Source of the DNA: Crambe crambe
Lineage: Eukaryota; Porifera; Demospongiae; Poecilosclerida; Crambeidae
Length of the DNA stretch: 64,000 nucleotides
Direction: 5' to 3'
NCBI GenBank assembly: GCA_963924555.1
Contig: OZ004583.1
Span: 2,389,501-2,453,500 of the forward strand
The translations under genes and the position numbers were made by a program. The first letter of the stretch is position 1. Each line of letters opens with the position of its first letter. Of this stretch, positions 1-64,000 are shown one piece after another. Under the pieces are notes generated by a model. It did not search any database, had not been told where the DNA came from, and worked only from the letters and a program-made list of their open reading frames with translations.

Positions 1-90
1 GATTAATAGGGACACCCCTCTGATTAGGACACTATTGTACTGAAGATTAATAGGGACGCCCCTCTGATTAGGACACTATTGTACTGTACG
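1..90. repeat. Two copies of a ~46-bp satellite unit
   Basis: Two near-identical copies of a ~46-bp unit, containing 'gattaatagggac' and 'tctgattaggacactattg', stand in tandem at the left edge. The same unit forms a longer array at 10.05-10.34 kb. Bases 91-250 hold no gene that I can see and are probably 3' flank of the TRIM-NHL gene. Confidence 0.8.
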
Positions 91-250
91 ATGGCAATAT
101 ACAAATGATTTTAATTTCTTGTTCATCACCCTTTGACCCCTTCTATTATTGTAATAATGAATAATAATTTCATATCTGTAAAAATTCCTTAACATAAATT
201 AATGATGTTTATAACTATAGTTAATAGCATGTGTGCAAAAACTGAGTGTG

Positions 251-2443
251 TTAAAATATTTGGAGTCTGCTATTATCAGCATCACAAACACACAACAAAC
301 CATCCTTATCAACATTCACTCCACATGGACACTTAAAGTGACCTTCATCACTACCACGCTGTCCAAATGAGGTCACATGCTCCCCCTTGGTGGTGTATAC
401 TTCTATATTGTGTTTGTTGGAGTTGGCCACATAAACATATTCATCAGTTACACACACACCGCATGGGTCACTCAACTCTTTCCTGCCAAATGAGTGGAGG
501 ACTTCATCTCTATTACTGAGGACTTGAACACAAGGATTCTTGTTAATGACACTGACATACAGGTTACCATGTTTGTCAGAAGACATTTGATTGAATGCTT
601 CTTGACGAGAAACGATTTCCCTAACGTACTCCAGTTCTGTAGTGTATACCTTGATAGTACCATGATTATCACGTTCAGTCACCATGACTTCATCTCCAAC
701 CACAGTCACACCTCGATGTCCAGGCTGTTGTCCAACTCGTTTTGCAGTAACTTTGGTCATGTTCTTATTTGACTTGTAGATTGTACTACTGTCCAAATCA
801 ACAAAGTAAATGTTGTCTTCTTTGTCCACTGCTACACTGTAAGGGACTTTGAACTTGTATTCTGATCGTTTGATGCTTTTCAGCTTCTTTCCCATCTTAT
901 CCAACATCACCACATCTCCAAAATACTCGGTCACAATCATCTCTCCCTTTGAATTGAAGGCTACATCAGTTGGACTATTCAGTCCAGGGATGATCTTGAC
1001 AGGCTTGCCCAGCTTACTTGGATGAATGGAGATAAACACAGGGAAGGGACTACCAGCTACTTCCTGGTCATTCACGGTGACAGTCAGTTCATGACGTCCA
1101 CGAACAGGGGGTGTGTACGAAATACGATATTCATTGCCTTCACTTCGATCAATGTTACACTTGACATTCGAATCATTCATCAGTGACTTCAATTGGCCAG
1201 TGACAGCACACTCTCGTTTAGTGCATTTTCCATTAGTGAGTTTCGGTGTTAGGGAGAATTCACATTTTTTGTCGACTTCAGCAATTTTGATTCCTTCACC
1301 AACTACTGTACACTTTGTAGGATCAATGCTAAGAGAGATTATCTTTGCTTTAGTCTGACAGAGCTTCTTCAGGTCTTCAGTACAGCTCATCTCCACCCCT
1401 ATGTCCACCTCCTCCACTGGATCCAGACTCCTCCCTTCCTTGCAGTGCTCTTTAATCTCTCTGTCGATGCGACTCTTGATCTCAGCATGCATGCACATGA
1501 CCTCGTCTCTCGTCGAATGTTCTACACATTGTTCAGTGTATTCGATCACACTCTGGACGACTGCACAAGAAGAGGACAGACTCTTCTCCTGGCCAGAGAG
1601 ATGCTCCAACTTCTCCCTCACTTTCAATGCAGCCTCTTTCAACAGTCCTTGCCTGCGATACTCAAGTATCTTTTGGAGTTCATCAAAAGAGCTGTTGATG
1701 TGGTCGGCCACAGAATCTCCCTTGGCCTCTATCTCGTGTTGTGTGGTTTGTATCTCCTCCACAGCATGTGACAGCTCCACCTTCACTTTTCTTAAAGGCT
1801 CCAAATCTGCAATCAGCTTCTTCTTCATCTCGGGGGCACACTCCTTCACAAATTCATGGTTGTGACCTGAATGGTCCTTGATGGTGCAATCACGACAGAT
1901 GAGAAGGCTGCAGTCAAAGCAATACATCTTCATTGGTTCGTCATGCTTTTTACACATCTGAAGTGGCAATTCTTCCATAACAATCTCTTTAGCTCCTTCT
2001 TTAAGGTCGTCTAAAGAAGCAATCTTGTGGCCAGCAAACACTTTCATTCGATGATGTGACTTGACACATTCTGCGCATATGAACTGGGTACACTGTCGAC
2101 AGAAGGCTTCGGCCTTGTCCCCAGAACACATTTCACACTTGGCATCCACCTTACCGTGAGCTCGTTCCAGCTTGGAGTGTAACTCTTTCATGCGATTAAG
2201 GAAGAAAGCTGTCGGGAGCTGATCTATGTTGCCCTGGGGGAGGGCGGTGTCTTTACGACACTCAGGGCAAGAGAATGGCTTGTTAATACCAGTCCTCAGG
2301 GTCAGCCTGTGGATGCACTGCTTGCAGTAGTAGTGGCAGCAAGGAAGAACCTTGGGTTCTGTGTAGTGATCGTGACAGATGGCACACGTAATCTCTTTCT
2401 CAAGGTCTTCCACACTTTTCTCCACAATGTCCTTTTCAGCCAT
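251..2443 (-). CDS. TRIM-NHL protein (RING, two B-boxes, coiled coil, filamin repeat, NHL repeats)
   Basis: Single-exon gene of about 730 aa. I chose the ATG at 2443 (MAEKDIVEKS) over the in-frame ATG nine codons upstream because the conserved part begins there. Domains in order: C3HC4 RING (residues ~20-62, CAICHDHY...CPECR), B-box 1 (~103-140), B-box 2 (~164-200, CKKHDEPMKMYC), coiled coil (~205-325), filamin/ABP280 repeat (~390-475, with AGSPFPVFI) and about six NHL repeats (~480-730, e.g. FKCPCGVNVDKDG) to the stop. This is the TRIM2/TRIM3/TRIM71 layout. Such proteins are RING E3 ubiquitin ligases whose NHL propeller binds RNA or protein partners. The Zn-binding Cys/His residues look intact. 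It is head-to-head with the dikinase gene, with 345 bp between the start codons. Sponge genomes carry many TRIM-NHL copies, so one-to-one orthology is not claimed. Confidence 0.9.
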   Translation of the reverse strand: MAEKDIVEKSVEDLEKEITCAICHDHYTEPKVLPCCHYYCKQCIHRLTLRTGINKPFSCPECRKDTALPQGNIDQLPTAFFLNRMKELHSKLERAHGKVDAKCEMCSGDKAEAFCRQCTQFICAECVKSHHRMKVFAGHKIASLDDLKEGAKEIVMEELPLQMCKKHDEPMKMYCFDCSLLICRDCTIKDHSGHNHEFVKECAPEMKKKLIADLEPLRKVKVELSHAVEEIQTTQHEIEAKGDSVADHINSSFDELQKILEYRRQGLLKEAALKVREKLEHLSGQEKSLSSSCAVVQSVIEYTEQCVEHSTRDEVMCMHAEIKSRIDREIKEHCKEGRSLDPVEEVDIGVEMSCTEDLKKLCQTKAKIISLSIDPTKCTVVGEGIKIAEVDKKCEFSLTPKLTNGKCTKRECAVTGQLKSLMNDSNVKCNIDRSEGNEYRISYTPPVRGRHELTVTVNDQEVAGSPFPVFISIHPSKLGKPVKIIPGLNSPTDVAFNSKGEMIVTEYFGDVVMLDKMGKKLKSIKRSEYKFKVPYSVAVDKEDNIYFVDLDSSTIYKSNKNMTKVTAKRVGQQPGHRGVTVVGDEVMVTERDNHGTIKVYTTELEYVREIVSRQEAFNQMSSDKHGNLYVSVINKNPCVQVLSNRDEVLHSFGRKELSDPCGVCVTDEYVYVANSNKHNIEVYTTKGEHVTSFGQRGSDEGHFKCPCGVNVDKDGLLCVCDADNSRLQIF

Positions 2444-2788
2444 GTTGCAGAATGGTGAATTCAATACCAAACTAGAGCTTATTCGAGTAAGGAAAGGTGG
2501 GACAACTCCAATGTGGTAGCTGCAAGAACAAAAGGGGAGGATGAAAAGGGGGCGTATTTAGAGGGGTCGTCAGGCTAGGGTCTGGTTTACGAGATTAGGC
2601 TCGGTGAATTTCCTAGGAAACTAGCTAGACAGTTTGGCATCAGTAAAATTTACCTTAGTTCTTAGTCCAACTCTGTAGCTTTCTCGCGTAAATCTCACCC
2701 AGCACTGAAATAGGGGCGTGTCTCGAACAATACAGAGCTGTAGAGGGTGGGGCTCCTGGGGGCGTGGTCGATATGCTGGTGACGTCAC
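2444..2788. promoter_or_regulatory. Shared divergent promoter region, TRIM-NHL / dikinase
   Basis: These 345 bp separate two start codons on opposite strands, so both promoters must lie here or overlap the 5'UTRs. I see no clear TATA box. The region is less AT-rich than most spacers in the window. Confidence 0.5.
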
Positions 2789-5700
2789 ATGATTGGGAAC
2801 AGGAACATGATAGTGGACAGTGAGTCTGAGAGTTGCTGCTCCTCCTTGGCCGGAGGAAAGGCGCACAATCTTTGGGAGTTGGGGAAGAGACTGAAGGAGT
2901 ATCACGTGCCTCCCTGGTTCTGCATCACCACTCGGGCGTTTCAGCTCTTTGTTCAGGTGCAGTGACAAGTTTAGTGATCCAGCTAAATGAACCTGACATA
3001 TCCAGCTGCAATAGTCCATCAGAGGGCGATTCAGAGGGTGTAGTTGGTACCTGTTTGCAACGCTTAAAGTTTGGAGGGTCAAAATTTGAGCTACCAAAAA
3101 GTTACCCGTGTCTCTAATCTTGCATATCAGGACAATGGTTTTCAGGACACCCTCCATGTGAATCCATCTGACCTGAATACTAGCTCCAAGACGGCCCAGG
3201 ACGCCATAATGAGAGGCAGGTTACCATCTGGTTTGGAGGAGGAGGTGACTCGGAGACTGTGTGCCCCACCATTCCATGGAGTGTTTGTGGCCGTCAGATC
3301 TAGTGGCACTGATGAAGACTCAGCTGCCCATTCATTTGCAGGTCTGAGGAAGTAACCATGTAGTCACAAGAAAGACCCATAATTCCAGTGTGATAAACAT
3401 TATTTCGTATTCCTCCCCACCCGTGAGAACTGTCCATGTGCACTGCAGGTCAGTTTGAGACATACCTGTTCCAGCGTGGTCTGGACCAGGTGTGTGCGGC
3501 CATCAAGAGGTGCTGGTGCTCCTGCTTCTCTGAGCGTGTGATGAGTCATCGCTTGGAGTGTGGAATGTCGACCACTGGACTGGCAATGGCTGTTGTGATA
3601 CAGGTGAGTGTTGTCAGGTCTCCAACCACACATGACACCTACATACGTGATAAGGTGTCCCATGTCTTCAGGTGATGGTGAATTCAGAGGTGAGTGGTGT
3701 GGGGTTCTCAAGACATCCCCTCAAGCCTCTCACGTCCAACACTGTCCTGGTTGAAGCTGTATATGGACTGGGGGAGGGGCTAGTGAGTGGGGCACTAGAG
3801 GCTGACAGGTACGAGGTAGGTATGTAGTAAAGGTATCACATGATATAATGTTGCTTGGGCACTACAATATGATATTCTAAATAAAGCACACAATCACCAG
3901 ATACTTCACTATTTCCTCTCCTGCAGAAGAATACGGTGCATCTTTGCATAATGTGGCTAGCTTTTCAACCTTACCTCTCGCAACATGTGATCTTCATTTT
4001 GGTGTTTACAGGTTTCTCGGTCGGACTTTTCTGTTACTTCTGAGCTTGCAGAGAAGCCAGAGAAGTTTGTGCAGTGTGAGGAGGGAGGGGTGGAGAAGGT
4101 GGGGGTGGAGGAGAACCTCCATAAGAGTCCCTCTCTCAGTGACGAGGAAGCTGCTGACATAGCACGTCTCCTTGTGAGGTTGGAGGAGGAGATGGGGAAA
4201 CCACAGGATTTCGAGTGGGCAATGGAAAAGGGTAAAGTAGGGCTAAGTACTGAATGGACAATTGAAAGGGTAAAGTGAGGCTAAAAACCAAGAGAGTTCA
4301 TTAAAGAATAGAACAACGGTTATCCTCGAATACTTTTCTTACACAGGTCAGTTGTATTGCCTCCAGACACGCCCCATTGTGACCCTGCCCCCTTCGTGTT
4401 TTTTTGACCTCTCTGTTCCCGGGAAAGTGGCGATTCTCTGGGATAACTCCAACATTGTGGAGAGCTATTCTGGGGTCACTTCACCTTTGACCTTTTCCTT
4501 CGCTTCATACGCCTATGAGACAGTAACTTGTAGTTTTCTTGACCAAGTTTTAGACTTTCAGATATCACTACTTCCCAAGTAATCCGTAAGAGTGACTTGA
4601 TCTGACATATTTGGTCCCCCCTTCCAGGTGTATACTCTAACGATGGGAACGGCAGGGGTTCCCCCTTCCATCGTTGCCCAGCATAAGCCGTATCTTAGCA
4701 ACATGCTTGGCCTGATGCGAGGCAACATCTACTACAACCTGATGAGCTGGTATCGCTGTCTCAGCTGTTTGCCTGTGGGGGACACTTCCAAGTACATGGA
4801 AACCATGATGGGGGTCAAACAGGTACTCCATTAACCACACCCACCCACCTACTACTCAGGTACCTGTCGTTTTCCTAATGACTTGTTCCAGGGTTTGGAT
4901 CCGGAACTGGAGGCACAGTTGGGGGAGATCAACAAAACTGCCCCCAAGTACTCAATCTGGACCAAGATGAAGGTCAGTTGGTGGAGGGAGGGAAGGAGCA
5001 CAGAATTCTCACTTGGTGCTTATTTGTTTCTCCTGCAGGTTCTTGGTGGAATGCTGTACAAGATTTACTACATCGACAGTTTGGTGGAGAATTTCTTCGT
5101 TAACTTCAACCGGCACTATGCTGATGCTATGGCAACTGATTTCAACAAACTCTCGCTCCAGGAACAAGTAGCTTACGTCAAGTTACTATACAGGGTTAGG
5201 AATCAACTATTCGGGGTTCAAAGGTCAGATCTTAATGGTATGCTGTATAATATCCAATAGGAGGTGCTTGGAAAGTGGGAGGTGCCCATTTACAATGACG
5301 TGTATGTGATGCTCTTCTTTGGCATTCTCAAGAAGCTGGTCTCCAAGTGGCTTGCAGAAAACCCCACTCAGGTAGAGCACAATTGTAATTATACAAATAG
5401 TATACAAATAGTATACAAATAGTATACAAATAGTGTACCAATAGTATACAAATAGTATACAAATAGTATACAAATAGTATACAAATAGTGTACCAATAGT
5501 ATACAAATAGTATACAAATAGTATATAAATAGTATGCAAATAGTGTACCAATAGTATACAAATAGTATACCAATAGTATACAAATAGTATAGGTGTGTTT
5601 GTTTATTCATTTTATCAACTTTTTTGCAGGCAGAGTCACTCCAAAATGACCTTCTCTGTGGACAAGGTACAGCAACATGGAGTCTTGTTTGCCTTTTCAT

Positions 5701-8700
5701 AATCTCTAGAGGAAAATGATTGTCATACAGAGAAACTTCTTGGAATTGGTTTTGTCTGTGTGTCTTTGTAGGTAATGTGGAGAGTACTGAGCCGACCAAG
5801 AACCTGATGAGGATAGCAGAGTACATTGACACCCACCAGTTGAAGGCGGAGCTTAAGGTGTGGTTTCTGGAGCAGAGGGAGGAAGTGTTGGACATGCTGG
5901 GGCAGGAAGAGGAGAGGGTGGCCAGGGAGAAGGGACGAGACACAACCAGCAGGGGGTAAGTCAATCACAGCTACTTGTTTGACCATTGTGATAGGCTTTG
6001 GTAGAATAACTCGTGCATAAGAGTCCAAACTTGAATTGTTGCATGAATTACTGTGCTAAGGTAGAGGTAGGATTTGGCAAAGCACTTAATTTGTTTAGTC
6101 CAAGTCTATCAGGCGTGTAGAGGGGCTCAGGGGGTTCGAGCACCCCCTTTGAACTGCACCTGATGTGTAAATAGCTACTTTATTATTAACAGACCAAGAT
6201 TTACTGATCTACGTACTTACCACCAAGCTCAAATTGAGCTAGACTGTAAAAACTACGCTTGTTTTATAGCTAACTACTTCTGCTAATGTGCTACTATTAT
6301 CATCAAGTGGGCGTGGTTTACCCAAAAGGTGTGGTTAGTTTAAAAATTTCCACACACAAGCGCGCGGATACTTCTTTTCTTGCTAAGCACCCCCTATGAT
6401 AAATCCTCCTCATTCATGATGCTGAAATTGATTCAAGAAATTTTTTGTACACTTGCAGCATGGGAGATGGACTGCGTCAGAGAAAGGTTAAGTCTTCTTC
6501 TTCTTATTCTTCTTTTTCCACCACCTCCACTTCTCTCCCTCCCTCTTCCTCTGACCCACTCCATAAGGTGAGTCTTGCTTGTTCCATGTCTGGTCATAAC
6601 TAATGAACCCAAAGAAGAAAGATTTTCAAAATTTTTAAATGCATGTAGCATGGAAATTTCAAAAAATGTCCTAATCCGTATTTTTCCGGATGCAGGCCAA
6701 GCTGAACGTGATCCAATCTATCCAGAGGTTCCTCAACAAGTACGGCTTCCGCTGCATCAACGAGCTCAAGTTGGAAGAACACACTCTCCACGATGATCCG
6801 GGATTTGTCATTGACACCATTGGAGGTACATGAAGTGATGACATAATATATCAGAGAAAACGAGTTTTGATCCCTCCTCTGTCCACAATAGTCTTGTCAT
6901 AAGCTATATCAAGACAGGGTCCTTCTCATTGATTAGGCTAATATCAGCACAGGGTCCTACTCGTTATCATTTATTTATTTATATCAGCACAGGGTCCTAC
7001 TCATTGTGATACATGCTACGTCATACTCGATCATTGTATGCAACTCATGGTATCATTAGGACAGGGTCCTACTCATTATGATACATGCTATGTCATACTC
7101 AATCATTGTATGCAACTCAAGGTATCATTAGGACAGGGTCCTACTCATTATGATACATGCTATGTCATACTCAATCATTGTATCCAACTCATTATGGTAT
7201 CATTAGGACAGGGTCCTACTCATTATGATACATGCTATGTCATACTCAATCATTGTATCCAACTCGTGGTATAATTAGGACAGGGTCCTACTCATTATGA
7301 TACATGTTATGTCATACTCAATCATTGTCATTATGGTATCATGTTTATAATTAGGACAGGGTCTTATTCATTGTACTATTTTTAATTAGGCTATGTCAAG
7401 ACAGGGTCCTACTCTGTTAATACTATGCAAGAACGGGAGCACACCATTCTGAAAAATGCTCAGGGGATTGTGGATACGACACTCAGTGCTGCAAAACGGT
7501 TTATCTTCTACCGGATATTGTTCCACACGAGGAGAGCAGTGAAGCACAGAGAGAACTTGAGGTTTGCCAGGACTAAGCTCTTTGGAGTGTTTCGTGACCT
7601 CTTCAGAGCTATTGGTAGCAATTTGGTGTGGCTGGGACTACTTAGAGAGAGACAGGTAAGGGAGTGAGGCCGAGCATAGTCTCAATGTTATACATTCATT
7701 CTTTCTGCAGGATGTGTTTTATTTGACAGTTGAAGAGATTTTTGCCTTCGTTGAAGGACGTTCAGTCACCAATAACCTCTCAGGACTGGTAGAACTGAGA
7801 AGAAAAGAATATGATGGATACAGAAAGGTCAGTTTTTGTATCAAATATTAGTAAGAGAGCCCATGATTTATTCCGTGCCCCATAAAAATTATGCTAGTTT
7901 TATCTCGTGGTAGTTTTTATCTATGACAATCTTTACCAGATTGTTCAATTCATAGGGTATTGCACCTCCTGAGAGGTTTATGACCCGAGGGGCTGTAGGT
8001 CCCTACCTCCTCTTCCCCCAACTACTGGACGACCTTGACATGTTGAAGACCCTGGAGGTCGAGGCCTCTTCTGACCCCAATGTCCTCTGTGGGGTCTCCT
8101 GCTGTCCTGGTACGGTAGAGGGTGTGGTCAGGGTTGTCACCTCCATTGAGCAAACTTCAGTAAGTTGTACTATTAACATCGAACTCTACTATGAACCTAA
8201 TGAACACAAGTCATATGTGTATCATAATCATATCATATCAGATGTTTCCACTTCACCGTAATTACTGTGTTTAATTTTATTTTTCTGCAGGGTTTAGATG
8301 GTGAGATCTTAGTGACAGCTCGTACGGACCCAGGCTGGGTCCCCCTCTACCCCCTCTGCTCTGGACTCATCATTGAGAGAGGAAGGTAATGAACTAAGCA
8401 TTGTATGTCAGGCTTTGTTTCGCATAATCTGTATGGTTGTTGGACTAATAGTATTTTCCTGTCAATTATGAAGTCATGATCATGAATAGGTTCATTTTCA
8501 CTCATGATTTTATGAGTCCTGCCTATTTTCATGAATAAGGTTGGCAAGGCTATGTATATGCCTGGCAGATGATAGCTGGTCCAACCCTTGGGTTGGCAAG
8601 CAAGGCTATGCTAGGCCTGGGAAGGACAATGTTATCATGTGATGTGGTGTGTTTCCTATTGTAGTTTGCTTTCTCATTCGGCTGTGGTTGCCAGGGAGTT

Positions 8701-8881
8701 GGGCCTTCCCACGGTAGTGGGTGTGTCAGGGGGACTAATGAAGCGTTTGAAGACGGGGATGAGAGTTTTGTTGGACGCAGGCATGGGACGAGTCACCATC
8801 CTAGACAACCGGCAGGAAGACAATGCTACTGATAACCAAGACAAAATAAATGTCGATACTTTGATGGAAACTGAAGCTTGA
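2789..8881 (+). CDS. PEP-synthase/rifampicin-phosphotransferase-like ATP dikinase, 19 exons
   Basis: Exons I could join in frame: 2789-2956, 3131-3341, 3449-3603, 3672-3815, 4012-4231, 4347-4522, 4628-4822, 4892-4972, 5039-5194, 5261-5371, 5630-5666, 5772-5955, 6459-6567, 6696-6825, 7432-7655, 7711-7827, 7956-8159, 8291-8385, 8665-8881. All boundaries are GT-AG and phases agree, giving 977 aa. Residues ~20-310 are the PPDK_N ATP-binding domain: GGKAHNLWELG, VAVRSSGTDED with SFAGQFETYL, YGLGEGLVSGALEADRY, and closing LYCLQTRP. A long middle region (~311-900, with FLNKYGFRCINEL and DVFYLTVEE) matches the substrate domain of PEP-synthase-like proteins. The C-terminal mobile domain carries LLSHSAVVARELGLPTVVGV, where His910 is the expected phosphorylated residue. 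There is no PEP/pyruvate TIM barrel, so the layout is that of rifampicin phosphotransferase (ATP giving AMP and phosphate). The substrate is unknown. A Ser-rich linker lies near residues 622-649; the exon could instead end at 6486, removing it. Confidence 0.88.
5380..5592. repeat. 11-bp minisatellite inside a dikinase intron
   Basis: About eighteen copies of an 11-bp unit (atacaaatagt and close variants such as gtaccaatagt) fill most of the intron between the exons at 5261-5371 and 5630-5666. Long ORFs in several frames here come from the repeat and are not genes. Confidence 0.9.
6890..7415. repeat. 72-75-bp minisatellite inside a dikinase intron
   Basis: Repeated units begin near 7059, 7131, 7206 and 7278 (spacing 72, 75, 72), each carrying 'ggacagggtcctactcatta' followed by 'tgatacatgctatgtcatac'. 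Shorter degenerate units extend to both sides. The array fills most of the 606-bp intron before the exon at 7432. Confidence 0.85.
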
Positions 8882-9232
8882 AATGTTACAATCACAATAT
8901 TATTTTAATTAATTGATTAGCATAATTATATTCATAATTATATTTTCCATGAACAATAATTATGTAACACAATGCTGTACAATGGCAACCACTAAGATGA
9001 GTGTTCTGAAACAATAAATGTTGCATGTGTTCACTGATTGCTTATAGTAAAGAGGTCATAATCATAAGAAAAATAATGTTTCATGTATTAATAACTATTA
9101 TAATATTCACAGGAAGATAAGTGAATCATGATTGACAGGTACACAGTGTTTGTATCCATACCATTGTTCCATGCCATGTGATGTGAAATAGATTGTGTAT
9201 GGATTATTATTACAATGTTTCTTATGTACTTG
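8882..9232. other. Tail-to-tail spacer with poly(A) signal
   Basis: This is 351 bp between the stop codons of the dikinase gene (plus) and the Ig/FN3 receptor gene (minus). An AATAAA at 9013-9018 is well placed as the poly(A) signal of the dikinase gene. I see no other feature. Confidence 0.6.
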
Positions 9233-12200
9233 TCATACATAAGTGGCACAGTTCAAATCTATCTCGTTTTCAGGAGATGGTGATTTCAGCCTTGCATGGA
9301 CCAATCCTCCGATACTCATGGGACGACCACCAAGGAAGTGAGGGGATAGGGTTTGATTTCTTTCACGTGGCGATACTGGCAAGTTGATCTGGTGATGATT
9401 CGGGCTCATCATGGGCATAGCGATATTACTAACTGGTGTGGTCGGCTCTTTGGGGGCCAAGTGGCTGTACTGTGTGTACTGGGAACAATCGGGATCTGTG
9501 TCTTCCGAATAAGACTCAACAGTTTTCTTTTCAATGGAATTATCACTATCTTCATAGTTATACTCATTCATGATGTTATTAGTAGGAGAGAAAGCACCAC
9601 GATCCGAGGGGACGGGAGTACTGGACTCCTGTTCATCATCCCAATTATGATCATTAGCAACAGGGTTCTCAAATGCCCTCCCTTGATTGTAAGCAGAGGC
9701 AGCAGAGTGAGAACGGGATCTGCTTTTGACTGTTTCCTCAAAGGAAGGAGGGTCAATGTAAGAGGGTGCTTGGATTAGCCTGCCATCTGATCCATAGGTA
9801 AAGCCGGAGGTGTAGGTGTAGTCAGTGCCTCCTCCAATCGAACTCTCTCCCTCCATCACCATGATGTCTGTCTCTGGTTTGGAACCAGTTGGAGAGGCTG
9901 AACTGAACCTACATTATTTTATAAAAATAGCAGAATTGATTACTTTCATCATTATTATGGTGATAAGATAAGTCTTTTAACAGTATAGAGTACAGCAACC
10001 TTTCCCTGAAATTCCCTCCCCCCTCCCCCAGCTATTATTGACTGAAAAGCCCCACTGATTAAGACACTATTGTTAATAGGAACACCCCTCTGATTAGGAC
10101 ACCATTGTATGGGGACACCTCTGATTAGGACACCATTGTACTGAAGATTAATAGGGACACCCTTCTGATTAGGATACCAGTGTACTGAAGATTAATAGGG
10201 ACACCCCCTCCGATTACGACACTATTGTACTGAAAATTAACAAGAGGACACCCAACACCATTGTACTGAAGATCAATAGGGACACCCCTCTGATTAGGAT
10301 ACCATTGTACTGAAGATTAATAGGGACACTATTGTACTGCAAGTGTGTAGCATGCAGCTATACATTTGCATTCATTATTATGTGAACTATTGTAACCATC
10401 ACACGACTCAGTACACCATGACTATAGTTAAGTTCATGAATAAAGAACTATTTAGGGGGAGTGGGTTTCTCCTCCCCCAGGGCTCAGATACCCACCCACT
10501 TTCTCCCCGAGAGTAAGGATATTCATTGCTAATGAGGCAGATCAAGTTACTACATACATAATGACCTTATAGAGTTACCACATCACATCCTATTCAAATC
10601 GACACATAGAGGGGAAATTCATTTGTTATTGGGTGTATCAGCTGTAAACCAACTCCACATTGGCACTGACACTTTTCTGCTTAACTACATAAACATTAGT
10701 ACTGTATTTTGGCCCACTCAATCTTTGGTCATAATATTGATATGATATGCTTTGCATATCATAGTAGCATTGGTTCATTAATACCACAGTTGTACATGAG
10801 CCCAAGAACTTCCCCTACTTTCATGTAGGTGGGTTGGTTAGTATGTTCATTGGATCATTGTTATTGACACATGCCAAGTGCTAACTTACGCTCTATTGTG
10901 CCTGCTCCTGTAGCTGGTCATGGCATCTTCAGTGAGGTTAGTGTCCGTGGCTTCAGTGCCCACAACTGCCATGCCTTTCCCAAAGTACGCAGAGTTACGA
11001 ACTACAATCATAGGAATGAACATAGACAAGTCACCAACAACTAGTATGGCATTGGTCGTTAAAAATATCCCTACATGTAGGGAAATGTAAAGCATTGCGG
11101 TGAGCGAAGGTTTACCATATCCCATTGGATGGAACCAGAAGAATGTATGAAATAAATATAACCAGTAGCACCCCTCATTCGACTCCATAGGTGGCTTGCT
11201 TCAAGGGGGAAAATTTTGGGAATTTTTTCAAGCATAAAATTTCCCCATTAAACCATTGGTATTATTATGATTATTATCTCATGTACTTACCATGATATCT
11301 GCCAGCGGTTTTATTTTTCCCCCTGCGTGTTTTGCGTATGATGAAGATGCTGACCATTACCACACACACCAGTAGGACTAACACAATCACAACCATCAGA
11401 ATAATGAAGCCAATCGATTCTGAAAATATCACATTTGGTTCAATCAAAATCCCAGAAACTGATGTCACAGCTTCTGAAGTCGGAGAGAAGAGACCTCTTC
11501 CAGCTGATGTTTCAGCTGCAACTTTAATCAGAAATCTACAGCAAAAAAGAAGTGATTTTATTGTTAATATAGTTATGTAATAGGTAGCATCAAAACTAGA
11601 TGACAGGGGGTTCCTTATCATACTCTAAAATTAATTACTTTTGTGACTTGGGCAAGTTGGAAATGATGATGAAAGTGTTTCCACTGTTGGTAGACACAGT
11701 GTCGAACATGTTTTGAGGATTACTTGCAAGCCGGTACATAACGACATAGTTAATGATCATCCCTCTTGGAAGAGATGGAGCCTGAACATCATAGAAGAAA
11801 GTAATCTATCAATCAAACTACTATCTTGGTTAATAGTATGTGGTAAGTTTATTATAGCAGTATTGGAGCAAGATATAATTATATAATTACATTCCAAGTG
11901 ATGTTAAGAGATGTATCAGTAGGGGCACTCCCTCCCACGTTCGTTGGAGAATTTGGAATGCCAGTTCCAGTTCTGACACGCCCAGGCTCGCTCAGTGCCT
12001 GCCTCCCATCAGTATAGATGGCAACTACACGAACGCTGTAATAAGTGAACGCCATTAGGTCTTGGTTACTGATTTCAAGTGAAGTGACGGCATTGATTGA
12101 GCTACTGCTCAGACGTGTCCAGGAAGAAGGCAAGAGTTCTACTTCTATGGCATAGTTACTGAGCATGGACTGAGTTCCCGTGAAGATCCATTGGATGCGG

Positions 12201-13381
12201 ATGGAAGAGGGGGAGGAGCTATTTAGAGCAGTAATGACAGGGGCAACAGGAAGTTCTGCAGAGAGTGATATAGCATGCAATAATGTGAATAGGCAGACTA
12301 TGTGTGTATGCATTAGACAATCTGGAGAGCTTGTTTATTTGATCCTTACAATATTTTGTGCTCACCTGTAACTCTCAGGTTAGTGCTGGTACTTCTCACA
12401 GTAGGTGCTCTGAGACCACCCTCTGAAGTGGTCTCCACCACACACTGGTACACTCCGCTATCATTGTGTCCGACTCTATCTATTGTTAAATTTCCCGAGG
12501 TATTTCGATTGGTGAATCGGATGTGCTCGTTGTCAAGGACCAGTGGACTGCCATCTTTAGTCCAGGAGTAAGTAATGCTTGCTCCTGCATGGTGAGTAGC
12601 TTCGCAAGGTAAAACGGCAAGTTCAGTGTCTACTTGTACTGAAAACATTACTCCAAGTTCTCTGGTTACAACAGTTGCCACTGTAAAAAAAAAATTGGAT
12701 TAAATAACATTGTTTGCGTACCATAATTCTGGGTATGATACTGTATGGAACTTTTTTACTACCTGTTCCTGTTAAGTAACTTTTCTAAGTCTTCTATTCG
12801 ATAATTATTGTCCCTTTTTGTTCAACTAGGGCACCAGAGAGTTTACAATTAGAACCTTGTATGCAACTAAATAAGGTAGTTGCACTTTTTAGCTTTTATG
12901 ATATGCTTTATCAACATGCACAGCTTCTCATGAGAGTGCTTGACCACAACTAGCCAGCGTTCTTTCCCTCATGGAAATGTGTCAATGCAGCAACAAAGCT
13001 GAGTTCAATGCACTGTAACCACTTGGTAATGAGGATGTAAAAAAAAAAAAAAAGGTTTTGATGTTAGAAAGTGCTAATCGTTATCTCTACCAACAGGATA
13101 TCAAGTCATACTTCATAGTTAGTTTCCTACTAAATTAATGTGGGAAAAACAGCGCACTATGATAAAAAAACAGCACCACTTAAGCAAACTGGCTCTCTTG
13201 CTCCAGAATTGGAGTCTAGACTAAGAATAAAGTGAGATTTGAAATGACATCAGTACATGTCAGTCTCAGTAAAGTGTAGTAAACAGGTACAGGCGGTTGT
13301 CTAGGAAACAGGGACTTCCCCCAAATTATGGTTTATATTAAAAGTAGTAGCTAATTAGATTTGAAGGATATGAGAGGAGAA

Positions 13382-13453
<72 letters not shown>

Positions 13454-16400
13454 CTTGGAAAAAAAAATTCAATTTTAAGCGTAGCTAGGATAATGATGTA
13501 TGAGAACAGAATAGCTATAGAAACACTGTTGAACAACGTGGAAACTTACCAATTGTAGTGAGTATAGTAACTGTCTCATCAGATCCTACAGTACTACCAT
13601 CTGGAAGTGAGTTCCTGACTTGACATCTGTAGCTTCCCTCTGAACTGCCTTCCACATTACGAATGAGCAGCGTACCTGGAGTGCCCACATCAAAAACGCT
13701 CCCGGTCTCCAAAGGAGTGTCAGCTTTGAACCACCTATACGTTGGAGGCGGGGCCCCGAGACCAGAGCAACCCATGGAGAAAGGCATACCTCTAAAGGCA
13801 AGCTGAGAGGAAGGGAGCTGACGAGTGATAGAAGCGGCGATGGCTAGAGGATGAAAGAAAGGGAGATGAATGGAAATAAAGCTGTTTTTCTACCGTACAT
13901 ATGCTGTTATTCTACTATGCTTCCTATAAGCAACACAACTGCTAAAAATAACTACAAGTAAAAATGTTTTTAAAACAATAACAACGACTACAAGTAGCTA
14001 AAATGTTAAAACAACAACAATTACAAGAAAAAACAAGAAAAAAAAACAACAAACACTACACAACTAGCTCCAGTGCACATTTGATTGTGGCTAGCTATTT
14101 ATTGTGCCACTTATGATGTCTGTATTGTTTCATGCCTAATTGATTTTAGGTGTACATTTTATCTATGTCAACATTGAATTACCACACTGGGTATGTTGGA
14201 AGATGCTCAAAATAGTATTAGTAGGTAATTGCATAAGCTTCCATGCATGCTATCCATGGAATAGGAGGTTTGGTAATGTCATAGGGGCCACTGAAGATAC
14301 GGGTGACCCGCACACATAGGCCACCCCTAGTACATACAATATTATAGAGGCCAGCCTGGCCTGAATATTGTAGTAAAATACCTACAGCCTGAGCCAGCAA
14401 GGCCCAAGCCTGCACAGCTAAAGGGGATTACCCACGTCACAGACTCAATACTAGGTGAAGGTAATCAAAATACTATTATCTTACATTCTATAATCTACAC
14501 CTGTAATTGTATAATATTACAATCCTTTAATGAGACCACCCTAAATGACCTATTTCAGCTATTTTAATCAGACCACCCTAAAATGAGACTACTTCTCTAG
14601 TCTACCCTGTCCTATAACACCTATTCCAGCTATTTTCAATCTCCCTAAGGCTACTTGTTCCTGGCCCATTTTTTGGTGGTCACAGTTCATGTGTCTCAGA
14701 CTGGTTAAATGAATGACACAGTGATTTAGCAATGTGCACATACCTCCATTCCATGTTACATGAAGAGAATTCCAATGTACCAAATATTTGAGTCACTATC
14801 CACATCATGTTAGTATGTGCACACAAGCCAAGATTATACTTAGGTCTGGTGGGAATGAGGTTTAATGTTTTCCCCAATGCACATTTATTTAAGTAATCAC
14901 CACTCTCTGATCAGACAAAAGGCTAACCATTGTCAAAGATGTGAATTTACATGCTCACTTGGAAATTAACTATTGGCTGATTATAGGAAATTAATGGTTG
15001 GTTATGGCTCATTAAATCTTCTGATCCACTCTTATGATAATGAAACATTCTTTGATACCATCCTTTGATGGTATACTGCAGATGTGGCTGGAGGACTCGC
15101 TTGTACAATAACGTAGCATTACAAGCACCACTCAAAGACTTTTGCAGCTCAGGCTTGTTCCACTACACGAGAACACTCCATTATGGGGTGCGAGTGATGC
15201 ACATCAAGGGAACTCAAGGTGTGATAAATGTTCAGTCTTATTAAACATTAAAATCTATTTACTTAATATGGTTCTTATTGGAGGAAGAGCAGTCAGAGTG
15301 GACCACTATACAAGCTAATCTGCTTGTGTGAAGATTAAATTAATGTGGTATTCAGTCTGGCTTTGAGATGGACAGTCAAAGAATTCTAATTATCACCAAG
15401 CTCTACTTACTGTTAACTCGAACTGTGGCTGCAGACTGAACGTAGCCGGCAGAGTTATAAGCTATGCACTGATAAGATCCAGCATCTCTTATTATAGCAT
15501 TGGCCACTCTCAAAGTAGGACCCAGCTCATCAAGAAGCCTGGGTATAAAGAAGATGCAAAGGTTGGGAATGATTAGCCATATAACCAGGTTCATAGAAAT
15601 GATTGACTAAATTGTAGCATTAATTCTTATGTCTAATTAAATCTACATATATACCTGCTGCCATTGTGGAACCATTCCCAGTGGACAGGATGAGTGGAAG
15701 AGGCTGAGCAGCTAAGGAGAAGAAGGTCACCATAAGTCAGGCTCAAGGGGCTAAGACCAGAAGTGATGATAGGTGGCTCTGTGAAAAAATTAAATCATAC
15801 AAAGTTTTCCTAGTACATCAAAAATCAAAATTCTCAATATCTATAGTTTCCTGGAGAGCAAAAAAAAAAAAAAAAAAAAAAACTTGGTATTTTTTTTCGC
15901 TCAATTTACCAATTATGGTAAGTCTGGCCATGGAAGTCTGTACTGTCTCTCCGATTGTGCAGCTGTAAGAGCCCGCGAATTCTGCGGTGGCGGCAGATAT
16001 CGTGAATCTGAAATCCAATCCAAATGGTGAGGTTCTGAAATGTGTATTTGTGATGTTAGGATGAGTCCACCTAACATGTTGAGTGACACTTCTAAAAAAA
16101 ATACAATAAATAAATACATAAAGTATTGCCTACTATTAAATACGACAGTATGCAATGATGTTAGGAAGTGTTTTAACTCACCCTCCTCCCCCAGGAATGC
16201 ATTCAAAAGTCACAGTTGTTCCTCGTTTTGTGCTGATATCTTGTGGATGAGCAAGAAAATTGAGTATAGAAGAAGAAGCCGTAGATCCTGTATAATTGTT
16301 ATGATAAGAGACTTAGAAAGTTAGTAAAATAGTGATACTCACTTTCGACAATGATTTGAATATAGCCAGTTAAATCACTGCGAGGTTCTATGGAATTTGT

Positions 16401-18744
16401 TAATGTGCAGGAATAAGTGGCATTTCTTGGTTGAAGTAAGAATAGGCTGCTATTAAGACCACCATAGGCTCGGTCGTGTGGAGTTAAAGATTCGAATCTG
16501 TTCCCAAATTTTATTTTCCAGTCTAGCATCACTGGAGTCGTACTTATAAACTGTCCACAGTTCACAGAAGTAGACTGGCCTTCTGTTACTCGCACTATAC
16601 GAGGTGATTGTGGGTCCGTGCTGAAAAACTCAACTTGTTGAACTGCATGGAAGAAAATAGGACAGTGATACATGTACATTAAGAAAATATATATATATTC
16701 CTTGTAAAATCAATTACTGTAGTGCATGCTCAAATTAATGTATGGAAAAGTATAATCTTACTATAAATTGGAAAATTTTTCTTCATTGCTTAACTTAATT
16801 GAATAAGATAATCAATTATTAAGGGTAGCTAGTTTCATAAGGATATGTTCCAAGTCAAATCAATGCTAGTCTTGCAATTTTTTTTTCCAGTTAAAATGAT
16901 TTTACAACTGTATACTTGATAGTACCAATTTGACATTTACCTGTAACCAGGTGTGTGCTCATTAAGCTGGCTGAGGAAAAGGAAATATAAGATCCCATAC
17001 CTGGGTCAGCACCACATGAAGCAGCAGAGGACTACAGTCTACACTCTAGTGGAGTAAGTCTATTCAAGGAGGAGGCACAGGTGGCTAACGTATTCTGTCA
17101 CTAATCTAATCCATGGCTGACTAAGTATTAATCCTTGGGTAGTCAATTATTCACATTATGTAGGCTTCAGAGCATAAGTTAGCAAGGTGTATTAAGCAGG
17201 TGTTGATTGGTATAACAGAGTCAGCTCTTGTCTCCTTTGATCCCAATCCTCTTATCAAAGGAAATACTCTGACAGGAAGTTACTGCTGACTATACACCCA
17301 TAGGTATAGGCAGGTGGTTGAATATTTAGTCATTGGCCTTATAGTGCCTAGCAAAGGTTGGGGAAGCTTAGAGATTTCAAAGAGGGCTTCAAAGAGGGAG
17401 AAAAGACTTATTGTATACTATATTGTTTACATTGATTGTAAAATGACAGACAGCTATGCAGACTCCTGGGCTAGTTCCCCCTAGTAAAAGCCACATCACA
17501 TGATTGTTTTACTACAGCTGTTGCTGATTTCACATATATGGGGAAATTAGGCCTGAAGCTTAGAAATACCACGTGGCACACTGCTAAGGTTACCTGTGGT
17601 GACATCACAAAAGGATCTGCTGAGGTAGGGACATGCAATATGTACAGGCAATGTAATGTATGCATGCATGCAGGATGCACAGACAGCAAAAAGGAGTTCA
17701 TGTGATGTCAGTTTCAGCAAATATTATGGAGTGAATACATTATGAGCACCTGTGTCTATGCAATTATTGGAAAATGTTGGTACTACTTTGGGCTAAAAAA
17801 AGAGAGTTGGAACAGGTGTATTTACTTTATGTCTTTCACTAGTGACAAAGAACTAGTTGTACATAAGTAAAATTGCATGTATAGACACATTCCATTGCTA
17901 TTAACATGGAAGAGAGAGTCGTATTGAGGAGGGAAAAAATGCATCTTGAAAAAAATCCGTAAGAAAAACTACAGTAACACCTGCTTCACCATATCAGGGT
18001 CACAGGATAAACACTATATTACCTGGAAGAACCTAAGCTGACATATTTTTTTTTTCCATTACTTCATAGTTTTAAACACTTGTATGGTAAATAATCAGGA
18101 ACACAAGCCTTTGAAAATGCTCAGTTCTGATAAGGGTTTTTTTTCGTCACTCTATAATTCCTCCCAAAAAGTTATTGCATTCACTATGGAATTATTATTA
18201 TTGGCAGGTACATATTTGTGATACTATAATTCACGAGGGAATAATTACTGATTACCTCATACTTTCATTCCCCCCCTTTTTGAATAAAGTGTTAGCTACG
18301 TATGAATGAATGAATCAATTAACTCACCAGCCAAATGCACAACTGCTGTACTGGAAGATGAGATACCAACAGCATTACTAGCAATACAGGTGTAATTCCC
18401 TTCGAGATCAGGTGAAAAATTAATCACTGTCAGATTCCCTGGGCTGATCCTAAAGTTGGTGCCAGCTAAAATGTCTCTGTTATTGTGTTTCCATGTAATA
18501 GAAGAAGTTGCTCCTGCAGTGATGCAGGTGAAAGTGGTGGAAGTGCCTTGCGCTACAAAATCATTAGGCGACTGTATAGTAACCACAGGAAGGGGACTTT
18601 GACCTAGAACAAAAAATAACAGCTTTCAAGACAGTTTTAATAAGAAAAAAAGTGTTTACTTTGAAAACAAGTCTCGTTATTTATCAACTTACTTTTGCCG
18701 ACAGACACAAAGAGAGTCAGTAATAGAAGGTTACAAAAGTTCAT
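9233..18744 (-). CDS. Ig/FN3 transmembrane receptor, six Ig + two FN3, 14 exons
   Basis: Coding exons, in transcript order: 18744-18693, 18603-18328, 16642-16343, 16287-16182, 16091-15910, 15778-15655, 15538-15411, 13843-13550, 12680-12366, 12255-11891, 11781-11639, 11535-11291, 11001-10890, 9908-9233. Ends are GT-AG and phases agree, giving 1105 aa. Residues 1-17 are a signal peptide (MNFCNLLLLTLFVSVGK). Ig1 to Ig6 occupy ~18-592, each with the C...W...YxC pattern, and most Ig borders are phase-1 introns. Two FN3 domains follow (~593-795), then a membrane span (~802-828) and basic stop-transfer residues (RKTRRGKNK). The ~277-aa tail has Tyr in acidic/Ser context (NEYNYEDS, ESYSEDTD, QYSHL) and ends ATYV, a class I PDZ-ligand pattern. 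There is no kinase or phosphatase domain. Its inverted partial copy starts at 28272. A cell-adhesion or recognition receptor is likely; the ligand is unknown. Confidence 0.85.
10035..10345. repeat. ~46-bp satellite array
   Basis: About six or seven imperfect copies of the unit seen at 1-90 ('tctgattaggacaccattg', 'gattaatagggacaccc') lie in the last intron of the Ig/FN3 receptor gene. Some copies carry small deletions. Confidence 0.85.
13386..13451. repeat. (AG)n microsatellite
   Basis: An uninterrupted run of about 33 AG dinucleotides lies in the intron between the Ig5 and Ig6 exons side of the minus-strand receptor gene (just below the exon at 13843-13550). Confidence 0.95.
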
Positions 18745-19255
18745 CTTTACAGTTGAATGTCTTTCACTAAAAGGAGAAGTATATACACCAGGTCAGCAGT
18801 GAGCCTTAAACTAACTGCCATTTCCTCTATCTCATAGTTATCACTGCAACCACATTCCATGCATAGTCACAGATACATACTTAATGGAATGCAAAGTTTG
18901 AGAAAAAATACTCGCTGATAATTACCAATCGATTTTTATTAATCTTATTTCAATATTGAAAAAGAGAGAAATACCCTGGGTGATTAAAATTTCGCAGCAG
19001 TCTTCAGTAACAGTTCATTTAAGTCTGACATTAGGAAAAAGATAATTAGGGCTTTTGGCTACAGTTGGTTGGTTGGTTGGTTGATTAGTTGGTTGAGAGC
19101 TCAGCTGTAGACCAGCTGGCAAGCCACACTACATTTTTGTTGCAGCAGAACAAAGCAGCTACACCCCCCAGGTCATGGCATGTCAGCAAGCTTATGGCCA
19201 ACAAACCGTTTCCTAATAACTGAGATATAAAACAAGTAGCTATCGAAGGATAGCT

Positions 19256-19600
19256 AGAAACGCACCTTATTTCGTTGTTGTCAGCGAAAACTTGTCAATG
19301 GTACTGTGCCGGGCTACTGCACTGGAGTACCTGGATATGTAGTGTAGGTCTCTAGAACGCCTCAGGATAGGTAGCAACGGAATTCACAGGCTTGCTTTTC
19401 AAACGTTGAAGCTAATTCATGGACTTCGGGGCTTTGCATGAGTATTAGCACATTTTGCTTTTTTATAGCTGCTGCATGCTGCGCACCGTCGTGTTGACGT
19501 CTGCTTTGTTAATTTGTTGGTTGGTTGCTAAGCGCGCGGCTAGATAACTGCGCATGCGCATATCATAATTAGTAGCTAGCAGATTACGTAATTACACGTC
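19256..19600 (-). promoter_or_regulatory. Promoter and non-coding first exon of the Ig/FN3 receptor gene
   Basis: On the minus strand a block 'gaggcgttctagagacctac' (around 19340-19362) is followed downstream by 'aaataaggtgcgt', which looks like a leader-exon splice donor. The same block and donor occur at 26437-26530 upstream of the truncated paralogue, so promoter and leader exon were duplicated with the gene. A palindromic TGCGCATGCGCA at 19549-19560 resembles an NRF-1 site; the paralogue has a similar GCGCGCATGCG word. That the block is transcribed is inference. Confidence 0.5.
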
Positions 19601-19668
19601 ACAATCGATATGCATATCCGACCGGAAGTTGTAATTTAAAAATCGTACAAACACACAACTGTGGTTCT

Positions 19669-22600
19669 CTAGTGATTGACCTCTTCTTGCTCATCAAGCA
19701 CACCAACTAAAGTTGTATGGACTTTCTGTTTATCAATACAATGTACAGCTGACCGAAATCTATTTCCACCTTCAGCTCGCTTAAACAGTACAGTATCAGA
19801 CATCAAATCTTCATCACTCTGTGATTCATCCCAAGAATTTCCAGCACTGTTCCCTGTGTAGTGAAGAGATTTTCTGCGCATCACCTTTATCTTTAAGAAA
19901 CGATAGAGACCAGTTTTTTCCATCAGTTTATATGGAATATAGGCGAGCATACAAACAAGGGGAAGCCATATGAAGCAGTATTGAGTCAAATAGAGACCCA
20001 TAAAGACCTCATTCTCCAGGCTTTGATGTCTTCCATACAGGGAATACCCATGAATATTAACCGAAATAGAATTGATGATTGCAAGATTGAGGAAGATCAA
20101 TATATCAACGAAATTGAAAACCTCTCTTTTGTATGGCTTGAAAATAGCCAAAAGGGCTATCATTATGGCGATGAGAATTTGCTGTATGATAAACCGAGAG
20201 AAGTGGTCCTGTATGGTCACATATGAAGCTATAACACTCAAACGAAATATGAAATACAGGCCCACGAAGATACGGCGATTGGGTTTGTGGTAACCTTGGA
20301 ATGCATCCAGAAAAGCATGTATGGAGAGAGTCGGCCATATTCGCTTGAAACATGAGAATTTCTCATTGTCTAGGAGGCGATCGATAAGTTGAGGCAAACC
20401 AAGGAGAAATAGAGGAGGTAACAGAACAAATATTATCATAATAAGGATTGCAATCATACCATAAGGCAAGAGGAATTCTTTACTGATAAAGGAGAGGTGT
20501 CCTGCCAAACTCACTCGTCCATCATTCAGTGTTGTCCCATTCTCGTCAAAGAACTTGTGTGTTGCTAAAATTCTCATGGAAACGAAACTAAACTTGGCAT
20601 ATGAGAGAAGAATGAATGACGACAAAGCGAGAAGCAGTTGGCTATTTCTATGACTCCTTCCGCCACTATTGAATCCAAGATGGCTGCCTGATGATACAGC
20701 GTCTCGTCTGTTAGGTCTTCTCTTGAAGCAGAAGCATTTGATCCTCTTTAGCTCCATTACGAAGTAAATCATCAAAATGATGAGCAAGGGAAGGCCTGCT
20801 AGTGTATATTCAAGGCATAGCACATCCAGCGTATTGAGGCTTGTGCTGATGCAAAATGGCTCCATCATATCTGCATACGATACGAGATTAAATGTTCCAT
20901 AGACAAAAAGATACGCTTTACGCAGATTAGTAGTGTCAAAATGACTACTGGCCGAGCCATCCACAACAAACATCTCAATACTAAGCATCTGTGCAAACAA
21001 AATGAATCCACTCACTGCACTGCTTGTTAGCTTCAGATTGAAAAAGATTATAGCCATAAAGAAGAGAATGTACGGCACATATGCTAAGATCACGTATAAA
21101 GCGATATTCTTTACCAGATTTGTTTTTTCGTTGCACGGAGTACACACATAGTCGTATGAATTGATAGCTGTGGCAAAGCCTTCTTTACATTTGCCACACA
21201 GTGGACCCGTTCTATTTCTGATTCCACAGACTGCTTCGTCCAATTCACTGCATAATTTGGGAAGCTTGCAGGTATTATCATTGTTGAAATATATCTCGCT
21301 GTAAAGATTCGGCAACTGACCCATTACCAGTTTTCCTTTTCTGAGTCCAGTGGGGTCCACTCCTATCCAGTAATTGCAAGGAATGTGTGCCTCATAAGTC
21401 AGCAAAGAACAATTCAACTTGTTTAAGAAGCTAGAATCACGACAATAGCACACACCTCGAGAGACAGCATTCATTCGCGAAGGGTTGGTAATCTCCAAGT
21501 TCGGTGTTCGGAAATGAAAGCCTGTAGGACATGCCTGCAGATAGATTTTGATTTGTAGCACGTGAGGCCTTGAGTCGATACTTTCTAGTTCAAGAGTTAT
21601 TGTGGTGTTTTGCATTCCTGTAATGACTAAATAGTTTCCAGATAAGATAGAGTAAGCCGGATCAACTCGAGCAACTTCGGTGCCATTAACAGGGTGTATT
21701 TTGGATGTATAGCTTGTCAAAGTAGTGATGTTATGATCAAGATCATCAAGCACGGTAATGGGAAGAATGAAAGCTTTTCCGGGATAAGATTCTATTTGTG
21801 ACGTGTTTGTAAATTTATATTCATCTCCCTGCGTTGTGATCTCATCTGTGCAGTCACCATCGATAAAAGTCCAGTGTGGGTTGATGCAAAAGAGAAGGGA
21901 GCGATTTAGTGGTGTGTTTTTATCAATGCTACCAAGAGCACATGGATACACTGATGTTGAAAAAATTGAGCTAGCAGACACTCCACTTGATGTCTTGTTG
22001 GAGTACAGAGGTTCTCTGACTGGTCCAGTAGATGTATTGTTGAAGAAGGTAAAGGATGCTCCCCAGTCTTGTTCTGGAATAAAAGGATCCTTGTATTGAA
22101 TAAAACACAGAAAATAATCCTTCAGTACTCCTTGGGCTCTGTACAAGTTATAAATAGCCCCTCCTTCATGTGCTGAATTATGGGCAAAAAACATTCTTGT
22201 GTTATTGTCGACGATAGCATGTGAATTCTCTAAAAGAGCCAGTGCCCCTCCCGTGTCTCCTATGTTGCCCACAAAGGACATATTAGAGTTACAAAATTCA
22301 ACACTCTCTCCCACAATGGCAATAGCCGTCCCATAGTTCTCGGAGAATGATAAATTCGACCTGAAAATCAAGGGGATACGAAAGGAATAGACCACTCCCA
22401 ATCCCACGTCATAGTTCGATATTTGTGGTTCAAAGTTGATAGTGTTGTTTTGAATTGTGGAATTTTCGATTGAAACAGGTTTTATGATTCCAGTGAAATA
22501 GATGGGACGGAACTTTAACTGAATTGCAGCACCTGTACGCCCTATATTTTCACGAAATGTGCAATTCATAATCTTCAAGGAAGTGGCCAGTTTAGATCGT

Positions 22601-23832
22601 TGATACGCTGGTGAGAATGAAAGACCTCCTCCACGCAATGCACGGTTGTGTACAAAGTGGCTTGTAACTATGGAAATGCTATTTCCTTTTAAGGACTTCT
22701 GCCAAAAGGGAGTGTCAGAGTTGGAACCAAAATCTAGTAGAGATGTGATTCTCATTCCACCTCCTGCACCAAAGGTATGTGGCTGGTTACATTCGTTGTT
22801 TTCAAAAATTGCTCGCTCAATTTTGACTTCATTACCAATGCTGTTGTCTTCAAATGCAACATAGAGTCCTCCACCAAAGTACGCTCTGTTTTCTTTGAAT
22901 CGGCAATCAATGACTTCAATGCTGTTATTACTGGCATTACTTCTGAAGAAAACAGCCAGTCCTCCACCTACCCCCTGTCCAATTCTTTTATGTAACACAC
23001 GAGATGTCTGAGATGCTTTGGCTCTGTTATACTGAAAATTAGAATGGTAGAAGGTGTAGTTCGAATCTTTGTTATGAGATGATTGATGTCTTGCGGCATT
23101 GCATGTTTGGTTTGCAGGGATACAGTATGTAAATGCCACGATGAATCCTCCCCCACCTCCTCCACTGTCGTTCAGAAAACTGTTATTATGGAAGTCAGAA
23201 TCATACACATTCACTGTTCCATCCACATCATACATACCGACCCCTAGGGAATCTGGACCATGTTGGACAGTCACTCGACAGAAAGAGACGTCAGTACAGT
23301 TATAGAAGAACAAACCAACCTTGAATGGAATCAGAGAGAATTCAGTTATGCTGAAGTTTCTACTTGTACTAACTCTCAGGACTCCGCAGTATGAGAACTC
23401 AATGTTTTGTATTCGTATTCGATCTGCATTCCAGAATCCCAGTCCAGCTCCTGGCGAGCACTCAATTTGAGCACTATCAGTTGTGCTGTTACCAATAAAG
23501 GCAATGTCAGAGACTTCTGTAAAGAAAGTAGCATTGGAGTCCTCCTTTAAATAGTGAGTGATGTCACTCCCTGTAGCAAACACGTATGCTGTAGAATTTC
23601 TGTGAAACTTCAAAGCTGTATTGATATCTGGACAATCCATTTCTGTACTGAACTCCTTAGGGTTACAGTCACCATCTCCATTTGACTTGGTTGTTGGATC
23701 TATTCTGATGACATAATCATATTCTTGATGGTAATCTACAACACAGACATTAGTGGAAGCAATGCTTTCTGCAAAACAATATGTCAATATCGAGAAGAAA
23801 ATGATCAAAGGTAGTCTTTCTGCATCCATCAT
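19669..23832 (-). CDS. Beta-helix / Cys-rich / multi-pass membrane protein, copy 1
   Basis: Uninterrupted ORF of 1387 aa. A signal peptide covers residues ~1-22. A long extracellular part (~35-760) has repeated FxxN...GG(A/G)(I/L) units (ENRAYFGGGLYV, HNRALRGGGLSFS, EGGAIYN), the pattern of right-handed beta-helix proteins such as chlamydial Pmp proteins, and many N-glycosylation sites. A Cys-rich stalk follows (~765-900) with CPTGFHF, WIGVDPTG, ELDEAVCG and RTGPLCGKCKEGFAT. About nine or ten hydrophobic spans (~905-1308) include SSAVSGFILFAQMLSIEM and FKPYKREVFNFVDILIFLN. The cytoplasmic tail is acidic. It is the most divergent of the four paralogues in this window, except at its 5' end, which nearly matches copy 2. 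It is head-to-head with the small membrane protein gene at 24329. I know no assigned function. Loss of charge or gaps in the spans would argue against a channel or receptor role. Confidence 0.88.
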   Translation of the reverse strand: MMDAERLPLIIFFSILTYCFAESIASTNVCVVDYHQEYDYVIRIDPTTKSNGDGDCNPKEFSTEMDCPDINTALKFHRNSTAYVFATGSDITHYLKEDSNATFFTEVSDIAFIGNSTTDSAQIECSPGAGLGFWNADRIRIQNIEFSYCGVLRVSTSRNFSITEFSLIPFKVGLFFYNCTDVSFCRVTVQHGPDSLGVGMYDVDGTVNVYDSDFHNNSFLNDSGGGGGGFIVAFTYCIPANQTCNAARHQSSHNKDSNYTFYHSNFQYNRAKASQTSRVLHKRIGQGVGGGLAVFFRSNASNNSIEVIDCRFKENRAYFGGGLYVAFEDNSIGNEVKIERAIFENNECNQPHTFGAGGGMRITSLLDFGSNSDTPFWQKSLKGNSISIVTSHFVHNRALRGGGLSFSPAYQRSKLATSLKIMNCTFRENIGRTGAAIQLKFRPIYFTGIIKPVSIENSTIQNNTINFEPQISNYDVGLGVVYSFRIPLIFRSNLSFSENYGTAIAIVGESVEFCNSNMSFVGNIGDTGGALALLENSHAIVDNNTRMFFAHNSAHEGGAIYNLYRAQGVLKDYFLCFIQYKDPFIPEQDWGASFTFFNNTSTGPVREPLYSNKTSSGVSASSIFSTSVYPCALGSIDKNTPLNRSLLFCINPHWTFIDGDCTDEITTQGDEYKFTNTSQIESYPGKAFILPITVLDDLDHNITTLTSYTSKIHPVNGTEVARVDPAYSILSGNYLVITGMQNTTITLELESIDSRPHVLQIKIYLQACPTGFHFRTPNLEITNPSRMNAVSRGVCYCRDSSFLNKLNCSLLTYEAHIPCNYWIGVDPTGLRKGKLVMGQLPNLYSEIYFNNDNTCKLPKLCSELDEAVCGIRNRTGPLCGKCKEGFATAINSYDYVCTPCNEKTNLVKNIALYVILAYVPYILFFMAIIFFNLKLTSSAVSGFILFAQMLSIEMFVVDGSASSHFDTTNLRKAYLFVYGTFNLVSYADMMEPFCISTSLNTLDVLCLEYTLAGLPLLIILMIYFVMELKRIKCFCFKRRPNRRDAVSSGSHLGFNSGGRSHRNSQLLLALSSFILLSYAKFSFVSMRILATHKFFDENGTTLNDGRVSLAGHLSFISKEFLLPYGMIAILIMIIFVLLPPLFLLGLPQLIDRLLDNEKFSCFKRIWPTLSIHAFLDAFQGYHKPNRRIFVGLYFIFRLSVIASYVTIQDHFSRFIIQQILIAIMIALLAIFKPYKREVFNFVDILIFLNLAIINSISVNIHGYSLYGRHQSLENEVFMGLYLTQYCFIWLPLVCMLAYIPYKLMEKTGLYRFLKIKVMRRKSLHYTGNSAGNSWDESQSDEDLMSDTVLFKRAEGGNRFRSAVHCIDKQKVHTTLVGVLDEQEEVNH

Positions 23833-24328
23833 TATCTAGCAGATAATTATGATCCTGTGAAAGAAAAGAAAAGAGCTATTATTATAAGACTACTAGCTGT
23901 ACTTCTTTAGGTAGACATAGTCTAGCTAGAATCATAATTATGATCAGCGGGTGTGATCATATGATTCTAGCTGTAGCCAACTATACCTAATAATAGACTA
24001 TAATTATTATACATGTACAAGCACTCTCCCTGTCTGTGTAATTTTATAGCTAAGAGATATAGCTATAGCTACTCAGTTATAAATTCAGACTTACACTACA
24101 AATAGCTAGTTGGTAACCTTTTCTTCTTGCTGCAACCAGCTGGCAGATTAGCTAATACTATTATCAATAGCTACTATAACGCAGTGACCAAATTTGCTCT
24201 GAAGATGCATATTAGCTCATTACTCGAGAGTAGTTTTCATAGTCATCCATGCATATTAAATTTATGGGCTGCCCAGAGGGGTGTGGTCTACTAAATATGA
24301 TAGGAGATCGCTAAGCTTGAGTGGAAAA
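23833..24328. promoter_or_regulatory. Shared divergent region, beta-helix copy 1 / small membrane protein
   Basis: These 496 bp separate two divergent start codons. I did not find the TATA-containing block shared by beta-helix copies 2-4, so copy 1 is probably regulated differently. The sequence is AT-rich with tagcta words. Confidence 0.4.
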
Positions 24329-24803
24329 ATGGATACACAGGGTAGGTATCTAGGTAGCTACAGACATCAGCTCGGTGGCATAAGCTGGCTAGCGAATAGA
24401 TTTACAATCACTAGCCAGCTAGCAAAACTGTTGGTTAGCTCGCCAGTATAGTGTCTAGTAATTAATTTTACTGTTTCATATAAAACTCTGTATTCATAAC
24501 TCTTTTATAGAAACCATTTCAGGGACTAATGTAGCTATAATCTCAACTGTTCTCTGCTTTGTTTTTGGAGCTGTTTGCGGCTTCATAATTGGTGCCCTAA
24601 TCATGTGCTTCTGCAAGAGGCGAACTAGGGGCAAGCACTCCTACGACTTTCCCTCAACGGTCCAACCCCAAGCAACGAACCCCCCTGGAACCTCCTTACA
24701 AGCTCCTGTGTACGATGATGTAATTCTGCCAACAACGAAAGACAGTGAACAAATAGAATTGAAGGAGAATGTATCATATGGACCTGTACAGTCACGGAAA
24801 TAA
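24329..24803 (+). CDS. Small single-span membrane protein, two exons
   Basis: Exon 1 is 24329-24341 (ATG GAT ACA CAG G, then gtaggt) and exon 2 is 24511-24803 after ttttatag, phase 1, giving 101 aa. The product begins MDTQETISGTN, then has one hydrophobic segment (~12-35, small and Gly/Cys-rich) ending in the stop-transfer CFCKRRTRGKHS, then a ~60-residue tail with PVYDDV and SYGPVQSRK. The tyrosines are in contexts that could be phosphorylated. There is no signal peptide, so a type III topology with a ~10-residue outside end is likely. It has the form of the TM-plus-tail exons of Ig/FN3 receptors without an ectodomain. It could be the surviving 3' end of a receptor gene, but the first exon and its splice donor look functional. 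Confidence 0.55.
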
Positions 24804-26429
24804 ATGGGCGTGGCAATAATCATAGGTCATTCCTCCTATCTATGGAATCAAAACCAACAACCACATGGTCACCTTTATTATTTTTTTATTAACTGGTACC
24901 TCATATCTGCTCTAACACCAGTCATCATTAATGAAGTGCTAGACTTGTAAGGTATTATGGTCGCTAATTAATTGGCGTCATGTTAAAATTAATCTGATTC
25001 AAAATGGGATCCCTTCATGTAATACCGTGTGTCGTTTATTTTTGCAATGCATAGTGTTGACACATTGCTTCCTCCAGTTATAGTTTACTTTTGATATGCT
25101 TATATTATCATTTTTGGAGGGAATACCTGAACCTCTGTTTGTAGGTAGGTTTTCTCTTTTGGGAGTGTGATAGGTTCATATATACGAACTATCCCCACAT
25201 CAGTTCCCTCTGCCCCACCCCTACCATTTTTACATACTCAAGCTATGAAACGATCAGACGAGGAAGATACACTATTAGCTACTGCCAATAAATTACTCTC
25301 TGAAAGAGGACAAACCTCTCAACAAAGACAGCCCAGAGGACTATCCCCTAGAGTGGTCCCACTGGATCTTGCAAGTCAGTGGTGATGCATCATCCTTAAT
25401 GGCATGTGAATGGAATTCACCCCTTCCCATCTTATGATGTCAAGTGAATGGATAAGTGTGGGACTGCCCCTTCATGTCATGATGTCATGTGAATGGAAAA
25501 CCAATTCCACATAAGTGTGAGACTGCCCCTTCCAATCATTACTATAGTGTGACTTTGACTGTTTGAAAGGACCCATTGTCAGGGGCCAAAACTTTAATTA
25601 TGCACCATTAACTATGAGAGTGGGGAAAGGCATTAATTTTATCCTGCATGCCGGGAACTTCTTTAGTGGCTCCCTGTTGAATTAGCTAGCTAATAAGGAA
25701 CATCTCAGATGTAGAAAACCTTTTGTCAGCATTGGCAACTGCAAAAGATTCCAGTCATCTCAGACATTCCACAGGGAAGTGTACTAGGGCTGTTAGTGAG
25801 TAGCCATTTTGGCTACTGCTCACCACTCTGGAGGCCACATATTAAACATTAAGGGTGGTGTAACACTTCGCCCACGCAATTGTACTACTGGTTGCTAGGA
25901 AGAACTAACTTGCAAGCTACTTGCAGCAGAGACACTAGACTTGGACCGACTATGAAGTACTACAGGGTTACTACACTCACTAAATATGAAGCATTATGGA
26001 CTATTACAAAGGGAGTTATGGCCGATCTCAATCTCAAGACTAAAGTTACTTCATTTCAGCCACCGCCAGGAATTAATCGCAGATTTTCGTTCCACAGCTT
26101 CCTATACTTGCCTCCAGCCATAGCTCCAGCACAACAACGTTTAGATTTTGTTGATTTGCATTTTACTTTTCTATTTACGCCATGTGGGCTCACCTGCCAC
26201 GGACGATTGGGGGGGCAGCACAAAAAAAACTCAATGTTATTATCATTACCTAACCTGATAGTGGCTGCATGCCACATATGGGCCCAGTCCTATACTTCGT
26301 TCCAGAGTTGAAGTGAGTTAAACAATCTGGCCCCATTCGCACTACAATATCATGTAGCCCCGCCCCCAACTAATCGTGCGCGCATGCGTACTAGATCTAT
26401 GTCTGACCACCCTTAAAAAACAATTTTGC
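24804..26429. other. Spacer with no supported gene
   Basis: Apart from the gene remnant at 25350-25545, I see no gene. Open frames at 25167-25385 and 25880-26311 lack recognisable domains and are judged chance or decayed repeat sequence. Confidence 0.5.
25350..25545 (-). pseudogene. Decayed copy of the last exon of the tandem-domain secreted protein
   Basis: The plus strand here reads 'cccactggatcttgcaagt', 'ggtggtgatgc', 'catgtgaatggaa' and 'ccacataagtgtgagactgc', all found in the same order in the minus-strand exon at 36446-36226. The copy has deletions and an internal partial duplication, and I find no open frame for the domain. A neighbouring word 'agaggacaaacctctcaa' (25303-25322) also occurs beside the intact gene near 36146-36164, so more than the exon was copied. 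Confidence 0.6.
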
Positions 26430-26535
26430 AGCCACTTAGATATCCCGAGGCGTTCTAGAGACCTACCCGCAACTAGCCTATTATATCTAGCACCTAAGGT
26501 GAAGATACTATCATTGGAGAATAAGGTGTGTGTTC
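26355..26535 (+). promoter_or_regulatory. Duplicated promoter and leader exon of the truncated Ig gene
   Basis: The block 'gaggcgttctagagacctac' (about 26447-26467) and the donor-like 'gaataaggtgtgtgttct' match the region upstream of the full receptor gene on the other strand. A GC-box-like gccccgccccc (26357-26368) and an NRF-1-like GCGCGCATGCG lie just upstream. The first coding exon at 28272 would be reached after a leader intron of ~1.7 kb. Confidence 0.5.
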
Positions 26536-26883
26536 TATTCTTAGCTTAGGGCATATTTAATGTGCATGCTAAGCCAATTCAAAAAAAAAAAAAAAAAAAA
26601 AAAAAGAGTTAGATATTAAAGAGGGCCCAGGCCCCTGTCAAATTTCTGAATATAGCCAGGATAAAAGTATTGGAAAATTGTGTGGTGATGATATCACAAA
26701 AATGCGCTCTGTGCATTGTAGACCCTCCCAGAAGCAGACAATCTCCTTTTTTATCACTGTTCTCTAAATACCATCTGGTGATTTGAGTTCAACAATCAGG
26801 CTTCATTGTTTGTTTAAAGTTTTGTTGTTGCTTTGTGTTTGGTTTGTTGTTGTTTTATTAAAAACTATACTAGAAGAAAAACG

Positions 26884-27134
26884 GGGACTGGTTGGCTCCT
26901 ATTCTTTTAGTATTCAGACATGTGCTAGCACCCCTAAACTTAAAACATGTGTATGGCCCTGCATGAATAGAAACATAATTATTGATAGTTAAATGATAGT
27001 ATCTTTAAACTAGCTAATTGCTTTTATACTACAGGGACTGGTTGGCTCCTATTCTTTTAGTATTCAGACATGTGCTAGCACCCCTAAACTTAAAACATGT
27101 GTATGGCCCTGCATGAATAGAAACATAATTATTG
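26884..27134. repeat. Perfect 101-bp direct duplication
   Basis: Bases 26884-26984 and 27034-27134 appear identical over 101 bp, from 'gggactggttggctcc' to 'aaacataattattg', separated by 49 bp. They lie in the presumed leader intron of the truncated Ig gene. Confidence 0.85.
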
Positions 27135-28271
27135 TGCATTCCAATAATTATTATTAACACTAATAATTATGTGACCCCATTGACCCTGCCTGTGAAGTTG
27201 CATTTCAATAATAAATGAATAGCATATATTCCCATTATGACTACTTTTGTACCCATTGGCCCTGTACAGACACTAGACAGCAAATTATTCATGACTACTT
27301 TTCCATCAGACACTCCACCTTTTGCATGGAAACTGTAAATAATGTGTAACCTCTATTTCTCACCAACCATAAATTTTTGATATACAAGTGTCTAGACAGA
27401 CAGGCCTAATACATTCCAGGAAACTGTTGTTCCATAAAATTCAATGTGATATGTTATAGCTAATAGCCACTTGTCTGGCCTTTGAAGTACTAGAATTACA
27501 ACTGGTGGCTTCCCTTTGATGTAGCACTCAAATAGGCTGTGTGGTTGTTATAGCTACGTACCACACCTCATGAAATGTGATATTCAGCAGGATTTCTGCT
27601 AAACGGGAACAAGTCAAAGTATGTGTGTTACCAGACCCTCGTACTGGAGTTACGGAAGTGCCTGGGAATGATCCACACTATCAACATTAATGGCTGAAAG
27701 TCTTTAGAGCAATTTTCATTATCAAGTGCATCAAATGAGGCAATTGCCCTATTGAGTAGGTATATTATGAGGTCCAGCATATCACATCTTTGTAAGTCAT
27801 ACACGACCCTGCAAACTTTGACCTGTTTTTGTAGTATAAACTACCTTCGCCTCTGGAACCACATGATCTGACAATGCATAAGGTAAAAATGTCAGTGCAC
27901 AAATCACAATCATATCCTCTAAGTTATAGATAAACCTCAGTTTAACACTTCTACGGGATATACATGAGGCAGTTATTACATAGATGCCGAGGCTGAGCCG
28001 AGGTGTCTATAAATAACTGGAGGCTGAGCCGAGGTATCCATGGATACACGAGCTCAACTGTTGTCTAACTGCTAGATTTGGAAGTCAGATTATGGCTTCC
28101 AACTACTTGCTGTGTGGTTACAGTGTTTATACTACAGGTGGTGTCTTTGATGTCGCCCACGCACTGTAGTACAAATATTATACGTATGTAGATGCAATAT
28201 ACAAATGCATATACCAATTAATGTACATACTAAAGTTACTTCCTTTTATATTTTAGTATTCAACTGTAAAG

Positions 28272-31200
28272 ATGAACTTTTGTAACCTTCTACTACTGAC
28301 TCTCTTTGTGTCTGTTGGCAAAAGTAAGTTGATAAAAATAACAGGGTTGCTAAAACTGTCTTCTTTTGCTCTCAGGTCAAAGTTCCCTACCTGTGCTTAC
28401 TCTACAGACGGATAGCAATGCTGCTTTCTCGAGATTTCCTGCCCGTCTTTTCTGCAATGCTACAGGAGCAAATTCTTCTATTACATGGAAACAAAATAAC
28501 AGAACTTATTCAACTGTAGATATGATCGACACGATTGTGACAGACTATGTATACGAAGGGAACTACACCTGTGTTGCTAGTAATGATGTTGGTATCTCAT
28601 CTTCCAATACAGTAGTTGTGTTTCAAGGCAGTGAGTTAATTTAATACCTTAAGGTGGGTATTATTGGCGGCTACTAATTTTAGTGTTTTAAGGGGATACT
28701 GTATTTGGCAGGTATTAATTTTAGCTATTTTGAGCTTTGTGTATTCTATTCTTAAATGTAGTTTCATATGAAGTTGCTTCAAGAATATCAGGCACAAACA
28801 ATACAATGCATTATTGTGTCAGTAACTATCATTGGAGAGTTGGTTTTTGTAGATTGAACAAAAAGAATCTTCACTGGGAATAGTCACTCCCACCCATTCT
28901 TGAGTTCATGAAATCAGAAGTATCCGAAACAGACTCTGATGAAGACAACAGCGATCTAGCTAGCTAGCTAACTCCACCAGGACACTCAAACGGCTAGCAC
29001 TGTTTTTGTTCAATATCACTTCTAATTATACGAACTTTATTATTAGCGCGTGCTTATTATTAGCAAATAAAGGCCTACTCGCTAAATTCACTAAATTAAC
29101 AAGTCGCCAATAATACGGTATGTAATTCAGTCACATCATGGCTCCGTTCAAAAAGGTTCAATGTAAATCCTCTTATAGTACAGTGGTCTATCATGGATAT
29201 AACCATGACATGTAACTACTTATTGCCCTGCCAATAATTAGAATATAATAATTGATAGTGCAATTGACAATTTTTGTGATTTAGCAACTACAAAAAATTC
29301 CTATAAAATTGTCATGTATCCACAATCAGATGCCGCCCCCATTTAATAGCCTCTCTTGAATAGTAGCCTCCCACAATTCTCTGGTAGTGGATAGTCTCGC
29401 GAACCGACCCTTTACCAACCCAAGGGAAGGGAAAGGGGTCAAACTCGCATGAGCATTTCGTTCTGCACACTCAGCAAAATAGATAGACATGCTAATGATT
29501 TGCGTGCTGTAATACAGTGATCACTTTAATGCATTTTTGTGGTTAGTTGTAAGGCAGTCAGTCAGTCAGTTCAGTTAAATCAGAGAGTGCGGTAGCACTC
29601 TCTATGTAGGGTTAGTACGGAATGGGTGTGGCTTCTCTCATTAGAATAATACAAACTAGACTCTCTGTATCTCTTCTATTCTTGGTACAGGCTTAACTAA
29701 ACTTCTTACATCTGGAAAACAATGCAGAAGATGATGATATGACCGCTCAAACTCCTCCAGAACAGCGTCAACGATCCGCCGCCTAAATCTAAAATTTTTA
29801 TGATTCATTCATCATCATTATCATCTTCTTTGATGGCTGTAACTCCATGATCCCTTCACATACGACAATGAAATTCATATCAACTTGTGCAGTTATATCA
29901 CACAATGTGCTTTTACCATCGTTATATCCACAATCACTCATATCGAAGGACTTTTCATTATAACTATGTCAGCCATTTTAAAATGACATCATTTGTCATG
30001 CGTGTGCATCTGTCACTATCACGTGCACGTACGCGCGTGCCAACCAGCTATTAATTAATTTTATTTGAAAAAATATTCACAAAAAGTAAACAAACAAGTG
30101 AAAGGAAAAAAATTTATGCTAAATAAAAAAGGCCATGTAGGGTTAGTCTGTACTTTAACAGTTTCTATCAACAAAAATCAAAATTATGCTGCCTTCAATA
30201 ATAATCCCTACATCACTGCCTAAACCAAGCAGAACACTTTTATACTGACATGAACAATTAAAGCAGCTTGGTGGGAGGCAGTAATGTAGGGATTATTATT
30301 GAAGGCAGCATAATTTTGATTTTTGTTGACAGAAACTGTTAAAGTACAGACTAACCCTTTTATTTAGCATAATTTTTCCCCTTTCATAATAATTTCGTTA
30401 GTGTAGTTGTACACTTGTTACTACATAAAAAGTGGCGACAAGGAACGGGATCATGGCAACTAGCTATGACCGTTGAATTTGATCCAGCAAATGAGACGGT
30501 GACGGCATACATAGAGCGGGCAGAGCTCTTCTTGGTGGCAAACAGTGTTGTCGACGAAAAGAAAGTAGCCATTTTCTTGAGCGCTTTAGGGAGCAAGACC
30601 TACTCCCGCTTGAGGAATCTCATGATGCCAGATAACCCAAAGGATGAGAAGCTCAAAGAACACTATGAACTTAAAGTTCGGAACAATTCAACTTCAATCG
30701 CCGACAGCAAAAAGTGGGGGAAACGGGGGCTGACTATGTAGCAGAACTGCAGAGACTTGTCACTCATTGTTGATTTGGAACGTTTCTAGATGATGCCCTG
30801 TGTGACCGTTTTGTATGTGGTTGAGGAGAGAAGCGACGCCTGAAAGAAAGGTCAGTTTCAGCGGAGCAGTAAAGGATCTAACCAAGGCCATACTGACTGC
30901 AGATTTCCAGGACATCATAACAAGTGACACAAAGTTGTTTCTCCAGGTAAGTTTGCCAGTATTGTAGCTAGCTCAATGTGTGTGTGTGTTTACCCATAGC
31001 TAACTGTCATTAGCTGGCTACGCTGTGTGGTTCAAATAGCTAGTGTAGAAAGAAATTTGAAACAGATTTTATTTTTTTTGTACAGATCAAGGACGAGGAG
31101 TGGGATGGAGCCTTTGTTGATGTCTTGGAACACAGTGACATTCTAAATAAGAGTCATATTCGTGCCATTGTGGTTTCAGATTCCTGCCCATTGATATCTG

Positions 31201-33800
31201 TTTCTCTGGAAAATGCACCAGTAGGTATTGGCTTGTATGAATTCTTTGTGCTTGATTTTTTGCTATTTTGTCTTTAGGTGTCCAATCCTCAAGTACAGTT
31301 ACGATTGGTTCCCTCCTCAGCCACTTGCAGACAGTATCAGAGAATCGCAAAAGGGGGTGCTATGAAAGCAGCTGAAACTCACTGGAAAAAAAACAAAACA
31401 AAAACAAAAAAACAAACAAACAAAAAACAAAAACAAAAAATAACAAAAAATAACAAAAACAAAACAAAAAAAAACTGGAACAGACTCATCAATGATAATC
31501 ATCAATTAATACTGTGTCGAATCCCCTACTAACCATGACTATTTCCCATCCACTGTATAGGGATTTGATGATGAAAACCCACTCCAGGGAGGGGGATTTG
31601 ATGATGTCAAAAGTCAAATCCCCACATTGCCCCACCTTATCCCGTACAAGGGGGGTAGGACATAATATTGATATGTGCATAAAATACTGATTCATCACTG
31701 AAATTTGATTGAAAATACTGAAATTTTTTAATATACACATTAATTTTTATATTATCAGTACTTTGCTATAAATGGTAGTCAAATGGTTAGTTCATGTGTG
31801 AAGTTGGTGAAACTTTCCCAGAAGGGAAGTGGGAGGGGCTTATCGGTCACTGCTTCAACAACAAATGAGAGACAGGGAGTGATACCCCCCCTCCCATTTC
31901 CAGAAGGGAAGTAAGAGGGGCTTACCGGTCACAAGGTGTGTGTGTGAGAGAGAGATCCCCCTCCCACTTCCAGAAGGGAAGCGGAAGGAGGTTTATTGGT
32001 CACTGCTTTACATACCGCAAGGCCTTTAGGTAGAATAAACTACTACAGGGTATTATTTAAATCTGGCACTGCTGTGGATCTATGTATTGTAAAGTTATGA
32101 ATCCTTTCCCTACACTTTTTTCTTCCATGCAGGAGATAAAAGATATGACTTATTCAGTGAAGACCCACAGTCACCTCATATAGTACGAGTGACAGAAGGC
32201 CAGTCTACTTTCATAGACTGTGCACGGATGACAGAAAACTATTCTACTCAAGTGGTAGAGAGATGGAATATAGAATCTGGCTCTCAGTTTCGATCTTTGA
32301 CTCCACATGACCAAGTCTACGTTGGTCGTAATATAAACCGTCTATTCTTGCTTCAACCAAGAAATGCCACTTATTCCTGCAGAGTTGTAGATAACACCTT
32401 ACTACCTGCGCCCATATATACAGGCTATATTCGAGTCATTGTTGAAGGTGAGTGTCACTTGAACTCTTATAATTTTTAGCTATAATAGTTAATAATTGAT
32501 TTAGAATCAACAGCTCCTCCTGTGCTCAATTTTCTTGTCCGTCCACAAGATATCAGTGCAAAACGAAGAAGAGATTATGCATATTATTTTGAATGCGTCC
32601 CTGGAGGAGGAGGAGGGTAAGTTACATGGGAGATCAGTCTGGCTGAATAGGCTGGAACATAGTTATTGATGTTGTATGTAATTATAGCTCTAAGTGTTTT
32701 AGTGTACCTGCATGAGAATGATGGTATAATGAGGATGTTACAATGCTCAAGGTGCAAGCCAAAGGCGAGTGCATTACAGCATCATTCGCATTATATATAC
32801 CCCTCATATGAGGGGTCACCTTATACCTTACTTTCTTTTTGTGCACACAAAAGTAGATTTAAAGCCCACCTTTCAGAGGATCTGATTGGTCACTAGTCAT
32901 GTGACCAGCACTAATATTAGTTAATCACCTCTTAACATCTGGTATATATTTTATAGTGGTAGTTGCTAATATCTGACCAATAAATTATCACTGTAATGAT
33001 TATCTCACTTTCTTATAGAAATACCACTCAAAGTGTTAGATGGACTCATCCCAATATCACAAATTTCAACACCTCACCACCTGGATTGAATTACAGATTC
33101 ACTATAACAGAAGTCACCACAGAAAACATAGGCTCTTACAGTTGCACAATTGTAGGGACTACGCTAACTTCCACTGCCAGACTCACCATAATTGGTAATG
33201 GATGTTAAAATTCCTTATCATCAGAGAGAGTGGTAGCTCTCTCTATGAAACAAGGTTAGGGATGAAGGGATCGATCTTTGTTCTGCATATCCAGCCAACA
33301 ATCCATTGGGTAGCTTCAGATTATAGTGCAGTAATGGATGTATATGTAGGGATTGTTGGCTAGATATACAGAACTAAGATTGATCTCATTTCCATCCTTT
33401 ATCCTTACTTTTTTGAGCAATGGTCATCCCCTATATATTTTTTTCATTTCACAGAAATGTTTTACCTTCACTTGTTAGGCTTTTTTTATTTATTTTTTTA
33501 ATTTCCATCCCCCAGGGAATCTGGAGAATGAAAAAAATCTGGATATAGCTATTTATTTCCAGACACACTTTCACTCTTATGGTTCCTTCTAAGCTGTTCA
33601 GGCTTTTTGTACCTTACTTGTTGCTCTCTAGGCTTATTGCAATATCTGACTTCTTGCTTGTCATTCTCTAAGGTTACTTTAGTCTCCTTTGCCTGCCTGG
33701 TGCAGTCTCTGGCACCTTATAGCTACCTTACATCTTTGCCAGCTTACTACAGTCTTTGGTGCCTTTCTTGTTGCTCTCTACATAGCAATTGATTGACCTT

Positions 33801-33853
<53 letters not shown>

Positions 33854-33960
33854 TTGCTAGGCATCAAGATAGTCCAGCTGATAGCTAAAAGTGTAGTGGC
33901 CTTATAGTTGGGTTTCAAACAGGAAAACCTCAGGAATTTACATAGCAATTGATTGACCTT

Positions 33961-34012
<52 letters not shown>

Positions 34013-35677
34013 CCTCTTTGCTAGGCATCAAGATAGTCCAGCTGATAGCTAAAAGTGTAGTGGCCTTATAGTTAGGTTTCAAACAGGAAAACCTCAGGAA
34101 TTTATCTATTTATTTGAATATTATTAATTTAATCAGTAATTCTTACTGAATCCAATGTGTGTCAGAGTTTGCTAGAGGGAACTGGAATTTGATTGGATCA
34201 AAGTCATGTGATCAGCACTAAATTGTTTAAATCACTCTGATCTAGCTAGCTCTAATTCATGGTGCGCTTGAATTTGGCTCGTGCATTACATTCACCTTGA
34301 GCATTATAGTGCCAGACAAGAGTGAAGTAAATATTACTTAGCTAACTATTACACTAAGCATTCTGAGCACTTGTCTTGGGTGTATCAAGCTACTTTGTAG
34401 CTCAATACACTCTTCCTTGTTATGCAGCAATTGATTTTTGAACAGTGACAAAGTGACTAAAATCTTAACAAAATAATTATGGCTGTACGTATTTTCACAG
34501 ATCCACCTATCATCACTTCTGGTCTTAGCCCCTTGAGCCTGACTTATGGTGACCCTCTTCTCCTTAGTTGCTCAGCCTCTTCCACTCATCCTGTCCATTG
34601 GGAATGGTTCCACAATGGCTGCAGGTATACACACATATAAGCTAAGAAGACTATGTAGATTTAATTAGACATTACAATTATCCCCATCAATTCCATGAAC
34701 AAGAAAATGATGATTATCATAATAATCATACCCAATCTCTGCATCTTCTTTATACCCAGGCTTCTTGATGAGATGGGTCCTACTTTGAGAGTGGCCAGTG
34801 CTGTGATAAGAGATACTGGATCCTATCAGTGCATAGCTTATAACTCTGCCGGTTTTGCTCAGTCTGCAGCCATAGTTCAAGTTGACAGTAAGTGGGTTTG
34901 CCTTCATTGGACACCATGCAGGAAAGATTTGTCCTAACCCAGATTCTGTAGCTACTGCTATTTTCTCCATACAATATTGACCTGACACAATTAAGTTCAT
35001 GACAGAATGTGTATTACCAAGGAAATGTACAAGCATTTTGGGGCGAGTGCACATGCTCAGTCCACCCAAAGTCATTCATGAAAAATTCACATAGCTACTA
35101 GTAGAAATCCCTCAGCCAGCTTGCTAGTGTGGGGCCACTTACTTTGCTTGCTCAATAGTACAGTTCTAGCTACATGTGGAACCTCCAATAAAGAACCTTC
35201 CATGAAAAGGAAAACCTCCCAACCAAGGACGCTCTTTCGGGCCCTTTTCCCATAGCATAAGGACAACCTCCCTAAGTGGCTGATCCCAAAGTGTCCTTTA
35301 CTTGGAGGTTCCACTACAGTAATTTATTGTATAGTTTAATTGTTGTTAAATAAATAAAAAGAAGCCGCTACTGTTCTAGCTGTTTCTCAATCACTCCAGC
35401 TCTTTTAATTGAATTCCTCAATTGACTTTAGATTCAGCTGCAACTTCATTCAACTTCACTCAAGTCAACTTCACTCAAGCTGCAACTTCACTCAAGTCAT
35501 CTTTGGTGTCCTCAACTATTTCCATTGCCATCATGATCTTTGCTTCCAGAGTCCTCAGCAGTTCTTCTAGCTATTCAGGTATATTTACATACACTTGATC
35601 CATGCACATTAGCTAGTCACTCCTTTAGTTTCCAGCCAAAATTTCTAGACTTGTACATTTCAGTGCGTAATCCTTGA
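28272..35677 (+). CDS. Truncated Ig receptor paralogue: signal peptide + four Ig domains + short tail
   Basis: Exons homologous to exons 1-7 of the minus-strand receptor gene: 28272-28323, 28376-28630, 32133-32447, 32505-32616, 33019-33194, 34501-34624, 34760-34887. Lengths and phases match (52, 124 and 128 bp are identical). The signal peptide MNFCNLLLLTLFVSVGK is shared word for word. Ig1 to Ig4 keep their Cys pairs (YTCVASN, ATYSCRV, YSCTIV, YQCIAYN). I find no Ig5, Ig6, FN3 or tail exons. Two further in-frame pieces can be joined: 35432-35578 (Ser/Thr-rich, with hydrophobic SISIAIMIFASRVL-like residues; TISIAIMIFA is certain) and 35664-35677 ending TGA, with AATAAA at 35687. That gives ~440 aa, soluble or possibly lipid-anchored through the weak hydrophobic stretch. 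The second intron is 3.5 kb because of repeat insertions. Exons 1-7 are well supported; the 3' end is tentative. Confidence 0.65.
30104..30377. mobile_element. Foldback element with ~100-bp inverted arms
   Basis: The left arm (about 30106-30215) and right arm (about 30273-30377) are inverted copies: 'gcagcataattttgattttt' on the right pairs with its complement on the left, and 'ttagtctgtactttaacag' pairs likewise. The left arm has a ~10-bp insertion ('ggccatgta'). A ~57-bp loop separates the arms. It could be a MITE-like or foldback transposon; no coding capacity is seen. Confidence 0.7.
30415..30930 (+). pseudogene. Decayed Ty3/gypsy-type gag fragment
   Basis: The frame from ~30463 gives a gag-like start (FDPANETVTAYIERAELFL, then VAIFLSALGSKTYSRL and RNLMMPD), which is the usual N-terminal part of Ty3/gypsy gag proteins. 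It then loses frame near 30706; further gag-like words (DYVAELQRLVTHC, FGTFLDDALCDRFVCG) continue in another frame with stop codons. No LTR, protease or pol is visible, so it is a dead fragment inside the intron of the truncated Ig gene. Confidence 0.6.
30860..31345 (+). other. Exon-like coding pieces of unknown origin
   Basis: An open piece (about 30850-30945) reading TADFQDIITSDTKLFLQ ends at CAG|gtaagt. After a 142-bp gap a second piece follows cag at 31086 (IKDEEWDGAFVDVLEHSD) and runs to a donor-like gtaggt near 31220; a third follows ctttag at 31278. They join in frame, unlike the surrounding debris. They may be exons carried in by an element, or an unknown gene fragment. I do not recognise the domain. 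Confidence 0.3.
31384..31475. repeat. A-rich (caaaa)n low-complexity tract
   Basis: About 90 bp made almost only of A with scattered C and T. It directly follows the exon-like pieces, so it might be an old poly(A) tail of a retroposed copy, or simple sequence. Confidence 0.8.
33781..34103. repeat. 160-bp tandem duplication carrying (TC)n tracts
   Basis: Bases 33781-33940 and 33941-34103 are near-identical head-to-tail copies, from 'catagcaattgattgacc' to 'cctcaggaattta'. Each holds a (TC)n run of ~42-47 bp. They lie in the intron between the Ig3 and Ig4 exons of the truncated Ig gene. Confidence 0.9.
35176..35314. mobile_element. Candidate 139-bp MITE
   Basis: The ends are inverted copies: 'gtggaacctccaataaag' at the left and the complement of 'gtggaacctccaagtaaag' at the right. 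Flanks tacat and tacag could be a short target-site duplication. There is no coding capacity. It sits in the 3' part of the truncated Ig gene, in the intron after the Ig4 exon. Confidence 0.5.
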
Positions 35678-36225
35678 ACTGAATTGAATAAAACATGGAT
35701 TCAGGTAAAGCCAGAGGCATTGGCTTTGACATATGCACACGTTCAGCAAGATATGTAGGAAGTAGAATTACACAATGCCTATCCTTCATGCTGAGTTGCT
35801 AAAGGATCTTTTGGATATAATTGTCTTAAACCCTAGCTGGATATATATAGTACTGTATTGTATCGTTTTTTAATCATTTTTGTGTAATTTAACAGGATTG
35901 TGAAGTTAAGTCTGAAATTAAATTGATAAAGTTGATTGTACTAAGAACGAACACTTTCAGACCTGTTGTGTCTTTTGTATTGAACTGTTATCAGTGTGTG
36001 TGTGTGCATTCCAGATTTAACACTGCACCCCTTCATTTTTCTTTTCATTTACATCCCAACCTTTGAAACAAAAATTTGAAATTTCTTTAATAAGAAGCTA
36101 AAGATGAAGATAGCTACAGTGAAATCTCTGAAAAAGGACTCTGCAAGAGGACAAACCTCTCAATGTGTCAACTATTAGCTATAATTATTATACAAACATA
36201 TACATTATGTGGTCAGTTGTCATGG

Positions 36226-38774
36226 CTACCACTCCAGTACATAGAACCAGTAGTAAGTCATGTGAGCACCTTCCCTTGAGTCTGAAGTGTAGCAGCCAGG
36301 AAGAAGCGAGCGTTTAGGGTTTGCATCTGTTGGAACTCGGTAAGAATAATCCCACTGGATCTTGCAAGTGGGTGGTGATGCGTCCTCGATGTCATGTGAA
36401 TGGAAAACCAGCTCCACATAAGTGTGGGTCTGCCCCTTCCCATCTTCTGGATAATTAAAATAATTAATAGTGCCTTGACAGGTGGGGGATGAAGCAGCTA
36501 TAGTTACATCATGGATGTTACTAATAAGTTGTGGGGGGACCACTCCCACTCCTTATGGGGCATTGGGATGAAACAGCAATATAGTCACATCTCAAAATCT
36601 CATGGACATTATATAGTAAGTTGTGGGGGGACCACTTCTACTCCTTACGGCCACCACATGATGACCTACAGGCCTGTAGCCAGCAGGCGGCTCAACGGGC
36701 TTGAGCCCCCCCCCCTTTTGATGGAAATAATTATACGTAATAATTATAGCATAGTCACTTGCTGAATTGATAACCATAGTTAATCTTCCTGAGCCATCCC
36801 TTTTCTAAAATCCTGGCTACAGGCCTGACCTACAAGCATGCTGTATGAAAATTTCATTTGGGTATTTTGTGGTGAACCACATGAATTCCTTGTCACAAAA
36901 ATTTACCCCCAGCATTAGCACAGATAAGGGTAGACGTGGAGTAGTGTAACAAGAATCTAAAGACCATTTCCACAAATTATTATGGATTTGCACAGATACC
37001 TTAGCTTGAAACCTACTGACAAGGAAATAGCAAGTTTCCATGTGAAGATCATGGAATAATTATGCTTTGCTTTTGCATATCCAAAAATACGCTGTGTTTC
37101 CATACTTAACTACTTACTTCTTTGAGTGACATTGAAGTCCAGTGCTCCATAGTCGCATTTCCCCACATGAATGTACTGGCTTGCACTGTGCACGATGCCT
37201 GACTGAAGGGGTGGAGTCTTGGCAGTACTCAAACAACCAGTCTCTGTCTGGTTCACAGTAACAAGGAAGGTAAGACTTACAGCCTGTGGATTTCTTGGAT
37301 AATCAGGGACAAATTTATCTGCAAAAAGATGTGAGTGAGAAAGTCTTTTCAATACAGCAGATTATAGTGGAATCTGGGCACACTGTGGACTTAGTTTGGA
37401 CGAGCAGACCTTTCGATTTTTGGAGGAAAGGTCTGCTTGTCCAGAGTACTGTGGTCAGAGGTTGTCTACTCTTCCGTGAACTTTCATTTTAGGACCTTGA
37501 AGGTTATCCTATTAGTCAACCCTTTATATTTGGGAAGTCCTGATACTGGAAGGGAGGAGGAGGAAAGGGAGGTAGGGAGGGGAACTCAAGGGAGGGGCAC
37601 TGAAATATCGGTAGCTACTACATTGTTATATCATTCATTATGGTGCAAGGTGAGGGGAAGAGGGGGGGGGAGCTATCTGGCTACTACCTTCAGAGTCGAG
37701 GGACCAATCCAGGAGGTAGAACCAGTAGTAAGTCATGTGATAGCCTTCCCTGGAATCAGCTGTAAAGCACCCAGGAAGCAGTGACTCCTCCGAGTCCTCT
37801 GTACGACTTGGGCCCTGTGGGACGAGATAGCTGTAGTCCCACTGAATATCACAAATAGGTGGTGACGCATCTTCGATGACTGACGAGTGAAAAGTCAAGT
37901 AGATAGATGCCTCTCCACTTCCTCCTTTCCTGACAGAGTACACGAGTGGACCGCTATCACAATCTCCAACCATGATGTGTGATTTGTTAAGAGGCATGTC
38001 AGGCGACAGGGACTCGGTCTTAATGGTCACCATGCATGTGTCATTCTGGATTGGCGGATTCCATTTCCAGGTATCATTGACTGTCACTAGAAATGTGACC
38101 CCGCTGACCTTAGGGTCAACCTTCACTGCCAAAGACTCTAAATATAAATTATGGAGCAGTTTAGATAGATAAATAAATAAATAAATAAATAAATAAAAAT
38201 TCTCATGAGTGAACTCAGGACAATGACTTTACAGACTGAGCTAGATTCTGATATCCCCATCCTTGACCTGGAAGCTATCCCCCAGGAAGTTACCCCACCC
38301 CATCCTGGAATCCAGGAAGTTACCCCACCCCATCTTGGAAATTACTCCATCCAGGAAGTTACCCCACCCCATCCTGGAAGTTACTCCATCCAGGAAGTTA
38401 CTCCATCCTGGAAGTTACCCAGTGCAACAGGCTATAGCTAGTCTAAGATGCCCCAGAAAAATAAGGACACCTTTGTGAGATCAGAGATGGGAGCTTTGCC
38501 TACTGGCGACATACATTAAAGGTTCTTTCATTGTGAGTTAGCCCCTTCTATTAATAATAATAGGCTTGGGAATTAGTGACCTGTGATGTGATTGGTCGAT
38601 AATTATGACCTCACTTGCAATCAAGCCATATCAAATGCATGCTGGATGCACTGTAGGCTGTAGCCTATTGAGACTACTCATTGAGTATCTGCCACCAATA
38701 TAATATGTTACTAAATTATATCTACCTTTGACAGTGCAGAGAAGCAGTACTATCACAGTGCACAGTGGCTTCAT
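36226..38774 (-). CDS. Secreted protein with two copies of an unrecognised domain, four exons
   Basis: Exons in transcript order: 38774-38726, 38137-37688, 37318-37118, 36446-36226; GT-AG ends and phases agree, giving 306 aa. An in-frame ATG 18 bp upstream (38792) is possible, but the ATG at 38774 gives a clean signal peptide (MKPLCTVIVLLLCTVK). The mature protein is two tandem copies of a ~140-residue domain (residues ~17-166 and ~167-306). Each has a VxxxTFLVTVN start, a Cys shortly after, a GDC or GKCD site, and a strongly conserved end: EDASPP(I/T)C(D/K)IQWDYSY, LLPGC, DSREG, HMTYYWFYLLDW. The second copy is split by an intron. The Cys and Trp/Tyr-rich core suggests a disulphide-bonded extracellular beta domain. 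I do not recognise the family. A decayed copy of its last exon lies at 25350-25545. Confidence 0.7.
38165..38197. repeat. (AAAT)n microsatellite
   Basis: About seven aaat units lie in the first intron of the tandem-domain gene. Confidence 0.9.
38285..38425. repeat. Imperfect tandem repeat with 'caggaagttaccccaccccat'-type unit
   Basis: Five or so copies of 'ggaagttac(c/t)cca' spaced 27-36 bp apart, with 'atccagg' between them, lie in the first intron of the tandem-domain gene. Confidence 0.75.
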
Positions 38775-39256
38775 GATGCTCTTGTTATTCATCAGTGCAC
38801 ATGTTGCTCAATAATTAAGTGCATGAGGTCAAGTATATTCATATGTAGGATGATTAAACCACAAAGTTATCATTGCAAAATTTAATTGTGCTGCAGGAAA
38901 TTATTACGATTATGATTATGACAGTGTATGCAGTGAATAGCTCATACATGTCTTGTTCTTCTCACATGCTATATAGCTATGTATATATGTAGCGAATTTG
39001 CTTCTGCCACAGAAACTGTACTTCAAGTCTATATATGTTTTAGATATGAGAATAAGAAGTACCTATTAAATAGAGGATGTCCTACCCCATGTAGTCTATT
39101 CCTTTCGAAATCCCTGAAATATACTTAGTGTAGCTATGTAGCTACTCTGTTTCTTATCCCTCCTTCAATTTCATCACTCTTCTTCACCTCATGCAAGTCA
39201 TTCCAGCATCTTTTCACTCATAGTCCTGAATCCTGATCAAAACACAATGCAGCATT

Positions 39257-39294
39257 AGCCTCGTTTCCAGAGAGGAAGACCTGGAAACGAGGCT
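39257..39294. repeat. Perfect 14-bp inverted repeat with 10-nt loop
   Basis: AGCCTCGTTTCCAG at 39257-39270 is followed after 10 nt by its exact complement at 39281-39294. It could be a hairpin, or the joined ends of a deleted transposon. Confidence 0.8.
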
Positions 39295-39668
39295 GATGCA
39301 GCAAAATAAACTTACCAAGGCTAGCTAACCATCAATTTTCGTTAAATTTTTTTGCCTCCAAATTTTGCAAGAACCATTATGATATCATTGGTTAGTTGTT
39401 TGATCAAAGAATTAGAATAGGTAGCCAATCCTGACGCAAGTTTCTAAGGCACATTCTGTGGCTATTGTTACGTAGTGCAGGTATAAAAAGGAGTAAGTTG
39501 GAGTAAGCACATACGGCAAATAAGATCCCATATAGGGGGGAATGGGGATGTGTAACTTGAGCTCTGACCTCGAGTGGCCATTACCTTATGTGTAAAAATA
39601 ATAACCCCTTCTTAAGTAAACATCTTGTGAACTGTATCAGGAATATCGTACATACATTCAGTGAAGCC

Positions 39669-39709
39669 AAATACACACAAATTATTTGCTTTTCACAAGT
39701 CTTCATGTA
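39669..39709 (-). promoter_or_regulatory. Conserved 3'UTR word of beta-helix copy 2
   Basis: Just past the stop the transcript strand reads 'tacatgaagacttgtgaaaa', then 'aaataatttgtgtgtattt'. The same ~41-nt word follows the stops of copy 3 (49542-49583) and copy 4 (62890-62930). It may be a 3'-processing or mRNA-stability element, or simply recent common ancestry. Confidence 0.5.
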
Positions 39710-39714
39710 GCTAG

Positions 39715-42700
39715 CTAATCAGTATTGGTGCCAATGCCTGACGATCCTGTGCTCAATTCTCCATGATCCGCTACACCCACTAGAGTTGATAGAGTGGTGT
39801 GGGTATTTGATCCACGCTGCCCATCTCCATTATCAGTATCATGGTGTAAGAATGAACGATACCGATTCCCATCTTCAGCACGTCTGAAAAAATCCGTGTC
39901 AGCCAGCAAATCTTCATCGTCTGTTAGCTTGCCAACATTAACACTAGCACTCTCATCAATATCGTCTGAGCTTATGCTCAAATTGCCTATCTTCATCTTT
40001 GCAGTGATCCAGCGATAGAGGATAGTTTTTTTCAGAATCTTGAAGGCTAGGTAGGTAAGCATATAGATGAGAGGAAACCAAATGAAGCAGAACTGAGTCA
40101 AATAGAGACCTATGAACACTTTATCATCCAACCCTTGAACATAGAGAGACAGCCCGTAGATAATGATGGATAAAGAGTTGATTATTGAAAGATTGAGAAA
40201 TAAGAGTGTATCAACAAAGTTGAATGCTTCTTTTTGGTAAGGCCTGAAAACAGCCACGAGAACAATCATTATAGTGAGGAGAACTTGCTGTGTGATGAAC
40301 TGAATGAAATAATCAGCTGAGCTCACACTAATGGCTATGATGCAGAGACGAAATACGAAATAGAGTCCCACAAAAACCCGGCGATTAGGCTTGTGGTAAC
40401 CTTGGAATGCATCCAGGAAGGCATGCATAGATAAAGTGGGCCACACTCTCCTAAAGCGTGTAAATGCTTCCTTATCAAGAAGGCGATCGATTAGCTGTGG
40501 GATTCCAAGGAGAAAGAGAGGTGGCAGCAGAACAAAGGCGATCATGAACAGTATAGCCAACATACCATAAGGTAAGAGAAACTCCCTGCTTGCAAAGGAA
40601 AGGTGACCAGCCAACGCAATTCTAGCATCATTTAATATGATTCCATCCTCATCGAATAATCTCTGCATTGCTAGAGACTTCATAGTCACAACACTGAACT
40701 TAGTGTAAGAGAGCAAGATGAATGAAGCTAAGGCATGAAGTAATGGCCTACTTCGATGTCTCCTTTTACCTTTCTTGAGTATCGGGAAGTTGATGGATGA
40801 TCGTATGCTTATCTTCTCTCGACAGCAAAGACATTTGATTGTTTTCAGTTTCGTTAAGAGATAGATCATTAGGACAATCATTAAAGGGAGTATAGCAAGT
40901 GTGTACTCGAGGCAAAGCACGTCAAGTGTATTGAAGTTTCTGCCAATGCAAAATGGATCCATCACATCTGCAAAAGAGTTGAGATTGAAAATTCCATAGA
41001 CAAAGAGGTATGATTTCCGGAGGTTTGTTGTGTTGAAGAGGCTGTGGTTTTTGGTGTTCACACTGAAGATTTCAATGCTTATCATTTGTGCATACAAGAT
41101 GAACCCAGTCACTGCACTGCTTGTCAACTTCAGGTTGAAAAAGATGATGCCAATGATAAGAAGGATGTAAGGCACATATGCAAAGATTAAGAACAAAAAG
41201 ATGTTCTTGACCAGATTGGTCGTATTGTCACATCGAGTACACACATAGTCGTACGAGTTAACAGCCGTAGAATAGCCGTCTTTACATCGGCCACATAGTG
41301 GACCAGTTCTGTTTCTGACTCCACACACTGCCTCATCTAATTCATCATAGGAATTCGGGAGTAGACAGAAAGTGGCACCTTTGAAATACTGCTCACTGTA
41401 AAGGTTTGGTAATAGGCCCATCACAAGTTTTCCGTCTCTGAATCCAGTGGGGTCTTCCCCAATCCAATAGTTCCAGGGAATCTGAGCTCTATAGTTCAAT
41501 GTAGAACAATTCAAAGTATTCTGAAAGCTCTCAGGGTAACAATCACACGTCCCAATTTCATCTGAAATATTAGAAGGCGATTTGAAATAGAAGCCTGGAG
41601 GACATTTTTGGAGATCAATTTCAAGTCGAAGAATGTAAGGTCTAGCTCCTGAGCTCTCTAGTTCTAATGTTATGGTGTTATTTTCCTGTCCTGTGATGAC
41701 CAGGTAATTTTCAGAAATCAGGGAAAATATAGGGTCCACTCGAGCAACTTTGGCACTATCACTCACAGATTTGATTTTTAATGGCATGTAGCCTGTTGAG
41801 TTTGTGATATTACGCTTCAGATCATCAAATACAGATATGGGCAGCATGAAGCCTTGACCAGGAAATGACGTTATTCTCGATTTGTTAGTGAATACATACT
41901 TGTCTCCTAGTGTCTTGATCTCTTTGGTACAATTACTATCCTTGAAAGTCCAGTGGAGATTACTACAGAACACAAGTGATTGACTTAGTGGCATATCTTC
42001 ATCGACTTCATTAAGAGCACATGGATATACTGAAGTGGAGAATATAGAGTTTCTGGGAAGTCCAGTGGATGTGTTATTAAAGAATGTAAAAGAGGCCTTC
42101 CATTTCTGCCTATCAGAGAATGGATCATGATACCGAATGAAGCAGGCAAAGTTGGATCTGAGTGCGCCTTGGGCTGCATTATAGTTGTAAATCGCTCCTC
42201 CCTCGCGGGCTAAGTTATGGGCAAAGTACATCTTGGTGTTATCGTTGATGACAATATGCGAATCTCCCAAAAGAGCCAGTGCTCCTCCAGTATCTCCCCT
42301 GTTATTCACAAAGGACATGTCAGAATCGCAGAAGTCAGCATGTGTTCCCACAATGACCACTGTACTCCCATGATTATCAGAGAACAACGAAACTTTAGTA
42401 AAGTTTAAGGAGACAAGGTAAGTGTAGATCACTCCCATCCCAGCTTCATAACTTGGTGCTTTTGGAGCATAATCGATGGAGTTTTGCTCGATGGTGCAGT
42501 TCTCAATCAACACAGGACTGACTAGTCCAGCAGAGTAAACATGACGCATTTCCAAATGCACTGCAGCTCCAAGAAGAGCCACATTTTCTTGGAAAGTGCT
42601 GCCGATAATCCTCACTAAAGTTGTCTGCTCAATCAACAGTCTAGTTTGATGTGTTGGAGAAAAAGAAAATGCTCCTCCTTGTAATGCACGATTACGTACA

Positions 42701-43932
42701 AAATGGCTTCCAGTTACAGTCACACTATTTCTCTTCAAAGATTTATCCAAAAGGGGACCTTGGCCTAAGTCTAGTAGAGATGTGATTCGCATTCCACCAC
42801 CCGTACCGAATTTTGTCAAACGATCACAGCTATTCTCTTCGAAGACTGTTCGCTCGACTTCCACTTGATTACCCATGCCACTATCCTCGAACATGACATA
42901 GAGTCCACCACCTAGCATTGCTTTGTTGTTTTTGAATTGGCAGTCGATAACTTGAATACTGTTATTGCTGGCATTGCTTTTGAAATAGAGAGCCAGTCCA
43001 CCCCCTAAGCCAAGTCCAATATGGTTTTGTTTAGAAGGGATTATACGAGATGTCTGAGTTGCTTTAACTTCGTTGTAGTTGAAATTGGAACGATAGAAAG
43101 TGTACTTTGAATTCTTGTTATGAGACGTTTGATGGTTGGTGGCATTGCACATGTTATGGTTGCTGGGAACACAGTATGAAAACTCGATGATGAACCCTCC
43201 ACCATCATCATTTATTGTGTCATTTCCAAAAGTATTGTTTATAAAGTTTGAATCATACACATTCACTGTTCCATCCACATCGTACATACCGACTCCTAGG
43301 GAACTCGGACTTTGTTGGACTGTCACTTGACATAAAGAGACGTCAGTACAGTTATAGAAGAACAAACCAACCTTGAATGGAATCAGAGAGAATTCAGTTT
43401 TGCTGAAGTTTCTACTCGTACTAACTCTCAGGACTCCACAGTATGATAACTCAATGTTTTGTATTCGTATTCGATCCGCATTCCAGAATCCCAGTCCAGC
43501 TCCTGACAAGCACTCAATTTGAGCACTATCAGTTGTGCTGTTACCAATAAAGGCAACGTCAGAGAGTTCTTCAAAGAAAGTAGCATTGGACTCCTCCTTT
43601 AAATAGTGGGTGATGTCACTCCCTGTAGCAAACACGTATGCTGTAGAATTTCTGTGAAACTTGAAAGCTGTATTGATATCTGGACAATCCATTTCTTCAC
43701 TAAACTCCTTAGGGTTACAGTCACCATCTCCATTCGACTTGGTTGTCGGATCTATTCTGATAACATAATTGTATCCCCAATGGAAATCAGTAGAGGAGCA
43801 CACTTCATCATAATTGGGTGGTTTGTCTTCTTTGAAGCTTTCATCATAATCAGTTTGAAGACTTTCTGCAGAGCAATGGCTCCAGGTCATGATCAGGATG
43901 AAGACCAAGAGAAGTAGTTTTGTTATATCCAT
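39715..43932 (-). CDS. Beta-helix / Cys-rich / multi-pass membrane protein, copy 2
   Basis: Intronless coding region of about 1405 aa. I chose the ATG at 43932 (MDITKLLLLVFILIMTWSHCSAES, a clear signal peptide) over 43935 and 43950. A beta-helix part with FxxN...GGA units spans ~50-770 (KNNKAMLGGGLYV, VNNRGDTGGALALL). The Cys-rich stalk covers ~775-905 (CPPGFYF, WIGEDPTGF, ELDEAVCGVRNRTGPLCG). Nine or ten hydrophobic spans lie at ~907-1290. The Ser/acidic tail ends near SSGIGTNTD and holds RRAEDGNRYRS, conserved in copies 3 and 4. It is divergent from copy 3, with which it shares the TATA block and leader intron (44119-43960). Compared with copy 1, the first ~180 residues are almost the same at the DNA level, while the rest is clearly more diverged. 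Function unknown; a surface sensor or recognition receptor is an inference from the layout. Confidence 0.88.
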   Translation of the reverse strand: MDITKLLLLVFILIMTWSHCSAESLQTDYDESFKEDKPPNYDEVCSSTDFHWGYNYVIRIDPTTKSNGDGDCNPKEFSEEMDCPDINTAFKFHRNSTAYVFATGSDITHYLKEESNATFFEELSDVAFIGNSTTDSAQIECLSGAGLGFWNADRIRIQNIELSYCGVLRVSTSRNFSKTEFSLIPFKVGLFFYNCTDVSLCQVTVQQSPSSLGVGMYDVDGTVNVYDSNFINNTFGNDTINDDGGGFIIEFSYCVPSNHNMCNATNHQTSHNKNSKYTFYRSNFNYNEVKATQTSRIIPSKQNHIGLGLGGGLALYFKSNASNNSIQVIDCQFKNNKAMLGGGLYVMFEDSGMGNQVEVERTVFEENSCDRLTKFGTGGGMRITSLLDLGQGPLLDKSLKRNSVTVTGSHFVRNRALQGGAFSFSPTHQTRLLIEQTTLVRIIGSTFQENVALLGAAVHLEMRHVYSAGLVSPVLIENCTIEQNSIDYAPKAPSYEAGMGVIYTYLVSLNFTKVSLFSDNHGSTVVIVGTHADFCDSDMSFVNNRGDTGGALALLGDSHIVINDNTKMYFAHNLAREGGAIYNYNAAQGALRSNFACFIRYHDPFSDRQKWKASFTFFNNTSTGLPRNSIFSTSVYPCALNEVDEDMPLSQSLVFCSNLHWTFKDSNCTKEIKTLGDKYVFTNKSRITSFPGQGFMLPISVFDDLKRNITNSTGYMPLKIKSVSDSAKVARVDPIFSLISENYLVITGQENNTITLELESSGARPYILRLEIDLQKCPPGFYFKSPSNISDEIGTCDCYPESFQNTLNCSTLNYRAQIPWNYWIGEDPTGFRDGKLVMGLLPNLYSEQYFKGATFCLLPNSYDELDEAVCGVRNRTGPLCGRCKDGYSTAVNSYDYVCTRCDNTTNLVKNIFLFLIFAYVPYILLIIGIIFFNLKLTSSAVTGFILYAQMISIEIFSVNTKNHSLFNTTNLRKSYLFVYGIFNLNSFADVMDPFCIGRNFNTLDVLCLEYTLAILPLMIVLMIYLLTKLKTIKCLCCREKISIRSSINFPILKKGKRRHRSRPLLHALASFILLSYTKFSVVTMKSLAMQRLFDEDGIILNDARIALAGHLSFASREFLLPYGMLAILFMIAFVLLPPLFLLGIPQLIDRLLDKEAFTRFRRVWPTLSMHAFLDAFQGYHKPNRRVFVGLYFVFRLCIIAISVSSADYFIQFITQQVLLTIMIVLVAVFRPYQKEAFNFVDTLLFLNLSIINSLSIIIYGLSLYVQGLDDKVFIGLYLTQFCFIWFPLIYMLTYLAFKILKKTILYRWITAKMKIGNLSISSDDIDESASVNVGKLTDDEDLLADTDFFRRAEDGNRYRSFLHHDTDNGDGQRGSNTHTTLSTLVGVADHGELSTGSSGIGTNTD

Positions 43933-43959
43933 CATCCACTCGAACTGCATGAGAATTGG

Positions 43960-44230
43960 CTGTTACATACTTTAGCTCTGTACCATGCAGCTATAAGCCT
44001 AATAAAAACATAAGAAAAGATCATGTTAGCCATCAAAACTAATAGTAGTTTTTCAGTTAGCTATAGCTGGTGTACGTAGCTAGCTATAGCAAACTAGGCA
44101 CAGCTATGCAGACAAACCTCTTCACTGTTTGATGAGGCTTCTCTCTAGCTTTTCCTGATAGTCAAGACTCTTTGAGTGCTGGAAGAATCCCTCCCTCTAT
44201 ATATAGCAACGTTTGAATGGATAATAGAGA
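43960..44230 (-). promoter_or_regulatory. Promoter, leader exon and leader intron of beta-helix copy 2
   Basis: On the minus strand a TATATATAG (44196-44206) is followed by 'agggagggattctt', 'agtcttga' and 'cagtgaagaggtttgtctgc'. These words occur in the same order upstream of copies 3 and 4. The leader exon would end at 44120 before gtttgt and resume at 43959 after taacag, leaving a short 5'UTR before the ATG at 43932. Confidence 0.6.
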
Positions 44231-44614
44231 TTCTTGTGGTGAGTTGCAGATAGTAGCCATGAAGCCCTATATGGCATGTGGTAGACCTCTCTTTCCTCCT
44301 AGGAGTTTTAATTAGCCAGCAAATAAGGCAGCTGGATACTTTTCAATAATAGCTATACTAAAATGATGCAGAGACAGTTTTATAGTGGGATACTGTAGGG
44401 GTACTGTAGAGAAGGAATGGAATAATTAACTGAGGCATGTACGTAGCTAGCTATTCCAAAGATTCAGCTAAATACTTCTGGAACCTAGGTAGCTAGGTAG
44501 CTACGTAGTTGACTTGGTAACAGATCTCTCTCCGACTTCCCAGAATTGATGTACATAGAACTAAGAAGGTCACCTCCTGTGAGTACAGACACGTGGTGTG
44601 ATGTGATGTGGTGA

Positions 44615-45258
44615 GAATTATGAGTATCCAAACTCAAGGAGGAAATAGAAGAGTAGCTATCACATGCACGGAAAAACCATATAGGACTAACATAGCTACT
44701 ATTTGTGGCTCAACACTCACAATACTCACAATTAAAGTTTGTAAGTATTGTCCATTCAGATGTTGCCATATATAAAGGGGGAGGGATTCTTCTAGCACAG
44801 TCTTGATAATTAATTTTACATACGTATATAAATTATATACAGCTTTGAGGAAAGCATCACCAATAAGTGAAAAGGTTAGTCTGCATAGCTGTAGCTACCT
44901 GTATAGCTACATACTCACTATGCTAACTATTTTTATCTATTTAGATAGCTACATTATCTAATAGCTGATTTGTTCCCATAGAGAGTCTTTCCCAAGGTGT
45001 GAAAGCCTGGTTTGATATGATGCTGTGATAGTACTCTCTAAGTAGGGATGGCATGGATGCTCCATTGGAGTAGTACTTAATACATAATAATCCAGCTAGA
45101 CTTTGGGGCCACGTGGCTTGGTTTGATATGATGCTGCAGTCATAGTCCAGCTGAATTTTGGGGTCACTTAACATTTTTATTTAGAAGAAACATTTGTACT
45201 CACTTGTTTTTAATAAAAGTATCTTTTCTTATATCTATTTAGCTACATTATCTAACAG
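44615..45258 (+). promoter_or_regulatory. Promoter, leader exon and leader intron of beta-helix copy 3
   Basis: A TATATAAAG (about 44769-44777) precedes 'gggagggattcttctagca', then 'agtgaaaaggttagtctgc'. The block from 44615 to ~44890 closely matches 58290-58535 upstream of copy 4 and, inverted, 44110-44230 upstream of copy 2. The leader exon ends at 44874 and resumes at 45259 after ctaacag. The leader intron is 384 bp here against 94 bp in copy 4. Confidence 0.65.
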
Positions 45259-45302
45259 CCAAGAGTACGTAGTTCCTATACAAGAGTCCTTCCCAAGGTG
45301 TG

Positions 45303-48300
45303 ATGAATCTCACAAAACTTCTTATCTTTATCCTGACCTGGAGGATCCATTGCTCTGTAGAAAGCTTCCAAACTGGTTATGACAAAAGTTTTGAAGATGA
45401 TAAGCCCTCCAATTATGATGAAGTGTGCTCTTCCACTGATTTCCATCAAGAATACAATTATATCATCAGAATAGATCCGACGACCAAGTCAAATGGAGAT
45501 GGTGACTGTAACCCTAAGGAGTTCAGTACAGAAATGGATTGTCCAGATATCAATACAGCTTTCAAGTTTCACAGAAATTCTACAGCATACGTCTTTGCTA
45601 CAGGGAGTAACATCATCCACTATTTAAAGGAGGACTCGAATGCTACTTTCTTTACAGAAGTCTCTGACATTGCCTTTATTGGCAACAGCACAAATGATAG
45701 TGCTAGAATAGAGTGCTTGTCAGGAGCTGGACTGGGATTCTGGAACACGGATCGAATACGAATACAAAACATCAAATTTTCATACTGTGGAGTTCTGAGA
45801 GTTAGTACAAGTAGAAACTTCAGCAAAACTGAATTCTCTCTGATTCCATTCAAGGTTGGTTTGTTCTTCTATAACTGTACTGACGTCTCTTTCTGTCAAG
45901 TGACAGTCCAACATAGTCCGAGTTCCCTAGGGGTCTGTATGTATGATGTGGATGGAACAGTGAATGTGTATGATTCAAACTTTATAAACAATACTTTTGG
46001 AAATGACACAATAAATGATGATGGTGGAGGGTTCACCATCGAGTTTTCATACTGTGTTCCCAGCCACCATAACATGTGCAATGCCACCAACCATCAAACG
46101 TCTCATAACAAGAATTCAAAGTACACTTTCTATCGTTCCAATTTCAACTACAACGAAGTTAAAGTAACTCTGACATCTCGTATAATCCCTTCCAAACAAA
46201 ACCATATTGGACTTGGTCAAGGTGGTGGACTGGCTCTCTACTTCAAAAGTAATGCCAGCAATAACAGTATTCAAGTTATCGACTGTCAATTCAAAAACAA
46301 TAAAGCAGTGCTAGGCGGTGGACTCTATGTTTTATTTGGGGATACCAGCATGAGTAATCAAGTGGAAGTCGAGCGAACAGTTTTTGAAGAGAATAGCTGT
46401 GATTTCAAGACGAAATTTGGTGCAGGGGGTGGAATACGAATCACATCTCTACTAGACTTAGACCAAAGTCTCCTTTTGGATAAATCTTTGAAGAGGAATA
46501 GTGTGACTGTATCAGGAAGCCATTTTGTAAATAATCGTGCATTGCAAGGAGGAGCATTTTCTTTTTCTCCGACACATCAAATTAGACTGTCGATTGAGCA
46601 GACAACTTTAGTGAAAATTATTGGCAGCACTTTCCAAGGAAATGTGGGTCTTCTAGGAGCTGCAGTGCATTTGAAAATGCGCCACATTTTCTCTGCTGGA
46701 CTAGTCAGTCCTGTGTTGATTGAGAACTGCACCATCGAGCAAAACTCCATTGAGTATGCTCCAGAGGCACCAAGATTTGAAGCTGGGATGGGAGTGATCT
46801 ATGCTTTCCATGCTCCTTTAAACTTCACCAAAGCTTCGTCGTTCTCTAATAACAATGGGAGTGCAGTGGCCATTATGGGAACACATGCTGACTTCTGCGA
46901 TTCTGACATATCCTTTGTGAATAACAGAGGACATACTGGAGGAGCAATGGCTCTGAGAGATTCACATATTGTCATCAATGATAACACCAAGATGTACTTT
47001 GCCCATAACTTAGCCTGTGAGGGAGGAGCAATTTACAACTTTAATGCAGCCCAAGGTGAATTCAGTTCCGATTTTGCCTGCTTCATTCGGTATCATGATC
47101 CATTCTCTGATAGACAAGAATGGAAGGCTTCTTTTACTTTCTTTAATAACACATCCACTGGACTTCCCAGGAACTCTATATTCTCCACTTCGGTGTATTC
47201 ATGTGTTCTTAATGAAGTTGATAGAAATATACCACTGAGTCAATCACTTGTGTTCTGCAGTAACCCCCACTGGACTTTCAAGGATAGTAATTGTACTGAA
47301 GAGATCAAGACACTAGGAAACGAGTATAATTTTACTAATGAATCAAGAATAACATCATTTCCTGGTCAAGGTTTCATGTTGCCCATATCTGTATTCGATG
47401 ATCTGAAGCATAATGTCACAAACTCAACAGGCTATATGCCATTAAAAATCAAATCTGTGAACGATAGTGCCAAAATTGCTCAAGTGGACCCTAAATTCTC
47501 CCAGATTTCTGAAAATTACCTGGTCATCACAGGACAGGAAAATAACACCATATCATTGGAACTAGAGAGCTCAGGACCTAGACCTTACATTCTTAGACTT
47601 GAAATTGATCTCCAAAAATGTCCTCCAGGCTTCTATTTCAAATCAGCCTCTAATATTTCAGATGAAATTGGGACATGTGATTGTTACCCTGAGAGCTTTC
47701 AGAATGCTTTGAATTGTTCTACGTTGAACTATAGAGCTCAGATTCCCTGGAACTATTGGATTGGGGAAGACCCCACTGGATTCAGAGACGGAAAACTTGT
47801 GATGGGCCTATTACCAAACTTTTACAGTGAGCAGTACTTCAAAGGTGCCGCTTTCTGTCTACTCCCGAATTCCTATGATGAATTAGATGAGGCAGTGTGT
47901 GGAGTCAGAAACAGAACTGGTCCACTATGTGGCCGATGCAAAGATAACTATTCTACGGCTGTTAACTCATACGACTATGCGTGTACTCGATGTGATAATA
48001 CGACCAATCTGGTCAAGAACATCTTTCTATACTTAATCTTTGCGTATGTGCCTTACATCCTTCTTATCATTGGCATCGTCTTATTCAACCTGAAGTTGAC
48101 AAGCAGTGCAGTGACTGGGTTCATTCTATGTGCACAGATGATAAGTGTTAAGATCTTCAGTATGAATACTAAAAACCACATTCAATTTGACACAATGAAT
48201 CTTGAGAAATCTTACCGCTTCCTTTATGGAATATTCAATCTCGACTCCTTCGCAGATGTGATGGATCCATTTTGCATCGGTAGAAACTTCAATACACTTG

Positions 48301-49493
48301 ATGTGCTTTGCCTCGAGTACACACTTGCTATACTCCCTTTAATGATTGTCCTAATGATCTATCTCTTAATGAAACTGAAAACAATCAAATGTCTTTGCTG
48401 CCAAAGGAAAATGATAAGCATACGATCATCCATCAATTTCCCAATACTCAAGAAAGGTAGAAGACATCAAAGTAGGCCATTACTTCATGCCTTAGCTTCA
48501 TTCATCCTGCTCTCCTACACTAAATTCAGTTTTGTTACTATGAAGTCTCTAGCAATGCGTAGATTTATTGATAAGGATGGAATCATATTAAATGATGCTA
48601 GAATTGCATTGGCTGGTCACCTTTCCTTTGCAAGCAGGGAGTTTCTCTTACCTTATGGTATGTTGGCTATACTGTTCATGATCATCTTCGTTCTGGTGCC
48701 ACCTCTCTTTCTCCTTGGAATCCCACAACTGATTGATCGCCTTCTTGACAAAGAGGTGTTCTCGTGTTTTAGGAGAATGTGGCCCACCTTATCCATTCAT
48801 GCCTTCCTAGATGCATTCCAAGGTTACCACAAACCTAATCGCCGGATTTTTGTGGGGCTCTACTTTGGATTTCGTCTCTGCATCATAGCCTCTAGTGTGA
48901 GCTCAGCTGATTATTTCACTCAGTTCATCACACAGCAAGTTCTCCTCACTATAATGATTGTTCTCGTGGCTGTTTTTAGGCCTTATAAAAGAGAAGCATT
49001 CAACTTTGTTGATACACTCTTATTTCTCAATCTTTCAATAATCAACTCTTTATCCATCATTATCTATGGGCTGTCTCTCTATGTTCAAGGGCTGGACGAT
49101 AAAGTGTTCATAGGTCTCTATTTGACTCAATTCTGCTTCATCTGGTTCCCTCTCATCTATATGCTTACCTACCTAGCCTTCAAGATTCTAGAAAAAACTG
49201 GCCTCTATCACTGGATCACTGCAAAGATGAAGATAAGCAATTTGAGTGTAAGTTCGGACAACATTGCTAGTAGTGTTAATGTCGGCAAGCTAATTGATGA
49301 TGAAAACTTGCTGGCTGACTCAAATTTTTTCAGACGTGCTGAAGATGGGAATCGGTATCGTTCCTTCATACACCATGATACTGATAATGGTGATATGCAG
49401 CATAGATCAAAGACCCACACAAATCTAGTGGGTGTAGCAGATCATAGAGAATTGAGCACGGGGTCATCAGGCATTGGCACCTATACTGAATAG
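45303..49493 (+). CDS. Beta-helix / Cys-rich / multi-pass membrane protein, copy 3
   Basis: Intronless coding region of 1396 aa. The start is the ATG at 45303 (MNLTKLLIFILTWRIHCSVES, a signal peptide); the codon before it is GTG in the leader. The architecture matches copies 2 and 4: beta-helix with GG(A/G) turns (~50-770, e.g. LGGGLYVLF, EGGAIYNFN), Cys-rich stalk (~772-900, CPPGFYF, RTGPLCGRCKDNYST), nine or ten hydrophobic spans (~902-1294, e.g. YGMLAILFMIIFVLVPPLF, FNFVDTLLFLNLSIINSLS) and a Ser/acidic tail with FRRAEDGNRYRS and GSSGIGTYTE. It differs from copies 2 and 4 by scattered substitutions and a one-residue gap near ALRDSHIV. Promoter, leader intron and 3' flank are shared with copy 4, so the two are a direct segmental duplication. 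Function unknown. Confidence 0.88.
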   Translation: MNLTKLLIFILTWRIHCSVESFQTGYDKSFEDDKPSNYDEVCSSTDFHQEYNYIIRIDPTTKSNGDGDCNPKEFSTEMDCPDINTAFKFHRNSTAYVFATGSNIIHYLKEDSNATFFTEVSDIAFIGNSTNDSARIECLSGAGLGFWNTDRIRIQNIKFSYCGVLRVSTSRNFSKTEFSLIPFKVGLFFYNCTDVSFCQVTVQHSPSSLGVCMYDVDGTVNVYDSNFINNTFGNDTINDDGGGFTIEFSYCVPSHHNMCNATNHQTSHNKNSKYTFYRSNFNYNEVKVTLTSRIIPSKQNHIGLGQGGGLALYFKSNASNNSIQVIDCQFKNNKAVLGGGLYVLFGDTSMSNQVEVERTVFEENSCDFKTKFGAGGGIRITSLLDLDQSLLLDKSLKRNSVTVSGSHFVNNRALQGGAFSFSPTHQIRLSIEQTTLVKIIGSTFQGNVGLLGAAVHLKMRHIFSAGLVSPVLIENCTIEQNSIEYAPEAPRFEAGMGVIYAFHAPLNFTKASSFSNNNGSAVAIMGTHADFCDSDISFVNNRGHTGGAMALRDSHIVINDNTKMYFAHNLACEGGAIYNFNAAQGEFSSDFACFIRYHDPFSDRQEWKASFTFFNNTSTGLPRNSIFSTSVYSCVLNEVDRNIPLSQSLVFCSNPHWTFKDSNCTEEIKTLGNEYNFTNESRITSFPGQGFMLPISVFDDLKHNVTNSTGYMPLKIKSVNDSAKIAQVDPKFSQISENYLVITGQENNTISLELESSGPRPYILRLEIDLQKCPPGFYFKSASNISDEIGTCDCYPESFQNALNCSTLNYRAQIPWNYWIGEDPTGFRDGKLVMGLLPNFYSEQYFKGAAFCLLPNSYDELDEAVCGVRNRTGPLCGRCKDNYSTAVNSYDYACTRCDNTTNLVKNIFLYLIFAYVPYILLIIGIVLFNLKLTSSAVTGFILCAQMISVKIFSMNTKNHIQFDTMNLEKSYRFLYGIFNLDSFADVMDPFCIGRNFNTLDVLCLEYTLAILPLMIVLMIYLLMKLKTIKCLCCQRKMISIRSSINFPILKKGRRHQSRPLLHALASFILLSYTKFSFVTMKSLAMRRFIDKDGIILNDARIALAGHLSFASREFLLPYGMLAILFMIIFVLVPPLFLLGIPQLIDRLLDKEVFSCFRRMWPTLSIHAFLDAFQGYHKPNRRIFVGLYFGFRLCIIASSVSSADYFTQFITQQVLLTIMIVLVAVFRPYKREAFNFVDTLLFLNLSIINSLSIIIYGLSLYVQGLDDKVFIGLYLTQFCFIWFPLIYMLTYLAFKILEKTGLYHWITAKMKISNLSVSSDNIASSVNVGKLIDDENLLADSNFFRRAEDGNRYRSFIHHDTDNGDMQHRSKTHTNLVGVADHRELSTGSSGIGTYTE

Positions 49494-49541
49494 TACTTAC
49501 GGCTATTCTAGCAGCTATTCTAGATAACTAGAAGCTAGGAG

Positions 49542-49583
49542 TACATGAACACTTGTGAAAAGAAAATAATTTGTGTGTATTTT
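49542..49583 (+). promoter_or_regulatory. Conserved 3'UTR word of beta-helix copy 3
   Basis: It reads 'tacatgaacacttgtgaaaa' then 'aaaataatttgtgtgtattt', matching the words after the stops of copies 2 and 4. Confidence 0.5.
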
Positions 49584-50541
49584 TTATAAGGAAGAATGTT
49601 TACTTTAAAAGTTACCTATGTAATAGCCACTCGTTAAGGACAGAGTTTTACACGTCCCACTCTTCCTCTATGGGATCTCACTGGGCATGCAATGCATACT
49701 CAACTTTAGTATTACTTATGTTGACCCTATACAGCACTACCAAGAATGTATTGTCATAATAGCTCCTTTGAAACTTGAAGTCAGCCCCATACAGCTCAAA
49801 ATAGTTCTGATATAACTAGTTATAATTATGAAGAGAAGTTGTATAGGATATGTAACAAGTCACTTAATGAATGTGGAAAAGTATTTTTTTTGTTGTTATT
49901 GTTGCTGTTGCTGTTGTTGTTATTGTTGTTGTTATTCTGTTGTTTGCATATTGTTGCTGCTTTACTGCATAGCTAGCAAACTACATACCTTTTTCTGTTC
50001 CACTTCATCTTGAATGACTTGTCGTTGATGAGGGATTTCTTCATTCCACAGCAGTTTCCCTCACCTATTGAGCTGTGTGTGTGTTTCATTATTGAAGCTG
50101 TTAGAATAATGCTCTTCCCAGTTCTTAAATGATCTATATTTATGAATACAATCATGTACTTTTTTACTAGCATGATCAAATATTAACCTCCTTAGCCACT
50201 GATAATAATATAAGGACACTATTAGCTCCCAACAAACATCTTTCACAGTGGAATCTTTCTACAGTGTGTAAACCCCAGGTCAATTCACTCATCAAATAAG
50301 CTTAATCAGGACGTCGTTATATTCACTCTTGCACGATTAAAACTTGGACATTTTCTTTCTAAGGGTACTGAGCTCAAAGTTGGAGGATATAATCTACTAT
50401 AATTGAATAGATGCTGCTCATAAGCTCAAAAGGAGTTTTGAACCGTTCAAAATTATCCTGCTCTAACATTGCTTGAACAGTGACTGGGTATCATCTTGTC
50501 GTGTGTTGGATCTATTACTTCTTTCTTTAATTGTAGATGCA

Positions 50542-50634
50542 TTCGGTGAGTGAGCGTAGAGAGGTAAGTGTATTCGGTGAGTGAGCGTAGAGAGGTAAGT
50601 GTATTTGGTGAGTGAGCATAGAGAGGTAAGTGTA
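50542..50634. repeat. 31-bp minisatellite, three copies
   Basis: Three near-identical units of the type 'cggtgagtgagcgtagagag' plus 'gtaagtgta' stand head to tail. A short minus-strand ORF here reflects the repeat. Confidence 0.85.
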
Positions 50635-53384
50635 TACAGAGGAATGGTCCTGTTCACTCAATTACAAGTTTGATGAAGCAAGAATGATGAAGAATGATGT
50701 ATGTGAAGACGAGAGAGTGGATAAAAGGAAGGAAGAAAAAGAAGGGGAATCTTTGCAGTGATTCAGTGATAGAGGTCAGTTTTTTCCCCTAGAATCTTGA
50801 ATGCTAAGTACATATAGTTGAGAGGCCTTGTCTTCCTTTCATTCTCTTCTTCCCTGTGTGCCATGTGCGTGTGAACTTAAAAAAGGTATTTTTTGATACC
50901 TTATTATGTTCTGAAGTAGCTATGTAGCTAATAAATTCATCATATCACTAAATTATCTGTGGCCTTGAGGTTATAAAAACTCTGTTCATAAGGAGTAGCA
51001 TGGTACCACAAGCTATTCCTTGAGGTTAACTTAGCAAAGGGGTAGCTACGTACCACTAAATATGTGGCCTTGAGGTTAAATTTTAGAAAGAAAACTAAAA
51101 GCATATCAAGGGTTCATCTAGGAATTTCACCTTGGGGGGAAGCTCACCGATTGCGTGGCCATGAGCCACAGCAAGGGGGAGGGTGCAGGAGGGGGTGTGC
51201 CCCCACCTGTGCAAAGCGTGAAGCCAAAAATGCTTACTTCTGAAGTATCCCAAAATGGTCCTTAATTACTCCCTTTGATGATTATACAACCTGTGGTCAC
51301 CAAAGGGAGTAGCCTATAAAAGATTATACCTTGGGAGTTGGGTTAGTTGGGGGGGGGGAGGAGAGATTCCCCTGCAAAGTCTAATCATAACTATATTATT
51401 TTTATCATGTAAGTTTTATTCGAGCAACTTTTCTGGATAATCCAGCAAGCATGCAGGTGAAGTGACTTTGGCTCTCAAAATAATGGCTCTGCTTACACCT
51501 GGAAACAATTCTCTATGGATTAATTATTAAGTCCATCATCACACAACGAGCTTCTTTATAACTCAGTGAACAACTTAAAGAGCTAGCATAATCTAATTGA
51601 ATAACAAGAAAAATAGCTTGTAAGGAGCATGTGACTCTGATTACAAAAGTGACCCTTGTAAAGCTAGAATACCTGTAATAGCAACAATTAACATTACCAC
51701 CAGTAGTAGACCTTACACCACTATCTCCCCTAAATCTAGAGAATTCTAGTGGGTGTTATCAATTCCTAATCACTTATCCAGTGAATGGATGACTCAACGA
51801 TGGGCTATAATACTACCACTAAAAGTGTATGCAATCATAGACTATATAGGTTCCTACATGGACTGGAAACGCCTATTAAATTAATATTAACAAGCACTTC
51901 CGGTCGTGTGATATCCGTGTTGCGCCTATTGCGCTGCAGCTGTATCTCCATGAACAGGAAAGATCACTTTAGTGGTTAACCGTACAAGCTTGTAAGTGGC
52001 TATGAAGAGGCTGAACTCTGCCAGGGAGACTATACTACAAGATGCCAAGACCCTGGGATTATTGTCAGAGCAAAACTCGAGTTAAAGTGTGCTCTAGCAG
52101 TTAAAATTGCATATAAATACTTTGTGTAATTTTATCTCCTGAAGTAGTTCTATCATCCATAGTTAATGTGGTTGAGGACTTGAAGTACATGTTAGTAAAT
52201 TGTTTTAAAAGATACATATCAACTTTCTACTACATTGTTACTAACTACTACACCTTTCCTTGTCAAATAGTATACCTGCTTTGTGTAATTTTCTAGGACC
52301 AAGTTTAACCTATCCAGCTCATATTGTAATATAAGCAGTTCATATAAAGTTTGCAGTGTTGCATGGTATTGTTTTTATCCATTTGGGGTACATATTTGGT
52401 TGTAGAAATTCACTAGACAGTTAATTAATTGATGGAAACAGCCGGCCCAGAATACAATATCCGGTAAGTATTACCATAAATATAATTAATCATTTCCAGT
52501 CCATTCTGGAACCTCTATAGTCTATGATGCAATCTTGAATGAGACTTTCTGGTGTGTGTGTTGCCAATGGTGATGTACATATAGTAAAACAACACTAACC
52601 AGAGAAGATTGATAATGAGCCAGACTTGTTCATAATTATTAGCTGCATTCATTAATTAATATAGTCCAGGAGGAGGTCTATGGTATAGTGTACATAATAC
52701 AAGACCGCCTCCATGGAAGTTACACTAAAGTGGTATTATAATGTACATACGTACATGCACCATGCACTTATAGTCTATTGCACCAACCACAATTATCATG
52801 AGTAAATTCCAAAGGGAGTTGATTCTTTTTATTATTGCTGGAATACTTCAAAATCCCTACCGTCATAAAGATACTCTAATACACATCTATTTCCCATAAG
52901 CAGCAACACAAGATTAGTAGTGGAGATAGCTAAGATAAGGATCAGCCCACAAAATCAACACTGACTGCATAGCTGATAGGGCTATATAAAGAGGTGCACA
53001 TTAGCTATAATTCTTAGATACAAAGGAGCATTTCTGATTTTTTTCTGATTCAGCATCAGAAATTCTAGATGTCTTCACTAAGTTTTAGACCTAGCTAACC
53101 AGTAAATTCTTGCCAGAATGGAGTGAGAGAATCATTTTCAAGTGTGTTCTAATTTGCAAACTCTGTGCTTGACCTTTACTCGTTAGAAAGCAATAATGGA
53201 TGTCAACAAGGCCAAATCAGTATTCATTAGCTACCACAATGCTTGTGTATCATGATTACCAGTTTCAAGAGATTTAAGGAAACTATTTCTTCGATGAGTT
53301 TAAGAAATCATGGCTTAGCCTCTTACCCATGCATGCAGGCCCGCTTTTTGGGGTATAAGGCTAACCACAGCTTTGCTATATGAA

Positions 53385-53560
53385 CTCCTCAAGGTTATAA
53401 AAGGCTATCAATGGGGTACCACTATAATTATTCTGTGGCCTTGAGGTTATGATAAGGGGTACCACTATATCGCACTAATAATAACTCTGGCTTTGAGGTT
53501 ATGTACGATAAGCTCACTTATAAGGCTAACCAATAATACGCTCTGCTGCCTTGAGGTTGT
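53385..53560. repeat. Clustered 'ccttgaggttat' repeat
   Basis: Four or so degenerate copies of a ~50-60-bp unit holding 'ggccttgaggttat' and 'ggggtaccactat' are found here, and three more at 50955-51080. Confidence 0.6.
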
Positions 53561-54100
53561 TATCACAAAGTCTGTAGCTGTTACTGTAGATTTCAGGATG
53601 GTTGTCAGTAAGGAATGAGAAATAGGTAGTGGCTTACAAGGACCTAAGAAACCTGATCCTTTCATGTCCTATACAATCCATGCAGTTGTGTAAACCATAG
53701 TACAAAATGTATCTACCTATTCCCAAACCTTCCTGACAGCCAACCTGCAATGGACAGTATCAGTAGATTTGGTCCTTGTAAACTACTACCTAATGTAACC
53801 ATCCCCAGTGTGGTTTAAAGATTTTAACACTGAATAATAATATCAATCATCAAGCTTTGTAGTTACAATAGTCAAAGAACAATTAAACTATAATAATAAT
53901 AACAATAACAACAATAAAAGCAAAAACTGATAATTTCTTCAGATAATAATTAGCTATATCTGCAAAACCAGCGCATGCAAAGATAATCCATGATAATTAT
54001 AATATCATCATGAAGAAGGAATAACCACACACAATACTATTTTGCTAAGATTCCTGCAACAACAAAAACAACAACAAGTTTTTTGAAAAAAGAAAAAAAA

Positions 54101-56176
54101 TTAATTATTCTTGCAACACAAATAAATGATGCATCCAAAGATAATCCATGGAACTACATTGATAAGTATAATAACAATCATTATAAGAAGGAACAACCAC
54201 ACAATACCAACTATAAAAACATAAGCATTTGCTAAGATTCCAAAGATAGCACCAACGATATAAACGATTATCCACCCTATAGTACTTTCACGAGCCATCC
54301 CAATGGTAAAGCTGAAAGGTCCTAGTAAATAAATTCCTCCATTTGTAAAGCTTAAAAAGAAATAAATTAGAATCAGGAAAGCGACACAAACTATAATCAT
54401 TACAGGACTCTTGAAAGGGTAAATGAATTTAGTACAACAATGAATCCTTTTAAATTCATTAAATTCGATGTCCATTTTTTCTTCCGGGAAATATCGACCT
54501 ACAGCCTCTCTTGCTTTCTTTTTAACTTGAAAAGTATCATCAAGTCCAGGCGTTTCAAGCATCTTCCGACACATAATAAAGATTTCAATGTAAAACTCTT
54601 GTGTCCAGTAGTACGCTACTAAAAAGAATGTCAAAGTGCCCACTATGGGAAAGATATAAGTTCCAATTATCATGTACCACAAATAGCCACTAGCCCTAAC
54701 AGGTAGACAAGGAGATTCGGAGTCAGTATAATTCTGGATTGCAGCATTATAACCATGATTATTAAAGAAATGAAGATTTTCATCATAGATTCTTTTCCCT
54801 GTGGCCACAATCATGAAGCTCTGGACAATCATTTGTAATGCAACATGAATGAAGAAATAGACCAGAAAGTAAAGGGCTTTACCAGTGGCGGTTGTACCTT
54901 TACGCTTTTCATGGATATTATATATTACACCCCCAAGAATAATAAGACGCAAGATATAGACAAATGCTACAAAGGAGAATGAAGACAATACAAATTCTAT
55001 GAGGCCCATTGTATCATCAGCAGTTCCTGATCTAAACAGTCGACCGCTCACTAAACTGAAGATGGAACATATTAAGAGTGGATAAATAAAAAATTCAGCA
55101 AGAACATTTCGCAGCAAGTTAACTAACTCTGCTAACCTGCGAAGGCCCAAAATTCCTTTGCTTTTCTTATCTTCCTTATCATCATTGTTCTCGTTATCAT
55201 TTTTATGAAAGCATTTTTTGCAAACGTTTCGTTCATAAAATGCTTCAATAGTGCTAGCAATACTCAACAATGTTGCTACTAAGCCAAATGTAAAATTAAC
55301 CCAGTCAAAGGCTCGGTGACAATCAGATTTTGCATAGTTAACGATTGAGAGGATGAGAACAACAATAGTGTACAAGAGCTCACCACCAACAACTATATCT
55401 CGCAAAAGGTGGGGAAGAAGAGGGTATATAAGTCCATCCAGAAATAGAAATTTTACACCAAGGTTTCGTGCTCTGCGTAAGCGATCTGATAAAATTTGTC
55501 GCACTTTTATTGTGTTACAAACCTCAGAAGAGCATTTGCATAGATTTTGAAATTGGCAAGCACAGGCTTGGCAAGATATATCAGTACAATGTTCACAACA
55601 AGACTCACGTGCCAGATAATCATCAACATCATCTTCCTCTCCTTCCATCTCAATGCGCTCTACAATTGCAAATATTGTAGTAGCAGTGATTTTTCTGGCT
55701 CTGGTAACTCTAACTCCAGATGGTGTTTCCTGAACAATAATAGCTTCTTGAATAGTTGCTTGATGGTGTACAGCTACTGCTCTGTTTTCATCACAAGCAA
55801 TAGCAGTAACTGAATGGGATTGGGCCTGACCAGCGGCAGCCACTGCATATGATCGACGCTCTTCTTCATTTGCAGGTACGACTGCCATTTCATTAGAAGC
55901 TGCAGCAGTAGATGAATGGGATTGGTCCTGAGTACCAGCGGCAGCCACCGCATATGATCGATGCTCTTCTCCATTCGGACGGTCATTTGCAGGTATGACT
56001 GCCATTTCGTTAGAAGCTGCAGCAGTAGATGAATGGGATTGGTCCTGAGTACCAGCGGCAGCCACCGCATATGATCGATGCTCTTCTCCATTTGCAGGTA
56101 TGACTGCCATTTCGTCAGAAGCTATGGTAAATGATTGAAATTGGGCCTGACCGGCGGCAACTACTGCTACTGCCAT
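54101..56176 (-). CDS. Multi-pass membrane protein with N-terminal tandem repeats and Cys cluster
   Basis: Single-exon ORF of 691 aa; the first ATG is used because the repeat region starts right behind it. Residues ~18-125 hold three imperfect copies of a 34-39-residue Ala/Ser-rich unit with (S/C)NEMAV(I/V)PAN, EEHRSYAVAAAG and QDQSHSSTAA. A Cys cluster follows (~192-220: CCEHC, CQACAC, CKC). Then come eight or more hydrophobic spans between ~240 and 687, with a charged Asn/Asp/Lys loop (~325-345) after a CKKC. The C-terminal quarter is extremely hydrophobic (IGWIIVYIVGAIFGILANAY) and ends CCKNN. There is no signal peptide, so the repeat-bearing N-terminus is probably cytoplasmic. The repeats are also near-identical in DNA, so their number may vary. 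I do not recognise the family; a transporter, channel or scaffold is possible. Confidence 0.75.
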   Translation of the reverse strand: MAVAVVAAGQAQFQSFTIASDEMAVIPANGEEHRSYAVAAAGTQDQSHSSTAAASNEMAVIPANDRPNGEEHRSYAVAAAGTQDQSHSSTAAASNEMAVVPANEEERRSYAVAAAGQAQSHSVTAIACDENRAVAVHHQATIQEAIIVQETPSGVRVTRARKITATTIFAIVERIEMEGEEDDVDDYLARESCCEHCTDISCQACACQFQNLCKCSSEVCNTIKVRQILSDRLRRARNLGVKFLFLDGLIYPLLPHLLRDIVVGGELLYTIVVLILSIVNYAKSDCHRAFDWVNFTFGLVATLLSIASTIEAFYERNVCKKCFHKNDNENNDDKEDKKSKGILGLRRLAELVNLLRNVLAEFFIYPLLICSIFSLVSGRLFRSGTADDTMGLIEFVLSSFSFVAFVYILRLIILGGVIYNIHEKRKGTTATGKALYFLVYFFIHVALQMIVQSFMIVATGKRIYDENLHFFNNHGYNAAIQNYTDSESPCLPVRASGYLWYMIIGTYIFPIVGTLTFFLVAYYWTQEFYIEIFIMCRKMLETPGLDDTFQVKKKAREAVGRYFPEEKMDIEFNEFKRIHCCTKFIYPFKSPVMIIVCVAFLILIYFFLSFTNGGIYLLGPFSFTIGMARESTIGWIIVYIVGAIFGILANAYVFIVGIVWLFLLIMIVIILINVVPWIIFGCIIYLCCKNN
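55865..56115. repeat. Coding tandem repeat (~105-117 bp unit)
   Basis: Words such as 'gactgccatttc(a/g)ttagaagc', 'gcagcagtagatgaatggga' and 'gcggcagccaccgcatatga' recur at ~117-bp spacing. They encode the N-terminal repeats of the multi-pass protein. Confidence 0.85.
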
Positions 56177-56245
56177 TTCTTTGCGAGAGCGATCGATCTG
56201 CTTGCGTATATCACCAGTGCATATGCTATATATCCACGACCACTG

Positions 56246-56400
56246 AGGGCCCCCCCCCCCCCCCCCCCCCGTGTTGTAACGGAACCCCGGCCTAATTGTG
56301 AAGGGGGGCGGGGCGCGCTCCGGCCGGCGGCCGCGGGTCCGAGCATAGATATACTAGACTACGTATATCTATGGTCCGAGAGACCTAGTCTGTTGTATCG
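56246..56400. other. Very GC-rich patch with a C20+ run and a hairpin
   Basis: A run of more than twenty C (from about 56250) is followed by 'ggggggcggggcgcgctccg' and 'gccggcggccgcgggtccg', then an inverted repeat (catagatata ... tatatctatg). The composition is unlike anything else in this AT-rich window. It may be a foreign insert, a transposon end or an assembly artefact. Confidence 0.6.
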
Positions 56401-56911
56401 GCGACCCATACCAACCCAAGGGTCGCACTACCACGGTAAAAGTATCATATAGGCCTAATATAGTGTGCATGAAGTGGTGGTTTGCATACATAAGGAGGCT
56501 GTGCAACTGTGGAACAAGAAGTTCAGACAGAATGATCATTCTCATTCATTCATAGCTAGCTACTAATCAGGGATACTAATCAGGGATGGCACAGCCAATC
56601 CAAATATGGTGGGGCTAAAATAATGATTCAGCTTAATGTCCTCCAAGAGAGCGGCACCTCGCACACAAAATTTCAATAGCATAATTGTAATGGACTTAGC
56701 TAACCTGACTTAACTCCTAACCTAGATGTTGTGTTACTGGTGATGTCATTTAGCATGCCATAAAAGTCACTGAGTTTTGTCATTAGCTATGTGGCTCTCT
56801 CCTAAAAGAGTCCTTCTATACTGTTGTCGAAACTCTAAAGAAAGTGTTATAAAATCAGTAACTAGCTATAGTCCATCATCTTTACTTTTTACCGAGCAGC
56901 TGAGTCACTGA

Positions 56912-57042
56912 CTACACAGTGGAATTCCAAGAAGTGGGAGGGGCTCTGATCCCTGGTGTGCATGTGGTGGAGAATAGGACCTTCCAAGCTAATGTTACAA
57001 ACTACATGTTCAGAGTTTCTGGAGTCAATGATAATGGCACTG
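56912..57042 (+). pseudogene. Isolated FN3-like exon fragment
   Basis: After ctacacag the plus strand reads EFQEVGGALIPGVHVVENRT, then FQANVTNYMFRVSGVNDNGTG, which resembles the last strands of an FN3 domain. No partner exons or start were found, so it is probably a remnant of an Ig/FN3-type gene. It could be an exon of a gene I failed to assemble. Confidence 0.35.
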
Positions 57043-57700
57043 GAGATCTACTTTATCTGATCATGGGTGTGGTTTTTGCTTATTGCTGTGCTGACTGCAT
57101 GCTGTACGTACGGATATCGCCTTGTCTGTTTGCAGCACACATGTTCACTCTCTGCAGGAACAAATTTAAAAACAGCTGCTGATGTGTTGCTTGCTGCATC
57201 AATTAGCTTCTTGACAAACGTATTAGCTATCGCCAATTATGTTTACTTTGCCCCCAAAGTCAAAACGATAATGTTAATGTTAGCTATCATTGATTTACTA
57301 ATAGGGAAATGGGGATCACTATTATCTTTCCATGCATGAGGTCTATAAGTGGATTTCAATGAAAGAGTTGGCCATGTCTCCAGGCCTCTCTTATGATGGG
57401 CAGGCAATTATTTTAACAGTAGACAATTTATGGCATGCAGTGTGTCATAGTCTAATAGTCTAATGAATTTATAAAAAAAAAACAAAACAAAACAAACCAA
57501 CTCAATGAACAACTATGAGATAGAAAAGGAAACAAAAAGTAATTGAAGAGAGAAAAAAATTAATGATGAGGTGATAGATAAGCTTAAAACACTGTTTTTT
57601 TGTTTTTGTTTGTTTTTTTTTTTTTTTGTTGTTATCTTTTGCTTGCTAGTTTTTATAAAAATAAGGTAGTTAGAAATGGACGTTGGAGAAGTGGTTAGTG

Positions 57701-58136
57701 CTAGGGATCAGCCTATTATGCCGGAATAATTTTAGGCATGATTGGTACTCCCGAGCATCAGGCATAATGCTAGCATAATAGGTGAATTTCAGGCATATTA
57801 TTAGGGTTAGCTAGCTAATTAGCAAATAAACCAGGTTAAGGAAGCAAGCAATGTTTAATTATGTCATGAACCATTATTATTTATAATCATGTATCATTGG
57901 AATGCATGCAATAATGACATCTTATCAGTGCATTACAGCTAGCTGCAACATGGCTGAACAATCTTTAGGCTGAGTAAGTGTGTGTAAAGATGAAAACCTT
58001 GATTTTTCAGTAAGATTACGTAGAGCATAATGGGGTCAAACAGGCATAATTACGTAAAAGCAAAATCGGTAATTTTTTGGGGAATTGCTCAAAAGTATAA
58101 TAGGCCCAAAATTTAGCATAATAGACTGATGCCTAG
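57701..58136. mobile_element. Candidate MITE, ~436 bp with ~27-bp inverted ends
   Basis: The left end reads 'ctagggatcagcctattatg' and the right end, on the other strand, 'ctaggcatcagtctattatg'. The flanking hexamers are ttagtg and ttaatg, a possible 6-bp target-site duplication with one difference. The inside repeats 'aggcataat' words and has no coding capacity. Confidence 0.6.
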
Positions 58137-58289
58137 TTAATGCTTCATAAAGGCTATCTCCATGCATGCATGCAGATTCTGTTAAAGTCTTTGGAATGCC
58201 ATTAGCTAAGTTCCTTATTTTTAACATCATGCATATCAAGCCCCCCAGTCTACATAACACTGGTCTGGAGCTGAGTAGCTATATTTAGC

Positions 58290-58610
58290 TATGAGTATCC
58301 AAACTCAAGGAGGAAATAGAAGAGTGAAAAAGTGTATCACATGCACGGAAAAACCATATAGGACTACATAGCTACTATTTTGTGGCTTTATTTGTAAGTA
58401 TTGTCTATTCAGACTTTGCCATATAGCTATAAAAGGGGAGGGATTCTTATAGCATTCAAAAGAGTCTTGATAATTAATTATACAGCTTTGGGGGAAGCCT
58501 CACTAATCAGTGAAAGGTTAGTCTGCATAGCTGTACCTAGCTAGCTACTGTTTAATACTCACTCGGCTAGCTATTAATGAAAGTATCTTTTCTTATCCAT
58601 TATCTAACAG
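58290..58610 (+). promoter_or_regulatory. Promoter, leader exon and leader intron of beta-helix copy 4
   Basis: It closely matches the block upstream of copy 3, from 'gagtatccaaactcaaggag' onward. TATAAAAG lies at 58428-58435, followed by 'ggggagggattctta' and 'cagtgaaaggttagtctgc'. The leader exon ends at 58516 and resumes at 58611 after ctaacag, leaving 41 nt of 5'UTR before the ATG. Confidence 0.65.
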
Positions 58611-58651
58611 CTGAGAGTTGTTGCCATACGAGAGTCCTCCCCCAAGGTGCG

Positions 58652-61600
58652 ATGAATCTCACAAAACTTCTTATCTTAGTCTTTATCCTGATCTGGAGGA
58701 TCCATTGCTCTGTAGAAAGCTTCCAAACTGGTCATGACAAAAGTTTTGAAGAAGACAAGCCCTCCAATTATGATGAAGTGTGCTCTTCCACTGATTTCCA
58801 TCAAGAATACAATTATGTTATCAGAATAGATCCGACAACCAAGTCAAATGGAGATGGTAACTGTAACCCTAAGGAGTTAAATACAGAAATGGATTGTCCA
58901 GATATCAATACAGCTTTCAAGTTTCACAGAAATTCTACAGCATACGTGTTTGCTACAGGGAGTGACATCACTCACTATTTAAAGGAGGACTCGAATGCTA
59001 CTTTCTTTACAGAAGTCTCTGACATTGCCTTTATCGGTAACAGCACAACTGATAGTGCTCAAATTGAGTGCTCGTCAGGAGCTGGACTGGGATTCTGGAA
59101 CACGGATCGAATACGAATACAAAACATTGAGTTCTCATACTGCGGAGTCCTGAGAGTTAGTACAAGTAGAAACTTCAGCATAACTGAATTCTCTCTGATT
59201 CCATTCAAGATTGGTTTATTCTTCTATAACTGTACTGACATCTCTTTTTGTCAAGTGACAGTCCAACATGGTCCGAGTTCTCTAGGAGTCTGTATGTATG
59301 ATGTGGATGGAACAGTGAATGTGTATGATTCAAACTTTACCAACAATACTTTCAGAAATAGCACAATAAATGATGATGGTGGAGGAGGGTTCATCGTCGA
59401 GTTTTCATACTGTGTTCCCAGCCACCATAACATGTGCAATGCCACCAACCATCAAATGTCTCATAACAAGAATTCAAAGTACACTTTCTATCGTTCCAAT
59501 TTTTATCACAACGAAGTTAAAGCAACTCAGACATCTCGTATAATCCCTTCTACAATGAACCACAATGGACTTGGTCAAGGAGGTGGACTGGCTCTCTACT
59601 TTAAAAGCAATGCCAGCAATAACAGTATTCAAGTTATCGACTGCCAATTCAAAAACAACAAAGCAATGCTAGGTGGTGGACTCTATATCTTATTTGGGGA
59701 TACCAGCATGGGTAATCAAGTGGAAGTCGAGCGAACAGTTTTCGAAGAGAATAGCTGTGATCTAAAGACGAAATTTGGTACAGGTGGTGGAATGCGAATC
59801 ACATCTCTACTAGACTTAGACCAAGGTCCCCTTTTGGATAAATCTTCGAAGAGGAATAGTGTGACTTTAACTGGAAGCCATTTTGTGCGTAATCGTGCAT
59901 TACAAGGAGGAGCACTTTCTTATTCTCTGACACATCAAATTAGACTGTCAATTGAGCAGACAACTTTAGTGAGGATTATTGGCAGCACTTTCCAAGGAAA
60001 TGTGGCTCTTCTTGGAGCTGCGGTGCATTTGGAAATGCGCCACATTTTCTCTACTGGACTAGTCAGTCCTGTGTTGATTGAGAACTGCACTATTGAGCAA
60101 AACTCCATTGATTATGTTCCGGAGGCACCAAGATTTGAAGCTGGGATGGGAGTGATCTATGCTTTCAGAGCCTCTTTAAACTTTACTAAAGCTTCGTTGT
60201 TCACTGATAATCATGGGAGTGCAGTGGCTATTGTTGGAACACATGCTGACTTCTGCGATTCTGACATGTCCTTTGTGAATAACAGAGGTGATACTGGAGG
60301 AGCACTGGCTCTTTTGGGAGATTCGCATATTATCATCAACGATAACACCAAGATGTACTTTGCCCATAACTTAGCCCGTGAGGGAGGAGCAATTTACAAC
60401 TATAATGCAGCCCAAGGCACACTCAGATCCAACTTTGCCTGCTTCATTCGGTATCATGATCCATTCTTCGATAAGCAGAAATGGAAGGCCTCTTTTACCT
60501 TCTTTAATAACACATCCACTGGACTTCCCAGAAACTCTATATTCTCCACTTCAGTGTATCCATGTGCTCTTAATGAAGTCGACAAAGATATGCCACTAAG
60601 TCAATCACTTGTGTTCTGCATTAACCCCCACTGGACTTTCAAGGATAGTAATTGTACCGAAGAGATCAAGACACTAGGAGACAAGTATATATTCACTAAC
60701 AAATCGAGAATAACATCACTTCCTGGTCAAGGTTTTGTGCTGCCCATATCTGTATTTGATGATCTGAAGCGTAATATCACAAACTCAACAGGCTACATGC
60801 CATTAAAAATCAAACCCGTGAACGAATGTGCCAAAGTTGCTCGAGTGGACTCAAAATTCTCCCTGATTTCTGAAAATTACTTGGTCATCACAGGACAGGA
60901 AAATAACACCATATCATTGGAACTAGAGAGCTCAGGAGCTAGACCTTACATTCTTCGACTTGAAATTGATCTCCAAAAATGTCCTCCAGGCTTCTATTTA
61001 AAATCGCCCTCTAATATTTCAGATGAATTTGGGACATGTGAGTGTTACCCCGACAGCTTTCAGAATACTTTGAATTGTTCTACATCGAACTATAGAGCTC
61101 AGATTTCCTGGAACTATTGGATCGGGAAAGACCCCACTGGACTCAGAGACGGAAAACTGGTGATGGGCTTATTACCAAATCTTTACAGTGAGCAGTATTT
61201 CAAAGGTGCCGCTTTCTGTCTACTCCCGAATTCCTACGATGAATTAGATGAGGCAGTGTGTGGAGTCATAAACAGAACTGGTCCACTATGTGGCCGATGT
61301 AAAGACGGCTATTCTACGGCTGTTAATTCATACGACTATGTGTGTATTCGATGTGATAATACAACCAATCTGGTCAAGAACATCTTTTTGTTCTTAATCT
61401 TTGCATATGTGCCTTGCATCCTTCTTATCATTGGCATTATCTTTTTCAACCTGAAGTTGACAAGCAGTGCAGTGACTGGGTTCATCTTGTATGCACAAAT
61501 GATAAGCATTGAAATCTTCAGTGTGAACACCAAGAACCACAGTCTCTTCAACACAACAAACCTCCGGAAATCATACCTCTTTGTCTATGGAATTTTCAAT

Positions 61601-62854
61601 CTCGACTCCTTTGCAGATGTGATGGATCCATTTTGCATTGGTAGAAACTTCAATACACTTGATGTGCTTTGCCTCGAGTACACACTTGCTATACTCCCTA
61701 TAATGATTATCCTAATGATCTATCTCTTAACGAAACTGAAAACAATCAAATGTCTTTGCTGCCAAAGGAAGAAGAGTATAAGCATACGATCATCCATCAA
61801 CTTCCCGATACTCAAGAAAGGTAGAAGGAGACATCAAAGTAGGCCATTACTTCATGCTTTAGCTTCATTCATCTTGCTCTCCTTCACTAAATTCAGTTTC
61901 ATTACCATGAGGTCTTTAGCAATGCGGAGATTATTCGATGAGAATGGAATCATATTAAACAATGCTAGAATTGTGTTGGCTGGTCACCTTTCCTTCACAA
62001 GCAGGGAGTTTCTCTTACCTTATGGTATGTTGGCTATACTGTTCATGATCGTCTTCGTTCTGCTGCCACCTCTCTTTCTACTTGGAATCCCACAGCTCAT
62101 CGATCGCCTTCTCGACAAGGAAGCATTCTCACACTTTAGGAGAATGTGGCCCACTTTATCCATTCATGCCTTCCTGGATGCATTCCAAGGTTATCACAAG
62201 CCTAATCGCCGAATTTTTGTTGGACTCTACTTTGGATTTCGTCTCTGCATCATAGCCATTAGTGTGAGCTCAGCTGATTATTTCATTCAGTTCATCACAC
62301 AGCAAGTTCTCCTCACTATAATGATTGTTCTCGTGGCTGTTTTCAGGCCTTACAAAAGAGAAGTATTCAACTTTGTCGATACACTCTTATTTCTCAATCT
62401 TTCAATAATCAACTCTTTATCCATCATTATTTATGGGCTGTCTCTCTATGCTCAAGGGTTAGACGAAGAAGTGTTCAGAGGTCTCTATTTGACTCAGTAC
62501 TGTTTCATTTGGTTCCCTCTCATCTATATGCTTGCTTACTTAGCATTCAAGATTATAGAAAAAGCTGGCCTCTATCGCTGGATCACTGCAAAGATGAAGG
62601 TAGGCAATTTGAGCATAAGTTTGAACAATAGTGCTAGTGCAGTTAATGTCGACAAGCTAACAGAGGATGAAGATTTGCTGTCAGACTCAGATTTTTTCAG
62701 ACGTGCAGAAGATGGGAATCGGTATCGTTCCTTCATACCCCATCATTCTGACAATGGCGATAAGCAGCGTGGGTCAAAGGCCCACACCAATTTAGTGGGT
62801 GTAGCGGATCATAGAGAATTGAGCATGGGGTCATCAGGCATTGGCACCTACTGA
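58652..62854 (+). CDS. Beta-helix / Cys-rich / multi-pass membrane protein, copy 4
   Basis: Intronless coding region of 1400 aa from the ATG at 58652 (MNLTKLLILVFILIWRIHCSVES, a signal peptide). The open frame extends 75 nt further upstream to an ATG at 58577, but that stretch crosses the leader intron and its taacag acceptor, so it is not used. The beta-helix part (~50-770) has NNKAMLGGGLYILF, RNRALQGGALSYS and EGGAIYNYN. The Cys-rich stalk (~775-905) has CPPGFYL, ELDEAVCGVINRTGPLCG and KDGYSTAVNSYDYVC. Nine or ten hydrophobic spans (~906-1298) include VYGIFNLDSFADVMDPFCIG and FRPYKREVFNFVDTLLF. The tail has FFRRAEDGNRYRS and ends SSGIGTY. It is a direct-duplication partner of copy 3 and also very close to copy 2 in its membrane part. 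Function unknown. Confidence 0.88.
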   Translation: MNLTKLLILVFILIWRIHCSVESFQTGHDKSFEEDKPSNYDEVCSSTDFHQEYNYVIRIDPTTKSNGDGNCNPKELNTEMDCPDINTAFKFHRNSTAYVFATGSDITHYLKEDSNATFFTEVSDIAFIGNSTTDSAQIECSSGAGLGFWNTDRIRIQNIEFSYCGVLRVSTSRNFSITEFSLIPFKIGLFFYNCTDISFCQVTVQHGPSSLGVCMYDVDGTVNVYDSNFTNNTFRNSTINDDGGGGFIVEFSYCVPSHHNMCNATNHQMSHNKNSKYTFYRSNFYHNEVKATQTSRIIPSTMNHNGLGQGGGLALYFKSNASNNSIQVIDCQFKNNKAMLGGGLYILFGDTSMGNQVEVERTVFEENSCDLKTKFGTGGGMRITSLLDLDQGPLLDKSSKRNSVTLTGSHFVRNRALQGGALSYSLTHQIRLSIEQTTLVRIIGSTFQGNVALLGAAVHLEMRHIFSTGLVSPVLIENCTIEQNSIDYVPEAPRFEAGMGVIYAFRASLNFTKASLFTDNHGSAVAIVGTHADFCDSDMSFVNNRGDTGGALALLGDSHIIINDNTKMYFAHNLAREGGAIYNYNAAQGTLRSNFACFIRYHDPFFDKQKWKASFTFFNNTSTGLPRNSIFSTSVYPCALNEVDKDMPLSQSLVFCINPHWTFKDSNCTEEIKTLGDKYIFTNKSRITSLPGQGFVLPISVFDDLKRNITNSTGYMPLKIKPVNECAKVARVDSKFSLISENYLVITGQENNTISLELESSGARPYILRLEIDLQKCPPGFYLKSPSNISDEFGTCECYPDSFQNTLNCSTSNYRAQISWNYWIGKDPTGLRDGKLVMGLLPNLYSEQYFKGAAFCLLPNSYDELDEAVCGVINRTGPLCGRCKDGYSTAVNSYDYVCIRCDNTTNLVKNIFLFLIFAYVPCILLIIGIIFFNLKLTSSAVTGFILYAQMISIEIFSVNTKNHSLFNTTNLRKSYLFVYGIFNLDSFADVMDPFCIGRNFNTLDVLCLEYTLAILPIMIILMIYLLTKLKTIKCLCCQRKKSISIRSSINFPILKKGRRRHQSRPLLHALASFILLSFTKFSFITMRSLAMRRLFDENGIILNNARIVLAGHLSFTSREFLLPYGMLAILFMIVFVLLPPLFLLGIPQLIDRLLDKEAFSHFRRMWPTLSIHAFLDAFQGYHKPNRRIFVGLYFGFRLCIIAISVSSADYFIQFITQQVLLTIMIVLVAVFRPYKREVFNFVDTLLFLNLSIINSLSIIIYGLSLYAQGLDEEVFRGLYLTQYCFIWFPLIYMLAYLAFKIIEKAGLYRWITAKMKVGNLSISLNNSASAVNVDKLTEDEDLLSDSDFFRRAEDGNRYRSFIPHHSDNGDKQRGSKAHTNLVGVADHRELSMGSSGIGTY

Positions 62855-63741
62855 TCTGAATAGTTGATAATAGCTAGAAGTAGCTGCACTACATGAACAC
62901 CTGTGAAAAGCTAATAATTTGTGTGTATTTTTCAAGCGAGGAAGGATGGTTACTTAAAAAGGTTAGCTACGTCATACGTGTTTAGGGAAATAGCCATGCA
63001 CTCAAGGACAGAGTTTTACACATGCCGCTCTTCCTATTATGGGATTTCACTTGCTTAGTAGTATTACTTATGTTGCACGTTGACCTCATACAGCACTGCT
63101 GATACTGTAACAATGGCCACAGAATGTGTTGCCATAAGGCCACAGTAATTTATTGAACTGTTTCTCAGGCCCTCCCTCCTCAAATTTTGATGCCTCCTTA
63201 AGAAGGGTCAAAGTTCAAATTAGCTCTCTTATAATAGCTACATCTCTTCGAAAATGGCATTTGACTACACCCTTTTTATACCTCCCTCCTCAATATTTGT
63301 GGACGATTTTTATATGAGAAACAAGGAATTAAGTTACCATGGTTAATATAATTAAATTTGGGAACACCCCTTTAATTAAATAAATACTCCCTACCTACTC
63401 AAATTTTTGACAGTCTTTGCCTGAGAAACAAGTAATTTATTCACCATGGCCTAATGGCTACGTTGAAGCTTGCAAGAGACCAATATATTGTGTGTAATGA
63501 ATTTTATCAGCAAAAACTAAACAAACAACTATGAATAATCATAATGATTTTTTCAAAAATTAATTTGGGGGCCAAGAAATATAGTAGCAAAAATTAATAA
63601 TTAAGGAGAGCAAAAAACTAGAAAATGATGTACAAAAAGTATTAGAAAAGGGAAAATGATGATGTGAAAAAAATAAGTTATTAGCTAGCTATAATTATTG
63701 TTGGTTGGTTTTTTTGTTCTTTTTTTTTTTTTTTTTTTTGT
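62855..63741. other. 3' flank of copy 4; no other gene
   Basis: The conserved 3'UTR word is at 62890-62930. Homology with the flank of copy 3 continues to ~63140 ('ggacagagttttacac', 'tagtattacttatgttg', 'tacagcactgc'). The rest is AT-rich with poly-T. Confidence 0.5.
62890..62930 (+). promoter_or_regulatory. Conserved 3'UTR word of beta-helix copy 4
   Basis: It reads 'tacatgaacacctgtgaaaa' then 'taataatttgtgtgtattt', as after copies 2 and 3. Confidence 0.5.
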
Positions 63742-64000
63742 CTAGTTTTTATGAATCATTTTGAGTGTGTTGGTGTGGTTGTCACTTGTTGTATTGTTAT
63801 AATTGAGAATTTTAGTAGCCAACTTGTCCATCATAATTGCAGGTCCAGTGCTGTGATCAGTAACTAACTTCTCCCCCACCACAGCTGGCACTGGTCCAGT
63901 GCTGCGATCAGTAACTAACTTCTCCCCGACCACTGCTGGCGCTGGTGCAGTGCTGCGATCAATAACTAACTTCTCCCCCACCACAGCTGGCACTGGTGCA
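63742..64000 (-). CDS. C-terminal part of an ORF made of 17-residue repeats, cut by the window edge
   Basis: The minus strand is open from beyond 64000 to a stop at 63742. It has three copies of a 51-bp unit coding for PAVVGEKLVTDRSTGPV-type repeats, followed by a unique end (DKLATKILNYNNTTSDNHTN...). The unit length is a multiple of three and the frame stays open, which fits a real coding repeat, but a non-coding minisatellite is possible. No domain is recognised. Confidence 0.35.
   Translation of the reverse strand, partial: APVPAVVGEKLVIDRSTAPAPAVVGEKLVTDRSTGPVPAVVGEKLVTDHSTGPAIMMDKLATKILNYNNTTSDNHTNTLKMIHKN
63842..64000. repeat. 51-bp minisatellite at the right edge
   Basis: Three copies of a 51-bp unit ('agtaactaacttctcccc', 'accac(a/t)gctggc(a/g)ctggt') run to the window end and presumably continue beyond it. 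Confidence 0.9.

Follow-up and report, generated by a model that had tools for sequence, protein, structure and literature searches.

The four large genes in the window (the whole stretch of DNA analysed, 64 kb of the 9.49-Mb contig C5, from a 143.1-Mb genome assembled in 119 contigs) are, judging by motif counts, one small branch of a strongly expanded predicted surface family with more than 100 motif copies in the genome. The layout of their products is well supported by sequence analysis and comprises a signal-peptide-like start, a predicted beta-helix, a Cys-rich stalk, nine predicted membrane spans and a cytosolic tail. We favour, tentatively and with somewhat less than even confidence, the reading that these are plasma-membrane recognition proteins in which the beta-helix would bind a ligand and the core would signal, most likely by passing Ca2+. 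Of the parts of this reading, we infer the surface sensor or recognition role on reasoned grounds, and we regard the assignment of the nine-span core as a channel as a lead worth testing. The family is undescribed as far as the searched literature goes: no description of it was found in the open-licence literature covered by our search.

Four intact genes under constraint

The initial annotation had called four paralogues in this region, and all of them were found as single intact frames of 1387–1405 aa with no internal stops:

19669..23832, minus strand: gene 1 (P0001), 1387 aa, single frame; the most divergent of the four
39715..43932, minus strand: gene 2, a single frame of 1405 aa (P0002 begins at a later Met); 1.4 kb from gene 3, the two lying head to head
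45303..49493, plus strand: gene 3 (P0003), 1396 aa, single frame
58652..62854, plus strand: gene 4 (P0004), 1400 aa, Met at 58652, with an in-frame Met also at 58577

P0001 is 62–64% identical to the other three proteins, and the products of genes 2–4 are 87–88% identical among themselves. By eye, the N-terminus of P0003 resembles that of P0004. Because dN/dS is low in all six gene pairs (0.18–0.32, Nei-Gojobori), all four are genes under constraint; purifying selection acts on them, and pseudogenes or chance frames are ruled out by the same ratios. No dN/dS above 1 was seen among these pairs, several of which have saturated dS values. Conservation is lowest at the N-terminus, over the second half of the beta-helix and in the tail.

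Bacterial contamination is unlikely, as the window also encodes a RING/B-box/filamin/NHL protein and lies on a 9.5-Mb contig. It is this TRIM-like protein that points to an animal as the source. When bacterial and archaeal contigs were scanned with P0001, a search sensitive to close relatives alone, no relatives turned up, and searches of viral contigs with the L009 and L020 proteins were negative too. No frame of at least 150 aa in the 20 kb on each side of the window gave a significant match to P0001.

The predicted parts of gene 1 are as follows:

23767..23832, minus strand: signal-peptide-like N-terminus (residues 1–22), from hydropathy, the cleavage point placed by eye
21934..23463, minus strand: predicted right-handed beta-helix (~residues 124–633)
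21118..21531, minus strand: Cys-rich stalk with RTGPLCGKC (residues 768–905), DUF7630/laminin-EGF-like, below cut-off
19927..21117, minus strand: predicted nine-span membrane core (residues 906–1302), from hydropathy and loop charge
19672..19926, minus strand: predicted cytosolic tail (residues 1303–1387), from loop charge
22733..23736, minus strand: likely gene-conversion tract, DNA 83–84% identical to genes 2–4

Outside this last tract, the other aligned pieces of gene 1 are 72–74% identical to genes 2–4 in DNA. Fourfold sites differ between gene 1 and the others at 0–14% over residues 63–182 (40-codon windows), and mostly at 30–70% beyond residue 182, apart from a single low value near residue 337. 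This locally high DNA identity combined with low fourfold difference makes gene conversion in the N-terminal ectodomain of gene 1 likely, strongest at residues 63–182.

Ectodomain and stalk

A signal peptide had been proposed for each of the four proteins; with a 19-residue hydropathy threshold, which is not a dedicated predictor, three of the four passed and P0003 fell below. The FxxN...GGA repeat attributed to the ectodomain is clear in relatives and degenerate in the window proteins, each of which has one or two strict matches to a pattern of our own. Among the window proteins Chlam_PMP was matched by P0002 only (E 2.2, 9.2 bits against a cut-off of 20.6), POMP repeats found no match in P0001 or P0004, and NCBIfam gave nothing for either. 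In relatives, Chlam_PMP scored above its cut-off in four of four (25.8–76.3 bits; e.g., E 4.1e-22 and 5.2e-19); L014 (Chlam_PMP, 13.5 bits) and L023 (POMP, 13.6 bits against 15) were below. Several relatives have in common with the chlamydial Pmp/POMP proteins (PF02415, TIGR01376) an FxxN...GGA beta-helix scoring over the cut-off; the anchor here, however, would be nine alpha-helical spans, no C-terminal autotransporter barrel being found among the Pfam matches of the window proteins, where nine hydrophobic spans lie instead.

Structure prediction is consistent with this fold: the ectodomain model aligns with known beta-helices, the listed folds including that of the bacterial adhesin PfbA, though the model is weak (pLDDT 40) and had no Foldseek match at E 0.001. 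The initial proposal of a right-handed parallel beta-helix holds up as a prediction from this model. Sequence searches of the PDB with P0001, L009 and the alignments A4, A5, A6 and A7 yielded no significant match (best E 0.07).

The listing of PfbA, together with the 27–31 N-glycosylation sequons in each whole window protein, would suit proteins that act mainly as adhesins or matrix anchors, the beta-helix making contact and the core merely anchoring it. We consider this very unlikely, as dN/dS is lower in the core than in the beta-helix where it is computable, and short members keep the core without a beta-helix, a pattern not expected of an inert anchor. In our preferred reading of recognition proteins, the beta-helix would bind an external ligand. 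Since this fold, described mostly in bacteria and phages, commonly serves as a platform for carbohydrates or in adhesins, the ligand would be a glycan or else a surface, neighbouring or microbial; the stalk, rich in disulphides, would couple the beta-helix to the membrane.

The Cys-rich stalk with RTGPLCGxC described earlier was confirmed in all four window proteins, and the exact motif has five copies in the whole genome, the four in the window and one on contig C16. Its cysteines are like those of DUF7630 (PF24633) and laminin EGF (PF00053), the window proteins differing from the former by scoring below its 27-bit cut-off (gene 1, 10.5; gene 2, 16.8; gene 4, 14.7; gene 3 unlisted). Among 37 family members DUF7630 was listed for 32 (E ≤ 10, best 2.5e-5) and laminin EGF for 6 (best 0.26). 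Invariant in alignment A7 (37 rows) are five Cys and one Gly in or after the stalk, plus a Cys of loop 2-3.

The nine-span membrane core

Hydropathy, together with loop charge over 36 family members (43 less near-identical rows; gene 3 not included), points to nine spans with the N-terminus outside and the C-terminus inside. The predicted outside loops have net charges of -5.6, -0.8, -5.7 and +0.4 per 100 aa and the predicted inside parts +6.7, +22.2, +10.7, +25.5 and +2.6; the stalk preceding span 1 has +3.4. Sequons did not discriminate inside from outside in these members, occurring in predicted-inside parts (loop 1-2 in 16 of 36, the tail in 14 of 36) and in the predicted-outside loops 2-3 and 4-5 (7 and 10 of 36, respectively). 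Of the nine or ten spans initially counted, nine agree with hydropathy and loop charge; the tenth, an extra short helix at ~967–981 of P0001, shows only in a model of the membrane part that is unusable (pLDDT 32) and was kept out of the fold search.

A Lys in span 4 and an Arg in span 6 are each conserved in at least 70% of the 36 members, and the cytosolic loop 5-6 keeps D..GP.K...R in the family alignment. The cytosolic tail varies across the family; near the C-terminus 20 of 36 members have an RE/EPLL-like motif, possibly a sorting signal, which is absent from the window genes. No Pfam family scored above cut-off for the membrane core (11 and 37 members; 25 of 29 families listed for the 37).

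The conserved loop 5-6 could mean that the core lacks a pore and signals to cytosolic partners through this loop and the tail, with the beta-helix as its ligand-binding arm; the high copy number would fit too, recognition receptors usually being present in many copies. We think this unlikely, because the core has nine spans rather than seven, no 7tm family is among the matches listed (11 and 37 members; 25 of 29 families), and no signalling domain appears in the Pfam matches of the four window proteins. Membership among the GPCRs was rejected on the same span count and match lists. Polycystins and animal TRP channels (PF08016) also combine a large ectodomain with a multi-span membrane part; PF08016 is, however, not among the Pfam matches of the window proteins, and its five places in the genome lie in frames of 90–131 aa, none of them in a long family member. 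On these results polycystin membership was rejected as well.

Weak similarity to fungal TRP/FLC proteins

The likeness of the spans to TRP/FLC-type domains noted in the initial annotation finds weak support in sub-threshold matches of two relatives, and the window proteins had no match to the fungal TRP/FLC profile PF06011. The first role proposed for FLC proteins was that of flavin carriers. A PF06011 search of the whole genome gave three matches at E up to 1, all sub-threshold, and none in 14 control genomes. Two of these are family members, L020 (E 0.0036) and L022 (E 0.6), in frames of 1272 and 1231 aa; the third lies in a broken frame of 204 aa. By hmmscan the L020 segment reached E 4.2e-5 (23.0 bits against a cut-off of 28.5), a value that is flattering because the segment was picked from the prior match, and the L022 segment 0.0059; longer pieces of both proteins and two window segments gave no TRP match. 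Over 37 members PF06011 matched two, at best 0.0012, with the unrelated Polysacc_synt reaching 0.0018 in the same scan. Both family matches start at profile position 327 and run to 379 or 405, the part holding PYK...N..D. Together these searches are suggestive of a relationship between the core and the fungal domain.

The overall arrangement is also comparable: in S. pombe Pkd2 a putative lipid-binding domain outside the cell is followed by a membrane domain of nine helices and then a cytosolic tail, the order predicted for this family, and the protein is reported to pass Ca2+ under membrane stretch (PMC11277609). Fungal TRP-domain proteins are assigned to the FLC family, and most of the homologues tested have an ML-like domain (PF14558), according to PMC9600462. 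PF14558 was absent from the Pfam matches of P0001–P0004 at E up to 10; in place of the fungal ectodomain (S. pombe Pkd2, S. cerevisiae Flc1-3) there would be a beta-helix and a Cys-rich stalk, and a further contrast is that a single genome here carries over 100 copies of the stalk motif.

PMC9600462 describes FLC members both as putative flavin carriers and as regulators of calcium, and with this domain as the sole profile lead and Lys/Arg conserved within the spans, the core could be of a transporter type for which the beta-helix captures substrate. We hold this to be the least probable of the readings considered, the large expansion and faster-evolving ectodomains fitting recognition better. 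On the recognition-protein reading that we favour, the nine-span core would most likely pass ions (Ca2+), like the fungal FLC/Pkd2 TRP-like channels.

Family size and evolution in the genome

While the four genes of the "four-gene cluster" are all present, the term understates the family: a genome-wide copy count over 143 Mb found 136 copies of RTGxLCGxC (56 on the forward and 80 on the reverse strand; none on either in the control). From the 100 of 136 places that were listed, 30 loci were cut out in contig order, and 25 of these have an open frame of at least 380 aa after the motif. A DUF7630 profile search that scored 150 of 325 candidates gave at least 122 matches with E no higher than 1, of which 6 passed the cut-off; in the control search 2 of 14 genomes had matches, none over the cut-off. 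Frames of at least 1000 aa account for 66 of the 122 and frames of 500–700 aa for 29, and the set includes two of the four genes in the window. Neither 136 nor 122 is a gene count, because weak DUF7630 rows may be other genes and variant motifs are missed. PF02415 gave a single match in the whole genome, so this short model is no measure of family size.

An array on contig 3 has at least 11 motif copies, and among six members compared (15 pairs) pN/pS was 0.44–0.65 in the ectodomain versus 0.25–0.48 in the membrane part and tail. The central ectodomain of these members is variable in length with both pN and pS high, partly an effect of alignment; the highest 50-codon ratio, 0.99, falls at the poorly aligned N-terminus, and no ratio above 1 was seen in these pairs. 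Copy number and a faster-evolving ectodomain mark the family as a direct candidate for recognising microbes or telling self from non-self, in what would be an early-branching animal, perhaps a sponge. If our reading is right, this animal senses its surroundings through a repertoire that joins a fold typical of bacteria and phages to a core for which no Pfam family scores above cut-off.

Three relatives (L046, L048 and L051; frames of 572, 576 and 606 aa) have the Cys-rich stalk and membrane core without a beta-helix, so that the conserved unit would be the stalk plus the nine-span core; they offer a ready control in which the core can be tested alone. Each frame has its own hydrophobic, by eye signal-peptide-like, start, though an upstream exon may nevertheless exist. 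In a midpoint-rooted FastTree phylogeny built from the membrane parts of the 36 members, the window genes, the short forms, L050, L015, L023, L024 and L031 form a clade with support of 1.0, and the node uniting the window genes with the short forms has support of 0.78. As L023 and L024 are long members (1272 and 1231 aa) inside this clade, the beta-helix has probably been gained or lost within the family. A more far-reaching version of the channel reading, which we judge distinctly unlikely, would make this an animal-lineage family of more than 100 giant, mostly single-exon FLC/TRP-type channels gated by a pectate-lyase-like beta-helix, forming a chemosensory or a self/non-self and microbe repertoire with the helix-less paralogues as shared signalling subunits. 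An intron was considered for L015, whose overlapping frames look like a frameshift instead.

Neighbouring genes

Two near-copies of a 209-residue protein, for which a Pfam search gave nothing significant, were recognized by eye, both no more than 20 kb away (L016 and L017 being stretches of the same genome outside the window).

window 9233-9862 (-), 209-residue protein
L016 8901-9515 (-), near-copy
L017 3027-3704 (-), near-copy

Judged by sequence, we read these three genes as a local segmental duplication, of which the TRIM-like gene, identified by its Pfam domains, may perhaps be part; a gene resembling the latter, split over two frames, was seen by eye in the 10-kb flank on the window's left side.

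window 251-2470 (-), RING/B-box/filamin/NHL (TRIM-like) protein
L016 831-2435 and 360-827 (-), frames similar to it

A further frame encodes a 691-residue protein that has an Ala-rich, repeated N-terminus, spans the membrane several times and contains a cluster of Cys residues; a Pfam search with E-values up to 10 returned no matches.

window 54101-56176 (-), 691-residue protein

Family members at other loci

Three frames of 572–606 residues have a signal-peptide-like start followed by the Cys-rich stalk and membrane core.

L046 163-1881 (-), helix-less member
L048 1144-2874 (+), helix-less member
L051 1078-2898 (+), helix-less member

Frame inspection placed another member in two overlapping frames, apparently through a frameshift, and this is seemingly either an assembly error or a decayed copy.

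L015 2518-6047 (-), two-frame member

By eye, a frame with ankyrin-like repeats lies close to a family member at L013.

L013 2-727 (+), ankyrin-like repeat frame
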